Part shown: one piece after another, positions 1 through 64,000 of the stretch
Layout: each line of letters starts with the position of its first letter
Position numbering within the stretch: the stretch's first letter is position 1
Source of the DNA: Lentinula raphanica
Lineage: Eukaryota > Basidiomycota > Agaricomycetes > Agaricales > Omphalotaceae
DNA length: 64,000 bases
Assembly: GCA_027919835.1 (NCBI GenBank)
Contig: JANVFP010000011.1
Location: 496,001-560,000, forward strand
Direction of reading: 5' to 3'
The notes under the pieces: generated by a model
The model's database searches: none
What the model saw: the letters and a program-made list of their open reading frames with translations, nothing else
What the model was told of the DNA's origin: nothing
Translations under genes and position numbers: made by a program

Positions 1-11
1 ATGAAGGTCAC

Positions 12-316
12 TCAAAACTCTCCGTCAAGGTCTTCGTCGTCCAGATCACCCTCTTGGATTTCCTCCGCTAACTCTTTCTCTCTTTCGCGTGAGCATTGCC
101 TAGGAAAATCAGGTCAGTAGCGAGCTATAGCAACGTAAGTGTACCACTACTTACCTTAACACTCTGATTATGCAGTTCCAAACAATATCCGATCCTTCTC
201 GAGAAGATTTTCGCCACCTCCAAAAAGTGGCAGCATGATAGAAACCAGGTGCAACAGTAGCATGGGCGCGGGACGGATTGCTTGATGAAAATTTGTATGA
301 GCGTCACTGTACACAA
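12..316 (-). CDS. Possible 3' end of a minus-strand gene
   Basis: On the minus strand an open stretch above position 154 is followed by a GTAAGT donor, a short interval with a CTGAC branch-like site and a TTTCCTAG acceptor near position 99. The acidic, charged reading frame after the acceptor ends at a stop at 12-14. The frames on the two sides of the putative intron do not join cleanly in the phase I first tried; the alternative phase ends at a stop near position 45. No family is recognised. It may be the last exon of a gene or chance. Confidence 0.2.
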
Positions 317-593
317 AGGACGATCAGTGTAGCAAAGCGTTCCTAAGATTGGTGGTTCCCCTGCATAAGCGCGAGATCAACCTAGAACAAATTGGTTAGC
401 AGGGCACGGCAGGATATACTGTAGTAGCACTTATCTTAGGAATACTTCTAATTATAATGGATATTGTGACTGATTTGTTTTGAAAGTAGACTATGGATTG
501 TATCACTACATTTTGTAATAAATATTATCGGTCTCACTATAATAACTAAGGGGAATCAGCCCGAAATCCAAAAGAAGAGACGAAACACGTACC

Positions 594-1093
594 TCACTCG
601 GTTGCAGCTCTGAAGAGAAGCGGGCGAACGATAGATTTCCATGCTAACCGCCTGTTCACGGAAATCTCGAAGATTTCTACATGTGTCTTTTGGCCTAAAG
701 AGGGGGTTTGCAAATTGAGCAAAAGCAAAGCGAGATACATACATTGATAGCAGTGAATTCGCGGCCTTTCGGAGCACCAGAGTTCCAACAACAAATGTGC
801 TAAAGATTCTACAGGAACAAAGATCGATTGATACATCGAGGGACAAGGGTGAACTTACCGGCCCTTCGTCTCTTCATAACTGTGATTGGTGGCATCCACC
901 TTCGATAGGCAGACGGGCACTGCCTATCCCATTCTCCTTTTCGTCGAGCGAAGTCTTTGGTCATCCCGATCTTCCATCGGTGACCACGATCAACAAACGC
1001 GTAGAGAAAACCGGGCCCATCCGCGAGAGACGTCGAACGCGACCGCCGAGAAGCGTACAGCGTGTGCAATACACGAGGGGATCGTTTAGACAT
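594..1093 (-). CDS. T5orf172/MUG113-type (GIY-YIG-like) small protein
   Basis: Three exons (1093-859, 808-743, 694-594) joined by two introns of about 50 nt give a protein of about 133 residues. The order of motifs is that of the T5orf172 (MUG113) domain of the GIY-YIG nuclease superfamily: GFLYAF, then WKIGMT, then RRKGEWDRQCPS, then ESLAHLLLELW, then a Cys-x2-Cys pair and HVEIFEIS. The two cysteines of that pair fall on either side of the second splice junction, which supports the intron. The domain fills nearly the whole protein after a basic N-terminus of about 25 residues. Many Agaricomycetes carry expanded sets of such stand-alone domains; a DNA-related role is usual to propose but not shown here. 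The first ATG after an in-frame break was taken as start. Confidence 0.75.
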
Positions 1094-2426
1094 TTAGTAG
1101 ACTGGGAGAATTAATGTGGTGTTCATTGAAAGGAGCCGCTGATCAAAAAGAGCTGGGACCTGTGAGGATAAGCAGCAAACCTTTTTCTATGGTGGAAGAA
1201 GGGATGGGAGTGAGATTGAGGCGCTGTTGTCGATGGGATCAGATAGAGTAATGATTATTAGTCGTTGAGTGCTGTTAGGCAAACTCATGAACATTACCAT
1301 CGATGACAAACTGTTGTGGACCGCGAGAGATCTGGGTGACCTTCCTTACTGATGTACTGCTAGAATAATGTCAGAGTATCATTGATAATTAAGCTAATGA
1401 TGCCTCGTCAGTCGACCGGGAATGAAAGCACGACGGGGTCCTGCAATTGGCATCGAGTTCAGCCAGAAGACTGATCTTCGACTACGTCGAGCATCATTCC
1501 GCGAATGGTGAGCTCAGACCCTTAAGCTAGTTATTGGTTTGATGCATAATGCCGAAGGACGAGTGAGTTAGTGAGAAAGGTGAGGTGAACAAACGACGGA
1601 GTGGTGGATGTAGATGCAAAAGAGTACTAGGTACTCTTCAACAATCGCGTTCCGACATCCCCGACATCAGTGATGTCACGCGTTCTGACATCCCGACGTT
1701 TGTGGCCCGCCATTCCGACATCAGGATGTCCCGACATTTTGCTATTCCGATGTCGGGGACGTCTCGACGTCTTGACATCCCGACGTCCGGTACACATAAC
1801 CTCGGCGAGAATATTCAGAAGAACCTCACCATATCCTCGAGGCGGAAATTGGCTGGAAATTGGAAATAACCTTGGCGAGGATATCTGGCGAATTTTTAAA
1901 AAATCATCCCAATTTGGCTATCATTTCCGCTTAGAGAGAATTTCGAAAATCATCCGAATAAAATCACCCGGGACACTAGCAATTTCCTCTGTGAGAGTTT
2001 CAAAAATTTCCTCGTTGAGGGTAGGCGTCTGTAATATCAAATTTTCGCTCGATTTCCGCTATATAACCTTACTCTAAATATGGTGAGAATATTATAAATT
2101 TCCGCTTTCCGAAAAGTCTGAGGATTTTGTACTTTTCCTCCTCATAACATCAGCCTTTAAGCGTCGAGAAAACGGTCTCATCCCCGCAGTGGGAAGAACT
2201 TAGAAGGGTGAAGGTTCTGTTACGTAATTCAAAGGGCGTTCATGAGCGCTTAAACAATTAGTATATGAGCTGAACTCTGGACAATTCTTGTTGTCAACAG
2301 AGCACTCCAACCCTGCCCGCAACCAACTCTTAGCATCTCTATCAGGAAGGCCTTCATTGTCCTCTCCTCTCCTTTACCCATTCATCAACACCACGACACG
2401 AGTTACTCGACCGCTGGTGACCGCCT
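1094..2426. other. Intergenic stretch without a recognisable gene
   Basis: This 1.3-kb gap separates the T5orf172 gene and the CorA gene. Open frames here have no intron pattern or family resemblance. It holds a cluster of GACATC/GATGTC motifs (listed separately) and, at 1800-2130, AT-rich DNA with repeated variants of a cgAGGA/aatTTCCGC motif that looks like a decayed repeat. The last 100 bases before 2427 are pyrimidine-rich (tcctctcctcc), as is common for fungal promoters. Confidence 0.5.
1637..1790. repeat. Cluster of GACATC/GATGTC palindromic motifs
   Basis: Within about 150 bases the motif CGACATC or TGACATC and its reverse complement GATGTC recur about nine times, often preceded by TTC or CC. 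Some pairs face each other and can form short hairpins. The spacing is irregular, so it is not a simple tandem repeat. Confidence 0.5.
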
Positions 2427-5014
2427 ATGCCTCGTGAAAATAGCTTCAGCGACTCCGAGGGTCGTTCTCTAACGCCTGACCTCGACGAAGAAGTCAGCGG
2501 AGGCATCTCACCCATCTCACCGACATATTCGATCCCTCAAAATCAACTTATACCCGAACCCTCATTCAGCTCTGCACCAAAAGAGTCCACAGACAATTCA
2601 GCGCCTTCGACTGGCTCGTTACGCAAGAAAGCTGCTGCTGACCCGTCGGCTTCCTCGTTTCCTATGGCTACACGACCAGAACTAGGTCCTCGAGACAAGT
2701 TCAGAGCCTCGGTACGCAAGGTCATGGCCATGCGGAGGAGTACAACGTTGTTGCAGAGCAGCAATGTTGGGGCTGAGCCTGGTGTGGACCCGCGTCGAGC
2801 AACAGCGGATTTACAATACGGAGGGATCAAACAAGATTGTGTTATCGAACTCATAGATTATTCTTCGACAAGCATAAGCTACGGGCGCATGACGAACAGG
2901 GAACTGATTAATCTACTAAACGACAAGAACGCCAGTGCCCGACAGAGCTGGGCAAAGGTCAGATGGATCAATATCGGTGGATTGAGCTGGGATGTGATCA
3001 AGGCTGTTTCTTTGAAATACGGTGCGTGAGGTTTATACATCAAAATCATGATACTGTATCAATAACGAAGCGCTGTCGTTTAGATATCCACCCCCTGGCC
3101 CTCGAAGACGTCTTCCACACGCGCAGTCAAACTCGTTCAAAAGTAGACTACTACAACAAACACCTGTTCCTTCGTATTCTATGCCATGAACTAGGAGATC
3201 CAGACGCGGAACCCAAAACGGTCGAATCAGCCGCGTTTGGGTCGACTTTGACAGGTGGACCACGGGCTTCATCACCACTACCTTTCGAAGACGGCGAAGG
3301 ATACGAAATGATTGAAAAACAGGAACAAGCTACGCTTGGTAGCTCCTTTGGTTCGCGCAAGTCGACTCTTAGAAATCGAGCAAGCAAAAGGAGAGGGGCG
3401 AAGGATTTGGAGGAGGGATCGTTGAAGAAGGCACCTTCGTTGTTTTCGTTGACTCAAAACGTTCGTATCCTCTGGTTTCTTCTCACTGTACTCATTCACT
3501 GACTCTGCGAGTAGACGGAGACGAGACAACAACGGCGGGAGGAAGAAGTCAGTATCGCAGCACTGAAAAAGGGCGAACGTGTTATCGTTGACGTTTCACC
3601 GATGCACATCTTCTTATTCCGGGATGGTAAATTTTTCCCCGCCTCGTGTCTTTATCTCTCCTGTATCCAGTGCATATACTCATCATGCATCATGGGTTGT
3701 TAGGCACGGTCATTTCGATGCATTCGAATGCTGATCTCATACTGACTCAACCGATCACTCGTCGTTTACAACAACGGGACACGATGTTGCGCACATCCGC
3801 TGATCCCTCACTGCTCGTACAGAGTCTGCTTGATTTGAGTTGGTGTTGGCTTTTCTCATGCACGACGTCAGACAAACTCATGTGGTTTCTTTTTTTTTCG
3901 CAGTCGTCGACAAAGCTCTTGAAGTCATCGACGAATACCACCTCAAGATCAAACGATTCGAGCGACAAGTCCTTCTCAGACCCGAAGTTTCCACTGTGCG
4001 AAATCGTGGGTTTCAATCTATTCTCGTTCATCGTTATACTGAATTGACGAAACAAATTCCTAAACATAGTTCACATCCTTTCCGGGGATCTCATCCTACA
4101 CAAAAGAACGCTCGAACCGATCAAAACAGTCGTGTACGGCCTCAGACGATATGACCTCGACCGGGCAGCGGCGTTGGTGGATCAGACGCTGCCAGAGAAC
4201 AGGAATGTGAAGATTGTTGGTTTCATGAGCCATAAGTCCAAGATTTATCTTGTGAGCGGTGATGTTTTTACTCTCTTGAATTTGGATATCACCGACATAT
4301 GATTTCTTTTCTTTTTTTGCGTCTTCCAGGCTGATGTGTACGACCATATGGAGTACATTCTTACCAGCGTCGAAATGTTTGCGGGTATCACGGAGAACTT
4401 GATCAACTATACGTTCAATGTGCGCGCGCGGTCTCTTCTAGCCTATCTGCTCGTATTTGATTTTGATACGATTTGTTGTCTCTGGGTCTAGATGACATCG
4501 TATGAAATGAACGAAGTGATGTAGGCGATTCCGCTTGCCTTCGATGAATGTTCGCTGACTGTAACTAATACTAATTTCTCAGGCGAAGACTGACTCTTGC
4601 CACTATCGTCTTCCTCCCATTGACCTTACTAACCGGTTACTTCGTAAGCCGTTTCGTAGACTCTTATTCTGTCTAAGACTGAACCTTCCCCCTCAACTTA
4701 GGGTATGAATTTCACATTCATGTGGTCCGTACAACAAAACAGCGATGTACTGTACGTCTTTTTGTTTCCACTTCGTCCATTCTCTCTCCGCATCTCGTGT
4801 CTCACATCCTTGCCATCCACTACCTAGCTTCTGGGAGATCGCGATCCCAGTCATGCTGGTCGTTATCCCGATGTTCTTGATGCCGGATTTGAAACGGATG
4901 TTGCATTACATCCAGAAAAGGATGGCATCCCAGAAGGCTCTCAAGGTGAGTTTCGCTTCCTGTGTTCTGTTTTCTCTGGCTCAGTATGAGTTGCAGTCTT
5001 ACAAAAGGTTGTAA
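2427..5014 (+). CDS. CorA/Alr/Mnr2-type magnesium transporter
   Basis: Twelve exons (2427-3021, 3084-3460, 3515-3626, 3704-3838, 3904-4005, 4070-4251, 4330-4419, 4492-4520, 4583-4643, 4702-4751, 4828-4945, 4997-5014) encode about 622 residues. The protein should move Mg2+ across a membrane, plasma membrane or vacuole, as yeast Alr1/Alr2/Mnr2 do. The N-terminal ~125 residues are Ser/Pro-rich and probably disordered. The soluble CorA domain follows, with the hallmark DIHPLALEDV and a long acidic/basic insertion near residues 240-320. Two membrane helices near the C-terminus flank the signature GMNF (exon 10, 4702-4713), which lines the pore mouth in the family. The usual acidic loop after GMN is replaced by a Trp-Ser-Val-Gln-rich loop, as is typical of fungal members. 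All phases join without a stop, so the gene looks intact. Confidence 0.93.
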
Positions 5015-5887
5015 ACATGTCTCCGATATTTGGATTTACTCAGAAACGAACCGTTTGGGATGCTCTCTCGTTACGTGCGGGGCCCCATCATTGCCCCAAA
5101 TGTGTCATGGTCGTGGATTTCAGTACTCACTTCGAGCTGGTCTTTTTCTCATCCTACATACATTCAAAGAACGCGCTCTTCCAATTTTCTTGCTCGTTTC
5201 GTCTACTACAGCCTACACCCACACAAAAACATATCTAGACCACATAACGCATATGTCCTCGGATCTTCACTCTTTCTTTCTGGAAACATAGCTTCAACGT
5301 ACCTTCAACGTTCATTGTTCGACAGTATCTAGTGCTTCACATCTTAATCATTCTTCATGTTTTGGGTTATCGTATAGTAATTATTGTGACTCGGACCTCG
5401 ATCGTGTATCGATTCATTTTGTTATGGCTGAATGAGAATGATGTTGTGATATGCAGTCCCCCCCCCAACTTCCAAGCAACGTCAAGTGTGAAAGCCCTTT
5501 CACACCTTCAAAGTTGTATGTACTCGAAGTTATCTGAAGATAGAGGGTCCAAAAGACAACATTGTACTTGTGCTACTCATTGCATCTTTCGTCCTCCCTC
5601 ATCTTCTTCAGAATCACCATACTCGCTCCTGAAAGCAACTTGGACCCCGATGGACCATAATAGTCTCAAATCTGATATCAGATAGTCCAATGCAATCCTA
5701 TGCAATCCTATGCTCGGCTGCATCACCGTCGGCCCTATTATCACATTGGTGGTCTGACTCTCCAGATAAAAAGCGCAAAACCTCCCAGAGCTGGTCTCCA
5801 AATTTTACTGTTCCACGCAACCGTCTAATAAAAACGACGAGAACCTTTCTTCTCTCACTGAAACTCGCTACGACGCTATCCACGATC
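5015..5887. other. Intergenic stretch, no gene seen
   Basis: This interval holds the 3' flank of the CorA gene and the 5' flank of the secreted-protein gene. Several overlapping open frames exist but none shows intron structure or a family pattern. A perfect 9-bp hairpin (GTGTGAAAG facing CTTTCACAC) sits at about 5487-5506. Positions 5720-5887 are rich in short exon-like codons and could include an upstream exon or leader of the next gene. Confidence 0.45.
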
Positions 5888-6499
5888 ATGATTCTTTCAC
5901 GTTCGACAAGCATGATGTTCCTCGCCGCTGTTGGGATGAACACAGTTCTTGGTCTCCCTATCCTAAACGAACAGAATCTTCAATCTTCGCCGCCCGCCCC
6001 AGATGTTCAGAACGTTCAAGCCCCAGCCGTTCAAGGTGATTTGTCTCCATTTGTGCTCCTATTGTCCTCAATCTCATGTATTTGTCATGAAACAATCCAA
6101 AAACATAGAGATTTCAAAGCGCATGGACGGTGACCCCAATCGTCTACTCCCTTTAGAGCCTAAATGGTCTCCATCTGGGCCGCCAAATCCACGGCTTAGT
6201 TCGACAATTCCAGTAACTGGAACGGCATACAAACTTCGACCGCTGCCTGCACAGGATCTCCCCCCTGGAGCCTACCCGCCAGCCTTTGGATGGACAGGTT
6301 TGGTTTCAAATGAACAATTGAGTTTGCTATGATATTGATGAGCTCTAACGATGTAGGTGGACGAGTGTTCATGAGTATGGGCAGCCCTCTGCCAAATTCA
6401 AGGATCCCACGGGTCACCAAATTTGGGCGCTTACCGCAGAACTGTCTTGAATCTTGTCCGCCAAAATTTGTTTTTCAAACATTGAGCAAAGCATCATGA
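5888..6499 (+). CDS. Small putatively secreted protein
   Basis: Three exons (5888-6035, 6109-6297, 6357-6499) give about 159 residues. The first ~24 residues form a signal-peptide-like segment: a short Arg-containing start, a hydrophobic core and a Gly-Leu-Pro region after it. The mature part is Pro-rich, with a PNPRLSSTIPVTG stretch and several PP pairs, and has two Cys near the C-terminus. Introns are 73 and 59 nt; the second has a CTCTAAC branch site. The frame is also open upstream of 5888, but that ATG gives the best signal peptide. No family is recognised. Size, signal and low complexity fit the small secreted proteins common in mushrooms. Confidence 0.55.
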
Positions 6500-6884
6500 T
6501 TTATAGAGATCATTTGTTTGTTCTGTATATCGAGATACATCTGTCAATTTGGATTGGAAAAATTACTTCAATTTGAGTACCCATAATACCAGTGCATTAT
6601 ATGTAAGTGAGTGAGCTTAGTAGCTTTCTACCGGAGTACCACCCTGCCTTCTTCAAACCCATTGACCAATGCACTCCATCTTCCTTAAAGAACCTCATCT
6701 TGTAGGTTTCGGAGGTGCCAAGGGTACAGTAAATGTTCAAATTTAAAATGCAGTAGCCTGTTCAAAATGTATACGTAAGCAAGATTGTCGCGTCGGTATT
6801 GCATTCGAGTGCGCCCCACAACCATCTAGCACCGTGTTTTGACGCGTCATTTGCCACCGACACGCTCATTTTCTGCACGGGAGT
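6500..6884. other. Intergenic stretch, promoter side of the next gene
   Basis: About 385 bases with no coding pattern. It is AT-rich up to 6610 and contains the probable promoter of the gene starting at 6885. I looked for inverted ends that would pair with DNA after 9880 and found none convincing. Confidence 0.4.
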
Positions 6885-9880
6885 ATGAGTGACAATGCTC
6901 TAGATGCTTTGTTAGATCAAGCATCTCGTCTTGGCTCGGGAAAAAAGCGGAAACTCACCAAATCGGAACGTCGAGCTCGAGTTGCAGCTGCTAATGCAGC
7001 CCGAAGAAAACGGCCTTTGGAGGAGTCAAGCAGCGAAAGTGGTGAGGCAGATGGTGATAAAGAGAATGAGGTGGAGAAAATTGCTGCACTGGAGAAGGGG
7101 AAGGAGGCACTGAGAAAGAAGAGCTCATATTGGAAGAAGAAGGCACAGGACTTGAGGGAAGCAGCTAAACAAAAGAGGAGAGAGGAAAAGAAGAAGAGCA
7201 AGGAAGACAGCATTAATAAGAAGAGAACGGATACAGCTCTGAAGGAGAAGAGTAGTCGGATCGAGGAGCTTGAGGAGGACTTGGAGAGGGAACAAAAGCG
7301 AAGGAAAACTGAAGAAGAAGATCATACCAAGATCGAAGAACGACTTCGCGAGAAGCTACAGAACAATCAGCATGAGCTTCATCTCCTGAAACGCAAGGTC
7401 TTACGCATACCAGAGCGTCTTGCGACTGCTGCCAATCATACCGCGCATGCCTATCAAGTCAAAGCTAACAAGGAACGAAAATTTCACCTCAAAAACTCCG
7501 ATGGCACAATTCCTGATGACGCTCGGGACGTGTTTCTTGACCTTGTCGCCGTCGAAAACGTTCCTTTGAACAAAGTGACGCGTGTTGTCAAACGCATTGC
7601 GAGTGTCTTTGGGATTGAGGTAGAGGGTGATGTGTCGCGTAGAAGTGTGGGTCGGATTGTGAATGAAGGTGGAAACGCCTCGAAGCTTCAGTTCATTGAC
7701 GCGTTGAAAGACGCGAAAGGTACGTACGGCATTGCAAATTTCGAGACTTTATCAACTTAAACAATCCGGAAGGTGTTACAATCAGTGGAGATGGCACAAC
7801 TCATAAAAACGAGACTTACGAGTCGAAGTTTGCGACAGTAATCACACCTGAAAAGCGCATTCAATTCTTCCTTGGTATCAAGATGGCTGTGAATCATACA
7901 AGTGAAACGCAACTGGCTGGCTGGATCGAATCCATCGAGGAGTTCTTTGATCTAGCATATCAATCAAAGTTGGTATCGGAAGATGACACACGTACCTTCT
8001 GGAACCTCGTTACCGGATTTCACTCTGATCATGCCGCCGATCAAAAGAAACTGTTCGGTCTCATGAAGAAGTGGAAGCAGCAGTTGGAACGAGAAAAACG
8101 CGGTCAACGCGTGATCGATGGCCTCACGGATAACGAGTATGCGTGTCTCGTCTTCCAGGGTTCTCAGGCACTTGTGCAAAAGGCAGGTGGTCCTACTGCA
8201 TGGGAAACACTGTCGGTCGAAGAGCGTACACGTCGCATCATTGAAATGAAGAAACAGTTAGTGCGGGATATAGGAGAAGAAGAATTCCAGAGACTTACAG
8301 ATGCTGAGAAGTCCGACGTTGACTTGTTTCTGTGGGCGGGTTGTTGCATGCATAAGGAAATGAATGCGTTCAAGGGCGGTTGTGTTGGTTTCGACGAGTT
8401 CTGGGATGAGCATCCCGAGCTTGACCCACCCATTCCTTTGCCTAATCGCGACAACGCTGCTGCAATCCATCTCGCACCTGGTACAGCTGCAGCTTCACGA
8501 GCAAAAACACGTACCGAACGTGGTGCAGTAAAGCTTGCAACACTTGCGGGAATGATTTTCCGACACAAAGATAGGAAGCGCGGTCAACAAGACACGTTAC
8601 GCTTTTATTTCGACTATAAACTCGGATTCAATCTCGCTTTCCCAGACACAAGCAATACACGGTTTCAGTCACACGCCGAAGCTTGTGCACTGATCATCAC
8701 TCACCTGGATCTATTCATCGAATTCCTCTCATACGTCAAAGAGAATAAAGGTTCGGGAAAGCTGAACCATATGGAAATGAATGTTTTGAATGGACTTCAC
8801 GACATTGGAACCCGTCATGAACTCTGTGCTGTGACCCTCTATTGGCTCGCTATCAGTATCCCATATATGCGGGAAGTTCGGGGAACTCACACGAGAGAGC
8901 AGAATGTTCTCGAGCTCGGCGATCTTCATCGACGTGTTATTACACACATTGATATCCTGATTGAGCATCCGGAGTATCTCGTTGGTCCCGATGCGTCCGC
9001 TACAAAAAGCTCCCTCGATGGATGTGATTGGGAACGTCCAGATGCATTCTATGCTGTCCAATCTTATGCTCCTCAACTTCCACAGCTAGCAGCCATACTC
9101 GTCCATTTCCTAAAGACGGCACGCGTTGTTTGGCATCGATTCATGTCTGAATTCGAAGCTGGAAGTCCGCTTTCTCTTGCAACTGCAGAGCAGATTGAAC
9201 GAGCCTATATGGAGAAGACCAATGATCTAAACGAGTCAGCATTTGGTATATGGAGGCAGACGAACCGTCACAACCCTACGATGTCTGTTAAACAGCACAA
9301 CTCCCGCCAAATGTACAAGTTCAATCAAACCACTACATTCCTTCAAAGTCTCAGTCCCGAAATGCGTCAATGGCTTCGAAAGATCACCAGAGATCAGGAC
9401 CAATCAGGACAAAATCGGCGCGAGAAGATTGAACTTGCGGAGTACCGTAAAAATGTTGCTGAGGCGAAGCTTGAGAAACAAAGAGTCCGGGAGCAGAAAC
9501 AGCAAGCGGCCACACGGGAGATTGATGAAATAACACCGATCCTGGCCACGACAACCCTCGAGTATCGCGCTTCTCGTCCAAAAGGGTCCAAGGATTATCT
9601 GAATATTGCCGAGATCACCAAACAGCTGAAATGGCACAAACGAAATGGTGCCAAGGACGTCATTCCAGCGGCAGAAAACTCGTGGGGAAAGCGGGAGGAG
9701 AAGCTCACACTCCTTAAAGTAGCCATTGATCAGTACAATCTATCACAAAGTGAGTCTTTACAGGGCGAGGGGGGTAGTGCTGGAACTGAGATTGAAGAAG
9801 ACTTACCTGAGGTCACTGTGGATGATCTAGAGACATTTGAAGAAGATGGATACAACTCAGAGGAACTTTATTATAGATAA
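6885..9880 (+). CDS. Large Agaricomycete hypothetical protein, transposase-like
   Basis: Two exons (6885-7719 and 7773-9880) with a 53-nt intron encode about 980 residues. Residues ~30-185 are extremely rich in Lys, Arg and Glu and should form a long coiled coil. Exon 2 opens with the motif ISGDGTTHKN, followed by FHSDHAADQKKL and, near the C-terminus, KTNDLNESAFG. From memory this arrangement belongs to a large family repeated many times in Agaricomycete genomes, often near mobile DNA. The spaced Asp, Asp and Glu in these motifs suggest, but do not prove, an RNase-H-fold (DDE) transposase. The C-terminus is another charged helix and an acidic tail. The frame is fully open, so the copy may be intact. 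The acceptor (GGAAG) is unusual, but the phase is correct. Confidence 0.65.
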
Positions 9881-10112
9881 TTGAATAGTTTTGGTGAATT
9901 GCATTAATCTACAGCTTGGAGAACATAAAATCGAACGTAGATAGGAACCGGAGACGAAAATCGACCACGATTCGGTAGGCGCCCGCTTAGTCAGCGCCGC
10001 ACGAGTTGGCAGGGATTGCCCATACTCAGTGTTCAAGATCGAACCGGACTACGAGAAAAAACTCCAAGTCGTGTCGTCAAAGCAGATCGAGAACTTGGAG
10101 ATCGAGGAGAAG

Positions 10113-10613
10113 ATGGAATTTTTGAACAATTGCTATGAAGACCAGATCGCGCGCTGTGTTCAGCAGGAACCCCATTGTGGTGACGACGATCAGAAAATGC
10201 GCGAAATCAGACAAGAAAGGGAGGAAATCAAAAATTTTCAAAGACGTGTCAGGGATCTTGGGAACAAACTCAACAAATCAATGGAAGAGGACAATTTCAT
10301 TACCAATGACGACTTCATAAAGAACATGAAGGTGCTCAACGCGCTTGTGCTGTTGTACAATGGTTTGTGATACTTGACCTTCGTTATGACATATCTAAAT
10401 CTGCTGATATTTTTAGATGACGGGTACAAAAAAGTGAAAGCCCAAATCGAATGGATACAGGAAAGACTCGACAATATCATAAATGGCAAGGAAAAGGGCA
10501 GGGTTGAAGCCGCAATGAAAAGACTTTTGGACAAAATGCCCTCATACGGCTCAGAAATGTACAAACTCGGTCTCGCTGGCAATGATTACTTTGGGTATGA
10601 GAATCGAATTTGA
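10113..10613 (+). CDS. Small coiled-coil hypothetical protein, possibly 5' truncated
   Basis: The frame is open from 9945, but the first in-frame ATG is at 10113. Exon 1 runs to 10362, a 54-nt intron follows (GTTTGT to TTTTTAG), and exon 2 runs from 10417 to a stop at 10611-10613. The product is hydrophilic, rich in Glu, Lys, Arg and Asn, with heptad-like spacing. About 56 open codons upstream of the ATG continue in the same style, so an upstream exon may be missing or the gene may have lost its start. It lies tail to tail with the end of raptor. No family is recognised. Confidence 0.4.
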
Positions 10614-10811
10614 TTCATATCCTCAGGTTCTGACCAACCTTTCAGTGTTAGTTTTTTGAGCGAAGCGTATTTCGAAGTCGAGCAGTGATAGCATAGAGCT
10701 GTATGTATTCAGAATATGAGGCAGATGTATTACACAAAGGAAGCATACAGATCAGTTTGAATATGTATCGTTGATTTACAAGGCCATCTTCGAGCATTAT
10801 AACCTGGAATC

Positions 10812-11440
10812 TTAGGTAGCGAGATTACAGCCAACAATTCGAACTAGACAGAGATTCAACAGATAGACATAGAAAAGACAGCCAGATTAACTCACTCGAG
10901 CCATCGCTCTCGCCAACCCCACAAAGCATCTCCGTAGGGTGAAAAACGAAAGAGGAAGCACGCGGAATGTACGGTGATGGGTTGGGTTTGACCGGTGCTG
11001 TGACGAGGCCAGTGGATATGTTATACTGCGATAGAGGCTCGTCGTGTTCGGCTACCAACGAGCGGAAAGACAATCGCTGTGAGCGGTATCTGGTGTTCGT
11101 GATTGCAGAAGAGCTATGAGAGGATGTCAGTACTGATCTTCCGAATCCAATGTCCTTAATAGAAACGCCCACCCAGCGAAAACCTTTGCGGTACTGTGGA
11201 CGTCAAACGCTGAAAGACCAACATCTTGCATGAGGTTCCATGTAGTCACAACCTGATCGGTCCGTCCTCGTATATCCCATAACTTGACTTCACCTTCGAC
11301 GCTGGAACAAAGTCAATGTTCAATCATCCATACAATCATATCAACAAAAACAATGAGCCTACCTTGCAGAAAGGAACTGATACATCATGGTAGGATGAGG
11401 CTTCACGTTTTGAACCCAAGCAAGATGACCTCGATGTGTC
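10812..11440 (-). pseudogene. KOG1: C-terminal exons of raptor, cut off by the giant transposon
   Basis: Four exons on minus (11440-11363, 11301-11173, 11113-10896, 10843-10812) encode the last WD40 blades of Raptor/Kog1/Mip1, the substrate-binding subunit of TORC1. Recognisable pieces are GHLAWVQNVKPHP, GEVKLWDIRGR, GLSAFDVH, FVFHPTEMLCGVGESDG and the ending IRIVGC, which is the characteristic Raptor C-terminus. The fragment begins in mid-blade, exactly at the GATGTGTC duplication (11433-11440). It continues the frame that stops at 34504 on the other side of the KDZ element. It has no start codon or promoter of its own. Confidence 0.92.
11433..11440. repeat. Left target-site duplication of the giant KDZ element
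   Basis: GATGTGTC here is repeated exactly at 34504-34511. Both copies are read as raptor codons in the right frame on their own side. The outermost base could belong to either side, so the duplication is 7 or 8 bp. Confidence 0.9.
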
Positions 11441-11486
11441 AAGAAACCTTCGGCCTGCTATTTAAACAAGTGTGGCCAAGGCCACC
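11441..11486 (+). repeat. Left terminal inverted repeat of the KDZ element
   Basis: It begins AAGAAACCTTCGG and contains TTTAAACAAGTGTGGCCAAG. It pairs, without gaps, with the reverse complement of 34458-34503. Confidence 0.8.
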
Positions 11487-12070
11487 CTCCATTTAAACAT
11501 GTTTAATACTCTCCGCGCGCTCAGTACACGAGCTCGTTCAAACATATTAGTGTACTGGTTGTTTAGAACTTGTGTCTGCTTGAACTCATCTCTGTTTAAA
11601 TCTCATCTGTGTTTAAGTCTCCTCTGTGTTTAAGTCTCGTCTCTGTTTGAACTTCATCTCTGTGCAATGGCTCTGTGTTTACAGGAAACTGTTTGTTTAA
11701 AGAGCAGCGTGTTTAATGGAATGAATAGTGTATATTTAAATGAAAGAGATTCGTTTGAAAGTGTGTGTTTAGAAATATGTGTTTAGAAGAGAGTGTTTAA
11801 AAGAGTGTATTTAGAAGAGCAAAGCGTGCTTAAAGGGAGTGTTTAAAAGAGTGTATTTAGAAGAGCAAAGGGTGTTTAGAGGGAGTGTTTAAAAGAGTGT
11901 ATTTAGAAGAGCAAAGGGTGTTTAGAGGGAGTGTTTAAAAGAGTGTATTTAGAAGAGCAAAGGGTGTTTAGAGGGAGTGTTTAAAAGAGTGTGTTTAGAA
12001 GAAAATGTCTGGAGTTGAAAGAGCGTGTTAACAGGAGAATGGCAGAAGGGTGTGTTTAAATAAAAAGGGT
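11487..12070. repeat. Left subterminal repeat array of the KDZ element
   Basis: This AT-rich block contains dozens of copies of GTGTTTAAA, GTTTAGA and related motifs. From about 11785 to 12000 it includes a cleaner tandem array of a 46-bp unit, roughly four copies. The motif orientation is the reverse complement of the array at 33945-34440. Such paired subterminal arrays are typical transposase-binding regions. Confidence 0.8.
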
Positions 12071-12687
12071 ATATTGATAAGAGTGCTGGTGAAAGAGCGT
12101 GTTTGAATGAAAATATGTGGTGAATGAACAGGGTATAAGTGGATTCAAAAGAATGTATTGAAACCATGTGTGAAGACAACGAAGAGTATGTTCGAAGAAG
12201 GAAACCGAGATAATCGAAAGATTGACCGAGAGAATCACAACATAGTAGAAAACCTGTTTGGGAGTGTCTTCAGGAACTTACCATTCTCATCGACGAGAAT
12301 GGGATCGCCATCTGCATTTTGGGTAACATACCCCTCAGATACTCCTTTGTCATTCACCATCATAACTCGGCCATCGGTTTGTGGAACGAGATCAGACCAG
12401 CCCTTGGAATGCTGCTTTGCTTTTTTTGCAGCAGGTTGAGGACCAGAATCTGGATTCGTCCTCTTCCTAGACTTCGTGCGAGAACTCCTGCGAACAGTGT
12501 CAACCTCATCAGCAGAGGTAGTAGAGACACCTGCTACCAAAGTAGGATCTGTTCGCGAAGATGAAGTCTGGTTCTTCCGGGCATTGGCACGAGTCTTGCG
12601 TGCCGCACGTACAGGCTCCGAAGGCCCGGTTGACAAAGGCGTAGAAACGATTGTTGGTGAAGGAGCTGCAGCCATAATCGGATGAGA

Positions 12688-12692
12688 GATAG
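12688..12692. repeat. Target-site duplication of the gypsy element (left copy)
   Basis: GATAG here is repeated at 20399-20403, directly outside the two LTRs. Confidence 0.9.
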
Positions 12693-13214
12693 TGTCACAG
12701 ATTTCTCTCTATTCTCTACCTTAATCACTTATCTTATCTCCTATCTCTATCTTATCATATTATCAGTAGTAGTTTATCATTTGATCATCTCTGTGCCATA
12801 CATATTTTCATTTGTACAACCAGTGATGGGACATGCTTGCTCTGCACCATATCTACATTACAACAGGTTGTCTTATGATGTAATAAGTGAAGCATCCACA
12901 GGATGACTTCATAGATGACTTCATAGATGACTTCACCATGAATCATCCACAGTCTCCACAGGATGACTTCATGGATGACTTCACCATGAATCATAGTGAC
13001 TTCATAAATGACTTCATGTAGCTCCAACTATGACATGGACTATGATATCATTAGATAGTAGCTCCACTCTAGAGTAGTATAAATACTCTCATGTATCTCT
13101 GGGATCCCCCAGATTCAAGAACATCTTTTATCCTCTTGTGATCAACTTGTGCTCATACTCTGTCACTATCCCCAACCTTTGCAACTACAACTAGGTGAGT
13201 TCTAAGTTGTGATA
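12693..13214 (+). repeat. 5' LTR of the gypsy element
   Basis: It starts TGTCACAGATTTC and ends GTTGTGATA. It contains direct repeats of a GATGACTTCAT motif at about 12902-13020 and a TATAAATACTC box at about 13077, the likely promoter. Near its end lies AGGTGAGT, a good splice-donor sequence. Confidence 0.93.
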
Positions 13215-13237
13215 GTTTCTTGAATCTTGCTGCTTGT

Positions 13238-13315
13238 GTGTCTGTTGTTGCTGTCAAGGACAACAGACACTTCTTTTTCTTTCTTGCCTGTTGTTGCTGT
13301 CAAGGGCAACAGGCA
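13238..13315 (+). promoter_or_regulatory. Two hairpins with a shared loop in the gypsy leader
   Basis: Positions 13238-13248 pair perfectly with 13260-13270 (11-bp stem), and 13285-13293 pair with 13307-13315 (9-bp stem). Both loops carry TGCTGTCAAGG. The stems differ by paired changes, so base pairing is kept although the sequence is not. The site lies between the 5' LTR and the first ORF, where retroelement packaging or dimerisation signals usually sit. Confidence 0.55.
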
Positions 13316-13698
13316 GGGACCTTTTGCAGGTTGTGCAGTCTGACTTCTTGTCATGGCTGTGGGGGCATCACCACCTTGTTTGGTCCTTCTGGACTTTGAA
13401 CACTGTTGCTGAAAGGGACAGTTGTTCTTGATTTGCCGGACCCTAGGCGTAAGGGGACTTGCTGTATTTCATTACAACAAGACTGGTACCTTTGGGTAGG
13501 CCATGATCTGGTTCTTTTTGAACTGGAGTAGACGGCAAGCCAGCTCTTGGGCAAGAACCAGGGAGTGTGTAACACACTCTCATTTGCTACATGAGGACAT
13601 GTAGAGATCCCCCATCCATTTGACATCAAGATCGTCAAGACTTACACACTGCATCTGGTTCCCTTTGTTTCTTTGTACTTGTCTGCTGAAAAGGGACA

Positions 13699-14577
13699 AT
13701 GTACTTATGCCGTTTCTGCCAGACAATGCCTTGCAAAATTATTCCCACTTTTCCCATGAAATATACTCCTTCCAACCGTCGTAACCATGTGTCTGTCATG
13801 GCCATGGATAAATCGACAGGTCTTTGGGAACGAATCACCATTCCCAAGGACAAACGGAAGAAGTATGATCATGTCGGACGTCCTTGCTATACCAAAATCC
13901 CTGTCTACGCACCTGTGCGTACTCATAAACTCACCCTCCTCCAACGCCTCCAAATCTCGATCTCTCACAAGAAATACCTCACTAAGCTCCGTAAACGTCA
14001 TCTTAAATACGTCGAGCGAGAGCGCCTAATGAATAGGCTCCATGATCTGCCTTCTCAGGATCATGATACCTCTCCAACCCATAAATTCTTTCCTGACCCT
14101 GTCTATGTTCCTCCTCCACCTATTCCCTCTGATCTCCACTTCCGACGAATTCCGACCCTTGCTCAACGCCTTGAAGAACCCTCTCAGCTCACTCCTCTTG
14201 ATACTTATCCTAAACAGGATGCTGTCCTTAAGCGTATCAAGGAGTTTGAAGGTGTTCTGCAGGCTACCAAAATTCGTCTCGAGCCAGTTTTCAGGGAGTT
14301 AAACTCGGAAGAGTACAAGGAATATAATGGACAGGCTTTTAGAATTTCCAATCAGGATCGAAATTCTCTTTGGGGATGGTATAATGATTTAGAGGATTTA
14401 TATCAGGATCTAGATAAGAGGGGACACCAATTGAGTAACAAAAATTGGAGAGAGATAAAAGGGATATGTACCAAAATTGGGAAAGTCAATTTTCAAAGTC
14501 TGTATACTAGGCTTCCTGAAATTTGCAAGGAGCTATTAGACCTGAATATTGTACTTCCTGATGCAGCCAAAGCATGA
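13699..14577 (+). CDS. Extra ORF ahead of gag in the gypsy element
   Basis: This 292-residue frame lies between the 5' LTR and gag, where most gypsy elements have no gene. The product is basic in the first half (many Arg, Lys and His), with a Pro-rich stretch near residues 135-150 and a Trp-rich segment (SLWGWYNDLEDLYQDL) near residues 220-240. No zinc finger, protease or capsid motif is evident. A second ATG lies 20 codons in (13759) and could be the real start. It is in the same strand and probably the same transcript as gag. Function unknown; it could be an accessory or early structural protein. Confidence 0.55.
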   Translation: MYLCRFCQTMPCKIIPTFPMKYTPSNRRNHVSVMAMDKSTGLWERITIPKDKRKKYDHVGRPCYTKIPVYAPVRTHKLTLLQRLQISISHKKYLTKLRKRHLKYVERERLMNRLHDLPSQDHDTSPTHKFFPDPVYVPPPPIPSDLHFRRIPTLAQRLEEPSQLTPLDTYPKQDAVLKRIKEFEGVLQATKIRLEPVFRELNSEEYKEYNGQAFRISNQDRNSLWGWYNDLEDLYQDLDKRGHQLSNKNWREIKGICTKIGKVNFQSLYTRLPEICKELLDLNIVLPDAAKA

Positions 14578-14674
14578 TAGTCTTATGTAATTTGGCAAAC
14601 ATTTGTGTTTTTTCATATATTCATTTTTTCATATTATGTCTGAAAAATAATCTGACTTCAAAACAACTAGAAAA

Positions 14675-16141
14675 ATGTCTTACACACCTTTCACCCCTGT
14701 CGTTGAATTAGTCGATGATGGACAAGTTTGGTCCGATGCTGTCTCTCAAGGAATTGATATGGCAGCAATTGGATTTCAAACTGATGAGCAGAAAAATCAG
14801 ATTGGACGACTCCTTCGCAATGCTCACGAGGCTACTACCAACATTTCCATTGGATATATTAACAGAAATGTCAATGGACTTGCTGATTGGATGAATCAGG
14901 CTTTTACTACAGCCTTCACCAATCAAGAGAACTTAACAAATGAAGTTCGTAGCCTTCGACAGATTGTCGAAACTCAGGCAGAACTTTTACGAGCTTATAA
15001 GGCACAGCTTGATAAGCTTCCTGCTGATGCTGGAGCTGGCCCATTCAGAGGTCCCAAAGTACCTGACCCACCAACCTTCTCTGGAACAGACAACAAGATG
15101 ACCTTAGAAGATTGGATGAATCAAGTCGCATTGTACTGCTCATCTTTAGGCATTGTGACAGATCATCAAAGAATTGTGACTGCTCTTACTAGGTTGCGTT
15201 CTCCTGCCACAAACTATATGAGAAAGTACTTTGATGACACACGTTTGGGAAACGATCTGGGATCTTGGGACAACTTTGCCAATGAGCTCAATGCCATTTA
15301 TGGTCGCCGTGATAACAAAGAAGGTGCTAAAAATGAAATCACACATCTTTGGACAAACAAGTCACTGGCTAGTAAGGACTTTATCAAATATGCTGAACAA
15401 TATCGCACTCTTGCACGTATTGTGGACTACCAAGATAGTATTCACATCGACAAGCTTCGTGATGTAATTTCACAAGAGTTGCGTAATGCACTTGTTGTGT
15501 TGGAAATTTCCGGAAAGACTCCTACTAAATGGGAAGATTATCTGGAACTTCTCCTTTTATCATATAAAGCCTTACATCCAGAAAAGACTAAAAGTGTAAT
15601 ATTTGGCACAGGCAATAATGCTAAAGGCAATGGCAGTCATGAACCAGATGCAATGGAGATAGATGCGGCAAAAAAGAGTAAAGGCAAAACCCCAGAAAAG
15701 GTTAATTCCCAGGAGCAAAAACAACGATATTGCCAAATATGCGCCGGAAAGGGCTTAAAGGCAAAATCGAAGACTCACAATACAGTGGATTGCTGGGATA
15801 AGCCTGGAAATGAAGGCAAAAGGCCAAATTTCAATAAAAACTCTTCATCATCTGCATCTGCATCTGGTCAAGGAAACAAAGGGAAACAACCACCACCGAG
15901 TGATAAGAAATCATTCAAAGCGCGGTTGATGGAATTATTTGATGAAATAGACAGCCAAGAGCCAGCGCCCCCAGCTGATGCTCTCAATGTCAACTCCACG
16001 AGCACCCCTGATATTAGTTTACCTGAGCTCACTGCAAAAGGAGCAACTGCACATGTCGGTGAAGTGCAGGCAGGACCTTCTAAGCCATCGCGATGGGCTA
16101 GAAGTCAACAATACAAGGCGGATTTTCCAGAGGGACTGTAG
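14675..16141 (+). CDS. gag: Gag polyprotein of the gypsy element
   Basis: The 488-residue product has the usual retrotransposon gag layout: an N-terminal helical region, a capsid-like core (residues ~120-310, with PPTFSGTDNKMTLEDWMNQV and later FIKYAEQYRTLARI) and a basic C-terminal part. A zinc-knuckle-like motif CQICAGKGLKAKSKTHNTVDC (C-x2-C-x11-H-x4-C, longer than the standard spacing) lies near residues 350-370. It would form the virus-like particle. The next ORF is in the -1 frame, 77 bases downstream by ATG, but its frame is open up to the gag stop, so readthrough by frameshifting is possible. Confidence 0.9.
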   Translation: MSYTPFTPVVELVDDGQVWSDAVSQGIDMAAIGFQTDEQKNQIGRLLRNAHEATTNISIGYINRNVNGLADWMNQAFTTAFTNQENLTNEVRSLRQIVETQAELLRAYKAQLDKLPADAGAGPFRGPKVPDPPTFSGTDNKMTLEDWMNQVALYCSSLGIVTDHQRIVTALTRLRSPATNYMRKYFDDTRLGNDLGSWDNFANELNAIYGRRDNKEGAKNEITHLWTNKSLASKDFIKYAEQYRTLARIVDYQDSIHIDKLRDVISQELRNALVVLEISGKTPTKWEDYLELLLLSYKALHPEKTKSVIFGTGNNAKGNGSHEPDAMEIDAAKKSKGKTPEKVNSQEQKQRYCQICAGKGLKAKSKTHNTVDCWDKPGNEGKRPNFNKNSSSSASASGQGNKGKQPPPSDKKSFKARLMELFDEIDSQEPAPPADALNVNSTSTPDISLPELTAKGATAHVGEVQAGPSKPSRWARSQQYKADFPEGL

Positions 16142-16218
16142 AGGATAATGTCTGCGATCTACAGTCAGGAAATAGTGTACCCAATATCAGCACTGATAAA
16201 AAATCAGATAAAGTAGTT

Positions 16219-19200
16219 ATGGAAGCTTGTTTAAATAATATTGCTCGTAACAAGAAATCATCTTTTAGACTTTCAGTAACACTTTGGGTATACAGTTTTA
16301 AAGTGCAGGCCGAGGCTCTTGTTGACTCTGGAGCAACAACAAATTTCATCGACAAAAGATATGTTGAAAGAAACCACCTGGTAACAAATAAGATAGCACA
16401 ACCGTATCAAGTTTTGAATGCGGATGGAACGCCAAATGTTGCAGGAGAGATAAAAGAGTATGTTCGAGCATATGTCCAAATTGGTTCACATAAAACCATA
16501 CAGTATCTATATGTCACTCAGCTAGGTGACAAGGACATGATGATTGGATACTCTTATCTCTACAAACACAATCCAGAAATAGATTGGCATTCAGGGGAAT
16601 GGGCGTTCACCAGGTGTTCAGAGACATGTGCATCTAGAGCCCGTAAAATACGAGTTGATGAAGCTGGAGCTGATGAGCTTCACCTCGAACCAGATTTACC
16701 ATGGGAATCTTCACTGGACAATTTAGGAGAAGAGGACATGGATAATCCTTACATTAACTGGATTGACATGCACAATTCAGATGAGCAAAAACAAGCAGCA
16801 ACTATTGCTGCTATGTTTGATGAAAAACATCTAGAAGAAGAATTTGTTGAAGAAGATGAGGATACCACTAAGTGGAAATCTCTTATACCACCATGGTTAT
16901 ATGATTATGGTGACGTCTTCTCAAAGAAAAGATCAGAGCGGATGCCAGAACGTAAACCATACGACCATCCAATTGATTTTGAGGAAGGGTCTACTCTTCC
17001 CAAACCATCAAAAATCTATCCACTGTCTTTAAAAGAAAGGAATTCTTTGGATGAATGGATTGATGAGGAACTTAAGAAAGGCTATATTAGACCATCTCAA
17101 AGTCCTATTGCTGCTCCATTCTTCTTTGTCAAGAAACATGATGGTTCCTTACGACCAGTCATGGATTATCGTGCTCTCAATGATATCACTGTTAAGAATC
17201 GCTATCCAATCCCTCGAATATCAGACTTAATAGACTCTCTCAGCCAGGCTTCAATCTTTACAAAGATTGACTTACGCTGGGGATACAACAATGTTCGAAT
17301 TCGTAAAGGAGATGAATGGAAAACAGCATTCATTACAAAGCGGGGTTTATTTGAGGCAACAGTCATGTATTTTGGATTCTCCAATGCACCAGCTACCTTT
17401 CAGGCAATGATGAATGATATCCTCGGAGACTTGATACGTAAAGGAAAAGTAATGGTGTACTTGGATGATATTCTTATATTTGGCAATGACAAAGAAGAAC
17501 ACAGGGAGATTGTTCGAGAAGTGCTGCAAAGACTTCGAGACAATGATCTCTATGCAAAAGCTGAAAAATGCTTTTTTGAGCAGGACAGTATAGACTACCT
17601 TGGAATGATTATTTTTAAGGGTTATGTGAAGATGGATCCAAAGAAGCTTGCTGGAGTTCTTGAGTGGCCTGTACCAACAAAAGTAAAACATGTTCAAGCA
17701 TTCTTAGGCTTTGCAAATTTCTACAGAAGATTTATTAAAGATTTTGCCAAGATTGCAAGGCCACTCACCAATCTCACTAAAAAGGATCAACCTTGGCTCT
17801 GGGATGACATAGCACAGGAAGCATTTGAAGCGCTGAAAAAGGCTTTCACAACTGCTCCCATTTTAAGAATACCAGATGACACTAATCCTTTCCGACTAGG
17901 CACAGATGCCAGTGATTTTGCAGTCGGAGCTGTATTGTACCAACTGGACCCAGATGACAATCTGTGGCATCCAGTTGCCTTCTATTCCAAGTCACTCAGT
18001 GTTCATGAACGTAACTATGAGATATATGACAAGGAATTGCTTGCAATTATACGAGCATTGGAAGAATATCGACATTACTTGGAAGGTCATCCAGAAAAAT
18101 TTGAAATATGGTCAGATCATCAGAATTTGACTTATTTCCGGTCTGCCCAGAAGCTAACACGAAGACAAGCGAGATGGGCTCTGTATCTTACTCGCTTTGA
18201 TTATTCTCTACGGCATAAGCCAGGGAAAACAATGCAGGCTGAAGACCCTCTGTCCAGGAGGCCAGATCATGAGGAGGGGGTAAACCTCGACAATCGAGAT
18301 CAAATTTTACTCAAACCTGAATTTTTTGCCATTCAGGCTATTGAGGCTGCTCATGAATCGCCTATCAATGATGAACAAATCCTAAGGGAGGTCAAAGAAG
18401 CCTTGCTAACTGATGAAGTTACGAAGGATTACAAATCACTTCTGTCATCAGGACCACGTGAATTCAAGAAATCACTAGAAGAGTGGAACTATGAAAATGG
18501 TCTACTACTCTACCGTGGTAAAATATATATTCCAAAGAGCACAGATGATCATCTACGAAGACGCATAGTTCAAATGCATCATGATTTACCATCAGCAGGA
18601 CATCCTGGTAGATGGAAAACCTATGAACTCGTTTCTCGAAACTATTGGTGGCCAGGGATGTCAGTCTTTGTAAAAAATTATGTCTCAGGCTGTGATACTT
18701 GTCAGCGGATGAAAAATCGCTCACAACAGCCTTTTGGACCCTTACAACCTAATCGAGTACCAAATGGACCTTGGGAAATTATTTCCATAGACCTTATTAC
18801 TCAATTACCACCATCTGGAAAGCACAATGCCATATGTGTTGTGGTAGATCGCTTGACTAAGCGTGCACACTTCTTTGCAATCACAAATAATTTCACAGCC
18901 AAAGACTTAGCAAAGTTACTCTATGACAGGATATATCCACTGCATGGACTCCCATTGCAAATAATATCTGATAGAGGAACACAGTTTGCTGCTGAAGTTT
19001 TTCAAGAATGGTGCAGGCTACTTGGAATTGAATCTACTATGTCAACTGCCTATCATCCACAAACTGATGGACAAACAGAACGTGTTAACCAGATTCTGGA
19101 ACAATACCTCCGGTGCTATGTTGACTATAATCTCAATGACTGGGCCGATCTTCTGAGCACAGCAGAGTTTGCGTACAGCAATCAAGCACATGAAGGTACC

Positions 19201-19908
19201 AAGGAGAGTCCATTCTTCCTGGAATATGGTCGACATCCTCGTGCAGGTCCTATGCTCATTAAAAATCAGGGATCCATTGATTTCAATGACATAATGCAAC
19301 AAAGACTTGAAGCTCAAGAGCAAGCAAAAGCAGCTCTAAAGCTTGCAGCTGAAAGAATGAAATGGTATTATGACAAAGGAGTTCAAAACATACCTTTTAA
19401 AGTTGGAGACAAGGTTCTATTGAATCTTAAAGATTATCAAACTACAGAACGAGCTCTCCAACCAAGATTTGAAGGTCCATTTAAAATCATCAGAAAACTA
19501 TCAGATGTGACCTTTGAACTGAAACTACCTCCAAAATACCGTGGAATACATCCTGTTTTTCATGCTAGCAAGCTTGCCACCTATACAGAATCTACCATTC
19601 CAGGACAAAAGGCTCCTACTCCTGAAACTATAATAGTTGATGGAGAGGAAGAATGGGTAGTGGAGAAAATTTTACAACACCGAGTTCGGAGAAAGAGATT
19701 GGAATATCTGGTGAGATGGAAAGGTTTTAGTCGAGATCATGATACTTGGGAACCTGCTGCAAATCTCAAAAATGCACCAGAAAAAATTCGAGAATATAAA
19801 AAACAAATTGATCATTCAATTGAAAGTGTGGAACTGGACATATTCTCAACGGAGCTCGAATCTGAAGAGGGGGTAATGTCACAGATTTCTCTCTATTCTC
19901 TACCTTAA
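16219..19908 (+). CDS. pol: Pol polyprotein of the gypsy element with chromodomain
   Basis: The 1,229-residue polyprotein has all enzymatic domains in Ty3/gypsy order: aspartic protease (ALVDSGATTNFID, ~35-47), reverse transcriptase with YLDD (~414-417), RNase H (LGTDASDFAVGAVLY and YDKELLAI), integrase zinc finger (H, H, C, C around 790-830) and DDE core (ISIDLI, IISDRGTQF, QTDGQTERVN). A C-terminal chromodomain follows (EEWVVEKILQHR, then YLVRWKGF and DTWEP). A chromodomain places it among the chromoviruses and suggests targeting to marked chromatin. No internal stop is seen. The ATG at 16219 is the first in frame after the gag stop; the true entry may be a frameshift. Confidence 0.96.
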   Translation: MEACLNNIARNKKSSFRLSVTLWVYSFKVQAEALVDSGATTNFIDKRYVERNHLVTNKIAQPYQVLNADGTPNVAGEIKEYVRAYVQIGSHKTIQYLYVTQLGDKDMMIGYSYLYKHNPEIDWHSGEWAFTRCSETCASRARKIRVDEAGADELHLEPDLPWESSLDNLGEEDMDNPYINWIDMHNSDEQKQAATIAAMFDEKHLEEEFVEEDEDTTKWKSLIPPWLYDYGDVFSKKRSERMPERKPYDHPIDFEEGSTLPKPSKIYPLSLKERNSLDEWIDEELKKGYIRPSQSPIAAPFFFVKKHDGSLRPVMDYRALNDITVKNRYPIPRISDLIDSLSQASIFTKIDLRWGYNNVRIRKGDEWKTAFITKRGLFEATVMYFGFSNAPATFQAMMNDILGDLIRKGKVMVYLDDILIFGNDKEEHREIVREVLQRLRDNDLYAKAEKCFFEQDSIDYLGMIIFKGYVKMDPKKLAGVLEWPVPTKVKHVQAFLGFANFYRRFIKDFAKIARPLTNLTKKDQPWLWDDIAQEAFEALKKAFTTAPILRIPDDTNPFRLGTDASDFAVGAVLYQLDPDDNLWHPVAFYSKSLSVHERNYEIYDKELLAIIRALEEYRHYLEGHPEKFEIWSDHQNLTYFRSAQKLTRRQARWALYLTRFDYSLRHKPGKTMQAEDPLSRRPDHEEGVNLDNRDQILLKPEFFAIQAIEAAHESPINDEQILREVKEALLTDEVTKDYKSLLSSGPREFKKSLEEWNYENGLLLYRGKIYIPKSTDDHLRRRIVQMHHDLPSAGHPGRWKTYELVSRNYWWPGMSVFVKNYVSGCDTCQRMKNRSQQPFGPLQPNRVPNGPWEIISIDLITQLPPSGKHNAICVVVDRLTKRAHFFAITNNFTAKDLAKLLYDRIYPLHGLPLQIISDRGTQFAAEVFQEWCRLLGIESTMSTAYHPQTDGQTERVNQILEQYLRCYVDYNLNDWADLLSTAEFAYSNQAHEGTKESPFFLEYGRHPRAGPMLIKNQGSIDFNDIMQQRLEAQEQAKAALKLAAERMKWYYDKGVQNIPFKVGDKVLLNLKDYQTTERALQPRFEGPFKIIRKLSDVTFELKLPPKYRGIHPVFHASKLATYTESTIPGQKAPTPETIIVDGEEEWVVEKILQHRVRRKRLEYLVRWKGFSRDHDTWEPAANLKNAPEKIREYKKQIDHSIESVELDIFSTELESEEGVMSQISLYSLP

Positions 19909-20398
19909 TCACTTATCTTATCTCCTATCTCTATCTTATCATATTATCAGTAGTAGTTTATCATTTGATCATCTCTGTGCCATACATATTTTCATTTGTA
20001 CAACCAGTGATGGGACATGCTTGCTCTGCACCATATCTACATTACAACAGGTTGTCTTATGATGTAATAAGTGAAGCATCCACAGGATGACTTCATAGAT
20101 GACTTCATAGATGACTTCACCATGAATCATCCACAGTCTCCACAGGATGACTTCATGGATGACTTCACCATGAATCATAGTGACTTCATAAATGACTTCA
20201 TGTAGCTCCAACTATGACATGGACTATGATATCATTAGATAGTAGCTCCACTCTAGAGTAGTATAAATACTCTCATGTATCTCTGGGATCCCCCAGATTC
20301 AAGAACATCTTTTATCCTCTTGTGATCAACTTGTGCTCATACTCTGTCACTATCCCCAACCTTTGCAACTACAACTAGGTGAGTTCTAAGTTGTGATA
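19877..20398 (+). repeat. 3' LTR of the gypsy element
   Basis: Same length and sequence as 12693-13214 as far as can be read. The pol frame runs about 30 bases into this LTR before its stop at 19906-19908. Confidence 0.93.
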
Positions 20399-20403
20399 GA
20401 TAG
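20399..20403. repeat. Target-site duplication of the gypsy element (right copy)
   Basis: GATAG, identical to 12688-12692. Confidence 0.9.
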
Positions 20404-23167
20404 TTGAGGAAGTGAAAACATTCGGCATGGCAGGTGAAGGGACAGCAGCAACAATGGGAGGAACGGCCACTGGAGTAGCCACAGATGTAGATGGTACATC
20501 TGGAACGGGCAAAACATTTGGTGCACCTGGCGAAGGGAAACGAGGAGCGTTCGAAGATGGTGGCATATTCTCCACTGCCGATGAAGGACTGGTGATCGCC
20601 AGAGCGGCGTTGTTCAAGATATCTGGAGGGGCATCGTTCGAAAGTACCGGAAAGGATTTGTTTGAAATCGATGAAGAGGCGTTGTTTGGAATCGCCGGAA
20701 AGGCATCGTTCGGAATCAATGGAGACGGAGAGGTATGAGTTGAGATCGGCGAAGGAGTACCACTCGGGAGTGCTTGAGAAGTGGCATTCGGGACTACCGG
20801 AGGAATATCGTTTGAAATCGCCGAAGGGATGTTCAGAGCACCATTCGAAGGAGACACTGAAGGGTCGAGTAGCATCGGTGAATGAGAAGGTTGCGAAGGT
20901 GCAGACTGGATGTTTGCAATCACCGGCAAAGGAACGTCGAATACCTGTTTTGAAGATGTTTCAGCATCAGCTCATTCAGTCTATGTAACCGTTTTGAGCA
21001 ACTTACATCTATTTCTTGACCTGCAGTGCGGTCGAGTTCTTTCTGCTCCAAACGCAAGTTGATTCGCTTCTGAATCTCTGCCTTCTGTCGGAACACAAAT
21101 GGCTCAGGAGACGAGGGTGCGGATATCCGCAAGAGGTGTTCAGCTAGAACCAGAAGGTCTGAGTGTTTCAGGGTCTCAATCTCAGCAAGAGAGACATGGA
21201 AGGGATATTTGACAGTATCATAGTAATCGTCCGCATTGGCGTGAATCTCCGCCAGAGGAACAGATGGGTATTCTCTGTCTTTCGGCCATGAAAAATCTGT
21301 TGTATGAATGTTCAGTATCATATAGAGCAGATGCAGTTCACAAACACATACGCCATAGTTTACATATGTACTCCTTCAGCACATTACGGACAAATGACAG
21401 TGAGCATTCCTCGAGCTGGAGTCGAACAAGAACCGGGATGCCGTTCTTGTATTCGATATACGTGGGATCATTGGTTGGTTGTGCTTCTTCGACACTAGCC
21501 CGGTGCTCTGCAGGGTATAAGTGTGTGATCGACATAGAAGCAAAACCAAAATTGACATACTGGGCAGGTGTATTTGACAATACTTGGACCACCATTCTAC
21601 AAGGTTGTCCGCGCGCGCATCATTTTTCTCACTGCACAAGAAATTAGGAGGAGGAAGTCCATTCTCAGGGCTGATGTAATGAACGTTCAATCTGATTAGC
21701 AAAATAGCGCAGATCAGTAGCGAGATGGGATGTACTGTAACGCGACGTACCGCCCATGCTTAACAATGTTTTGTTCATTTCGAAAACCATACAGCATGAA
21801 GATTTCCATAGGACCAACCCGACCGCCTTCACTCAATGCCATTAACGAGGTCTTCATTGCAGCCGGGAACTCCTTTTGGTTTCTGCGAGTATAGGATTGA
21901 GTGATACTGTTTCTTCTGTTGTATCTGCACACTCACTCGAATATGTTGTGCTCATCAGCAGCCATCTTTTCGTACAAGGCATGATCCGCGTTTTTCCAGA
22001 GTTCTGTCAAGGCTCGTTGATAGAAGCCTCCGCCATTGTCACTTTTTCGCTTATCAACGTCTTGCGGATCGATACCAGCCTCCTCGTGCGCCTGAGCTGC
22101 AGAAGCTCGCATTTTGAGGGCCTCCTCTTGAATTTGCTGCTCGTTCTGTTTACGAAAGATCTCCTTAGCGGAGCTAGGCGCCTTGAATGATACCAGTGAT
22201 TCAGCGGCTTTCAAGGCCTCCATATCCTTGATGGTTTTAGATTTTCGTAGTTTCGCTATAGCTTCCTGAAAGACGTTGTCAACAGCAGTACTAAACCTTT
22301 GTAGCAAGGACCGCGAACATACCTGCACAACGTCATGTTGATTCTTTTTGATGAACGTGTTATGTCGGTGATTACGAAACATATCAAGAATAGTCTAATA
22401 GACGTTCAGTGAGGGAAAAGCAAATTCATACATCGACTTACCCTGTCGATTTTGTTCTGTGTGTCGTGAACAGCACTGAACACAGGAGACGCTTTGATCT
22501 CTTTGACAGCAGTGTTCAACCAGTCGGTGATTTCACTTGGGTCCTTTCCACGAGCACCGTCCTTATCGAGCTTTCCTAGGTGTAATTTCTTCTTCCGTAG
22601 AATTTTCTCCCAGCCTGGGTATTTCGAGTGCACCACGGCCTGCTGCTGTTCTGTAAGAGGAGATTCGCGGCCACGCTTGTTCTTCTTTGCCGTCGTTGTT
22701 GTTGTTGTCGCTGCATTAGTGTCGGACTCGGTACCAGAAGCATCCGAATCATCAACAGGAGTAGGATGGTGCCCATGTGTTGGAAGGTCAACACTTGCTG
22801 GGCCGGACGATGCGCCAAAACCGTTTAGCGGGATAGTGTCAGACATGGTCAAAGAGACGGAACTAAGAAAGAACGGTACAGAGAAAAGAGCAGATTGAGT
22901 GAAGCTATCACTTACCTTCAAGAGATCCCGCAAATGGCGATTCTTCTACGCAAAATCTCCTGCCCGTCGGTCGTAGTTTAATGTCATTGCGGACATACTG
23001 GTCTAGTATCTGACTCAGGATCTGCAAGAAAACCAGCTTGGTTCATGGCTCAATGGTATCTGACTTAGGATCTGTAAGAGACTTGGTTCACAATGATGCC
23101 ACATATGATAATTGTATAACAGAAAACAAGCATTCTATTGGTATGTAAAGTAATCGTGGTCCATAAA

Positions 23168-26100
23168 CTAAGGTCGTACCTCAGGCCGTTGGAATCGAAA
23201 CTCATCGCGAGCGGCCGCCATAACGAACCCACTTTTTCTGTGAATATCGCGAGATTCCTGGACTTTTTCTAGGTCATCAGGATGCCCATCTATTCTCTCC
23301 GATGTCAAAGATTCTCCTGTTTCAGAAAGAAATTGCACAACCCCTAAGATGAACCAAAGATTCTCATCTCGCTGGCTACCCTTGTAGAAGTGGTGTACGC
23401 GGCGAACCAATTTTCCGATGTTTTCTTCTGGCCCTTTCACGATAACCATCAGCGATTTCTCCGTCTTGGGCTTGGGTCGATCTTTTGTTCTAGAAACATC
23501 TGAAGTCCATACAACCGTAGGCTCACCACCCTTGAGTTTGTCCTCAGTGACCATGAAACCGCCGCCGTCCTGTCGCGGCATCACTTTGACATAGTGAGTG
23601 CCTTTTCTCCCTTTCAGATCTACCTGTATTGGAATGCCGACCAATTTAGAGTGAAAAATCCAAAGGGTATCGCGGATATTGGGTAACGACAGAACATGGA
23701 CACTATCTTGGCCATTCTCTTGGAAGTAGTCTGGAGGTGGCTGAAAATTTTCTTCTGCAGGGAGAATATCGCCTGTGTCCCATCTAGGGTGCCAACGGCC
23801 AGTCAATATGAATGAGCGTGCAAATTTGTCGGGTTCTGGAGTCCTGGAGCGAGTTTGGAATTCCACGGGATGTCCGGTTTCAGGGACTGGTTTTGAAGGC
23901 ATGTAGGACGAACACGGCATGAAGAACGATTGATGTTCATTGGGCCTAATGGCCAAAGCTAGAGACCGGTTTGAACTATAACAATGAGCCGATTTGCATC
24001 TTGGAGAATGTATGAACTTACCTAGCCTCGCGTACATGATCATAATCAATGGGATGGCGAGGATGGGTCACAGTGGGGGTTACAACCTCGAGTTCGACCA
24101 CGAGTCTGACACCACTAGCTTTGCGGGCTAGTTGTTGCGCGTTGAGCTTGTAAACATCAATGTCGCGCACAACTCCGCGGTAACCTTTCCAGGGTCCTTT
24201 AACAATCTTTACCCTTGCACCTATCCAGGGCTTCTTTCCTGTCTTCATGGCTTCTAAATCTCGGTTGGGCCTGAACTGACTGAGATGCTCAGGAATCGGA
24301 GCAAACGTTGTGAGAGACCTCTGCGAGCTGATGAAATACTCAGTCAGGTATGCGCAGATAACCAGACCATCACACATACCTACACTCGACTACTTCCGTG
24401 TAGTCAACCTCCAGCGAATGGTAGATAGACGGTATATATATCAAGAGTCTCAGTGAACCGTGTCCATCTGGACAGACATTCTTCACGATAGCTTTACGAT
24501 TGCTGAAAAGGCCTCTAGTGATTCGCACTTCCACGTTTTTCCACGGAAAGTCGACTTGTACCAGACGTGATGAATCTGTCGAAGTGACTGTGTTCGCATC
24601 AAGCCAACAAGTCTGAGAACCCGAACTTGTCAGCTTTTTCTTATCTGTACAAAAGATGCACTTACAATGGCTTTCCCATAATCTGGAATGAGTCCAATCA
24701 GTCGAGACGTTACTGCTGCCACCAGCCAGGTACTACCAGTTTTCGGTCCTTGTAACACTTTAACGTAATCTCCAGGAGTGAACACTTTACGCAGTTGAAG
24801 CATTGGAACATGATGAAAGCCGTCGTCGGTCTCGATTTCGCAGCCTTTTTCGGCTACGGTTTTCACAATTCCAGATACTGCGCGTCCAAGCCCATGAGAA
24901 ATCGAGACTACTCTGTCGCCAGGTAGAAATTCCCAGGTATCAGGTAGAAGCAAAGGAGCGGTTTGGAAGATCGGATGTTTGCTTTTGATGAAGAGGTGTA
25001 TGAGCACAGGTGGAATGACTGTAGCCGTCCTCAATGATTGAGACGTGAAATATTTCAGAATGAGTCCATGCGAAAAGGTGCCGAGGACTTTGTGTTGATA
25101 GTCGTGTTCAGTGACCGCCTTGTCTGAGGATATTTTGGTGACAAACTCTTGTGGTCTGGGACCGCACTTTTCGAGAGTGAAGAGAACAGGCGGCGGCCTG
25201 GCCAATGCGCGTTTCCTTTTACGAGAAGAGCGACTCTGCTCGTACTCGTCTCGGTCAGCATCGAACTTCATTGCTATCCGTGGTACAAGAAGAACTCCAA
25301 AGTTATGATTCCCGGCACCCATTGCCTCCGCATGCCCCAGAACTAGTCCGACGTCATTTTTATAAAGTCCATGTGAGACGGTAACCCAGTCTCCGATGGA
25401 GTAGAAGTATTGAGGTGATAGGTTCGTAGTCAAGCAGGCGCCGTACTCATCGTCAGGCACTACACGTAGAGAGGACAGACGAACATCCGCAAGTATGCGC
25501 AAGGTGTCCAGGAGTACAGGCTTCATGAGATGGGTGTTGCGTAAGAAGCGGGCCTCAAGGTAAATGACTCCAGCTTTATCGTAATTGTGAAACACAGCTC
25601 GAAGTTCGCTTCGAAGATCCTTCGCAGTAAGCAGATAGCGAACGACATCCCATTCAGTATTGGGCTGAAGAGGGATTGCTTGGTATATTGGGAAATTGTG
25701 AACTGATGCGCGCACGTACCAAACATTTCAGCCTATATAACTGCCAATCATCTACCCGTAGATGGACTTTTCGAATCAACTTCTCTTCAGTCCGGTCGTC
25801 GAAATTATTCAGGCGAATTTTGTCGGTTTGGGAAAGAGCACTTGAAGGCTCGTCGGAAGGAAGAGCAACTGGAGGTTCTCGAGGTCCATAGGTCTCCACT
25901 AGATGATCCAAGAAGGCCGAATCAGGATCCGATTGCATGGGGACATGGGGTGACGATGATCGACTTCTGGTGGTTTCTTGATCATCGATAAAGCCATCTG
26001 TCAAGAGATGAATGCATGAACAATCATCATTCGATGTGGAGACTCACCGCTTTCTTCATCTTCGCTTTCATACGCGTCTGCATCACTATCAACCTGAGCC

Positions 26101-26381
26101 TCTAGATCAAAGTACTGTGTGATGTCCAACCTCGCGTTTGTCGTTCGAACAATCGCAGGAGATGGTTGTCTGTCTGCTCTACCTATGACTGTCTCTAAAC
26201 TTGATGAGGTATCGACGAAAATTTCGGCTGCGTCCGGCGGTGTACAAGTTGGGGCAGTCAAAGAAGCGTCAGGCGATGGATCCTTCAGCGTGTTTTTGTC
26301 TTCTTCGGTGGGTGGTATCCTAGCACTGGTTTCTTCTTCGGCGGAGCGTACGTTATTCATCACATTCACTGATGCGTCCAT
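23168..26381 (-). CDS. Spt5-like KOW-motif protein carried by the KDZ element
   Basis: Multi-exon gene on minus with ATG at 26381-26379 and stop at 23168. Order of parts: an acidic Ser/Asp/Glu-rich start (SDADAYESEDEESG), a DITQYFDLEA segment, and an NGN-like region (NTEWDVVRYLL, then VIYLEARF). Several KOW-type units follow: SIGDWVTVSHGLYKNDVGLV, PGDRVVSISHGLGRAVSGIV, PGDYVKVLQGPKTGSTWLV, VEVRITRGLFSNRKAIV and GARVKIVKGPWKGYRGVV. This resembles transcription elongation factor Spt5, but the C-terminus lacks Spt5's CTR repeats and is instead a unique domain of about 250 residues. Such Spt5-like genes recur in Agaricomycete mobile DNA. It might help transcription of the element or interfere with host elongation; that is inference. 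It is divergent from the gene at 27524. Confidence 0.75.
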
Positions 26382-26644
26382 CTTCGACAGCAATCTTAAT
26401 CAAGTCTATCAATATCGATCAGATACCTACCGAAGGTGAAAACCATTAGTTAGCAAGTCTCGATACCGCCTTCTCTCATTGATATGAGCACTTCAACCCT
26501 TCGTCGTCTTCAAGTCATTCGGAGTGACGGAAGTTCAGACCAATAGTATGAGCCTTCTCACCTCACGTTGATAGCATGCATACAATCGACTACTCAACGA
26601 GAACACTCAACGAGGACACTCAACGAGGACACTCAACGATGATA

Positions 26645-26918
26645 TGCAGTGAGGATACCAGCGATAGTGACGGTCTTAGAAAGAAGAAAATGAACAGTTC
26701 CCACGGTCTGAGTGGCAACGTGAACCTGCGGGTCAGAACGAAAACGACTGAAAAAGGAAGGCTGACTCACAGGTAGTGTGACTGTGAGTCAGCCTTCCTT
26801 TTTCAGTCGTTTTCGTTCTGACCCGCAGGTTCACGTTGCCACTGAGACCGTGGGAACTGTTCATTTTCTTCTTTCTGAGACCGTCACTATCGCTGCGGGC
26901 AGCAGTATCCTCACTGCA
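26645..26918. repeat. Near-perfect 270-bp palindrome between two divergent genes
   Basis: Arms of about 128 bp (26645-26772 and 26783-26918) are almost exact reverse complements, separated by about 10 bases around GTAGTGTGAC. The outer ends read TGCAGTGAGGAT and ATCCTCACTGCA in a broad sense, with a few mismatches and a short bulge in the right arm. It could be a foldback MITE or a structured regulatory region. Just outside it, at 26595-26640, lies a short tandem repeat of ACTCAACGAGGAC. Confidence 0.85.
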
Positions 26919-27523
26919 TCATTATCGCTGATGGTCCTTACTCTTCGTTTTCGAGAGTGCTGAGATCTCTGTCGACATGAATCTGGCGCTTCAGGATGCC
27001 GTTCGATTCTCTAGCTTTGAAATATAGTACAGAAGTCGAAGTGAGTGATGTGAACCACTGCATACGCTCAGTTTCTCAACGCTTTCGAACCTCAGTTTCG
27101 TGCTGCCCACTCACCCCATTCATTTTACGGACGTATCTACGAACAAACAACGAGTGCGCTTCGGACGACTTTTCGTGCTGCCTAATCTCACTTCAAATTA
27201 TTCCAATTCAAAGTGGTTTGAAATTTGACTGTTGACCCAACCGCTAGTGTCCTCCAACGGCTCAATAGCAAATCAGACATTAGCGGGATTTTGTTGTCCT
27301 ACCCTGACAAGTAAACCTGCCTGGCGGGAACAGGCGGAAACCACGTAGCCACCCCCTCATCTTGAAATCTCAAGATTGTGCATGACCGACCGTCCGGATT
27401 TGCAAGGTCCGCCATTCGTTCAACTCCCAAAGGTGAGTTTTACAAGGTTCTTTTTCCGGTATAATCGTTGTCCTGACAAGTATAAAAGCTATCGTCCATC
27501 CTTGCTTTTTCAAGACGCCCATC
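26919..27523. other. Intergenic stretch inside the KDZ element
   Basis: No coding pattern is seen. The last 60 bases before 27524 contain a TATAAAAG box (about 27480), a likely promoter for the plus-strand gene that follows. Confidence 0.4.
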
Positions 27524-28840
27524 ATGCCTAAGGCTCCCCCTCCTCCCAAATCACCGACAAAAAAATCCGTCATCATCGATTATACTGCCCATATTTCCGC
27601 CCGATTGAGAGCAATCCGTGCTTCCTTGTCGCTGCCTACTACATTCCCTCGACCTTCGGTTGGACCGAACGAGGTCATTGCGGGCATACGTATGTACCAC
27701 GGTGTAACTCACAACGTTGATGGGCCGTTACACACACGCTTTGATCAACTCGGTCGACTCTTCTACGTAGTAAGTGATATTCTTCTCTCGACATCTATAC
27801 CTATCTCTTACACACAGCCCAGGTCTGCAATAAAAAATCTGCCGCACCTTCGATTAGAATTATTTGGGAAGATGTTCCTGTCCCCCGAGCAGCGCTAGAG
27901 GCCGACACAGAGTTGATTCGATTGCTCGAACTACGTTCGGCTGTACAAGGCAATGGGGGAAGCAGCCAGTCTGCAGCCTCTTCCCCTTCTGGTTGTTCAA
28001 CCTCGGCTCCCACTCCCTCTGGTTCCTCCACTTCCCGTTCGTTCCCTTCTCGTTACTCCGCTTCTCGTTCCTCCGCTTCTCGTTCCGTTTCTCGTTCCTC
28101 CAACACGGGCTCATCTCCGTTGCCTCCCGAACCTGCAGAGAGGGTTTCTTCTGCGGGACCATCGACTAGACAAGCTATCTCACTTCGCCTCACAGAACTT
28201 ATGTCGGCACCTGCGGCGCTCGGTGTCGATGCACCTCCAACTCTTCCCGCACAATCTGATGACGAAGTAGAATTCGTCGGTTTCGTTCACCCGAACGGAG
28301 ATGTTCTACCTCAGCGCCCTGCTCGTAGGCTTGCTGATGACGAAGTGGAATTCGTCGGTTTCGCTCACCCGAACGGGGATGTTCTACCTCAGCGCCCTGC
28401 TCGTAGGCTTGCTGGAAAACTCAAGGACACTGTACAGGGATCCACAGGCGGTGCTGGCCTTGCTAAGGACAGTGGACCTACACCTCCGAAATCCATCATG
28501 ATTACGATCATAGCATGGGCAGCAGTGAGTCCATATTCATCTTGTTTCATTAGTGGACACTAACTCGATTATTGGCCAGAACTCCTACGAACATACAACC
28601 GTCAAACTCTCGGTAGAAAGCGGCCATTTGATTACTCTCAATTCGGTCACTGAGGCACTTCGAACCCTTCAACTGAGCAAGATTTCCGATCTTGATCGCT
28701 ATATTCCTGGAAAAGGTTGGGCACGTATCCTCATGAATACGCCCTTCAGAGTAAGAGATGGCGATATCGTTTCTTTGAAACCATCGGCATTGAAGGTCAT
28801 TCAGAACTTTGAAATTCACGCACCTCATTTCTCTCCTTAG
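27524..28840 (+). CDS. Ser/Arg-rich KDZ cargo protein of unknown function
   Basis: Three exons (27524-27769, 27823-28524, 28580-28840) join in phase 0 and encode about 402 residues. Residues 1-100 form a compact region with a RIIWEDVPVPR motif. Residues ~120-190 are almost pure Ser/Pro/Arg and probably disordered. A 26-residue acidic unit (DDEVEFVGF, then HPNGDVLPQRPARRLA) follows in two tandem copies; the DDEVEFVGF core resembles a SUMO-interacting motif. The C-terminal ~100 residues look folded (LDRYIPGKGW, then PFRVRDGDIVSLKPS). No known family is recognised. It lies between the Spt5-like gene (divergent) and the transposase (same strand), so it may act in transposition or in a process such as SUMO-linked targeting; that is speculative. 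Confidence 0.7.
28258..28413 (+). repeat. 78-bp in-frame tandem duplication
   Basis: Units 28258-28335 and 28336-28413 differ at only a few positions and keep the reading frame of the cargo gene, so the protein has two copies of a 26-residue acidic/basic unit. Confidence 0.9.
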
Positions 28841-28845
28841 GTTTT

Positions 28846-29275
28846 GCCTGCTTTCTATACTCCTTTTCGCAAACTCTACAAATACCCCAATACCCCTTGC
28901 TTATGACTTGTGCCTACTTCGTTTATATCAGCAATCCTTACAACACACGCTCATTCACGCTCCCTTGTTACTATTTTACATGTTCTTGTAATATTGTTGG
29001 CTATTCTTTCTCTCTGCAGAACACACGCTCTTTACGCACTCGGTTTCATCTGTGGAACATTTTTGCCTACTTTCTATAGTACTTTTTACACAAATACCCC
29101 AATACCCCGATGATATGTGCATATTTTGTCAATCCTTGCAACACACGCTCATTCACACTCCCTCATTTCTATCTTACAAGTTCTTCTTCTACTACGGTCG
29201 GCTATTCTTTCCTCTGCAGAACACACGCTGTATCACACACTCGTTTTTGTCTGTGGAATATTTGTTCCCGAATAT
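28846..29275 (+). repeat. Two-copy direct repeat of about 215 bp
   Basis: Copies at about 28846-29066 and 29067-29275 share blocks such as TGCCTNCTTTCTAT, CAAATACCCCAATACCCC, AACACACGCTCATTCAC, GGCTATTCTTTC and CTCTGCAGAACACACGCT. They are diverged by small indels. They lie between two genes on the plus strand and have no coding pattern. Confidence 0.8.
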
Positions 29276-29741
29276 TTTCAATAATATACTAAGTATATGA
29301 TATCAACCAGTGATATGTGGGGATCACAACCCTATAAATCCTCATATCTGAAACATAATGAATGTGTTCAGGCTGCAAAAACTTCCCTTTGAATTGCGAA
29401 AAAAAAGAAGAAAAAGACCAATATCCTGTGGTACGAAAGGGTACGAATCACATTTCGTTACAGACAAAGTGATTCGGATCTTCTTGTCCGCAATGACATT
29501 AAACTACGCGGAAACTAGGGTCAAAGCTGAATCAACCCAACCTCAGATAGCTCAGATCTAGCTAGTGAGCAGACGAACGAACCAGGGCGAACCCCAAATG
29601 AACCAACTCGCCAGTCCGTGGACTTGAAACTCCCAACCTTCGCTTGGTGATTTTTCTTACCTTGTCCTTCTTACCCATACACGTCGTTGCCCTTCTTACC
29701 CATACACGTCGTTGCCCATCTTGTTGCCCTTCATCTGCTTC
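29276..29741. other. Intergenic stretch before the transposase gene
   Basis: About 465 bases without a gene. It contains a repeated ACCCATACACGTCGTTGCCC (two copies at about 29690-29720) just upstream of the transposase start, which could be part of its promoter or leader. Confidence 0.4.
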
Positions 29742-32700
29742 ATGCCAAGAAAAAAGAAGACTGCCGTTCTCGATGAGTCTGAACTCGTCATGGAATACTC
29801 TCCGAATCGACAAATATTCATCTCCGACACCGACACTAAAGGTCTACATGAAAGCGTTTACATGTCTTCTCATGCCTCTCATGCGGCAAGCACCTCGATG
29901 GCTCCTCCCTCCTTCATTCCCAACGGGCTGAGGACCGAATCACAGTCAGTCCCACTGGATGCAACCTCCTCTGTTTCCAACTTTGTTGAGGACACCGAGA
30001 AGACCCGGACTCAGGTATGCAGAATGTGTTTCTTACAGTCACTGCTCTCATTATAACTGTTCTGTAGCGCGCGCGACTCTTAGCTGAGTACAGTGAAAAT
30101 TTCGCACTGGTAGCCCGGTTGTTGATGGCCAAAGAAGCAGACCATCGTATAGGCTCTGTTTGCGAGTGTAACGAAGCTCCTCGCGAGGTTCGTTGCTTCA
30201 GCTGTATGCAACGTGCACCGCTTTGTCGTCGTTGTTGGGTACAAGCACACGTCTATCAGCCGTTGCACTGGGCCCATGTCTGGAGTGAACGTCGAGGTTA
30301 TTTTACCTGCCAGGATATCTCCACCGTTCTTCCAGAGGGTTCTGGTATCTCGCTAGGCCATAGTGGAGATCGCTGCCCTCGAGCATCTGAACCTGTTCTC
30401 ATGACTATTGCAGATGTGAATGGGATCCACGCAACAAAAGTCTGGTTCTGCCAATGTGCTGACTACAGCAGATGGCGACAGCTATTCGATATAGACATAT
30501 TTCCGGCCACCGTCGCACAACCCCAGACGGGCTTCACCTTCGAACTCCTCCGGCATTGGACTATTCTCAATTTACAGTCGAAGATTACAGCGCATCATTA
30601 TGTAGCAGCACTTCGTCGTCAAACGGACAACGTGTTTACAGGCAATGTACCTGTGAGTCTATTACCTTCGAACTGTGAGGCGTAACTCATGAAAACTATC
30701 TAGGACGTTGTAAACCACTTCCGGTTCATAACTCGAATTTGGCCTCTGTTCTTAGCTGAAAAACGAAGTGGAGTTTTCTACGGTAAAGGCATGAAGGAGG
30801 CCTTTCCGCTTCGCCCACCAAACGATCTAAGGACTGGCTGTTTCATTTGTCCGGAGGCTCAGGTCAATGTGGAAGATAGATGCGACAGAACGCCTGAAAT
30901 TCTTCGGTAAGACCTCATTGCTCAGTATTTGTTACGCAAACCGAACCTCACACTACTATCATCGAAAGGCATACACAATCTCAGCGATGGGTCGTAGACG
31001 GCAACATGAAGACCGGAAATTTTGTCAAGAATAGTGACCCTGATGATGCCTCCCTTTTCGCAGGCAGGGCTTACATGCCTTTGGAGCAGCAGTTTGAACA
31101 TTATCAACAGACTGTTCCTCAGTCACAGAAAGAGGTAACGTTTGTGCGTTTTCTTGTGGTTCTGATTCGGCGGTTAACAACATCTAGTAGAAAACAACAT
31201 GCAACCATCTCAAAGTCGCCAATGGTGCCAATACTGCGAAGTACAAACAACAACGAATCAGCGGCAATCTCCATATTCAATGTGACCACGGAGTGGTCTT
31301 ATCAAGTGTTGACATTATGCTGGGCGAACGGTATGTCTGTCATAGTAATTCTGGTGAACTGTAATTGATAGGATTCAGGTTCGCACTTTATGACTATGCG
31401 TTGAATTTAGCTCTCGAAGCGCGCCCATTTCCTTCTGGCAAACGACCCGACCTAGTCATCAGCTACGACAACAACTGTGGTGCGGTCGCTAACGTTCATT
31501 CTCGATGGCAAAAATACTTTCCGCAGAACTCCGATATCATCAATGGTGCTCGTTTCACGATTCCTGCTTGCCACGTCCGCAATCACGTCGAAGGATGTGA
31601 TTATTTGTATTGCTACCAGTACAAACCCAGTACAGGCCACTTTCATGGTGAGACTGTGGAGGCCACTTGGTCCATTTTCAATTCTCTCTCAGGGGCAGTT
31701 CTTCAAATGGGACCGGGTCATCGAATCGACACCCTGATCATTCATTATAGCGATTGGAACTGGAGGAAGGCTGTAAGCGCATGTACGATCTCATTCTCTG
31801 CAATCCAAACGCGTACTGTTCCTAATACTTCCTGCAGCACGGCAGCTTCTACACGACCTCGAGGAAGCCAAAATACAGTATATTTCGAAGCGCGACCATT
31901 ACGCTGGACTTTGCGATCTATTCGAATCAAGGGTTTTGGAATGGAATACCTGGGATCGTTCACCGAAGATTGATCCCAAGAAGAAGAAAACCGTCACTAG
32001 TGTATATTCTCATAACAACGAGAAAGGTGTGTAGGCTGTGAGTCGTTACGTTGACCTCTATGAGTTCTCAAATTCAACTTAGCACCGACCATGAAGAGCC
32101 TAGTGGAGAGTCTCGTGTCAGCAGAGGAGTTGGTTGTGGTCTCAACCGGTGCCGTGAAAGCAGGATCCGTGGCAAGTTGGCTGATGGAAGGATTGGCCAT
32201 TGTTCAGTTGCAGTACGTAGTCATAGCTTAATTGCTAAATTGCCCAAGAACTAACGGTATTTCAGGTCACGAATTCATCGCATTGCACGGACATGTCCAG
32301 AGAACCCAACAAAGGAACTCAGGGCACGTCGCACGAAGCTCGCGAACCGGATATCCAAATGGCGCCAAATCCAGCATCAATACATGCCATCCATAGCACC
32401 TGGCCAAGCGCTCGAAGACGCCGAAAATGAATCCCTCCTCTTGCCTTCCGATTTCACAGCTCGCGAACGACTCCAGCATGGCTTAGTGGGCCTGGCTAGT
32501 AAACAAGTGCAGACTCTCGAGATCGCGCTTGGGGAGCTCATACATTCGCTTCAGACAACCGTGAAGACATTATCGGCTGCTTATGAGCGTAAACACAAAC
32601 ATGCGAGTGGTCAAGATGCCAATACCCGCGCTAATGGCGAGCTTCGAACTATCGAAACTAAGCGCAACAACCTCATATCCGACTACAATATGTTTCGGCA

Positions 32701-33937
32701 AAATCTTCATGCGTTGGACAGTTTGGACGATACAAAGTGGCCTTCTTTAAGTGTTCAAGATACATTCCGAAAACCGACAGAAACACGACGTGCGCCTGGT
32801 GACTCACGAAAGAGAGATGGTGCTCTGTGGCAGTTGTCAAGTGCCGGTCGCAGCACTGTGCAGTCGGAGTTTGCAGGTGATTTAATATTTGGGAACAGGG
32901 AGACAGACGTTGCAGATGGGTCTATCGGAGTTGAGGAACCTGTCTTCGACACAGACAATATCAGCTATATCGGTAAGAGAGCTTAACAGTCAAGCATGTC
33001 TTTTGGCTGATTGAATCTTCATCAGGAACACAAATGTCATTGCGTCGAGGTACATGTGCATGAGCACTGCTTATTCCACACCCACTTGACTCACCAAACA
33101 CTTGAACAGGAACAAAAACATCAACGCGTCACAGTAAACATTTTCCGTTCATGGCTTACTCTTTCTCTGCTGACTTTTGTGTTAGCACATGTCTCTTCAC
33201 AGCCGAAGTCTGAACAATCACTTGGCAAAGAAAGAATGGACACCAACACCCTTACAGATGATAACGTCTCATCTTCGTCAACTATTGAAAGGAAGGATGG
33301 CTGGATTTGGCATACCAGTTTGTTGAAGCATATGAGTGCGTCAGAGTTGGAAAAATGGGAAGATAAAAGTACGTTTTGCAGTTTTGATCTGAACTTGCAA
33401 GTGATGTGACCTCTACTTAGATGATAGTGTCCAGTGGTTTCGAGCTGAGGCGGATATGGAGCGGTGGCAAGAGCAGCTCGAAATCAAGCATGCGGAGTTT
33501 CTTCGGCTTATAGCAAGCTTCACTACGCATTGTAATGCTTGGGAATCACTTGCAAAGAGTTACTCTGATTCACCTGGCCATCTCGCGTATGCACGGGAAC
33601 ATCAAGATATGTTCGACAGTCTCCGTGTGGATGCTGAGGAAAAGTATCGACAATGCGCGTTACCCTTTTTTCGACACCGCGAATCAGGCGAATCACTTGA
33701 AAACCGAATCATGTTGTGGCGAAGGGAGGAGGAAAAGCTGTTTAAGTGGGATAGGTATGTGATGTTCTATCTTGGACACTATCTCTGTTCATAGCCATCT
33801 TCAGATGGTCAGCACGTCCACCTTTCCATGACCCGACTATCTTTAAACATGGTGGTGATACGCGTGAGCCAGATGATCTAGGCGGAATCGAATGCGATGA
33901 GCTAGCAGGCGTCAAACGCAAGTTCGATGAAATTTAA
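29742..33937 (+). CDS. KDZ-superfamily transposase (CxC2-type zinc cluster plus DDE core)
   Basis: About 14 exons; those I could place are 29742-30014, 30068-30652, 30704-30906, 30969-31134, 31191-31330, 31379-31782, 31838-32026, 32083-32212 and 32266-32972, then several up to the stop at 33935-33937. An N-terminal cysteine cluster (CECN, CFSCMQRAPLCRRC, then H..H..HVW) matches the CxC2 domain of Kyakuja-Dileera-Zisupton transposases. The catalytic motifs are VDGNMKTGNF (Asp at 30997), ISYDNNCGAVANVH (Asp at 31467) and HGETVEATWS (Glu at 31651 or 31660), with the usual ACHVRNHVEGC between. The C-terminal third is helical and charged, ending with a nuclear-signal-like KRKFD. No stop interrupts the joined exons, so it may be functional. 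It should cut and join the element's own ends. Confidence 0.9.
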
Positions 33938-33944
33938 ATAAGGT

Positions 33945-34440
33945 GAGCGGGACTTGCTCTAAACATCATATTCATCTAAACAACATTGATCATATAAATA
34001 GCATGCTCAATTCAACAGTACAGTGGTCTAAACAGTACGCTGATTTAAACACTGCTCATATCTAAACGTCACACTCACCTCTTCACAGCACAATCATCTT
34101 CAAACAGTACGCTCATCTAAACAGTACCTTCATCTAAACAGTATGCTCATCTTTGAAATGTCACACTCACCTCTAAACAGCACGATCATCTTCAAACAGT
34201 ACGCGCACTTAAACATACGCTCATTTAAACGGTACCTTCATCTAAACAGTGAGCTCATTTAAGTCATTCATTCATCTAAACAGGATTTTATTTAAACAGA
34301 GGATTGTTTGATCCTGGTAGGTCTTTTTAGATCATCTCAGAGTGTAGCTAACTTTTAAACAGGATGTGTTCATTTAAACATGACATGGTCGGGTAGTACT
34401 AGGTAGCATACTGTAGTATAGCTAGAGAATACACTCATTT
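33945..34440. repeat. Right subterminal repeat array of the KDZ element
   Basis: About 30 short repeats of the forms CATCTAAACAGTAC, CATTTAAACA and CTAAACAGCACAATC follow each other right after the transposase stop. They are the reverse-complement orientation of the GTGTTTAAA motifs at the left end. Confidence 0.85.
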
Positions 34441-34457
34441 AAACATGTTTAATTATG

Positions 34458-34503
34458 TGGTGGGGTTAGCCACCCTTGTTTAAGTGAGACTCCGACGGTT
34501 ACA
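34458..34503 (-). repeat. Right terminal inverted repeat of the KDZ element
   Basis: Read on minus it begins TGTAACCGTCGG and continues CTTAAACAAGGGTGGCTAA. It matches the left end 11441-11486 at about 32 of 46 positions. Confidence 0.8.
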
Positions 34504-34511
34504 GATGTGTC
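34504..34511. repeat. Right target-site duplication of the giant KDZ element
   Basis: GATGTGTC, identical to 11433-11440. Confidence 0.9.
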
Positions 34512-37500
34512 TGTACGATTGCCTCTTCCTCCTCCAAGCGCCGATCAAACACTTTGATCCAACCATCTCCAAAACCTGCTACGAACATTTGTGAAGGGCC
34601 CGGGTCTGATGCAATTGAAGTAACGGGAGCTTCAGATGAGGTATCGATGTCCTAAGAGCACTAATCAACAAGTAGATGTTTGGGATTTCGGAAGAGGTAC
34701 TCACCAACCCTTGAATCTCAGTTTGAGCGTCCCAGGTTTTGATTACTTTCGAGTCCCCGCCAACCAAAAGGATCCCTGTGGACTGTTTCCAGTCCATCAC
34801 AAGGCCAGCTCCATGACGCATGGGAACAATCTCGCTCAATCCCCTGAAGGCACTGACCATTTGTACAGGTCCGGGATCAAGTAAAGGATCATAGTTGCGG
34901 TATAGACGAACGACGCCGTCAGCTAATGGCAAGTTGAGTCGGAAATTTCACAATCAATTTCATAGCACCATACCTGAGCCAGTAGTGATTATTCCGCCCA
35001 CGTTCTGATTTATGATGTGTAGAGATGTTATACTGGTTCCTTTGGGGTTGCCGTTCCGGAACGATCGCAGGCGTTTCTTGCGAGTCCAATCCCAGACACT
35101 GAAGGTTTGGAGATATCCGTTATATATCAGTATTTGATAGCAGAATACAGTAGTGAAACCAAACTGACGTGATGATGTCGGTATCATTCGATGCAACCAG
35201 GTGTTGGTCATAAGAATGAAAGGCGAGGTTGAGTGGGTTTGGCGGTCCATAGAAGTGTGTAACTGTCCTGTCCCAACGACGATCCGCTGCGATGAGAATT
35301 AGCAATGTCATTGAGAGGAACAAATCAAACGAGTTTACAAGCAACTTCCGCCTGTGACCGAGTTTCGGTATCAACTTGCTCATTCCGTTGCTGCCGTCGC
35401 GTCTGATAGTTGTATTGTACACTTCCAGGCTCATCTGTCTCTGCTTGCTATGTATAGTGTCCATCAGAAGAGAAGAGAACGAACTTGGAACAGAAACAAT
35501 TACCCTCATCTGAGGCTCCGTGAAATACTCTGAACACCAATCGAAGAAGGTGCTCTTCAAAGGCAAAACATCGCGGATGCCAATTCCCGTTCCCAAGCCC
35601 AAGATGACACTACTGCTCACGGAATCCACAGAGAACGAGCTGTTGCTTGGACTTGGCAATGTAGCATGTCCACCACTGAGGTAATGATGATTATAAACAA
35701 TCATTGCTCTCTTTACCCTCTTCCGTGCACGAAGACGCTCCATGTCTTCTTCTATCAATGCATCTATGACATCGGCGGGTCGAAAGTCCTGAACCTGCTG
35801 TGTAGCATCCTCTCGGAAGGAGGGTGAACGAGATGAAGAAGGGGGGTAGGGTGAAATTTCTCCTTCGCTTTGAGTGGGAGTGATGGGTCGGGAATATGGA
35901 GAAGTATATTGGGCTACGTTGAATGTGGGGGAAGGAGGTCGGGAGGCCTCTGCATGATCGATCACATCACCATTGAGGTGATGCGAAGCGCCGTTAGTAG
36001 GCTGATGGTTATACACAGATAACGTAGGCGACGCAGTTCGCGTGTCGTCTATAGCAGGAAAGGTGATTCCCCTAGCTAGGTTCTTCAAGGCGTGAGCAAT
36101 CGAAGACGTTCTCTTAACAGTGTTTGAGACAGTATTTGATATGGTGCTCGTCAGGGTGTCAGCGCGCGACAGACTCGGGCGGACAAGATGGACATCGCTA
36201 CGGATTGAGCTAGCACTAGGAGATGGAGGTGGGATGAGTTGAGTTGGATATGTGAGTAATGGTGATGATTGTTGGGAACCAGAGCACGTGCGAGATCTTG
36301 CGTCGCGGCTGTCGATATCTGGATGAGTTGGGTTCATGTAATTGCTCGGTGCTAGTGGTGGACAACCTAGACTAGTTTCGTCTAGTCTTGTGAAGGGAGA
36401 TTCGAGCAACAGGGCCATGATATAATCTACAACAGTTTGTGCTTGTGTTGCGACCTCGTGGTAGGGATCGACGGAAAGATCCAGCAGCACTACAAATATG
36501 GTGTGGAAGGATGAGAGCATGACTCGGGATTCCTCGCGTAAACCACTATCAGAAATTGATAGCAGCCACTCTCGGACAGCCTCTTCAGATACCTCGTCCG
36601 TATCGGCAGACACGTAAGGATAAACCGTGGCATGTTGACGTTCTTCCCAATATATCCACGCACAGACCACAAACCATCCTCGCCATTCCTTGACGAGACA
36701 GCTTATCAAGACCACCAACTCCTTTCGACACATAGGACTCGCATCCTCCCGTGCAACAAGTGTCGCACCTGTGACTACGGCTACCTCCAGTTGAAACTGA
36801 GCTTGTTTGTCACGGTCGTACATTCCGCCAGATCCGCCTCCTCCTCGATTCCCTTCTGTATCTAATTGAGACCCACTTGCACCCATGAAGGTGCTCAGAG
36901 CATACAACGCAGCGCATCTCACTTCCGCAGAATCATTGGACAACATATTCACTAATCTATCTTGGGTCCCTCTTACTGCACCGATCATCTTGCCGTGATC
37001 AGACAGACACCACATCTGAGCTATGCAAAGACAGCTCCACTGCATCAGGAGGAAATCCGGTTCGTCGAGCAAGTTGAGACAAGCATCGAAGACATCTTCT
37101 TCCCAGCATGCAACCTGACCTTTCGGGAAGTCGCGAGCAAGGGATGCGAGGATGAAGGTGCACATTGCGAGGTGTTCAGAAGTATTGGGCAAAGCATGGG
37201 CGACGTCGCGTGAAGATGTGGAGGGATGCATAGCGAGGATATGAGAGAAGTATTTGTATCCTTGTGCATTATTATAAAGATCGATCTGTATGCTAGGATC
37301 TACAGCAAGGATACGTGCCCATATGAAGATGAGAACAGGTTTTAAATCAGGGCTCGGAAATTGCAGGAATTTGGAGATGTACGGGAAGATTCCTATAGTA
37401 AGGACGAGGTTGACTGCCCATGGGCCTAGATCAACGAACTGTGAGAGCAGAATGAGGGCTCTCAAGCGATGTGACAGAGACAGAAGAACATGGAGAATGA

Positions 37501-38377
37501 TCGGAAGTTGTGTAGGAGGCTTGCGAGGTACAAGATGAGGGGTGGAACTCCAAGACGCAGCAGGGTTAGGAGAAAGAGGTATACTTTGTGCGGCTTTCAA
37601 AGCAGCCTCGTAGTCAGAACCCGAGGGAAGAGACAAAGGTCCTTTACGAGTAAGCGTAGAACCTCCCCTGGATATCCAGACTTCGAATGCGGTCATCTGG
37701 TCCGCAAAAAAGCTGCTGGGGACGTATTGGTAGGACAGAGGCTTCTGCCCATCATAACTCTGCTGCGCATCGTTGGCAGCGAGTAGCTGAGGGAGTTGTC
37801 TAATACAGGCATCTAAAGCGAGGTCCCAGGTATCCCATAACGGATGTGCGCTCGTGGATGGTAATGGAGGAGATGTATGTGGCGTACAGTTGTACCCTTT
37901 CATGAGTCGTTCAGCAAGGAGGAAGTTTCGAAACAATGACGCGATCAGTAGATCGCCGCGATACAATCGAGCGAATATCTCAGGAGAGAACGTAGTCCAT
38001 GCGATAGTATCTGTGATAGCAGTAAAGATCCAGTTCAGTTCTCCTAAAGGAGTCCGTCGATCTTTCAGGTTGCCAGGCATGTGGGCGGCGCCGTCGATAT
38101 CTAAATTGATTTTGTTTGTCAAAATATGGTGTCGGATTGCAATGTCGATAGGCGAAGTAAGACATGAAGTGAACATATCGGCAGGAAGGTCAGGACAGGT
38201 AGGAAGAGTTTCGTTGGCCTCACATGCTGCGAGCTGGAGGCTTTGTGTGAATGGAATCATTCCCTCAGGAAACAGTCCGCCGTTTTCACGTTCGATGTCT
38301 TCGTCGCGCCGTTTTGCGAATTCATTGAAGCTGAGAAGAAGACATCCAGCAGCGGAGCAATCCCAAATATACACCCC

Positions 38378-38736
38378 TGGTGAACCAGTGATGGACAAGT
38401 CATTGACTTAGTCAATCAGTCACTGACTTGTGACTATTTGTCAATGTTTCATAGTCAATGACAATGACTTTTGGCTGGACCCTGGGAATGCGCGGCAGCG
38501 CCCGGCCAGAGTAGGAAAATCTCAAAAAGGAATATGATGAGACAGCAGGTGTCACATACAGTCACAAGATGTGAAACTTATGTCAACCCTTGGGTCAACC
38601 GGTACTCGGCTGATTTTAGTAACCGAAAGCCACTTGTCAAGACAATTGACGAATTTTCGATGACTCAGAGTCAAAGTCACAAAATGTGACTTTGACATTG
38701 ACTTGTCGTCAATGACTGTCCAACACTGTGGTGAAC
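38378..38736. repeat. 8-bp target duplications flanking the raptor MITE
   Basis: TGGTGAAC occurs at 38378-38385 and 38729-38736, immediately outside the MITE. Removing the MITE and one copy restores the raptor frame exactly (WLGSP followed by GVYIWDCS). Confidence 0.9.
38386..38728. mobile_element. hAT-type MITE, 343 bp, in the raptor coding sequence
   Basis: The ends are inverted: CAGTGATGGACAAGTCATTGAC on plus and CAGTGTTGGACAGTCATTGAC when the other end is read on minus. A CAGTG start with an 8-bp duplication is the pattern of hAT elements. It has no coding capacity; its inside is full of GTCA/TGAC motifs, such as CAAAGTCAC and GTGACTTTGAC, in both orientations. Confidence 0.88.
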
Positions 38737-39631
38737 CCAACCAGTTCTGTATGTCCTGCAGGGAGACTGGGATATACTCCGTGTACTCCTTACTATCGAA
38801 ACACCATAGTTCTCCGCTTGACGTGGGGTTGAGAACTCCGTGACCATTATAGTGGAAGAGAACTGCGTCGTCCTTTGCCTGCGTCCGCAACTGCTGGCAT
38901 GCTTCCTGTAGATCTTCAAACGTCGGATCCCCAATGGGCTTGTACTGAATCTTCGGATTGAGGTTTTCGAACTGGGATTTCAAGTTAAGACCGATGCGTT
39001 CAAGAGCCCTGGATGAGGGCATAGAGCGTGGATCGATCCCGCATTCGAGTACAGCGCACGGAGATGTCTTTACAACATCTGGAGGGTCAACGTCGATATT
39101 CAAGCAAAGGACCAATGCGGCATTTGCGATTTTCAGTTTGGGAGAAAGGGAGGAAGTATGGCGCCATGATATAGGTTTAGGAGACCAAGGAGGGGCAGGA
39201 GTAGGGTTTCCGCAAGAAGAATGTCGTTTAGCAGACCAATAAGAGATTGGAGGAGCTGAATCGAGCGAGCCTTCGATGGAGGCTCCATGAGAATCATCTG
39301 GATCATTAGTCAAGGTACGCGATAAGCCGTTGACATGATTTCGTTCTGAAGGAGTCCGAGATCCAACCTCCCTTTCCGCGTCCGTGTCCAATGAGCGTCC
39401 TCTATGCAATGGCCCAGCACCTGCATATCGGGAAGATATCAGATTTAAGTTCGTGTAGAGATTGTAGCAAGTACCTGTTGCGAATTTGGGACCTAGCCTG
39501 TGGGATAGATGGTGCTGGTCGTACTTCATGATGGAAGAGGAGAGCAAGCTTGCGCTCCGACTGCCGTGCGTTCTAGCCTCGCTAGCCAGTGTCTGGTGAC
39601 AGTTCAACGAAGGGTAAACGCGTTCGTTCAA

Positions 39632-40968
39632 CGTTGAGTAACATCATCTTAAGCTTTAAAATTTAAGCTTTAAGCTTTAGCTAGAAGCCCAAACACGTGC
39701 ACCTGATCGCGGAGTCACCGCATTCCTCTCCTGAAAGCGGGAAGTGAATGCAGGGAGATTCCAAAACTCGCTCGTCTACTTCCTCTGCCAACATATCCCT
39801 CAAAAACGTCAAAGGAGAAAAATCTTATATACTCAACATCTCTTGACCGACTTCCTCATTGACCCAAAACGTTCTGGCCGATTCTTTGTTGATCGTCCAA
39901 TCCATCATAGTTTCATGACTCGCCTCTGTTTACAGCGCCTACCATAATTCATGGCAAGTGCACTTTTTTCTTATGTCGAGAAATAAAAGGTACCCGAGAG
40001 GTCCCGAGTGATCGATGCTGATGGCTGGCAGTGAAGCCGAGAAATTTTGGAGGAATTACGGCATGGATCAACGATTGATCATCCAGCATCAGTCGGCACA
40101 CTGATGTAAGAGCACAAGAATGGAGAGAGATGGAGAGCCAGGAGAGGTTTCCATGGGATCTGAGTGATTCTACTAAGTCACATCTCTTCAGATCTCTTCA
40201 CATATCTCGGGTACCTTTTATTTTTTGAGTCAGAAAAAAGTGTGCTTGACATGATTTATGGTAGGCGCTGTAAAGCACATTTTGGATCAGGTAAGAAATG
40301 GCCTTCCCCGTTCAATACTATACCAGAGCGTATTATCGTCAATGAGGATATCACTGCATCTTTCCTTCAGCAAGTCCAGAGCGAACGCAACACGATGGGA
40401 CGGTGAACTTGAACACGTCAATAGGAACTATGAATACGCTTATGGATGTGTGGATGCTCACCGAACTCCCAGTCATGCTTATGCTGACGGAAATCGTCAA
40501 ACACGGATGCGCCTTCCATAAGAGACAGACTTCGCACCCAGATTATACCACTCAAACCGAAGATACCAAGGCACCCCTCCAGTGGTGGTTTCGTCCGTGA
40601 TCCCCTTATGGTGTACCACATTCCGAGTCAGATCAGATCCTTTCTGCAGGGCACCTAATATTCGAACTTGTTATTTCCAGGATGAAAACTCCGAGTACGA
40701 ATATTACACGCATGAGGCGAGACTCGACGCCTATTGCAACTTGCCCATGCAATCGAGGCCCGATGTCATTTCATCTTCCAAGAGAATGTGTTTAAAGCCT
40801 GAGTCCTCCGGATGCAAGGGGAGCGCGATGATCCGTGACCTTCACCGGGTCTCCTTAAAAATCGATCCAGATAATGATCCACGGGATCCTATTGTGAAAA
40901 AAAGACAGCTCAGAGGACTGCCATTCGACGACACCGAGATCCTCAACCAACCTAGTCCAAGTGTGGAT
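39632..40968. other. Gene-poor stretch with two weak plus-strand frames
   Basis: The raptor promoter side (39632-39720) is rich in AAGCTTTAA repeats. Plus-strand frames at 39744-39947 and 40582-41016 have a mildly protein-like composition, but I could not connect them by convincing splice sites or assign a family. A MITE (listed separately) lies between them and may have cut a gene. The second frame overlaps the minus-strand gene at 40969-41789. Confidence 0.35.
39929..40274. mobile_element. MITE of 346 bp with ~70-bp inverted ends
   Basis: The left end TTTACAGCGCCTACCATAA and the right end (read on minus TTTACAGCGCCTACCATAA) are identical for 19 bases. They stay paired for about 70 bases, through CACTTTTTTCT and AAATAAAAGGTACCCGAGA, with a few mismatches. 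No clear target duplication is left. The interior has no ORF of interest. Confidence 0.8.
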
Positions 40969-41789
40969 TCAGAGACCACTTCGACTACAATACCACAAAC
41001 GTCTACGCGTGGGTAGGACGAGTATAGTCCGCCGATGACAACGAACGACAACCGTCTTGATCGATGAAGCTGGAGGTCGACGAAGATTGAGAAGGATTTG
41101 GACGTTGCGTGTGTGTCTGGTTACGTCCGGAGGTCGCGGTCAATGAATGGCAGCAACATTTGAGCTAGAGTAAAAGAAAGTTATTGAGAGAGAGAGAGCG
41201 ACGGAGAGTGAGAAAGTCGTCATACCTCCAAGAGCTCCAACACCACCTCGTACTTTCCCTGCCCTCTTCTATGATCTAAACTCCTTCGAATCGTTGGGTC
41301 TGGTGCAGGAAGAGTTTGTCGATGTTGGAAAGGTTTGAGATAAAGGTCCGTGCGCGTTATAGGTTGTGCGAAGGCTGCTTCAGACGGATTGCTGTCCATC
41401 CCAAGTCCATCCGATCGTGACGAACGATGGAAGATATCATGTGATACGAGGAAAACGAGCCCGCCTCACGATATCAGCTGAACTCAAACGATTAGGCCAC
41501 GAGGACACGATTTCGGTTTCGGTTCGAAATGTTGATGAGTGTCGGAAGCAAGGGAGAACATCAGAGATAGTCCGAGATATGGTTGTATTCCTGATCTCTG
41601 GAAGTTAGTATTTTCGGTGAGATATCCATAAACGCGACACATACCTCTTTCGTGCACAGCTATCTTCAAATTTATACCTCCAAGTTCCCTTTCATACTCG
41701 TCACTCTCCCAGACTTTCGGGTCATCCGTCAGAATCATCTCGCTGCATTCTATCAAAACCCTACCTTCTATTGTCTTCGTCGTGGACAT
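40969..41789 (-). CDS. Hypothetical multi-exon protein, weakly supported
   Basis: From ATG 41789 an exon runs to a GTATGT donor near 41655. The next acceptor is strong (ATACTAACTTCCAG) and opens an exon of about 60 codons. A further exon (about 41390-41230) encodes a Pro/Arg-rich part ending YEVVLELLE at another donor. The last frame stops at 40969-40971. The first exon (GRVLIECSEMILTDDPKVWE) looks like a folded domain, but no family is recognised. The last exon is Ser/Thr/Arg-rich and least certain. The gene lies in the same orientation as the F-box gene above it. Confidence 0.35.
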
Positions 41790-41804
41790 CACTCTCTGCC
41801 TCAA

Positions 41805-42402
41805 CCTAGCTCAGCCAGCGTCGTCATCCATCTGATATTGTCTAGACTCTACCCCGCTCTAACCCATCCTATCCTATCCTATCCATCCCAACCTAACCTA
41901 GCTGTGCGAGATTCCCCAAAAAGGTCCATTTACAACATGGAGTTCTAACTTGCAAGCGAGAGTTTTGCAGTGGGCTTTGACAGCGGATTGGGACGAACGG
42001 TGAACAACTTCAAGTAGATGTTGGGTGTAGAAAGACTCAGAGAAGTTCGTTGACAATTTTCCCACGATATGTATGTTTTAGCGCCATCTTTGATGGCAGT
42101 CCCCGACTCGAACGGGTTCAAATGTCTAGCTGTGCGGAGAGAGTCCGCCGCTTTGTACGTCGCGTGAGGAGTGAGTTGGCTGTTTGACATTACAATTTTT
42201 CATTAGTCAATACGCCCACGTCGCAAGGTAAATAGAATAACATAATGGTTGATTAAAGAGGACGGTAGAGTACGACAGGCAACAGAACACACAGGAAGTG
42301 TAAGACGATAGAGTACGACAGGTGATAGGATACAAGTGGTAAGAATGATGAGATTACTTAGAATATCAAGCCATTCCCTGGCAATCAGACTGGAACAAGG
42401 TA
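41805..42402. other. Intergenic stretch, no gene seen
   Basis: It contains a short run of TCCTA repeats (about 41865-41885) and the 3' flank of the minus-strand F-box gene. Frames in it lack codon structure. Confidence 0.4.
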
Positions 42403-45400
42403 TTAAGGTGGAAGAACGGAAGGGTTGGAGACGATGTTGGACAGCGATGGCGGTGGTGTCTTGACCTCCCAATGGAACCGGATGTCGATACCGCGCCAAG
42501 AGAATGATTGAAGTTTGTTGTTATATTGGCATATGTCGAGGTTAGCGGGTGTAATACCGATTTGCAAGATGATGCAGATGAGATTGTCGGTCTGACCTCT
42601 TCGAACCAAGCGACATTGGAGCTAAAAAACCATATAAGAGTTGATATACCAAACAGGGGTGTCAACGTACGAGTTGAACATCGTTGTGGTCGATATGTAC
42701 ACCGGATAGGAAGGTGTGTAATTTCTCAAGGACAGAAGCAGCTTGTAGAGGTGAATTGGCGTCGCTGGGAGGAATATAGTAAACGGATTCCATGACATCA
42801 CGTAGGATCTTCCCGGCGACCGGATTGTACTCCCAATCCAAACCGCGCTTGGAGTTGTAGATGGTTTGTGTGCGAAAGATGAACTCGTCAAGACTATGGA
42901 TAGGTTAACGGGATTGATAACAATGACAAAAGATCAACAGAACTTACCGCAGCAGTCCAGCTCGTATAGACGGGGACAACATACGATACCTTTGAGCTAG
43001 CTCCGTTCGCTCACGTCGAGCAACCACGACACCTGGTAAAGATCGGATGGGTTGGAAAATATCGGACTCGATCGCAGGATAAGGCTTTCGATAGTGGATG
43101 TCCCATGAGTTACTTTCCATGAAATCACGGTCAGTGCAGCCGGGGGAGTATTCCAAGTACATCTTCCTGCAAGCAGTATCGCCGACCCATTGAAAATGCC
43201 GAACAGACACGCCGGAGGATAGACAAACGACGTCCTTCACGCTGGGACAGTGGGAGATGGTGAACCCTCGATTGATCCATTTTTGACAGAGAGCGATAGA
43301 GTGAGTATGTGTCAATCGTCCGTTGAAAGCGAACGAAGTGCGGTCGATCAAAGTCGGTTTTGCAAATAAACAATATGCGGCACAATGGGTGATGATGTTC
43401 ATAACACACGCTATGTTTCACGATAAATAACAGCATAGTGTAAAAGGAGGTTACGCACTGGAGTGAAATGAGAGCACGGCACCAACTAGTGAACCTCTGA
43501 CCGCTATAATCTGTATAGTTTTGCCGGCACGTACAAAATTCCAGACGGCGACGAAGAATCGAGCAGGATAGTCATGTGTGTTGTGGACGACGACGTTGGA
43601 CGAAGAGTTGCAGACTCTGTTCCAGTCGTCGAAAAACGACGGAAGTTGGTTCTGTTTAGGTTGAAACACATAGCCTTTTGACAATATCCAATTGCCAACG
43701 TCAATGCATCGAGACAAGTGGCAGTATGTATCAAGGTCAGACGAATGGTTGTCGGTGTCGTAGCACTCTCTGTTGAAGAATTGGAGAGCAGCAGACCCGC
43801 TGATAATCGCACCAGTGGTTGCCTAGTGAATGTGACGACGTTAGAGTCGCGACGATAGCAATAACAGCAGACCTACTTGGACAAGGCGAAAATCACCGAT
43901 TTCGTCTTCATGAAAGGAAGGAGACAACACCCGCTTGATGGCACAGGATACAGTAAAGCTTTTGTAAAAAACACTGATAAGTTATCGGGTACCTATTGCA
44001 AATAGTTGTGATAACCCGGAGGGGGTCCCGGAAATGGCCCCGGGGGGTGGTCATGCCTGTCACCACCTGTCACATATGGCTTATATTTACTGTTTTGGGT
44101 AATTAATAATCATCCAGATATTAAATAAGCAGTACATTTTCAAAAAAACCCGAAAATTCCTAAAAATTCATAAAAAACCTAAAATGGCCTGATTAGGTCA
44201 GATCAGGATATATAAGCAAATGACCTCATATGATAAAAAATGATGTAGGGTCAATCTAGGTACTAAAAATAGCCTGAAAAATCACTAAAAATGCGAAAAA
44301 TATTTAGGGATGGTATAGAGCCTATTGCAGGTCCAGGCACATTAAAATTACCAAAAAAGGAAAAAATTGATCATGATGTAATCTTGTAGCAAAAAATTTG
44401 AAAAAAATCCTAAAATAGTCAAAAATTCAGGGGTGCCTTGTTGGCCCTGAAAACGCAAAATAAAAAAAATACGCGACAAGTGTAAAAATTTTTATCACTC
44501 CAAATCATTCCAAATCCACTATACAGTCAGTATATATGATGTATATGCTATTTTTAGCATCCTAGTACCTTTATTGGGCTAAAAATAGAACTTGATCTCA
44601 TCTGATAGCAAAAAATCTGAAAAAATCATAAAAAATGCTCAAAAAATTCAGGGGTGCCTCAGTAGCTCTGAAAATGCAAAATAAAAAAATTTACACGACA
44701 CAATTGAAAAACAAAATCACTCCAAATCATACCAAATCCACTATACAGTCAGTATATATCATGTATATGCCATTTATAGCACCCCTAGTACCCTCAATCA
44801 CTTATATCACTCAAGAATCATACCAAACTGAATAATTTGGGGAGTAAATATATTGTACATGATATTTTTAGCACACCTAGTACTCTTGATAACTCAGAAC
44901 AATTTATATTACTCAATATGTTCAGTACACTTAGCACTTATCACACCTAACACACTAAAACTCATAACAGTACTTATATGTATTATACTTAACACAGTTG
45001 ACAATGAAAATACTCAAAACAGTATTATCAGTCACTATACTTAACACACTTAAAAGTCAAAAAGTGGGAACAATGTTACTTAATATACATAACACACTTA
45101 TTGTTATACTATAGCACACTTATAACAACGAGTTTTGGGCGCTTATGGGCGCTTATTTGGTGTTTTTAAGTCGAAATTCATTAATAGCACACTCAATAAT
45201 TTTTGTGTGGGCTCTATACTGTGTAAGGATGTTGTCTATATCATATTCCTCTAGATACAATTCAGAGAACTCGAAAATTCAACCTGTGAGGCTGGCTATA
45301 TTGTGATCTTTTGAAATATAACAGTGTTTTATGTAAATGTCAATGCATATGTCCATGTAATGCAAGTATACTGATGGTGGATCATGAGGGAATCACTCCT

Positions 45401-47255
45401 ACAGTCTACTAGAAGTGTCTGGACATGGTTCAGATACTCACTATGACTATTGGACTCTGTGATATACATGTACATATTTCATGTAGACTATAGATGTCTA
45501 CACTTACATGTAACAATAGATGTCATATTCAATGACCCCCATTACAGATCTCTTGGCTGTATCACATAGAATTAGCATAGAATAGGTTGTAGGATGACTC
45601 TTTTCATGACCCAGTAGCAGTTTGACTTCATAACATGGGTGTATGCATGGACATTTACATAAAACACTGTTATCTCACAAAAGATCACAATATAGCCAGT
45701 CCCACAAGCTGTAATCTTGAGTTCTCCAAATTGTATCAAGTGTAGTATGATATAAACAACATCCTTACACAATATAGAGCCCATACAAAAATTATTGAGT
45801 GTGCTATTAATGAATTTCGACTTAAAAACACCAAATAAGCGCCCATAAGCGCCCAAAACTCATTGTTATAAGTGTGCTATAGTATAACAATAAGTGTGTT
45901 ATGTATATTAAGTAACATTGTTCCCACTTTTTGACTTTTAAGTGTGTTAAGTATAGTGACTGATAATACTGTTTTGAGTATTTTCATTGTCAACTGTGTT
46001 AAGTATAATACATATAAGTACTGTTATGAGTTTTAGTGTGTTAGGTGTGATAAGTGCTAAGTGTACTGAACATATTGAGTAATATAAATTGTTCTGAGTT
46101 ATCAAGAGTACTAGGTGTGCTAAAAATATCATGTACAATATATTTACTCCCCAAATTATTCAGTTTGGTATGATTCTTGAGTGATATAAGTGATTGAGGG
46201 TACTAGGGGTGCTATAAATGGCATATACATGATATATACTGACTGTATAGTGGATTTGGTATGATTTGGAGTGATTTTGTTTTTCAATTGTGTTGTGTAA
46301 ATTTTTTTATTTTGCATTTTCAGAGCTACTGAGGCACCCCTGAATTTTTTGAGCATTTTTTATGATTTTTTCAGATTTTTTGCTATCAGATAAGATCAAG
46401 TTCTATTTTTAGTCCAATAAAGGTACTAGGATGCTAAAAATAGCATATACATCATATATACTGACTGTATAGTGGATTTGGAATGATTTGGAGTGATAAA
46501 AATTTTTACACTTGTCGCGTATTTTTTTTTATTTTGCGTTTTCAGGGCCAACAAGGCACCCCTGAATTTTTGACTATTTTTAGGATTTTTTTCAGATTTT
46601 TTGCTACAAGATGACATCATGATCAATTTTTTCCTTTTTTGGTAATTTTGATGTGCCTGGACCTGCAATAGGCTCTATACCATCCCTAAATATTTTTCGC
46701 ATTTTTAGTGATTTTTCAGGCTATTTTTAGTACCTAGATTGACCCTACATCATTTTTTATCATATGAGGTCATTTGCTTATATATCCTGATCTGACCTAA
46801 TCAGGCCATTTTAGGTTTTTTATGAATTTTTAGGAATTTTCGGGTTTTTTTGAAAATGTACTGCTTATTTAATATCTGGATGATTATTAATTACCCAAAA
46901 CAGTAAATATAAGCCATATGTGACAGGTGGTGACAGGCATGACCACCCCCGGGGCCATTTCCGGGACCCCCTCCGGGTTATCACAACTATTTGCAATAGG
47001 TCCCCGATAACTTATCGGTACTTTTTACAAAAGTTTTACAGTATCAGCTGTTGATGGAGTATGCGCGACGATAGAGATCGGTTACATAAAATTACCCGCT
47101 CGACAGGTGGACTGGATATTGATCAGATCTGGGACGTCGAGTAAAGCTATGATTTTCTCCACAACTGATACATCTCTGTATTAAATCAGAGGAGTGCATG
47201 ATGGAAAGAGGCGGACGACTTACAGATCACTGAGTAACCCAAAATCAGCATTCAT
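42403..47255 (-). pseudogene. F-box/nucleotidyltransferase-like gene, split by a foldback element
   Basis: Exon 1 (47255-47224), exon 2 (47175-47096) and exon 3 (from 47047) join in phase. They encode an F-box-like start, VVEKIIALLDVPDLINIQSTCRA. After the foldback element the same exon continues at 43949 with a frame that fits, ending in GDFRLVQ. The next exon has AIISGSAALQFF followed after about a dozen residues by SDLDTY; the G-S and D-x-D spacing is that of the nucleotidyltransferase fold. Later exons give WILSKGY, a conserved block with FVRAGKTIQIIAV, NIITHCAAYCLFAKPTLIDRTSF and a C-terminus ending at 42403. The family is a large, uncharacterised one in Agaricomycetes. The enzyme idea rests only on the motif and is tentative. 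Confidence 0.6.
43956..47036. mobile_element. Foldback element of 3,081 bp with ~1.4-kb inverted arms
   Basis: The left arm (43956 to about 45345) and right arm (about 45640-47036) are near-identical reverse complements around a loop of about 300 bp. The outer ends read AAGCTTTTGTAAAAA and, on minus, AAACTTTTGTAAAAA. A 7-bp duplication TACAGTA flanks it (43949-43955 and 47037-47043). Apart from GC-rich blocks just inside each end (GGAGGGGGTCCCGGAAATGG), it is very AT-rich and encodes nothing convincing. It belongs to the class of long-TIR, non-autonomous elements. Confidence 0.9.
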
Positions 47256-47896
47256 AACTGATAACGTCGAGGAGGACGAGTGTTAACGTTAAGGACCGAC
47301 AACGCGGGATATGAATCACGCAGGGCTAAGCAACGTTGAAAAAAAATCGAACAGCAACTTATATACGTATCGAAACCCATTGTAGGCATAGGAGCTGGCG
47401 TTGGACATCGGTGTCCAGACCGCAACGAGACCAGCTAGCGAGGTCGGTCGATTGTCGATCGTAAGCGCAGTCGAACAGCGTTGGATGCTATGTGCATCCG
47501 CAAAGTCGGTTGATTCTCGTGATCGTTAGTGGAGTCCCAGTCAGATGGACATGAGGTACAGCAGAGGAGGCAGGTGAGGTTAATGGACCAAGGTGTAGGG
47601 ATTGAGCATCAGGGGAGGTTTCGCACTGTCTACGGCCGCAGGCGCTGTAACTGAGATGCACAGCAGGGGACGAGTCGTGATCAGATCAAACCTGAGGAGA
47701 AAAGTATCAGATTAACCATGATCAGGTACACCATGAGAGAAAAAAAGTGATGAGACATGATTGATCGTAACCTGGAATGGGGGATGTGTTGCAGTGAAAA
47801 ATGTATTACTGAAGAGTGCGATATGCAGAAGGGGAGGAAACGCAGTAGACGACACTCAGAAAATAGTATGTGAAGGGGCGAACTGTGAGGACCGAC
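47256..47896. other. Intergenic stretch, no gene seen
   Basis: Holds the promoter side of the F-box gene. No coding pattern with acceptable splice sites is visible. Confidence 0.35.
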
Positions 47897-48046
47897 CTTG
47901 GTATACATCTTGAACGTAAGCATGATCTCCGGAATACGGTACCAGCGAGTCGCCACGGATACAGTCGTTCCACCTTGACCCTTACCAACGGGGGCCGTGG
48001 TGTCGATGCTCCTTCCAAGCCCAAAATCACAGAGGATTCGGAGTAG
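47897..48046 (-). pseudogene. MAP-kinase activation-loop fragment
   Basis: On minus a 50-codon open stretch reads ILCDFGLGRSID, then SVATRWYRIPEIMLTFKMYTK. This is the DFG motif, activation loop and APE-region of a MAP kinase, closest in style to the Slt2/Mpk1 or Fus3 groups. The TEY phosphorylation motif that should stand before VATRWYR is replaced by TVS, and APE reads IPE. No kinase N-lobe or later exon was found on either side. It overlaps, in another frame, the end of the Ser/Pro-rich gene. It is best seen as a stray exon of a decayed kinase gene. Confidence 0.6.
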
Positions 48047-50350
48047 ATTTTGGTAGACTCAGCAATCTTGGAAATGGCCGCAGCAAGTTCTACCGGCTCT
48101 TCGCCCTCACCACCATCATCCTCGCCCCTAGGCTCCTCCAACCCAGCGACAGCAGCAAACGAGACATACCCATCAAACTGTCGGCATCGCATGGACGCAG
48201 TGTCTACACCGTGGCGATGGAGACAAAGGCGAAGAGGAGGGCACAATCGTCGGAGTTGTATGCGTACTAGAACGGTGCCGATGCTGGTTGTGGGAAGGAG
48301 GAGACGGAGAAGGCAGAGAAGATGATACGTTCACGTTCAACGGCATCGTGGACTGTGATGCTGTGAAAGACCAGCTGTTTCTCTGGTCAAAAGGCTACTA
48401 GGACCCTGCTGAGCATACGACCGAGCAGGATCCATTCCAATTCCAGCTCCCGTTGACGTCGGAATGGATCTCCGTCTGGTATCTGGAGGTTCCAAGCTGT
48501 ATTTGGCCAGTACCAGTCCCAGTACTCACAGAATCACCTCATCCGTGGAGTCGAGCTCGGTGCTTACACTAGGCGCTGTCTCCAACGGAAACGCATGACG
48601 TGGGCGGGGAAGATGTGACGAGGCCTGAAATGAATAGAGTGATGTAGAGTTGGAGGGTACAGGCGACGTGTACGATCGCATGCAATGGGTGACAGAAGCT
48701 GATGGCGATGGATGAGGAAGGTAACGCGGGTAGCTGTGGAGTGGCAAAACGTGTATAGTAAGGTGTTTGTGCAACAGCCTGTATAAGCGTAGGAGGAACC
48801 TAGGGTACCTGTAATGAGACGGACTGTGGAGGACGTCAGACGGATGATCTAAGTACAACGTGTGTATCAGACAAACCTCATCGTCGTCTACGTATTCGTT
48901 GTCGTCCAGCTGACCCTTGTTCCATAACCAACCCAGGATACTCGCATCCGACCGAGCTCGTGAACGGGAACGTCTTCTTGTACCCTTTTGAACATCAACA
49001 CCTTGGTCTGATGAGCCTGCTGTCGGCCTGTGCGTCTGCAATGAGCACCCGTTCCAAACATGCACGCAAAATTTGTTGGTGATGTTTTAGAGGTTGATCT
49101 AGTCAGTCATGATGCATGGCTGCTGGCCCGGGACAGGTCCGGCCTATTCGATAATGAGCTGTTACAATGTATAGATCCTGCAGTCGTGATGGAGGTGGAT
49201 GGCTGGACCGAAGGTATAGGGATAGGCAGAGGGGATGACGGACTTTCGAGCGAACGAGAAGGCATTCAGCGTCGAGCGACGAAGATTGTTCCATCGTGTT
49301 TGGCAGAGACGACGCTACGTTTGGAAGGGTATCAGTGAGCAAATCGTACAGGCGAACCAATTGGACGCACGCAAGTCTCTGGGACATGTAAATCCACCCT
49401 TTTCGCTGAACGACAGATAGAATTAGTAAAGGATTGGTCGACAGAAGACAAAGTGATGACAAAAGTCTTGGGATGAGAAAGACCGGTGTTGAAGTTTGGA
49501 GAATTTAACGTTGTTTTGAGGTGACTTGAAATGCAAAGAATGCACCGAGTCGTCGAACATGCTGAGCGACAAGAGGAGAGAGAGACTGTGAAACAATAGA
49601 ATGATCTAGCACCACGAGCCGCATCAGTGTGCTAGAATCACTCACTTGAATAGACAGAGATCCGTTGGTATAGCTTGGGCGTTGAGAAGCGATTGAAGCG
49701 TGAAGGGCGACTCTGTTTTCACTGTAAGTTCGATGCATCGCGTTTTTGAGTGGGAGGTTGCCGGAAAGAGACGTACTTGAGCGCTGACCGAAAGGCGAGG
49801 ATCCCCGTGAGCGAGGATATTCTAGAGGAGTGCGGTAGCTGGAACCGTTTGAGATGGATGATTGGGTACGGTCGGATATGGTCAGTCTGGGTGGCGAGTT
49901 GTGGATTGGTGAAGAAGGTTTATCATATTCATTGTCGTGCAGGTTCATGTCGATTGGGCCGGGAGATACACCGCGCAGGGCGAAGGGTGCGACAGGTGGA
50001 ATCAGAGGGGACGGCGAACGACCGTTACTTTCTTGTTCAGAAAGGGAAGGTCGTCTCAACCCTTGTTCCTGCGAGGGTTCGACTATTGGGGGAGGAATTG
50101 TGGACGACGTCGGAGGGTTGTTATCAGAAATGAGAGAACTGATCTCTCGACTGAGTTTCATGGCAGCATCCGCATTCAATGCCCGCTCTTCCTCTTCTGG
50201 GCTCATGTAAGTTGGATGCATCGCGTTTTTGAGTGAGATAAGAACCAGGATATACCAAGGAAGAGTCTATGGGAGACATCCACGGAAGTATCCCTACTAC
50301 GAGGATCGAAGACTTTGAAATGCAACCATTCCCAGCCTTGTGCACGCCAT
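48047..50350 (-). CDS. Ser/Pro-rich hypothetical protein in several exons
   Basis: On minus, exon-like frames with donors and acceptors run from about 50350 to 48047. A segment with RAQGWEWLHFKVFDPRSRD is followed by a long Ser/Pro-rich exon (50221-49653) starting near MHPTYMSPEEEERALNAD and ending at a GTGAGT donor. Next come frames rich in Ser and Pro, an Arg/Ser segment (RRRSRSRARSDASILGWLW) and a terminal piece DGYVSFAAVAGLEEP with an acidic run. It is mostly disordered by composition. I cannot assign a family, and the exon joins after 49650 are uncertain; parts may belong to separate or decayed genes. Confidence 0.35.
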
Positions 50351-50472
50351 ACGCTTTTGAGACGACAATGACTGCTCTATTCAAAAGAGCAAAGCAATCC
50401 ACTTCAGTGAGTCAGAAATAGACCGTGATGGGAAAGATGTGATATAACTGTACAGTTATCATGTGATAGAAC

Positions 50473-52600
50473 ATGGCAGGCGACATGGAGCACTCTATCA
50501 TTTCCAACACCGTCAACGCCGAAGGAACGATCATGGACACGAATGATGACGGCGAAGTAGGTGAGTATTAATTTGTTGTTGATGTAGATACACTTTGCTG
50601 TAACGTCAACGACTGGGTCTGCATCATACTTCTCGTCTGCATGTACGTATGTGTATACAACTGAGGTGTAACCAGGCTTTGCGCGCTCTCTCCAGGGTGT
50701 CGGCCATTAAAGGTTATCACCAACGTTGTTACGCAGGTTACAGGCAGCGTGAATATGACAGCCCATGGTTGTGTTTTAGCAAAGCTTGCACCTGCATATG
50801 TAGTTATGCTTATGATATAAGCTGATATGTAGGGCCTCTACGTTTGACAGGAACAAGCTCAAGCTCGCTCATGAATCCTTTGGATAACTGTAGTCGTTCG
50901 GTGGGTATTTGAATATTTTGAAATCATGTGGAATAGACATTGACGAAACCTAGACGAGCTCGAAACACGCTTCCCGTTGTCTGTCAAGCACGTTCACAAT
51001 CCGGAAATTCTCTCTCCGGGATAGAATAGAAGAAGCACAGCAGGAGCACGAAAAGCTAGGGCTTGATTTTGTCGACACGCCAGCTACACTGGAAGAAGGT
51101 CTTATACTGGAATACAGGAGCTCGTCATCATCAGATGACGAGGAACAATCATCATCCTCGTCGTCGCCATTGTACCCGTCGTTGCCATCCTCCTCTACCC
51201 AACTCACGTCGTCGCGAGTCAGCAGGTCGAGGGGTAGAGCTGTTCGTCAGAAAGGAACCAAGAAGTTGCCTCGTAAGCCGAAGTGGGTGAGGCCAACTTT
51301 GCCTCCAGTTCCAGAGCGGACGCCAACTCCTCCTCCTGTTCGTCGACGGCATGAACAACGACGATGAACTCGCACTGCGCAAAAGGCGGATGCGCAAACA
51401 GGTATAACTGCCGGCGAAGGCTCAGACCATCGCGCAAGGTTGGCTCCGGTAGCTTCCACAATAGCTACTGAATTCGATAGCGATGTCATCCTGACCGCAA
51501 CGTCGGGTTATATAGGAATCGAACGGGTAGACGAGGAGGTGAAGCAGCAGCGTCAGCTGCATTCTCTGGACTATTTTGTAGGGGAAGATTCGCCGTTGAA
51601 GTTCAGGGTCATCGTGGCAGATGTTGATAACGCGTCAGTCACAAGATACAATACACAATTTTCAATGGTACTGACAAACGATTGTGCAGTGTTCCAGAAT
51701 TGTTCGCCGACGAAGGACATAGAGTGTTCGCTGCGTGTATACCTCCACCTTCCGGTGATCCGAGTTACCATAAAGCAGCGGAAGATGCTGCAGACGTTTT
51801 AGAAGAGTATAGACCGCTGTTTTTTAACGAGAAGGAGCCTTTTCCTCAGCATAGGCGTGGTGATTTTCCTGTGAAAGCGTTTGGGGTGTCATATGGAGGA
51901 GGCCAAGAGGTATGCTGCATCGTATTGAAGGTGGAGACGAGTTACTGAGTGCAATTTGATGGAGTAGGTGCCGAAATCGATATATCAAACAGACATTGAC
52001 ATGGAGCTGGTGAACCGCATACGCAACATGCGATGTTTCAAAAGACTGGCAGGGCATGCATCTGCAGCGTTCAAAACATGGGCACCCAAGTTGCACACCA
52101 TGTACAAGGAGTATACGCTACAGCTGCAGAAGCTGGTACCAGGCCTCCCGCAGAACTTCTCGAACAGTGTGTTCAGTTGTTGCACGTTGAACTTTGGCCC
52201 TCGGACGACGACTGTAGAGCATCTGGATCACAAGAACTATATCTACGGCTGGTGTGCCGTAACTGCGTTAGGGAGCTTTGACCATCGCATTGGAGGCCAC
52301 CTCGTGCTGTGGGACCTGAAGCTGTTGGTAGAGCTGCCTGCAGGTTGGACGATCCTCATTCCATCAGCATATCTTCGGCACTCCAACACCATCCTTCCTG
52401 AAGGCGACAGCAGATATTCATTCACGCAGTACACTGCCGGTGGATTGCTAAGAGTAATCAATGACGAGGGTATATCGAGAAGGAAAATGACAGCAGCGGA
52501 AAGGAAACATGCCCAACGATTGCAACGTGAACGCATAAATACGGACCTTAACTGTTACTCCACACTGGAGGAACTTGGTATTGTAGCTGATGATGTGTAA
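50473..52600 (+). CDS. TET/JBP-like 2-oxoglutarate/Fe(II) oxygenase
   Basis: Exon 1 starts at ATG 50473 (donor at 50561). A Ser/Arg-rich exon begins at 50954 and others lie at about 51440-51625, 51691-51910 and 51968-52600. The catalytic domain is in the last exon: TLNFGPRTTTVEHLDHKN gives the iron-binding H-x-D, the distal His is in SAYLRHSNT and the co-substrate-binding Arg in DSRYSFTQY. Between them lie GWCAVTALGSFDHRIGGHL and LVLWDLKLLVELPAG. This pattern is that of the Agaricomycete oxygenases related to TET/JBP, which oxidise methyl-pyrimidines in DNA. Substrate is not proven. The basic KKLPRKPKW stretch upstream may bind DNA. The join near 51350 needs an unseen intron or contains a frameshift. 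Confidence 0.7.
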
Positions 52601-52884
52601 ATTGAATATTATAGGTTGCAGTATGCAAAAACATTCAATTTAGTTTACATTATTATGCAATGGTTGATCTGCTATGCGCCAAACGCAATTTTAAATGCAT
52701 GTCATAACCATCGATAGTCCAACGATAACATGTTAGATGATACCGACATGATTATATGGTACAGTGTCGATGCCAATATAGAACAGCGATCAACACACAA
52801 CATTGATATGAAAGTAGAGCCAGTTAAAGAATACCATTCACTTCAAAATCACCGTACGACAGTTTATCTAGACAGCAAATAACG
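52601..52884. other. Intergenic stretch between two convergent genes
   Basis: AT-rich 3' flanks of the oxygenase gene and the minus-strand gene below. No gene seen. Confidence 0.4.
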
Positions 52885-54967
52885 TCAGAATATACAGTTA
52901 TGCGATGAATAACTTTCCTCATACCAATCTTCGTCCATCGGCTCTGCATCAGGAAGCTCGCGCTGTTTCTCCATCTGACGAGCGGTCATCGTCGTTGGCG
53001 ATGGATTGGCAGTGCCACGCTTTGGTTGTTTGCGACCTCCAGATGTCCTCAACGTTTTCAAAGGAGGACCATCGACCTGAACATCGGAGGAAGATTCGGA
53101 AGGACCATCAGATGTGGTGCTGTCGAAAGTGCGCTTTTTCGATTGAGATCCATTGGAGGACGTCGTAATTTCTGAGTTAGGAGGGGTAGGGGTAGATACC
53201 GGGGTAGATACCAGCGCAGCTTGGAGTTCTTGCAGTCATTGGCGAGCCGCCATCTGCTGAGACTCCTTGCGTTTGGTGTCGTTGGCATGCTTCTCCATAG
53301 CAAGCGCTAGTGCACGAGCACAATGTTGTTCGGCAAGTTCGGATGCGTCTTTTTCCTCTTGACGTTGGCGAAGCGTGAGTACAGCATATTGGTGGATGAG
53401 TAGTCGGAAATCTTCTTCGGTAGTGGGAAGAACTCGCATCTTGACAATGTGCATGGATGCATGACGAGCAGGTCGATCAACAGGTACATTGACGTCACGT
53501 CGAGAGTAAGTCATATCCCACCTAAGAACAAAGAGTGATTGAGCACAGCAGATAAATCTGAACGGGTGACATACATGTATGGCTGGATATCCATAGCCAC
53601 CATTGTTCCAACTCTGAACGTGTCATTGTATTTAATGGGGTGAACGAGTACTCCCTGTGCGTCGTAGAACTCCGGGATGAGGATCTTCACACCAGATAGG
53701 TTGTGTTCACGCGCAAGCTTGAGATAGTAACTCTCAGGATCAGGAAAATGGCCAAGTCGAATCTGGGTCAAATCCGCATCTGCTATGAATAATTTAGCGT
53801 ATTGTAATCTTGGACACATAATACGATCGAACCTTCGGGAAGAGGAGGAACAGTAAACGCTGCCAGATTCTGTTGTTGACGTCGTCGAGACATCTCCTCT
53901 GAAAAAAAAAGAATGAGTCTTTGGTAAACGCAAGCATTGAAGGTGTGCAACTGACGAGGAGAAGGCAGGATACCCTCTTGAACAAGTTACGCTATCATCA
54001 GTCAATGTGTAACGAATCATGTTAAAAACTCACGGTGAAGATCCGCGGGCGTAACAGAAGCAGTAGGTGTTGAACCACGGGGAACGTTCCCGAAGATAGG
54101 GCTGGATACAACCGGGAGACAATAGTCGCCACTACTTTGACGGACCCATCCATTGTTGTCAACGCCCGCAGGGTAGAGAGTATCTGTTCAGACATTCAGA
54201 GTATGAAATAAATAATATGTTGACTGAAAACGCACGATCTCGTTCCGCAGCTTGATCCACGTATGTCCCGAACGCAATCTGAAGGAAGCCAATCAGACGT
54301 TCGAACTTGGTCTTAGCCTTCGCGACGATAGACATTTCAGACGGAGTGTAGGGCGGTGAAGAGACCGTAGACGCATGAGTTACAAGGGTTCGCAGCTTAG
54401 CACGACGGAAAGTGTCGAAAGATATCTTAAGAATGAACATTCAGTGTGAAAGTTAGACACGACGAAGAAGAATATCACCTCGCCATTGAACGGGGCCATG
54501 TCGAAATAAGGTCCAGCTTTGTGAGTATTCCCACCGTTTGCCTCGCATATACGACCAATGACTCCGAATGTAGGGACGACACCGTCGGGGTCAACGACAG
54601 CCAGGGCATTGTCAGACCGGAAAGGTGCCTTTTTAATGATGTGGGGAAAATTAACAGAAGCGTTTGGGATAATAGCCGAAGGCATGTCGCCATAGAATTT
54701 CATAGAAGCCACGAGAGGGGAGAACTCAGATAGAAGGTTGTCGGTTACGTTATTGACAGTGTCTACCATGTTAGAGGTGTCAGCAAAGAGCATCTCATCA
54801 ATGGTGAAAGGCGCATCCATGTCGGAATCGTTGTTGAAAGATGATGGATTGGCGTCATGGTCGATGAGTCCTATGATATCGTTTGTTAACAAAGGGAGTG
54901 TACAGAAACAGTGATACTCACCATTAGTCACCGGAATATCAGAAGCAGAGTCATCCATGTTAGCCAT
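52885..54967 (-). pseudogene. Agaricomycete hypothetical gene with an internal stop
   Basis: Starts at ATG 54967 with MANMDDSASDIPVTNG; a 67-nt or similar intron follows and then a long acidic exon (about 54870-54480). Later exons encode FDTFRRAKLRTLV, DQAAERD, DPESYYLKLAREHNLSG, then KILIPEFYDAQG and FRVGTMVAMDIQPYM, then RRDVNVPVDRPARHASMHIV and a Gln/Arg/Ala-rich helix. At 53236-53238 an in-frame TGA interrupts the frame, which then continues for about 115 codons (SQSKKRTFDS, a nuclear-signal-like piece, and an acidic end) to a stop at 52885-52887. The middle part resembles a widespread hypothetical family whose members end in a disordered tail. No function is known. Confidence 0.5.
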
Positions 54968-55019
54968 GAGGGACCAAAAGGATTAGATGTCGAGAGCGAA
55001 CAAAATATGTGCTTTTTAT

Positions 55020-56120
55020 AACATATCATAGAGCGCAGTCGGAAGTAGGCGAAGGTTGAATCGGCACTGAGCAGAGTCCAACGATCTACCGAAAGTCGCC
55101 TTGATCAATCTAGACCCAACTCGGTGTGCGTATAAGGTACCAACGAGATACAGACGAGAGCTGCTGACCCGTGCAGAAACTGGACTGCGCACAAGATAAC
55201 AAGTGCAGCCGGGTACAGGCACGACGAAGATGGTTTGAGGAGATCGGTAGGACATATAGGCTCGTAGAGGTAGAATGAGCTGGGTGTGAGACTACAGGTA
55301 CGAAGATTTTGAAATTTTTTGTCGTCTGTGTTCCTCCATCGCATGATGCAGGACAAACCGCAACAGACTGGAGTACGTGATCGATGTGCCAAGTACACGG
55401 ATGTGTGCTACGTCCAATGGTCATTGCGTCGCTGGGTTGTAGCAGAGAAGCAGAAGGGCTAGCCCACAGTGAACATGCAACAGAGCAGGAATTTTGCTGA
55501 TAGTAGAGAAAGATGCTGTGGGATGACCAAGAACCTGTGGACGTATAGATGGAAGGTGTTATCGGTTTGAAGGCTCCAACCGCAGCAGACTGGAGGACGT
55601 GATCGTTGTACCGAGTACGCAGCCATGTGCTGCATGCAATGATCATAGTGGATCCGGCCCATAGCAGAAAAGCTGAGGGGCTACCGATACGAACATCAGA
55701 GCGAGCATGGAATAGAGCACAACTTTCAGTCGTAGTAGAGAAAGTGGCCATTGGATGATGTAGAAGTTGCAGTCAGTTAACGAAGGTAGTGGTCGTTCTT
55801 GGAAGGGTAACTGGAAGGCGTAGCACTAAGAATCCAGGTACGAATATTCTGAAGTGTCTCTTGTTGCATCTGATCATCCGACGCATGATGTTTCACTAAC
55901 CGCAGCAGGTTCCAGAACGCGATCAATGTACAGAGAATGCATCTGTGCGCTACATCCAATGATTGGCGTAGATGGTGGTCATAGCAGGGAATCGGAAGAG
56001 CAAGCGATACGAACAGCAGATGGAGCATGCAGTAGGGCAAGAATTTTGTAAAGGATTAATGTGTCATTGGAGCTCCAGATCAAGAGCCGATGAATACTGT
56101 TGCAGTGGTAGAGTAAAGAA
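55020..56120. repeat. Diverged tandem repeats, about 220-320 bp per unit
   Basis: At least three related units are recognisable by the anchors ACCGCARCAG at about 55355, 55578 and 55898. Each is followed by ACGTGATCG-like and ATGTGYGCTRC-like blocks and ends in GAATTTTG or CAACTTTC. A second shared block, AGGTACGAAGATTTTGAA versus AGGTACGAATATTCTGAA, precedes the first and third anchors. A long minus-strand open frame here (55110-55751) is a by-product of the repeats. Confidence 0.65.
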
Positions 56121-56208
56121 AGTATATGTAAGCAGCAACGGTGGTAGAAGCTTGGAAAGGCACTACGACGCCTCTAACTGAACAGCATTTTATCCGTGCT
56201 CTGACTTT

Positions 56209-57432
56209 TCACTGTTGAGTTTCTGTACGACGGTTGTTAACGGTTCTTGATTCAAAATGAAACTTGTAGGAATTGCACCTATCAACAATAAGATCACCTT
56301 CCGCATCCTGTACGTCAACTTCTGGCCCAGGTACGAATCCCCACCGAAGTAATGTATTATGCTCAATCTGCTGAAAATGACGATGTTCAAACCACAAGTT
56401 CCACGGAAGAGGTGGTTCATTCAAGTTACTCAAAGTGACCGGTTTAGTGATAAACAAACCATCACGGCTTGTAGCTCGGGATGCTGCAACATATGCATAA
56501 TACTGGCCCTTATGTAAATCACACAGCAAAGTAGGCATAGATTTTCCTTGAGCAAATATTGCAGTAGATGCAAATCCTGGCTGGAGCGGAAGCTGCTGTC
56601 TATAAAGAATCACCTGTATCTTCGTGCCACTCTCATCCGTGATAGATGTTGTACACTTCCACATAGTAGGTTCTATAGGAAAATAATGAGGAGGAAGATC
56701 AGATAGTTGAACTTTGGAATCAGGAAATTCTACCAAGGCGGAAGTACAGTATGTTAAACCATTGTCATCTATGCTAGTGTTCAATTTCCGAAGAAAACCA
56801 CAAGCACCATTTGTAATTCCTAGCTCGGTAGATATGTTCATGTGTCGCAAAATTACAGGCATGCCAATATACGCTTGAAAAGATCCAGGAAGCGGTTTGT
56901 CTAATTTGAAAGACGATGTGTCAAGCTGTAATAACTGTTTTTGAACATCAGGTGAAGGAAATACCCGATCACCAACATGATCCTCGGCTGGATGTAAGTG
57001 AGCATAATGATCGTGTGCAACGCAAACTATACGTGAAGGTCCATTTTCTGAAGAACAAATTGCAGATACCTTCCAGTCATTCAATGATTGGCGATATAAA
57101 TTTGTATGAACTAATGCAATTGCATTGTAAGAAGAGGTAGCATTCATCGTTATACCTTGTGAGTAACTCAAGGATTTGATTACACGCGTATTAAAAAGTT
57201 CTACATCATCTGCATTACATTGTCTGGTACGCAAACGGGTCACAGCAGATGCATACGCAGGATCAGATGACATTCTATTTTGTACAGACAGATTAATAAC
57301 AGTGTCGATGGATTTCCATGCCAAACGTCCCAGTCGTTTCATAATGTCATGATCATTGCGAGGAGGATTCTTAGATAATGGAGAATATAATGGAGTTCCA
57401 GCAACAGGAGGGTACTGGAAGAAGTCTCCTGC
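56209..57432 (-). pseudogene. Helitron PIF1 helicase C-half
   Basis: After the second frameshift the helicase resumes at GDFFQYPPVAGTPLY, then LAWKSIDTVINLSVQNRM (motif with the conserved Gln-Asn-Arg), LRTRQCNADD, and ends with KGQYYAYVAASRATSRDGLFI, the C-terminal PIF1/RecD motif. The stop is at 56209. The motifs are intact; only the frame is broken. Confidence 0.85.
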
Positions 57433-60409
57433 AAAATAATATTAACATTTCCAAAGAAAGATTCATGATTTTCCTTACAATAACGTAAAGCAGCATCAAT
57501 TTCTGCTATCAACGCTTGGTCAACAAGCGAAACTTCATCCAACAACAGCAATAACACATCCTTCCATTCATCACGAAGCTGCTGCTGGTTTTTTATTGAC
57601 ACAAGAACACTGTGGTCTTCTGTTGAATCTCCAGGGTTGCGACCACCTTTACCTTTGTTGTTCCTTCTGATCTTTATACCAAGTCCTGAGTGAACAGTTG
57701 TGCCATTAATTAACTTAGCTGCAGAACCAGTAGGTGCCATAAACCTAATGGTATGAGCCAGACCAAAATAAGTCATTAATTCTCTAACAGCATGTACAAC
57801 ATGACTTTTGCCTGTCCCACCAGGACCTGTTAGTAACATCCTCAAAGGAGGTTTATGTTTCCATTCGGACAAGTGGAATACATCTCGGTTAAGAACAGAC
57901 AATGATATGATGTGATAAGCATGCTGTTGTTGTTCATTCAATGTAAATTTTCTAGAAATACTGTCCATCAAAGTTGAAAGAGGTGTCTGCATTGGTACTT
58001 GATGAATATTTGCAAATTGAGAAGGCTGAATATAATAAGGATGTTGTGAAGCATTAGTGCTTGGATACACTGGCTGATAACATGTGTTGATGTCTGTCTG
58101 GCTATGTACATTGGATTTTTGACGACGTTGTGCTATAATTGAAGAAGTTAAAGTTTTGACTTCCTTTTTCCAAGATATGAGTGAGGGTTTAGAGAAATCA
58201 GGTAAAGTAAGACATATCTGATTTGACAGCAATATCTGTTGACATATATCATTAGACAACGGAACAAGCCATTGAGCTGTAGTAAGATTAAGTCTTGCAA
58301 GTACCACATCAGATGATAATGAACTAACATTAACATTTGTGTCATTTGGAACAACATAATCATAATCATCTAAATCAATTTCTCCAAGATTCTCAAGCAT
58401 TTGAGATGTGGACAATGCAGATGCTCTGGTGATAGAGGCTATCTTTTTTAATCGTTCACTATCACGTTCATCTTCACATTCGTGTATTTCCTCCCAATTT
58501 GATACAATATGCTGAGATTCAGAAGATAAAGTAAAAGCATTAAACTTGACATCTACAGATTGGTGTAAAGTTAGTAACGGATTGATGTTAGAGAATGGTT
58601 TAAAATGTGCAAGAACAAACAACTTGTACTGAGATGAATGTCTCCGAGGCACATGTGTTCCAATCATCAAAGGAACATACTCTTTTCCAATATCTCCTTG
58701 TTCAACAAAAGTATGTCTTATAATTTCATGTGTTTCTGACAAAGGATGCAAGTTTTGAAGACAATAACGTGCCAGAACACCATTACGTGTTTCAGAGGTA
58801 TGATGGGTGGTAGATCTTTTTTTACATTGGACTGAAAAGAAACGAATAAAATCGTAGAAATTGATTTCAGATAGCTGTTCTGAACGAAACCAATAATCTT
58901 GAACCTGAGAAGACAGATGGAGTACACCTTTATTGTCAAAAGTAATGTGCATATTTATGTCACTGTCGTCATTAACATTACTGTCACCGGAATCCTTTAT
59001 CTCTTTTACATAATGATGAGTAACCCAATGCATTAAGTTACCAGAAGGCAAAGGTACAGTGGAATGTGATCGAATGTAATCTGACTGACCCCTCAGGTAC
59101 CTCACAGCTTGCTGTGCATGAATTTGCTGTCTCCGTCCTAAGTGAGTCACACAACGATGTATAAGACCTTTAGCATCCAACACAGAAGGAGATAACATAT
59201 CTGTCTTGGAAAATGATGCAACAGCATTGCTCAAAATTGAGAGCAGTTGGTCAGTTTTTAAAGGCATTTTTGTTATATAATCTGAAATGTAAAACATAGC
59301 AGCTTTTCCCGCTCTTCCTGACAAAATACATTTCAAATCATGGTTATGCCTGGTTTGGACAAGAAGAAACGGATTATGTCCATTGACATCAGACTCAAGA
59401 CGTGAAAATATGATTGAATTTGTGTCTTTATCAAAGGAAGAGTTTGGTACAACTTCATGAGGATAACCAAATCTACATTCACTATTTGCTTTTTGTCCTT
59501 TTACACATACAGCCCCACATACATGTCTCTGCAAATGCTCACCCAGCACCTTGTGATCATCATTCATTTCCATTTTCCATCGGAGTAATGATTCACGATA
59601 ATAATTGCCATCTGCGTCCAACAGAGGAGGATGAGGAGGCATCTCAGTACGGGGTTCATGCGTAGGGTTATGATCATACTGTACAACAGGAAGGTGATGA
59701 TGAATCAAATCAGTGAAAAAAGACAAAAACTGTTTTTCGTAACTGTCAATATCACGTAACTTTTGATGTATCTCTGATGGATTGAGTCCCCCATACAGGA
59801 AAATTATAAAATGACCATGAAAACATCCCCTGTCAGTAAGCTCAGGTGTACCATAAAATGCTCTAAGTTTGCCTAATATTCCACCATCAACATTTGAGGA
59901 CCCTGAAGCAAAGTCCCAACCAAATAAGTCTTCAAAAGTCCTCTGAATCATGAAGTCAAAGAAATCTGAAGCTGCAACAGGATCCTGAGCTACACGATAG
60001 GCACGTTGTATGCGTTTTTCTGGTAACTGTGGAAACTGCTGTGAAAGATCAACTGTGTGATCACCAAAAATGCCTGAAAAACAGGACTGTGAACAGCAGA
60101 AGGATTCAGTGTCAAAAATAAATGTCCCATTCCGAAATAACTGAAATAGCTGCGAATATCGTTACGAACTGATATTTTAGCAGACTGAGAACCAGGGACA
60201 TGTGCGGATACAGTATTGACTTCATTCAGCAACTGTAATGCATTACGTTGTTCATCTGTATATGATAATTGGGAATGTTCTTCTCGCATAATGTTCGCCA
60301 ATTCCGACAAAGTCTGTGGAGAAACAGACAACAACGCAGGCGCTACCTCAGAAAAACGAGAAGACTTCACTGTGAAACTTGTAAAAAGATGTGCGGTTCT
60401 TCTCTGAAC
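57433..60409 (-). pseudogene. Helitron HUH nuclease and helicase N-half, two frameshifts
   Basis: Continues the protein after the MITE. A frameshift at 60077-60081 (an A5 run where A6 would restore the frame on plus) separates LFLTLNPSAVHSPVF from GIFGDHTVDL. The nuclease signature HGH is in DRGCFHGHFIIFLYGG (about 59820) and the catalytic tyrosine pair is in FYISDYITK (about 59285). The helicase Walker A is GPGGTGKSHVV (about 57815) and Walker B is LLLLLDEVSLVD (about 57540). The frame breaks again at 57433-57436, an A4 run where A5 would join it to GDFFQYPPV. Confidence 0.85.
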
Positions 60410-60686
60410 ATCAGGAAAAATATTCCCATCTCTAGAGTCCCTAGAGATACCCCCCAATTCCTAGGCTGCTCAGAGATTTTGTAAGCTTTGAAAGATCAAA
60501 AAACATCCTAGAGATCCTGAAAGATCCTGAAAGCATCTGAAAGCACCAGAAAGCACCAGAAAGCACTAGAAAGCACCCAGAGAACTTTTAGAAGCCTCAA
60601 AGAACTCAGATACTCTAGGCTCTCTGAGACTACCTAGGAATTGGGGGTATCTCTGGGGACTCTAGAGATGAGAATATTTTTCCTGA
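60410..60686. mobile_element. MITE of about 277 bp in the Helitron gene
   Basis: The inverted ends of about 55 bp read TCAGGAAAAATATTC.CATCTC, TAGAGTCCC.AGAGATACCCCC and AATTCCTAGG. A 4-bp TGAA stands on both sides (60406-60409 and 60687-60690). The inside contains a tandem AAAGCACCAG/AAAGCATCTG repeat. Removing it restores the reading frame of the Helitron protein (LNLIQRRTAHLF). Confidence 0.85.
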
Positions 60687-62797
60687 TGAATCAAATTCAA
60701 AGCAACAAATATGTAATAATGATGGTATCTGAATTTCCGACCACATTGATCTAACAAATGGGCAGCATGCGATTTCAAAGACACCTTAGGAGATCGTCTA
60801 TCATCTTTGAATCCACCTATACCTAACGGAAATAAGGTAGGAAACATGCCAGGAAATAAGTCTTTGTTATTATATTCCACAATGGGATCAGAACTATAGT
60901 GGATATTTTGTGGTTGATCATCTGAAATCGTATGGTTAGCAAGTTGAAGCAGAGCAGATGCTGTAGCAAACCTTGCAGGAATTCCATCTCCTTCTGGGTC
61001 AACAATACCGGATCGCTCAATCAAAGTATTAGAATCTGTTTCATTCGATAGTAAATCAGCAGGATGCTGATCAAAACCGTCAGTTTCGGATTCATGCAAT
61101 GTTTGAACAGAGCTTTGATGATCATATATAATCCGATCCTCAAAGCCAGGAAGAATACCATGTTCAGGGTATGCAGCAAGTGCATCTTCATTGAACGGAA
61201 TATCAAGATACAACCTGTTATGTTTACGGAGTTCATTGAACAGCAGTCGTATGACGGGAGCTCTGACAATAAACTGAGGTAGTTTTTTCAAGTCAGATGT
61301 ACTTAATTTACGGGGTCCAACAAAAATTACAGAGATCATTTGATTGAGATCTGCGGGGGCCCATGGCAATGAGTTTGCATGAGTAACAACGTCAAGTGGG
61401 TGTGCACATGCATTACCATGAAGCTGAAGAGGGTCTGCAGGAGAACTTGAATTGTACAGCCGCGTAATATGTGCTGTAGTACGGTATAACGCACATGCCA
61501 TCTCCTCTATCCACGTAACATCTTGCAATCCATCCGGCAAATCACCTCTGAACATATGATTGTTCAATGCCAATCTTGGAAGATTGTCTTTGGACAAAGA
61601 ACATTTGCATTCGAAACATAAATATATCTCAAAGTCAGTACATTCAACATCCACCGGCCGGATACCTTCAGGCTGGATCAACAAACCATCTAGTTCAGGT
61701 GCAATATATGTAAATCGTGTCAACGGTGTATGTTTCAAAATGTATGGATCATTACATCGTAATGGTTTCAATGAAGGCGCATCAGCAATACGCATAAACA
61801 TACCTTTACCTTTACGATCTTCAGATCCACAACATACACATATTTCAGATACCACATTTTGTATATTGCGCCGGTAATTCTCAGCACACTTCAACTTAGT
61901 AGACTCAGATACAGGTTGAGGCCATGTTGAACGAGCTATATCAATAGCATTCAAAGTTTGCTCCGCTTTTGCAATACGCGCATTGCGACGACGTTCACGA
62001 AAGCACAACCGGTTGTTCACTGCCTGTGTATGGGATGATATAGATTCAGTCACATAACGCAAGATGTTGTCGGTGATGCACGGAGGATAGCAGCGATGAC
62101 GAAGTATCGCCATTATACAGTGCACGGGGTCTAATAGAGGCGATGTGCCTAAATTAACACTCTCCGCAAGTACCACTTCAATCAGCATACGATCGTCCAT
62201 GATATATAACGCATCGAAATCGCGTTGAAAACATGTACCAAAAACTCGGCTTAGTTTTTGAGACGAAATACGGAAGTTACCTGAAATATAATAAACAATA
62301 CCTGTTGAAGTCCGACGCTCCTGTACTCCCAAGTTCTGACGAAGTTGATTAGAGTCGTTCACATCCACCGTATCAAAAAAATTGACTATATGTCGTAGAT
62401 TGTGTTTAGTATTCAATAAATGGGGCGGGCGCACAATAGGTTCAGTCACCGGATATGAACTCGAAAGAGCACGCTGAACTAAAGGCGTGAACGGTGCCAA
62501 GAAACTTGAAGCGACATCGTTGTAAGATTGAGATAAGTTGACGATCCCCAACCGTATTACGCATGTCTGTAAGATACCATCAATAATTGCGGACTTGTTA
62601 ACATGAGCACTGCGAATTCCAGGTGTAAGCTGATTGAGTGTGAGGAGACTAAGACGTTCACGGTGACGACCGTTCTCAAATGATGACATCCAGGAAGGTG
62701 GACTGCTTGACATTTCAATATACAGCTCAGCGAAGGAAGACATTCTGCGACAAAGACCAAGTGTCAACACGAAGGCGACAAATACGGTGTCAAACAA
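60687..62797 (-). pseudogene. Helitron protein, N-terminal part (DUF6570-like)
   Basis: ATG at 62797 or 62743. The region has a cysteine pair (CVCCGSEDRKG), a second one (LCFECKCSL), then NHMFRGDLPDGL, VTWIEEMACALYRTTAHITRL, LHGNACAHPLDV and an SVIFVGPRKL segment. This is the domain annotated as DUF6570 that precedes the nuclease in many fungal Helitrons. It ends with FPTLFPLGIGGF and HAAHLLDQCGRKFRYHHYYIF, the start of the Helitron-like N domain. The frame runs into the MITE and stops at 60662. Without the MITE it continues directly with QRRTAHLFTSF. Confidence 0.8.
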
Positions 62798-63675
62798 TAA
62801 CTACGCACATTGATTTATATATGTCGAAATAAAACCCGACAACTCGGACGACCGCAGTAAGTCACTCACACAATACCTCGGCGAAATTGACACAAATGCA
62901 GGGAAAAAGAAACGGTGAATAACAACCGGACAGCGTGCAGTGACCTGATTGCAGATGAGATTGTGTTCGCAAATTGGAGACGACGTTCAAGTTCTATACA
63001 TGGAACACAGTCCAGGAATTAATGACGCCGGGTGCGGGTGAATGTTGAAAATGACGGTGTTTGACTCAGTCCAATCAACGATGTGGGAATGTCGAACGAA
63101 TCGGCCCGGGGATTAGTAAGCCAAAAAAAAATTGCGTTTACCGCATACAAGGCCCTACTCTCCGTTTCACTTCGAGTCGGGGATCTCTTTCTCACCAATG
63201 ATTAATGACCTCCAATGACCACCTCTTCTTAATTATCTCCGTCACTGGTCGAGATGAACCATCCTAAGCAGGCATAGCTGAAAACTTTGGCCACACGTTC
63301 AAAAGGAATACCCTTTATCTCGAAAGCTTGAACCTAACCGTTGTGGTCCTTCTCGATGACTAGTATCATGGAACGTCGAACGCCATCAAGTAACGAATCG
63401 ACACCACTCTTCTATTGCTACTGTGTGTCGCGTTCCAAGTCAGAGTCAGACGTTAAATAGTTATCTAGATTTACGCCTCTCCACCACCTCTTGAGACTCG
63501 AACCAGTAACTTCGTGACGGTCTGAATCGCTTGTAGGGGGTTCAAGATAATCTCCATCTAAGTACTCGTTCGTCAAGACAAAATCCGCCAGCGCAATCCC
63601 GAAATCATGAATGTGGTGAAATTCGACTCAAGACGAGTAGGACGGACTCTGGAAATGAAAGGGAAGCAAATAAAC
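62798..63675. other. Non-coding stretch between Helitron and protease-like gene
   Basis: Contains the 5' flank of the Helitron coding region and the 3' flank of the next gene. A GGTTCGAGTCT string on minus at about 63493 resembles a tRNA B-box, but no full tRNA can be folded around it. No other feature seen. Confidence 0.4.
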
Positions 63676-64000
63676 CTAGTTCTGAGCAGGATCGTCAAAG
63701 AACAGGACAGCGTTGGGGAACTCAGTTTTGATGACATCCCAGAGCCATTCCATGGGATTACCATAGATAATTTCAGACAAGTCAGCCGACCCAGCACCAC
63801 CAGTGAGCTGAGCAACAACATCGTTGTCGATGCCAACGATAGCCGCTCCAGAGTCGCCGAAACTCGCGAACAAACCAGAATCATTGTCATACGAGTACAC
63901 GGCGGCCTGAACGGAGTCATGGTGGCCATAAAGGCTATACCGACGCTCGTAGGACTCGAAGCCATTGAGACGACCGATGGTGGTGAGCGTTGAGGGGCCG
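63676..64000 (-). CDS. Trypsin-like protease-fold protein, C-terminal end (runs off the window)
   Basis: The minus-strand frame enters at 64000 and stops at 63676-63678. It contains LFASFGDSGAAIVG, whose GDSG is the catalytic-serine motif of the trypsin fold, followed by VAQLTGGAG and the C-terminal block NPMEWLWDVIKTEFPNAVLFF. This ending is common in an Agaricomycete family of S1-like hypothetical proteins found in many copies. The His and Asp of the triad would be upstream of the window edge. No secretion signal can be judged. One or more introns are likely beyond 64000. Confidence 0.65.
   Translation of the reverse strand, partial: GPSTLTTIGRLNGFESYERRYSLYGHHDSVQAAVYSYDNDSGLFASFGDSGAAIVGIDNDVVAQLTGGAGSADLSEIIYGNPMEWLWDVIKTEFPNAVLFFDDPAQN

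Follow-up and report, generated by a model that had tools for sequence, protein, structure and literature searches.

How a raptor gene, presumed to be essential when this locus was first described, comes to be split by some 23 kb of transposon DNA is the question raised by a 64,000-nt stretch of the Lentinula raphanica genome (GCA_027919835.1, JANVFP010000011.1:496,001-560,000, forward strand; hereafter the window, located on contig C11). With a probability of roughly 85%, we favor the following structural account. By a cut-and-paste mechanism, a KDZ transposon with five genes would have inserted into raptor-B, a rapidly evolving raptor duplicate specific to this lineage, and duplicated 7 bp of target sequence, while an intact copy, raptor-A, persisted. 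Raptor-A presumably supplies TORC1, and the insertion would thus have been tolerated. A Gypsy retrotransposon would have landed in the KDZ transposon afterwards, and the genes adjoining the transposase, including an SPT5 paralogue, would belong to the conserved gene set of this KDZ lineage. The features are compiled in Table 1.

Table 1. Features of the KDZ transposon and of the interrupted raptor-B gene (window positions).
Feature	Position	Strand	Remarks
KDZ DNA transposon	11441..34504	+	23,064 bp with nested Gypsy, ~15.4 kb without; TSDs, empty site, three paired copies
Left TSD, ATGTGTC, 7 bp	11434..11440		Length backed by the C19, C38, C27, and C20 elements
Right TSD, ATGTGTC, 7 bp	34505..34511		
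Left imperfect TIR, starts AAGAAACC	11441..11505	+	Inner limit approximate
Right imperfect TIR, CTGTAACC on the minus strand	34440..34504	-	Inner limit approximate
Left subterminal array, GTTTA/GTGTTTA motifs	11490..12240	+	Limits approximate
Right subterminal array, same motif inverted (TAAAC)	33930..34440	-	Limits approximate
Gene a, 146-codon frame	12238..12675	-	
Nested Ty3/Gypsy LTR retrotransposon	12694..20393	+	pol 16102-19908; not in C19 and C38 copies
Gene b, spliced model	20924..22945	-	3' end uncertain
Predicted SPT5 paralogue, 985-aa spliced model	23171..26381	-	KOW above cut-off; acidic N-terminus; NGN below cut-off
Gene d, 402-aa spliced model	27524..28837	+	
KDZ transposase gene	29742..33934	+	CxC2 and KDZ domains; ~1,100 aa; several introns; open exons
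Raptor-B 5' part	34512..39523	-	Raptor_N, middle region, start of WD40 region
Raptor-B 3' part	10885..11433	-	Remainder of WD40 region
MITE, presumably hAT-like, 343 bp	38386..38728	-	In Raptor_N coding sequence of raptor-B; 8-bp TSD GTTCACCA at 38729-38736 and 38378-38385

As already described in the first-pass annotation, the transposon with its additional genes lies inside raptor, within an exon of the WD40 region. The raptor frame breaks off at the right border (...EEEEAIVQTH) and resumes in frame at the left border (THRGHLAWVQNVKPH), and the joined flanks read through. Eight identical bases (GATGTGTC) are indeed present at both borders (11433-11440 and 34504-34511), but only 7 bp of them represent the target duplication. 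An 8-bp duplication was rejected due to mismatches at the elements on C19 and C38, whereas 7 bp fits C11, C19, C38, C27, and C20 without mismatch. Accordingly, 7-bp TSDs were assigned to all five elements examined, which end in ...GGTTACAG, and all 9 right ends inspected have a terminal G (three and six from two comparisons). The borders are thus as precise as initially proposed, except that the right end at 34504 lies one base later than an 8-bp TSD implies. Both the inverted ends and the inverted subterminal arrays are present: GTTTA occurs 20 times in the left 800 bp and 3 times in the right 804 bp, TAAAC 2 and 17 times, respectively, compared to a background of about 0.4-0.5 per 800 bp (20501-29700).

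Since repeats are able to mislead assemblers, an artificial joining of a repeat to raptor has to be considered, but we regard it as highly improbable. The TSD is perfect, and empty sites exist in a raptor paralogue that is uninterrupted at this position (C11:432773-433102) and in a raptor copy on C54, the latter with two bases different within the eight border bases. Three copies with paired ends stand at unrelated sites; the copies elsewhere have different flanks, each with its own TSD. Furthermore, the window element contains a private Gypsy retrotransposon without counterpart in the C19 and C38 copies.

This retrotransposon accounts for 7.7 kb of the 23 kb. The length initially ascribed to a single giant element is therefore explained by a nested insertion into a KDZ element of 15.4 kb. 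A single difference in 526 bp separates the two Gypsy LTRs. In the comparison of the window element with the C19 copy, 35 differences were counted in 15,064 bp, which supports the suggestion of a very recent event; on this near-identity, one or both of the insertions must be young.

The alarm over the loss of an essential gene proved unfounded. Raptor-A, the uninterrupted copy with the empty site, is located in inverted orientation on the same contig, 73-107 kb from raptor-B, so that the disruption is no paradox. Of the explanations offered beforehand, a second copy is therefore the one that applies, and a dead allele in a dikaryon need not be invoked. Raptor-A has an open exon of 1,315 codons and matches PF14538 (Raptor_N) with 219.1 bits, compared to 166.4 bits for raptor-B; the third copy, on C54, is decayed. 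With supports of 59 and 87, the raptor tree places the three duplications in sequence at best tentatively.

Raptor-B might have been a functional second raptor when it was hit, in which case the insertion would have changed the fungus, either by its loss or by leaving a truncated protein that lacks most of the WD40 end. A frame of 1,095 codons is still open and the pairwise dN/dS between raptor-A and raptor-B is 0.205, so raptor-B was apparently constrained through much of its life, and it may have been useful at the time of insertion. A database protein predicted for raptor-B (P0007, 1,288 aa) stops at the insertion and treats as an intron a MITE that represents a second lesion of this gene. 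A second strain retains raptor-B, apparently without the MITE, as judged from a protein model (P0004). However, the MITE interrupts the coding sequence of Raptor_N, and among 977 columns at which three outgroup proteins agree, 86 changes are private to B and 6 to A, with 28 present in both. Between strains, raptor-B shows 20 differences in 1,083 residues with gap-adjacent positions left out (24 in 1,189 without this filter), and raptor-A 2 in 1,197. Raptor-B thus differs about ten times more, a ratio that is rough since the strains compared are possibly not the same. Taken together, we consider a functional raptor-B at the time of insertion unlikely and prefer the reading as a fast-evolving duplicate.

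A loss of constraint restricted to the window allele of raptor-B, as hinted at by a tree of 415 columns, was dropped: of the 20 strain differences, 11 are derived in the window, 7 in the other strain, and 2 could not be polarized. The MITE is multicopy, lacks a long frame, and has an 8-bp TSD and CAGTG-type ends, which we take to be a hAT-like appearance.

Regarding the content of the element, a complete-looking transposase was confirmed, with open exons and with D, D, and E blocks that presumably form the catalytic triad. Instead of at least three further genes, four were found: a, b, an SPT5-like gene, and d. For gene b, neither a Pfam match at E <=1 nor a PDB match at E <=0.1 was obtained, and the Pfam search with gene d gave no match. 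The SPT5-like protein matches yeast SPT5 (E 2.4e-14, residues 82-527) over about 440 residues that comprise the acidic N-terminus and NGN-like and KOW regions. In the PDB it has 15 matches at E <=0.1, namely 14 to SPT5 and a single one to NusG. KOW and KOW5_SPT5 score above the cut-off; NGN stays below it in this protein and its close relatives, and exceeds it at C25 and C44, two SPT5-like loci from the wider group. The predicted structure of a relative, P0161, has a mean pLDDT of 31.1 (five sequences), too low to be informative. On these sequence matches, the window gene is a member of the SPT5 family and an SPT5 paralogue. A separate gene, on C42, is probably the host SPT5.

To what extent these genes belong to the transposon is best seen in the C27 element, which is about 70% identical to, and collinear with, the window element and contains the same genes in the same order. 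Between the two, dN/dS amounts to 0.10 for the transposase, 0.17 for the SPT5-like gene (965 codons without stop), 0.19 for gene b (with one stop codon), and 0.43 for gene a, with dS near saturation and gene d too diverged to be scored. In comparison to C38, with few changes, the SPT5-like gene and gene a reach 0.59 and 1.02, respectively. Compared with C19, whose transposase exon is itself interrupted, the transposase differs by 14.5 non-synonymous and 4.5 synonymous changes. As far as such sequence comparisons tell, joint conservation in diverged relatives extends at least to the transposase, gene b, and the SPT5-like gene. The label "cargo" was thus correct in that other genes are present, but is misleading for these conserved ones.

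An association of SPT5-like genes and KDZ elements was also observed genome-wide. Among the matches listed, a KDZ match lies within 12 kb at 16 of 27 SPT5-like loci with at least 33% identity, a threshold chosen after viewing the list, and some of these loci are duplicates of one another. At most 1.5 of 27 are expected by chance, and Plavaka elements, considered as a control with all 129 listed matches, are close to a single one of the 27. Without identity threshold, 17 of 47 loci are near a KDZ match among those listed. The census included 150 of 158 KDZ and all 57 SPT5-like matches, and both searches provide lower bounds. The 11 misses include C25 and C44; for 9 of them, either the contig has no listed KDZ match or the nearest one is over 20 kb away.

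These nine loci would fit a view in which the SPT5-like gene as well as genes a, b, and d are mere passengers without a role in transposition, as would the weak constraint on gene a in both comparisons and the divergence of gene d. Weighed against the gene set and order kept at about 70% identity, the low dN/dS and uninterrupted frame of the SPT5-like gene, and the association of such genes with several KDZ lineages, we rate passengers as rather improbable, and retain the interpretation as conserved element genes. Concerning the role of the SPT5-like protein, it is tempting to speculate that it binds RNA polymerase II and promotes transcription of the element, or interferes with SPT5-linked silencing; these are its likeliest functions, though we propose them tentatively. 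Such a role may be comparable in purpose to that of TET/JBP genes in other KDZ elements.

In raptor-B, nature offers a well-defined example of a large KDZ insertion: its borders are exact, empty sites exist, and the gene hit is a duplicate of an essential one. The SPT5 paralogue could matter more than this insertion. If a DNA transposon indeed has its own elongation factor, it becomes testable how large multigene transposons achieve their transcription or avoid silencing.

The name KDZ reportedly goes back to Iyer et al. 2014. Assignment of the window element to this group is based on the KDZ domain (PF18758, 76.1 bits versus a cut-off of 26.6), the CxC2 cysteine cluster (PF18803, 100.5 bits), and discrete borders with TSD and empty site. 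As far as the available part of the respective source goes (PMC12730594), Kyakuja elements of Agaricomycetes share with it the KDZ transposase, the 7-bp TSD, and an additional gene. Kyakuja-1/2_LB, however, have CA..TG ends, no TIRs, and a TET/JBP gene, whereas the window element has AAG...CAG ends, imperfect TIRs, and no TET/JBP match; none of the 28 genome-wide matches to PF12851 lies inside the C11, C19, C38, C27, and C20 elements. Zisupton, according to the same partial text, resembles it in KDZ transposase and TIRs, but has a TSD of 8 bp instead of the 7 bp found in all five elements here. From the portion of PMC12810828 at hand, KDZ1-KDZ3 of Cryptococcus likewise combine a KDZ transposase and a cysteine-cluster domain with TIRs. 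They differ in their size (9-11 kb), TIR length (139-241 bp), CxC1 instead of CxC2, and TSDs of 8 bp (KDZ1) and 4-8 bp (KDZ2/KDZ3). Insertion into a gene is a further parallel; it was observed directly for the Cryptococcus elements and is read from the sequence here. Giant KDZ elements reach 30.3 kb in Ectocarpus and 31.7 kb in Chlamydomonas; those of Ectocarpus similarly contain additional genes and nested insertions, and the portion of PMC12477816 covered makes no mention of an SPT5-like gene for either. The term "Spt5" was not found in the available text of the Kyakuja paper either (PMC12730594). A literature search of partial coverage retrieved no mention of SPT5 with a fungal KDZ transposon; Iyer et al. 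2014 lies outside this coverage and may hold an earlier one. Likewise under partial coverage, KOW as a word is absent from the main text of the checked transposon papers pairing KDZ and KOW.

With the SPT5/NusG family the window protein shares the acidic N-terminus, NGN-like, and KOW regions, and plant RDM3 (SPT5-like) weakly matches a profile of its relatives (E 0.007). It differs in being encoded by a transposon. Specialized NusG paralogues occur on some bacterial operons and mobile elements. It is conceivable, if less than probable, that a fungal KDZ lineage has an SPT5 paralogue as a core gene, and with it an RNA polymerase II elongation factor or an anti-silencing factor of its own; such a core gene might then, with similar reserve, be viewed as the eukaryotic counterpart of these bacterial paralogues.

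The KDZ transposon of the window (C11:496001-560000 of the 49.06-Mb, 75-contig genome of the wood-decay mushroom Lentinula raphanica) interrupts a raptor copy, here termed raptor-B. GATGTGTC is present at both borders, the flanks joined by script read in frame through the raptor WD40-region exon, and two paralogous sites lack the element, with identities of 94 and 96% on the two sides of the C11 site and 83% for the C54 site. The insertion inside raptor described in the first-pass annotation is borne out and the observation is sound. The 8-base duplication reported there has to be corrected to a 7-bp target site duplication (TSD). The genome holds two close copies of the element, on C19 and C38, with 7-bp TSDs GACATGG and CATTGGA, respectively, the G following TTACA being part of the element, and TSDs of this length also flank more diverged elements on C27 and C20. 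Due to these 7-bp duplications of the other copies, the limits of the window element were set as listed in the table.

Coordinates and properties of the window element, its genes, and related loci
Feature	Location	Strand	Size	TSD	Remark
Window KDZ element	11441-34504		23,064 bp	ATGTGTC, 7 bp	
Nested Gypsy retrotransposon	12694-20393				within the window element; missing from C19 and C38 copies
Gene a			146 codons		
Gene b		minus			
SPT5-like gene		minus			
Gene d		plus			
C27 element	C27:384715-400111		15,397 bp	CTAGGGA, 7 bp	
C20 element	C20:364134-381889			ACATATA, 7 bp	
Paralogous empty site	C11:432773-433102				
Second paralogous site without element	C54:36148-36485				

The 23 kb, previously taken as one element, include a nested Gypsy retrotransposon with a single difference between its two LTRs in 526 positions. 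In case of the C19 copy, two nested insertions of its own were observed, of 11.7 kb (7-bp TSD) and 583 bp (9-bp TSD), the latter situated in a transposase exon. With the nested element left out, the C11 and C38 elements differ at 218 of 14,819 aligned positions. Elsewhere in the window, an AT-rich stretch of approximately 3.1 kb (43942-47050) is an inverted repeat of itself, and its repeats recur within the 11.7-kb insertion of the C19 copy.

Raptor_N was detected at three loci of the genome, namely at C11:428.7 kb (raptor-A; 219 bits, open), in the window copy, and as broken pieces on C54. Raptor-A has an open exon of 1,315 codons and differs from the protein of another strain at 2 of 1,197 residues. 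Raptor-B is inverted relative to raptor-A, with 73 kb between the nearest ends of the two copies and 107 kb between their 5' ends. Besides the KDZ element, it contains in its Raptor_N-coding part a multicopy MITE of 343 bp, which is hAT-like and flanked by an 8-bp duplication. Over 1,263 codons, dN between both copies is 0.055 and dS 0.268 (ratio 0.205). Among 977 columns with the same residue in three outgroup proteins, 6 are changed in raptor-A alone, 86 in raptor-B alone, and 28 in both; judged by these changes, raptor-B is the fast copy, and the duplication probably took place after the lineage had separated from the other Lentinula used. Since the C11 and C19 elements show 35 differences in 15,064 aligned positions (nested element left out), compared to a raptor A-B dS of 0.27, at least one of these two insertions would be far younger than the raptor duplication.

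Between strains, raptor-B differs at 20 of 1,083 residues (24 of 1,189 unfiltered), the strain possibly not being the one used for raptor-A. Due to the fact that a 1,095-codon frame was kept open, raptor-B did not start out as a simply dead copy; it was weakly constrained and received two insertions in addition. The raptor-B protein model of another strain has NWLGSPGVYIW uninterrupted, suggesting that this strain lacks the MITE. P0007, the public predicted protein for the raptor-B locus, spans the MITE (38378-38736 with its target duplications) as an intron, whose GT and AG apparently come from the two target-duplication copies of the MITE (GTTCACCAG). The paradox of an interrupted essential gene is an ordinary matter: the insertion struck a redundant copy, with raptor-A open on the same contig. 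The region downstream of raptor-A (L009 and L010; C11:426000-445999) contains the 3' end of raptor together with its downstream flank as several degenerate tandem repeats, and the third raptor copy (L011; C54:32.5-36.5 kb) contains stops and frame breaks. A 726-aa open frame at window positions 7700-9880 gave no match in a Pfam search; L010, at the raptor 3' flank that corresponds to this region, lacks the stretch holding it (approximately 6372-10031).

The window element carries four genes and a transposase with CxC2 and KDZ domains and open exons, in which the blocks D (WVVDGN), D (LVISYDN), and E (GETVEATW) presumably provide the catalytic residues. This gene set is conserved. The C27 element is collinear with the C11 element at 68 to 75% DNA identity in the longer aligned stretches, with dN/dS values of 0.10 for the transposase (1,042 codons), 0.17 for the SPT5-like gene (965 codons, 0 stops), 0.19 for gene b (391 codons, 1 stop codon), and 0.43 for gene a, gene d being saturated. 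For C11 and C38, with few changes, the values are 0.14 (transposase, 1 stop codon), 0.59 (SPT5-like), 0.19 (b), 1.02 (a), and 0.23 (d); the coding comparison of C11 and C19 comprises 29 differences in total (dN/dS 0.62). Genes b and SPT5-like are also paired near KDZ on C20, C34, and C43, and on C58 and the end of C1 with no KDZ nearby among the matches listed.

The SPT5-like protein matches yeast SPT5 (E 2.4e-14, residues 82-527), and its 15 PDB matches comprise 14 SPT5 chains and one NusG. A profile built from five SPT5-like relatives matched 16 chains, all SPT5 except for one plant RDM3 (0.007). At C42 lies another, stronger NGN domain, which probably belongs to the host SPT5.

An SPT5-like exon search of the genome yielded 57 stretches, merged to 47 loci, some of which duplicate each other. 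At 33% identity or more, a threshold picked after inspection of the list, 16 out of 27 loci are located within 12 kb of KDZ (113 KDZ loci among the matches listed; chance expectation at most 5.5%), and a control with Plavaka transposons gave 1 out of 27. The 11 misses are C19 (19 kb), C7 (14 kb), and nine loci more than 20 kb away or on contigs without KDZ among the matches listed; C19 belongs to the family of the window element itself, its distance being caused by a nested insertion. Of 18 pairs, made up of these 16 plus C19 and C7, 14 have their KDZ and SPT5-like genes on opposite strands. The 20 loci below 33% (C8, C14, C39, and others) form a second multicopy SPT5-like group, of which one is situated within 12 kb of KDZ and 19 are not, among the matches listed.

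The element would move by cut and paste, with a DDE-type transposase acting on its ends and subterminal GTTTA arrays. It is tempting to speculate, with a probability of about 0.4, that the SPT5-like protein aids transcription of the element or blocks its silencing. According to one study, TET/JBP genes in other KDZ elements are thought to counter methylation (PMC12730594), whereas none of the 28 TET/JBP matches across this genome falls within the five elements compared (C11, C19, C38, C27, and C20); thus a different anti-silencing gene would fit. A literature search, whose reach did not include the KDZ founding paper, found no paper linking KDZ with Spt5. What deserves following up is that this transposon has an SPT5 paralogue among its conserved genes.

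Algae are known to have giant KDZ elements that contain further genes, and such genes occur in fungal KDZ elements as well (PMC12477816); in Cryptococcus, KDZ elements moved into a reporter gene (PMC12810828), and in Marasmius oreades KDZ and Plavaka make up approximately half of the DNA elements (PMC8290104). In Pleurotus, CxC2 precedes intact KDZ transposons (PMC7641404), and the same order, CxC2 before KDZ, is found in the window element.
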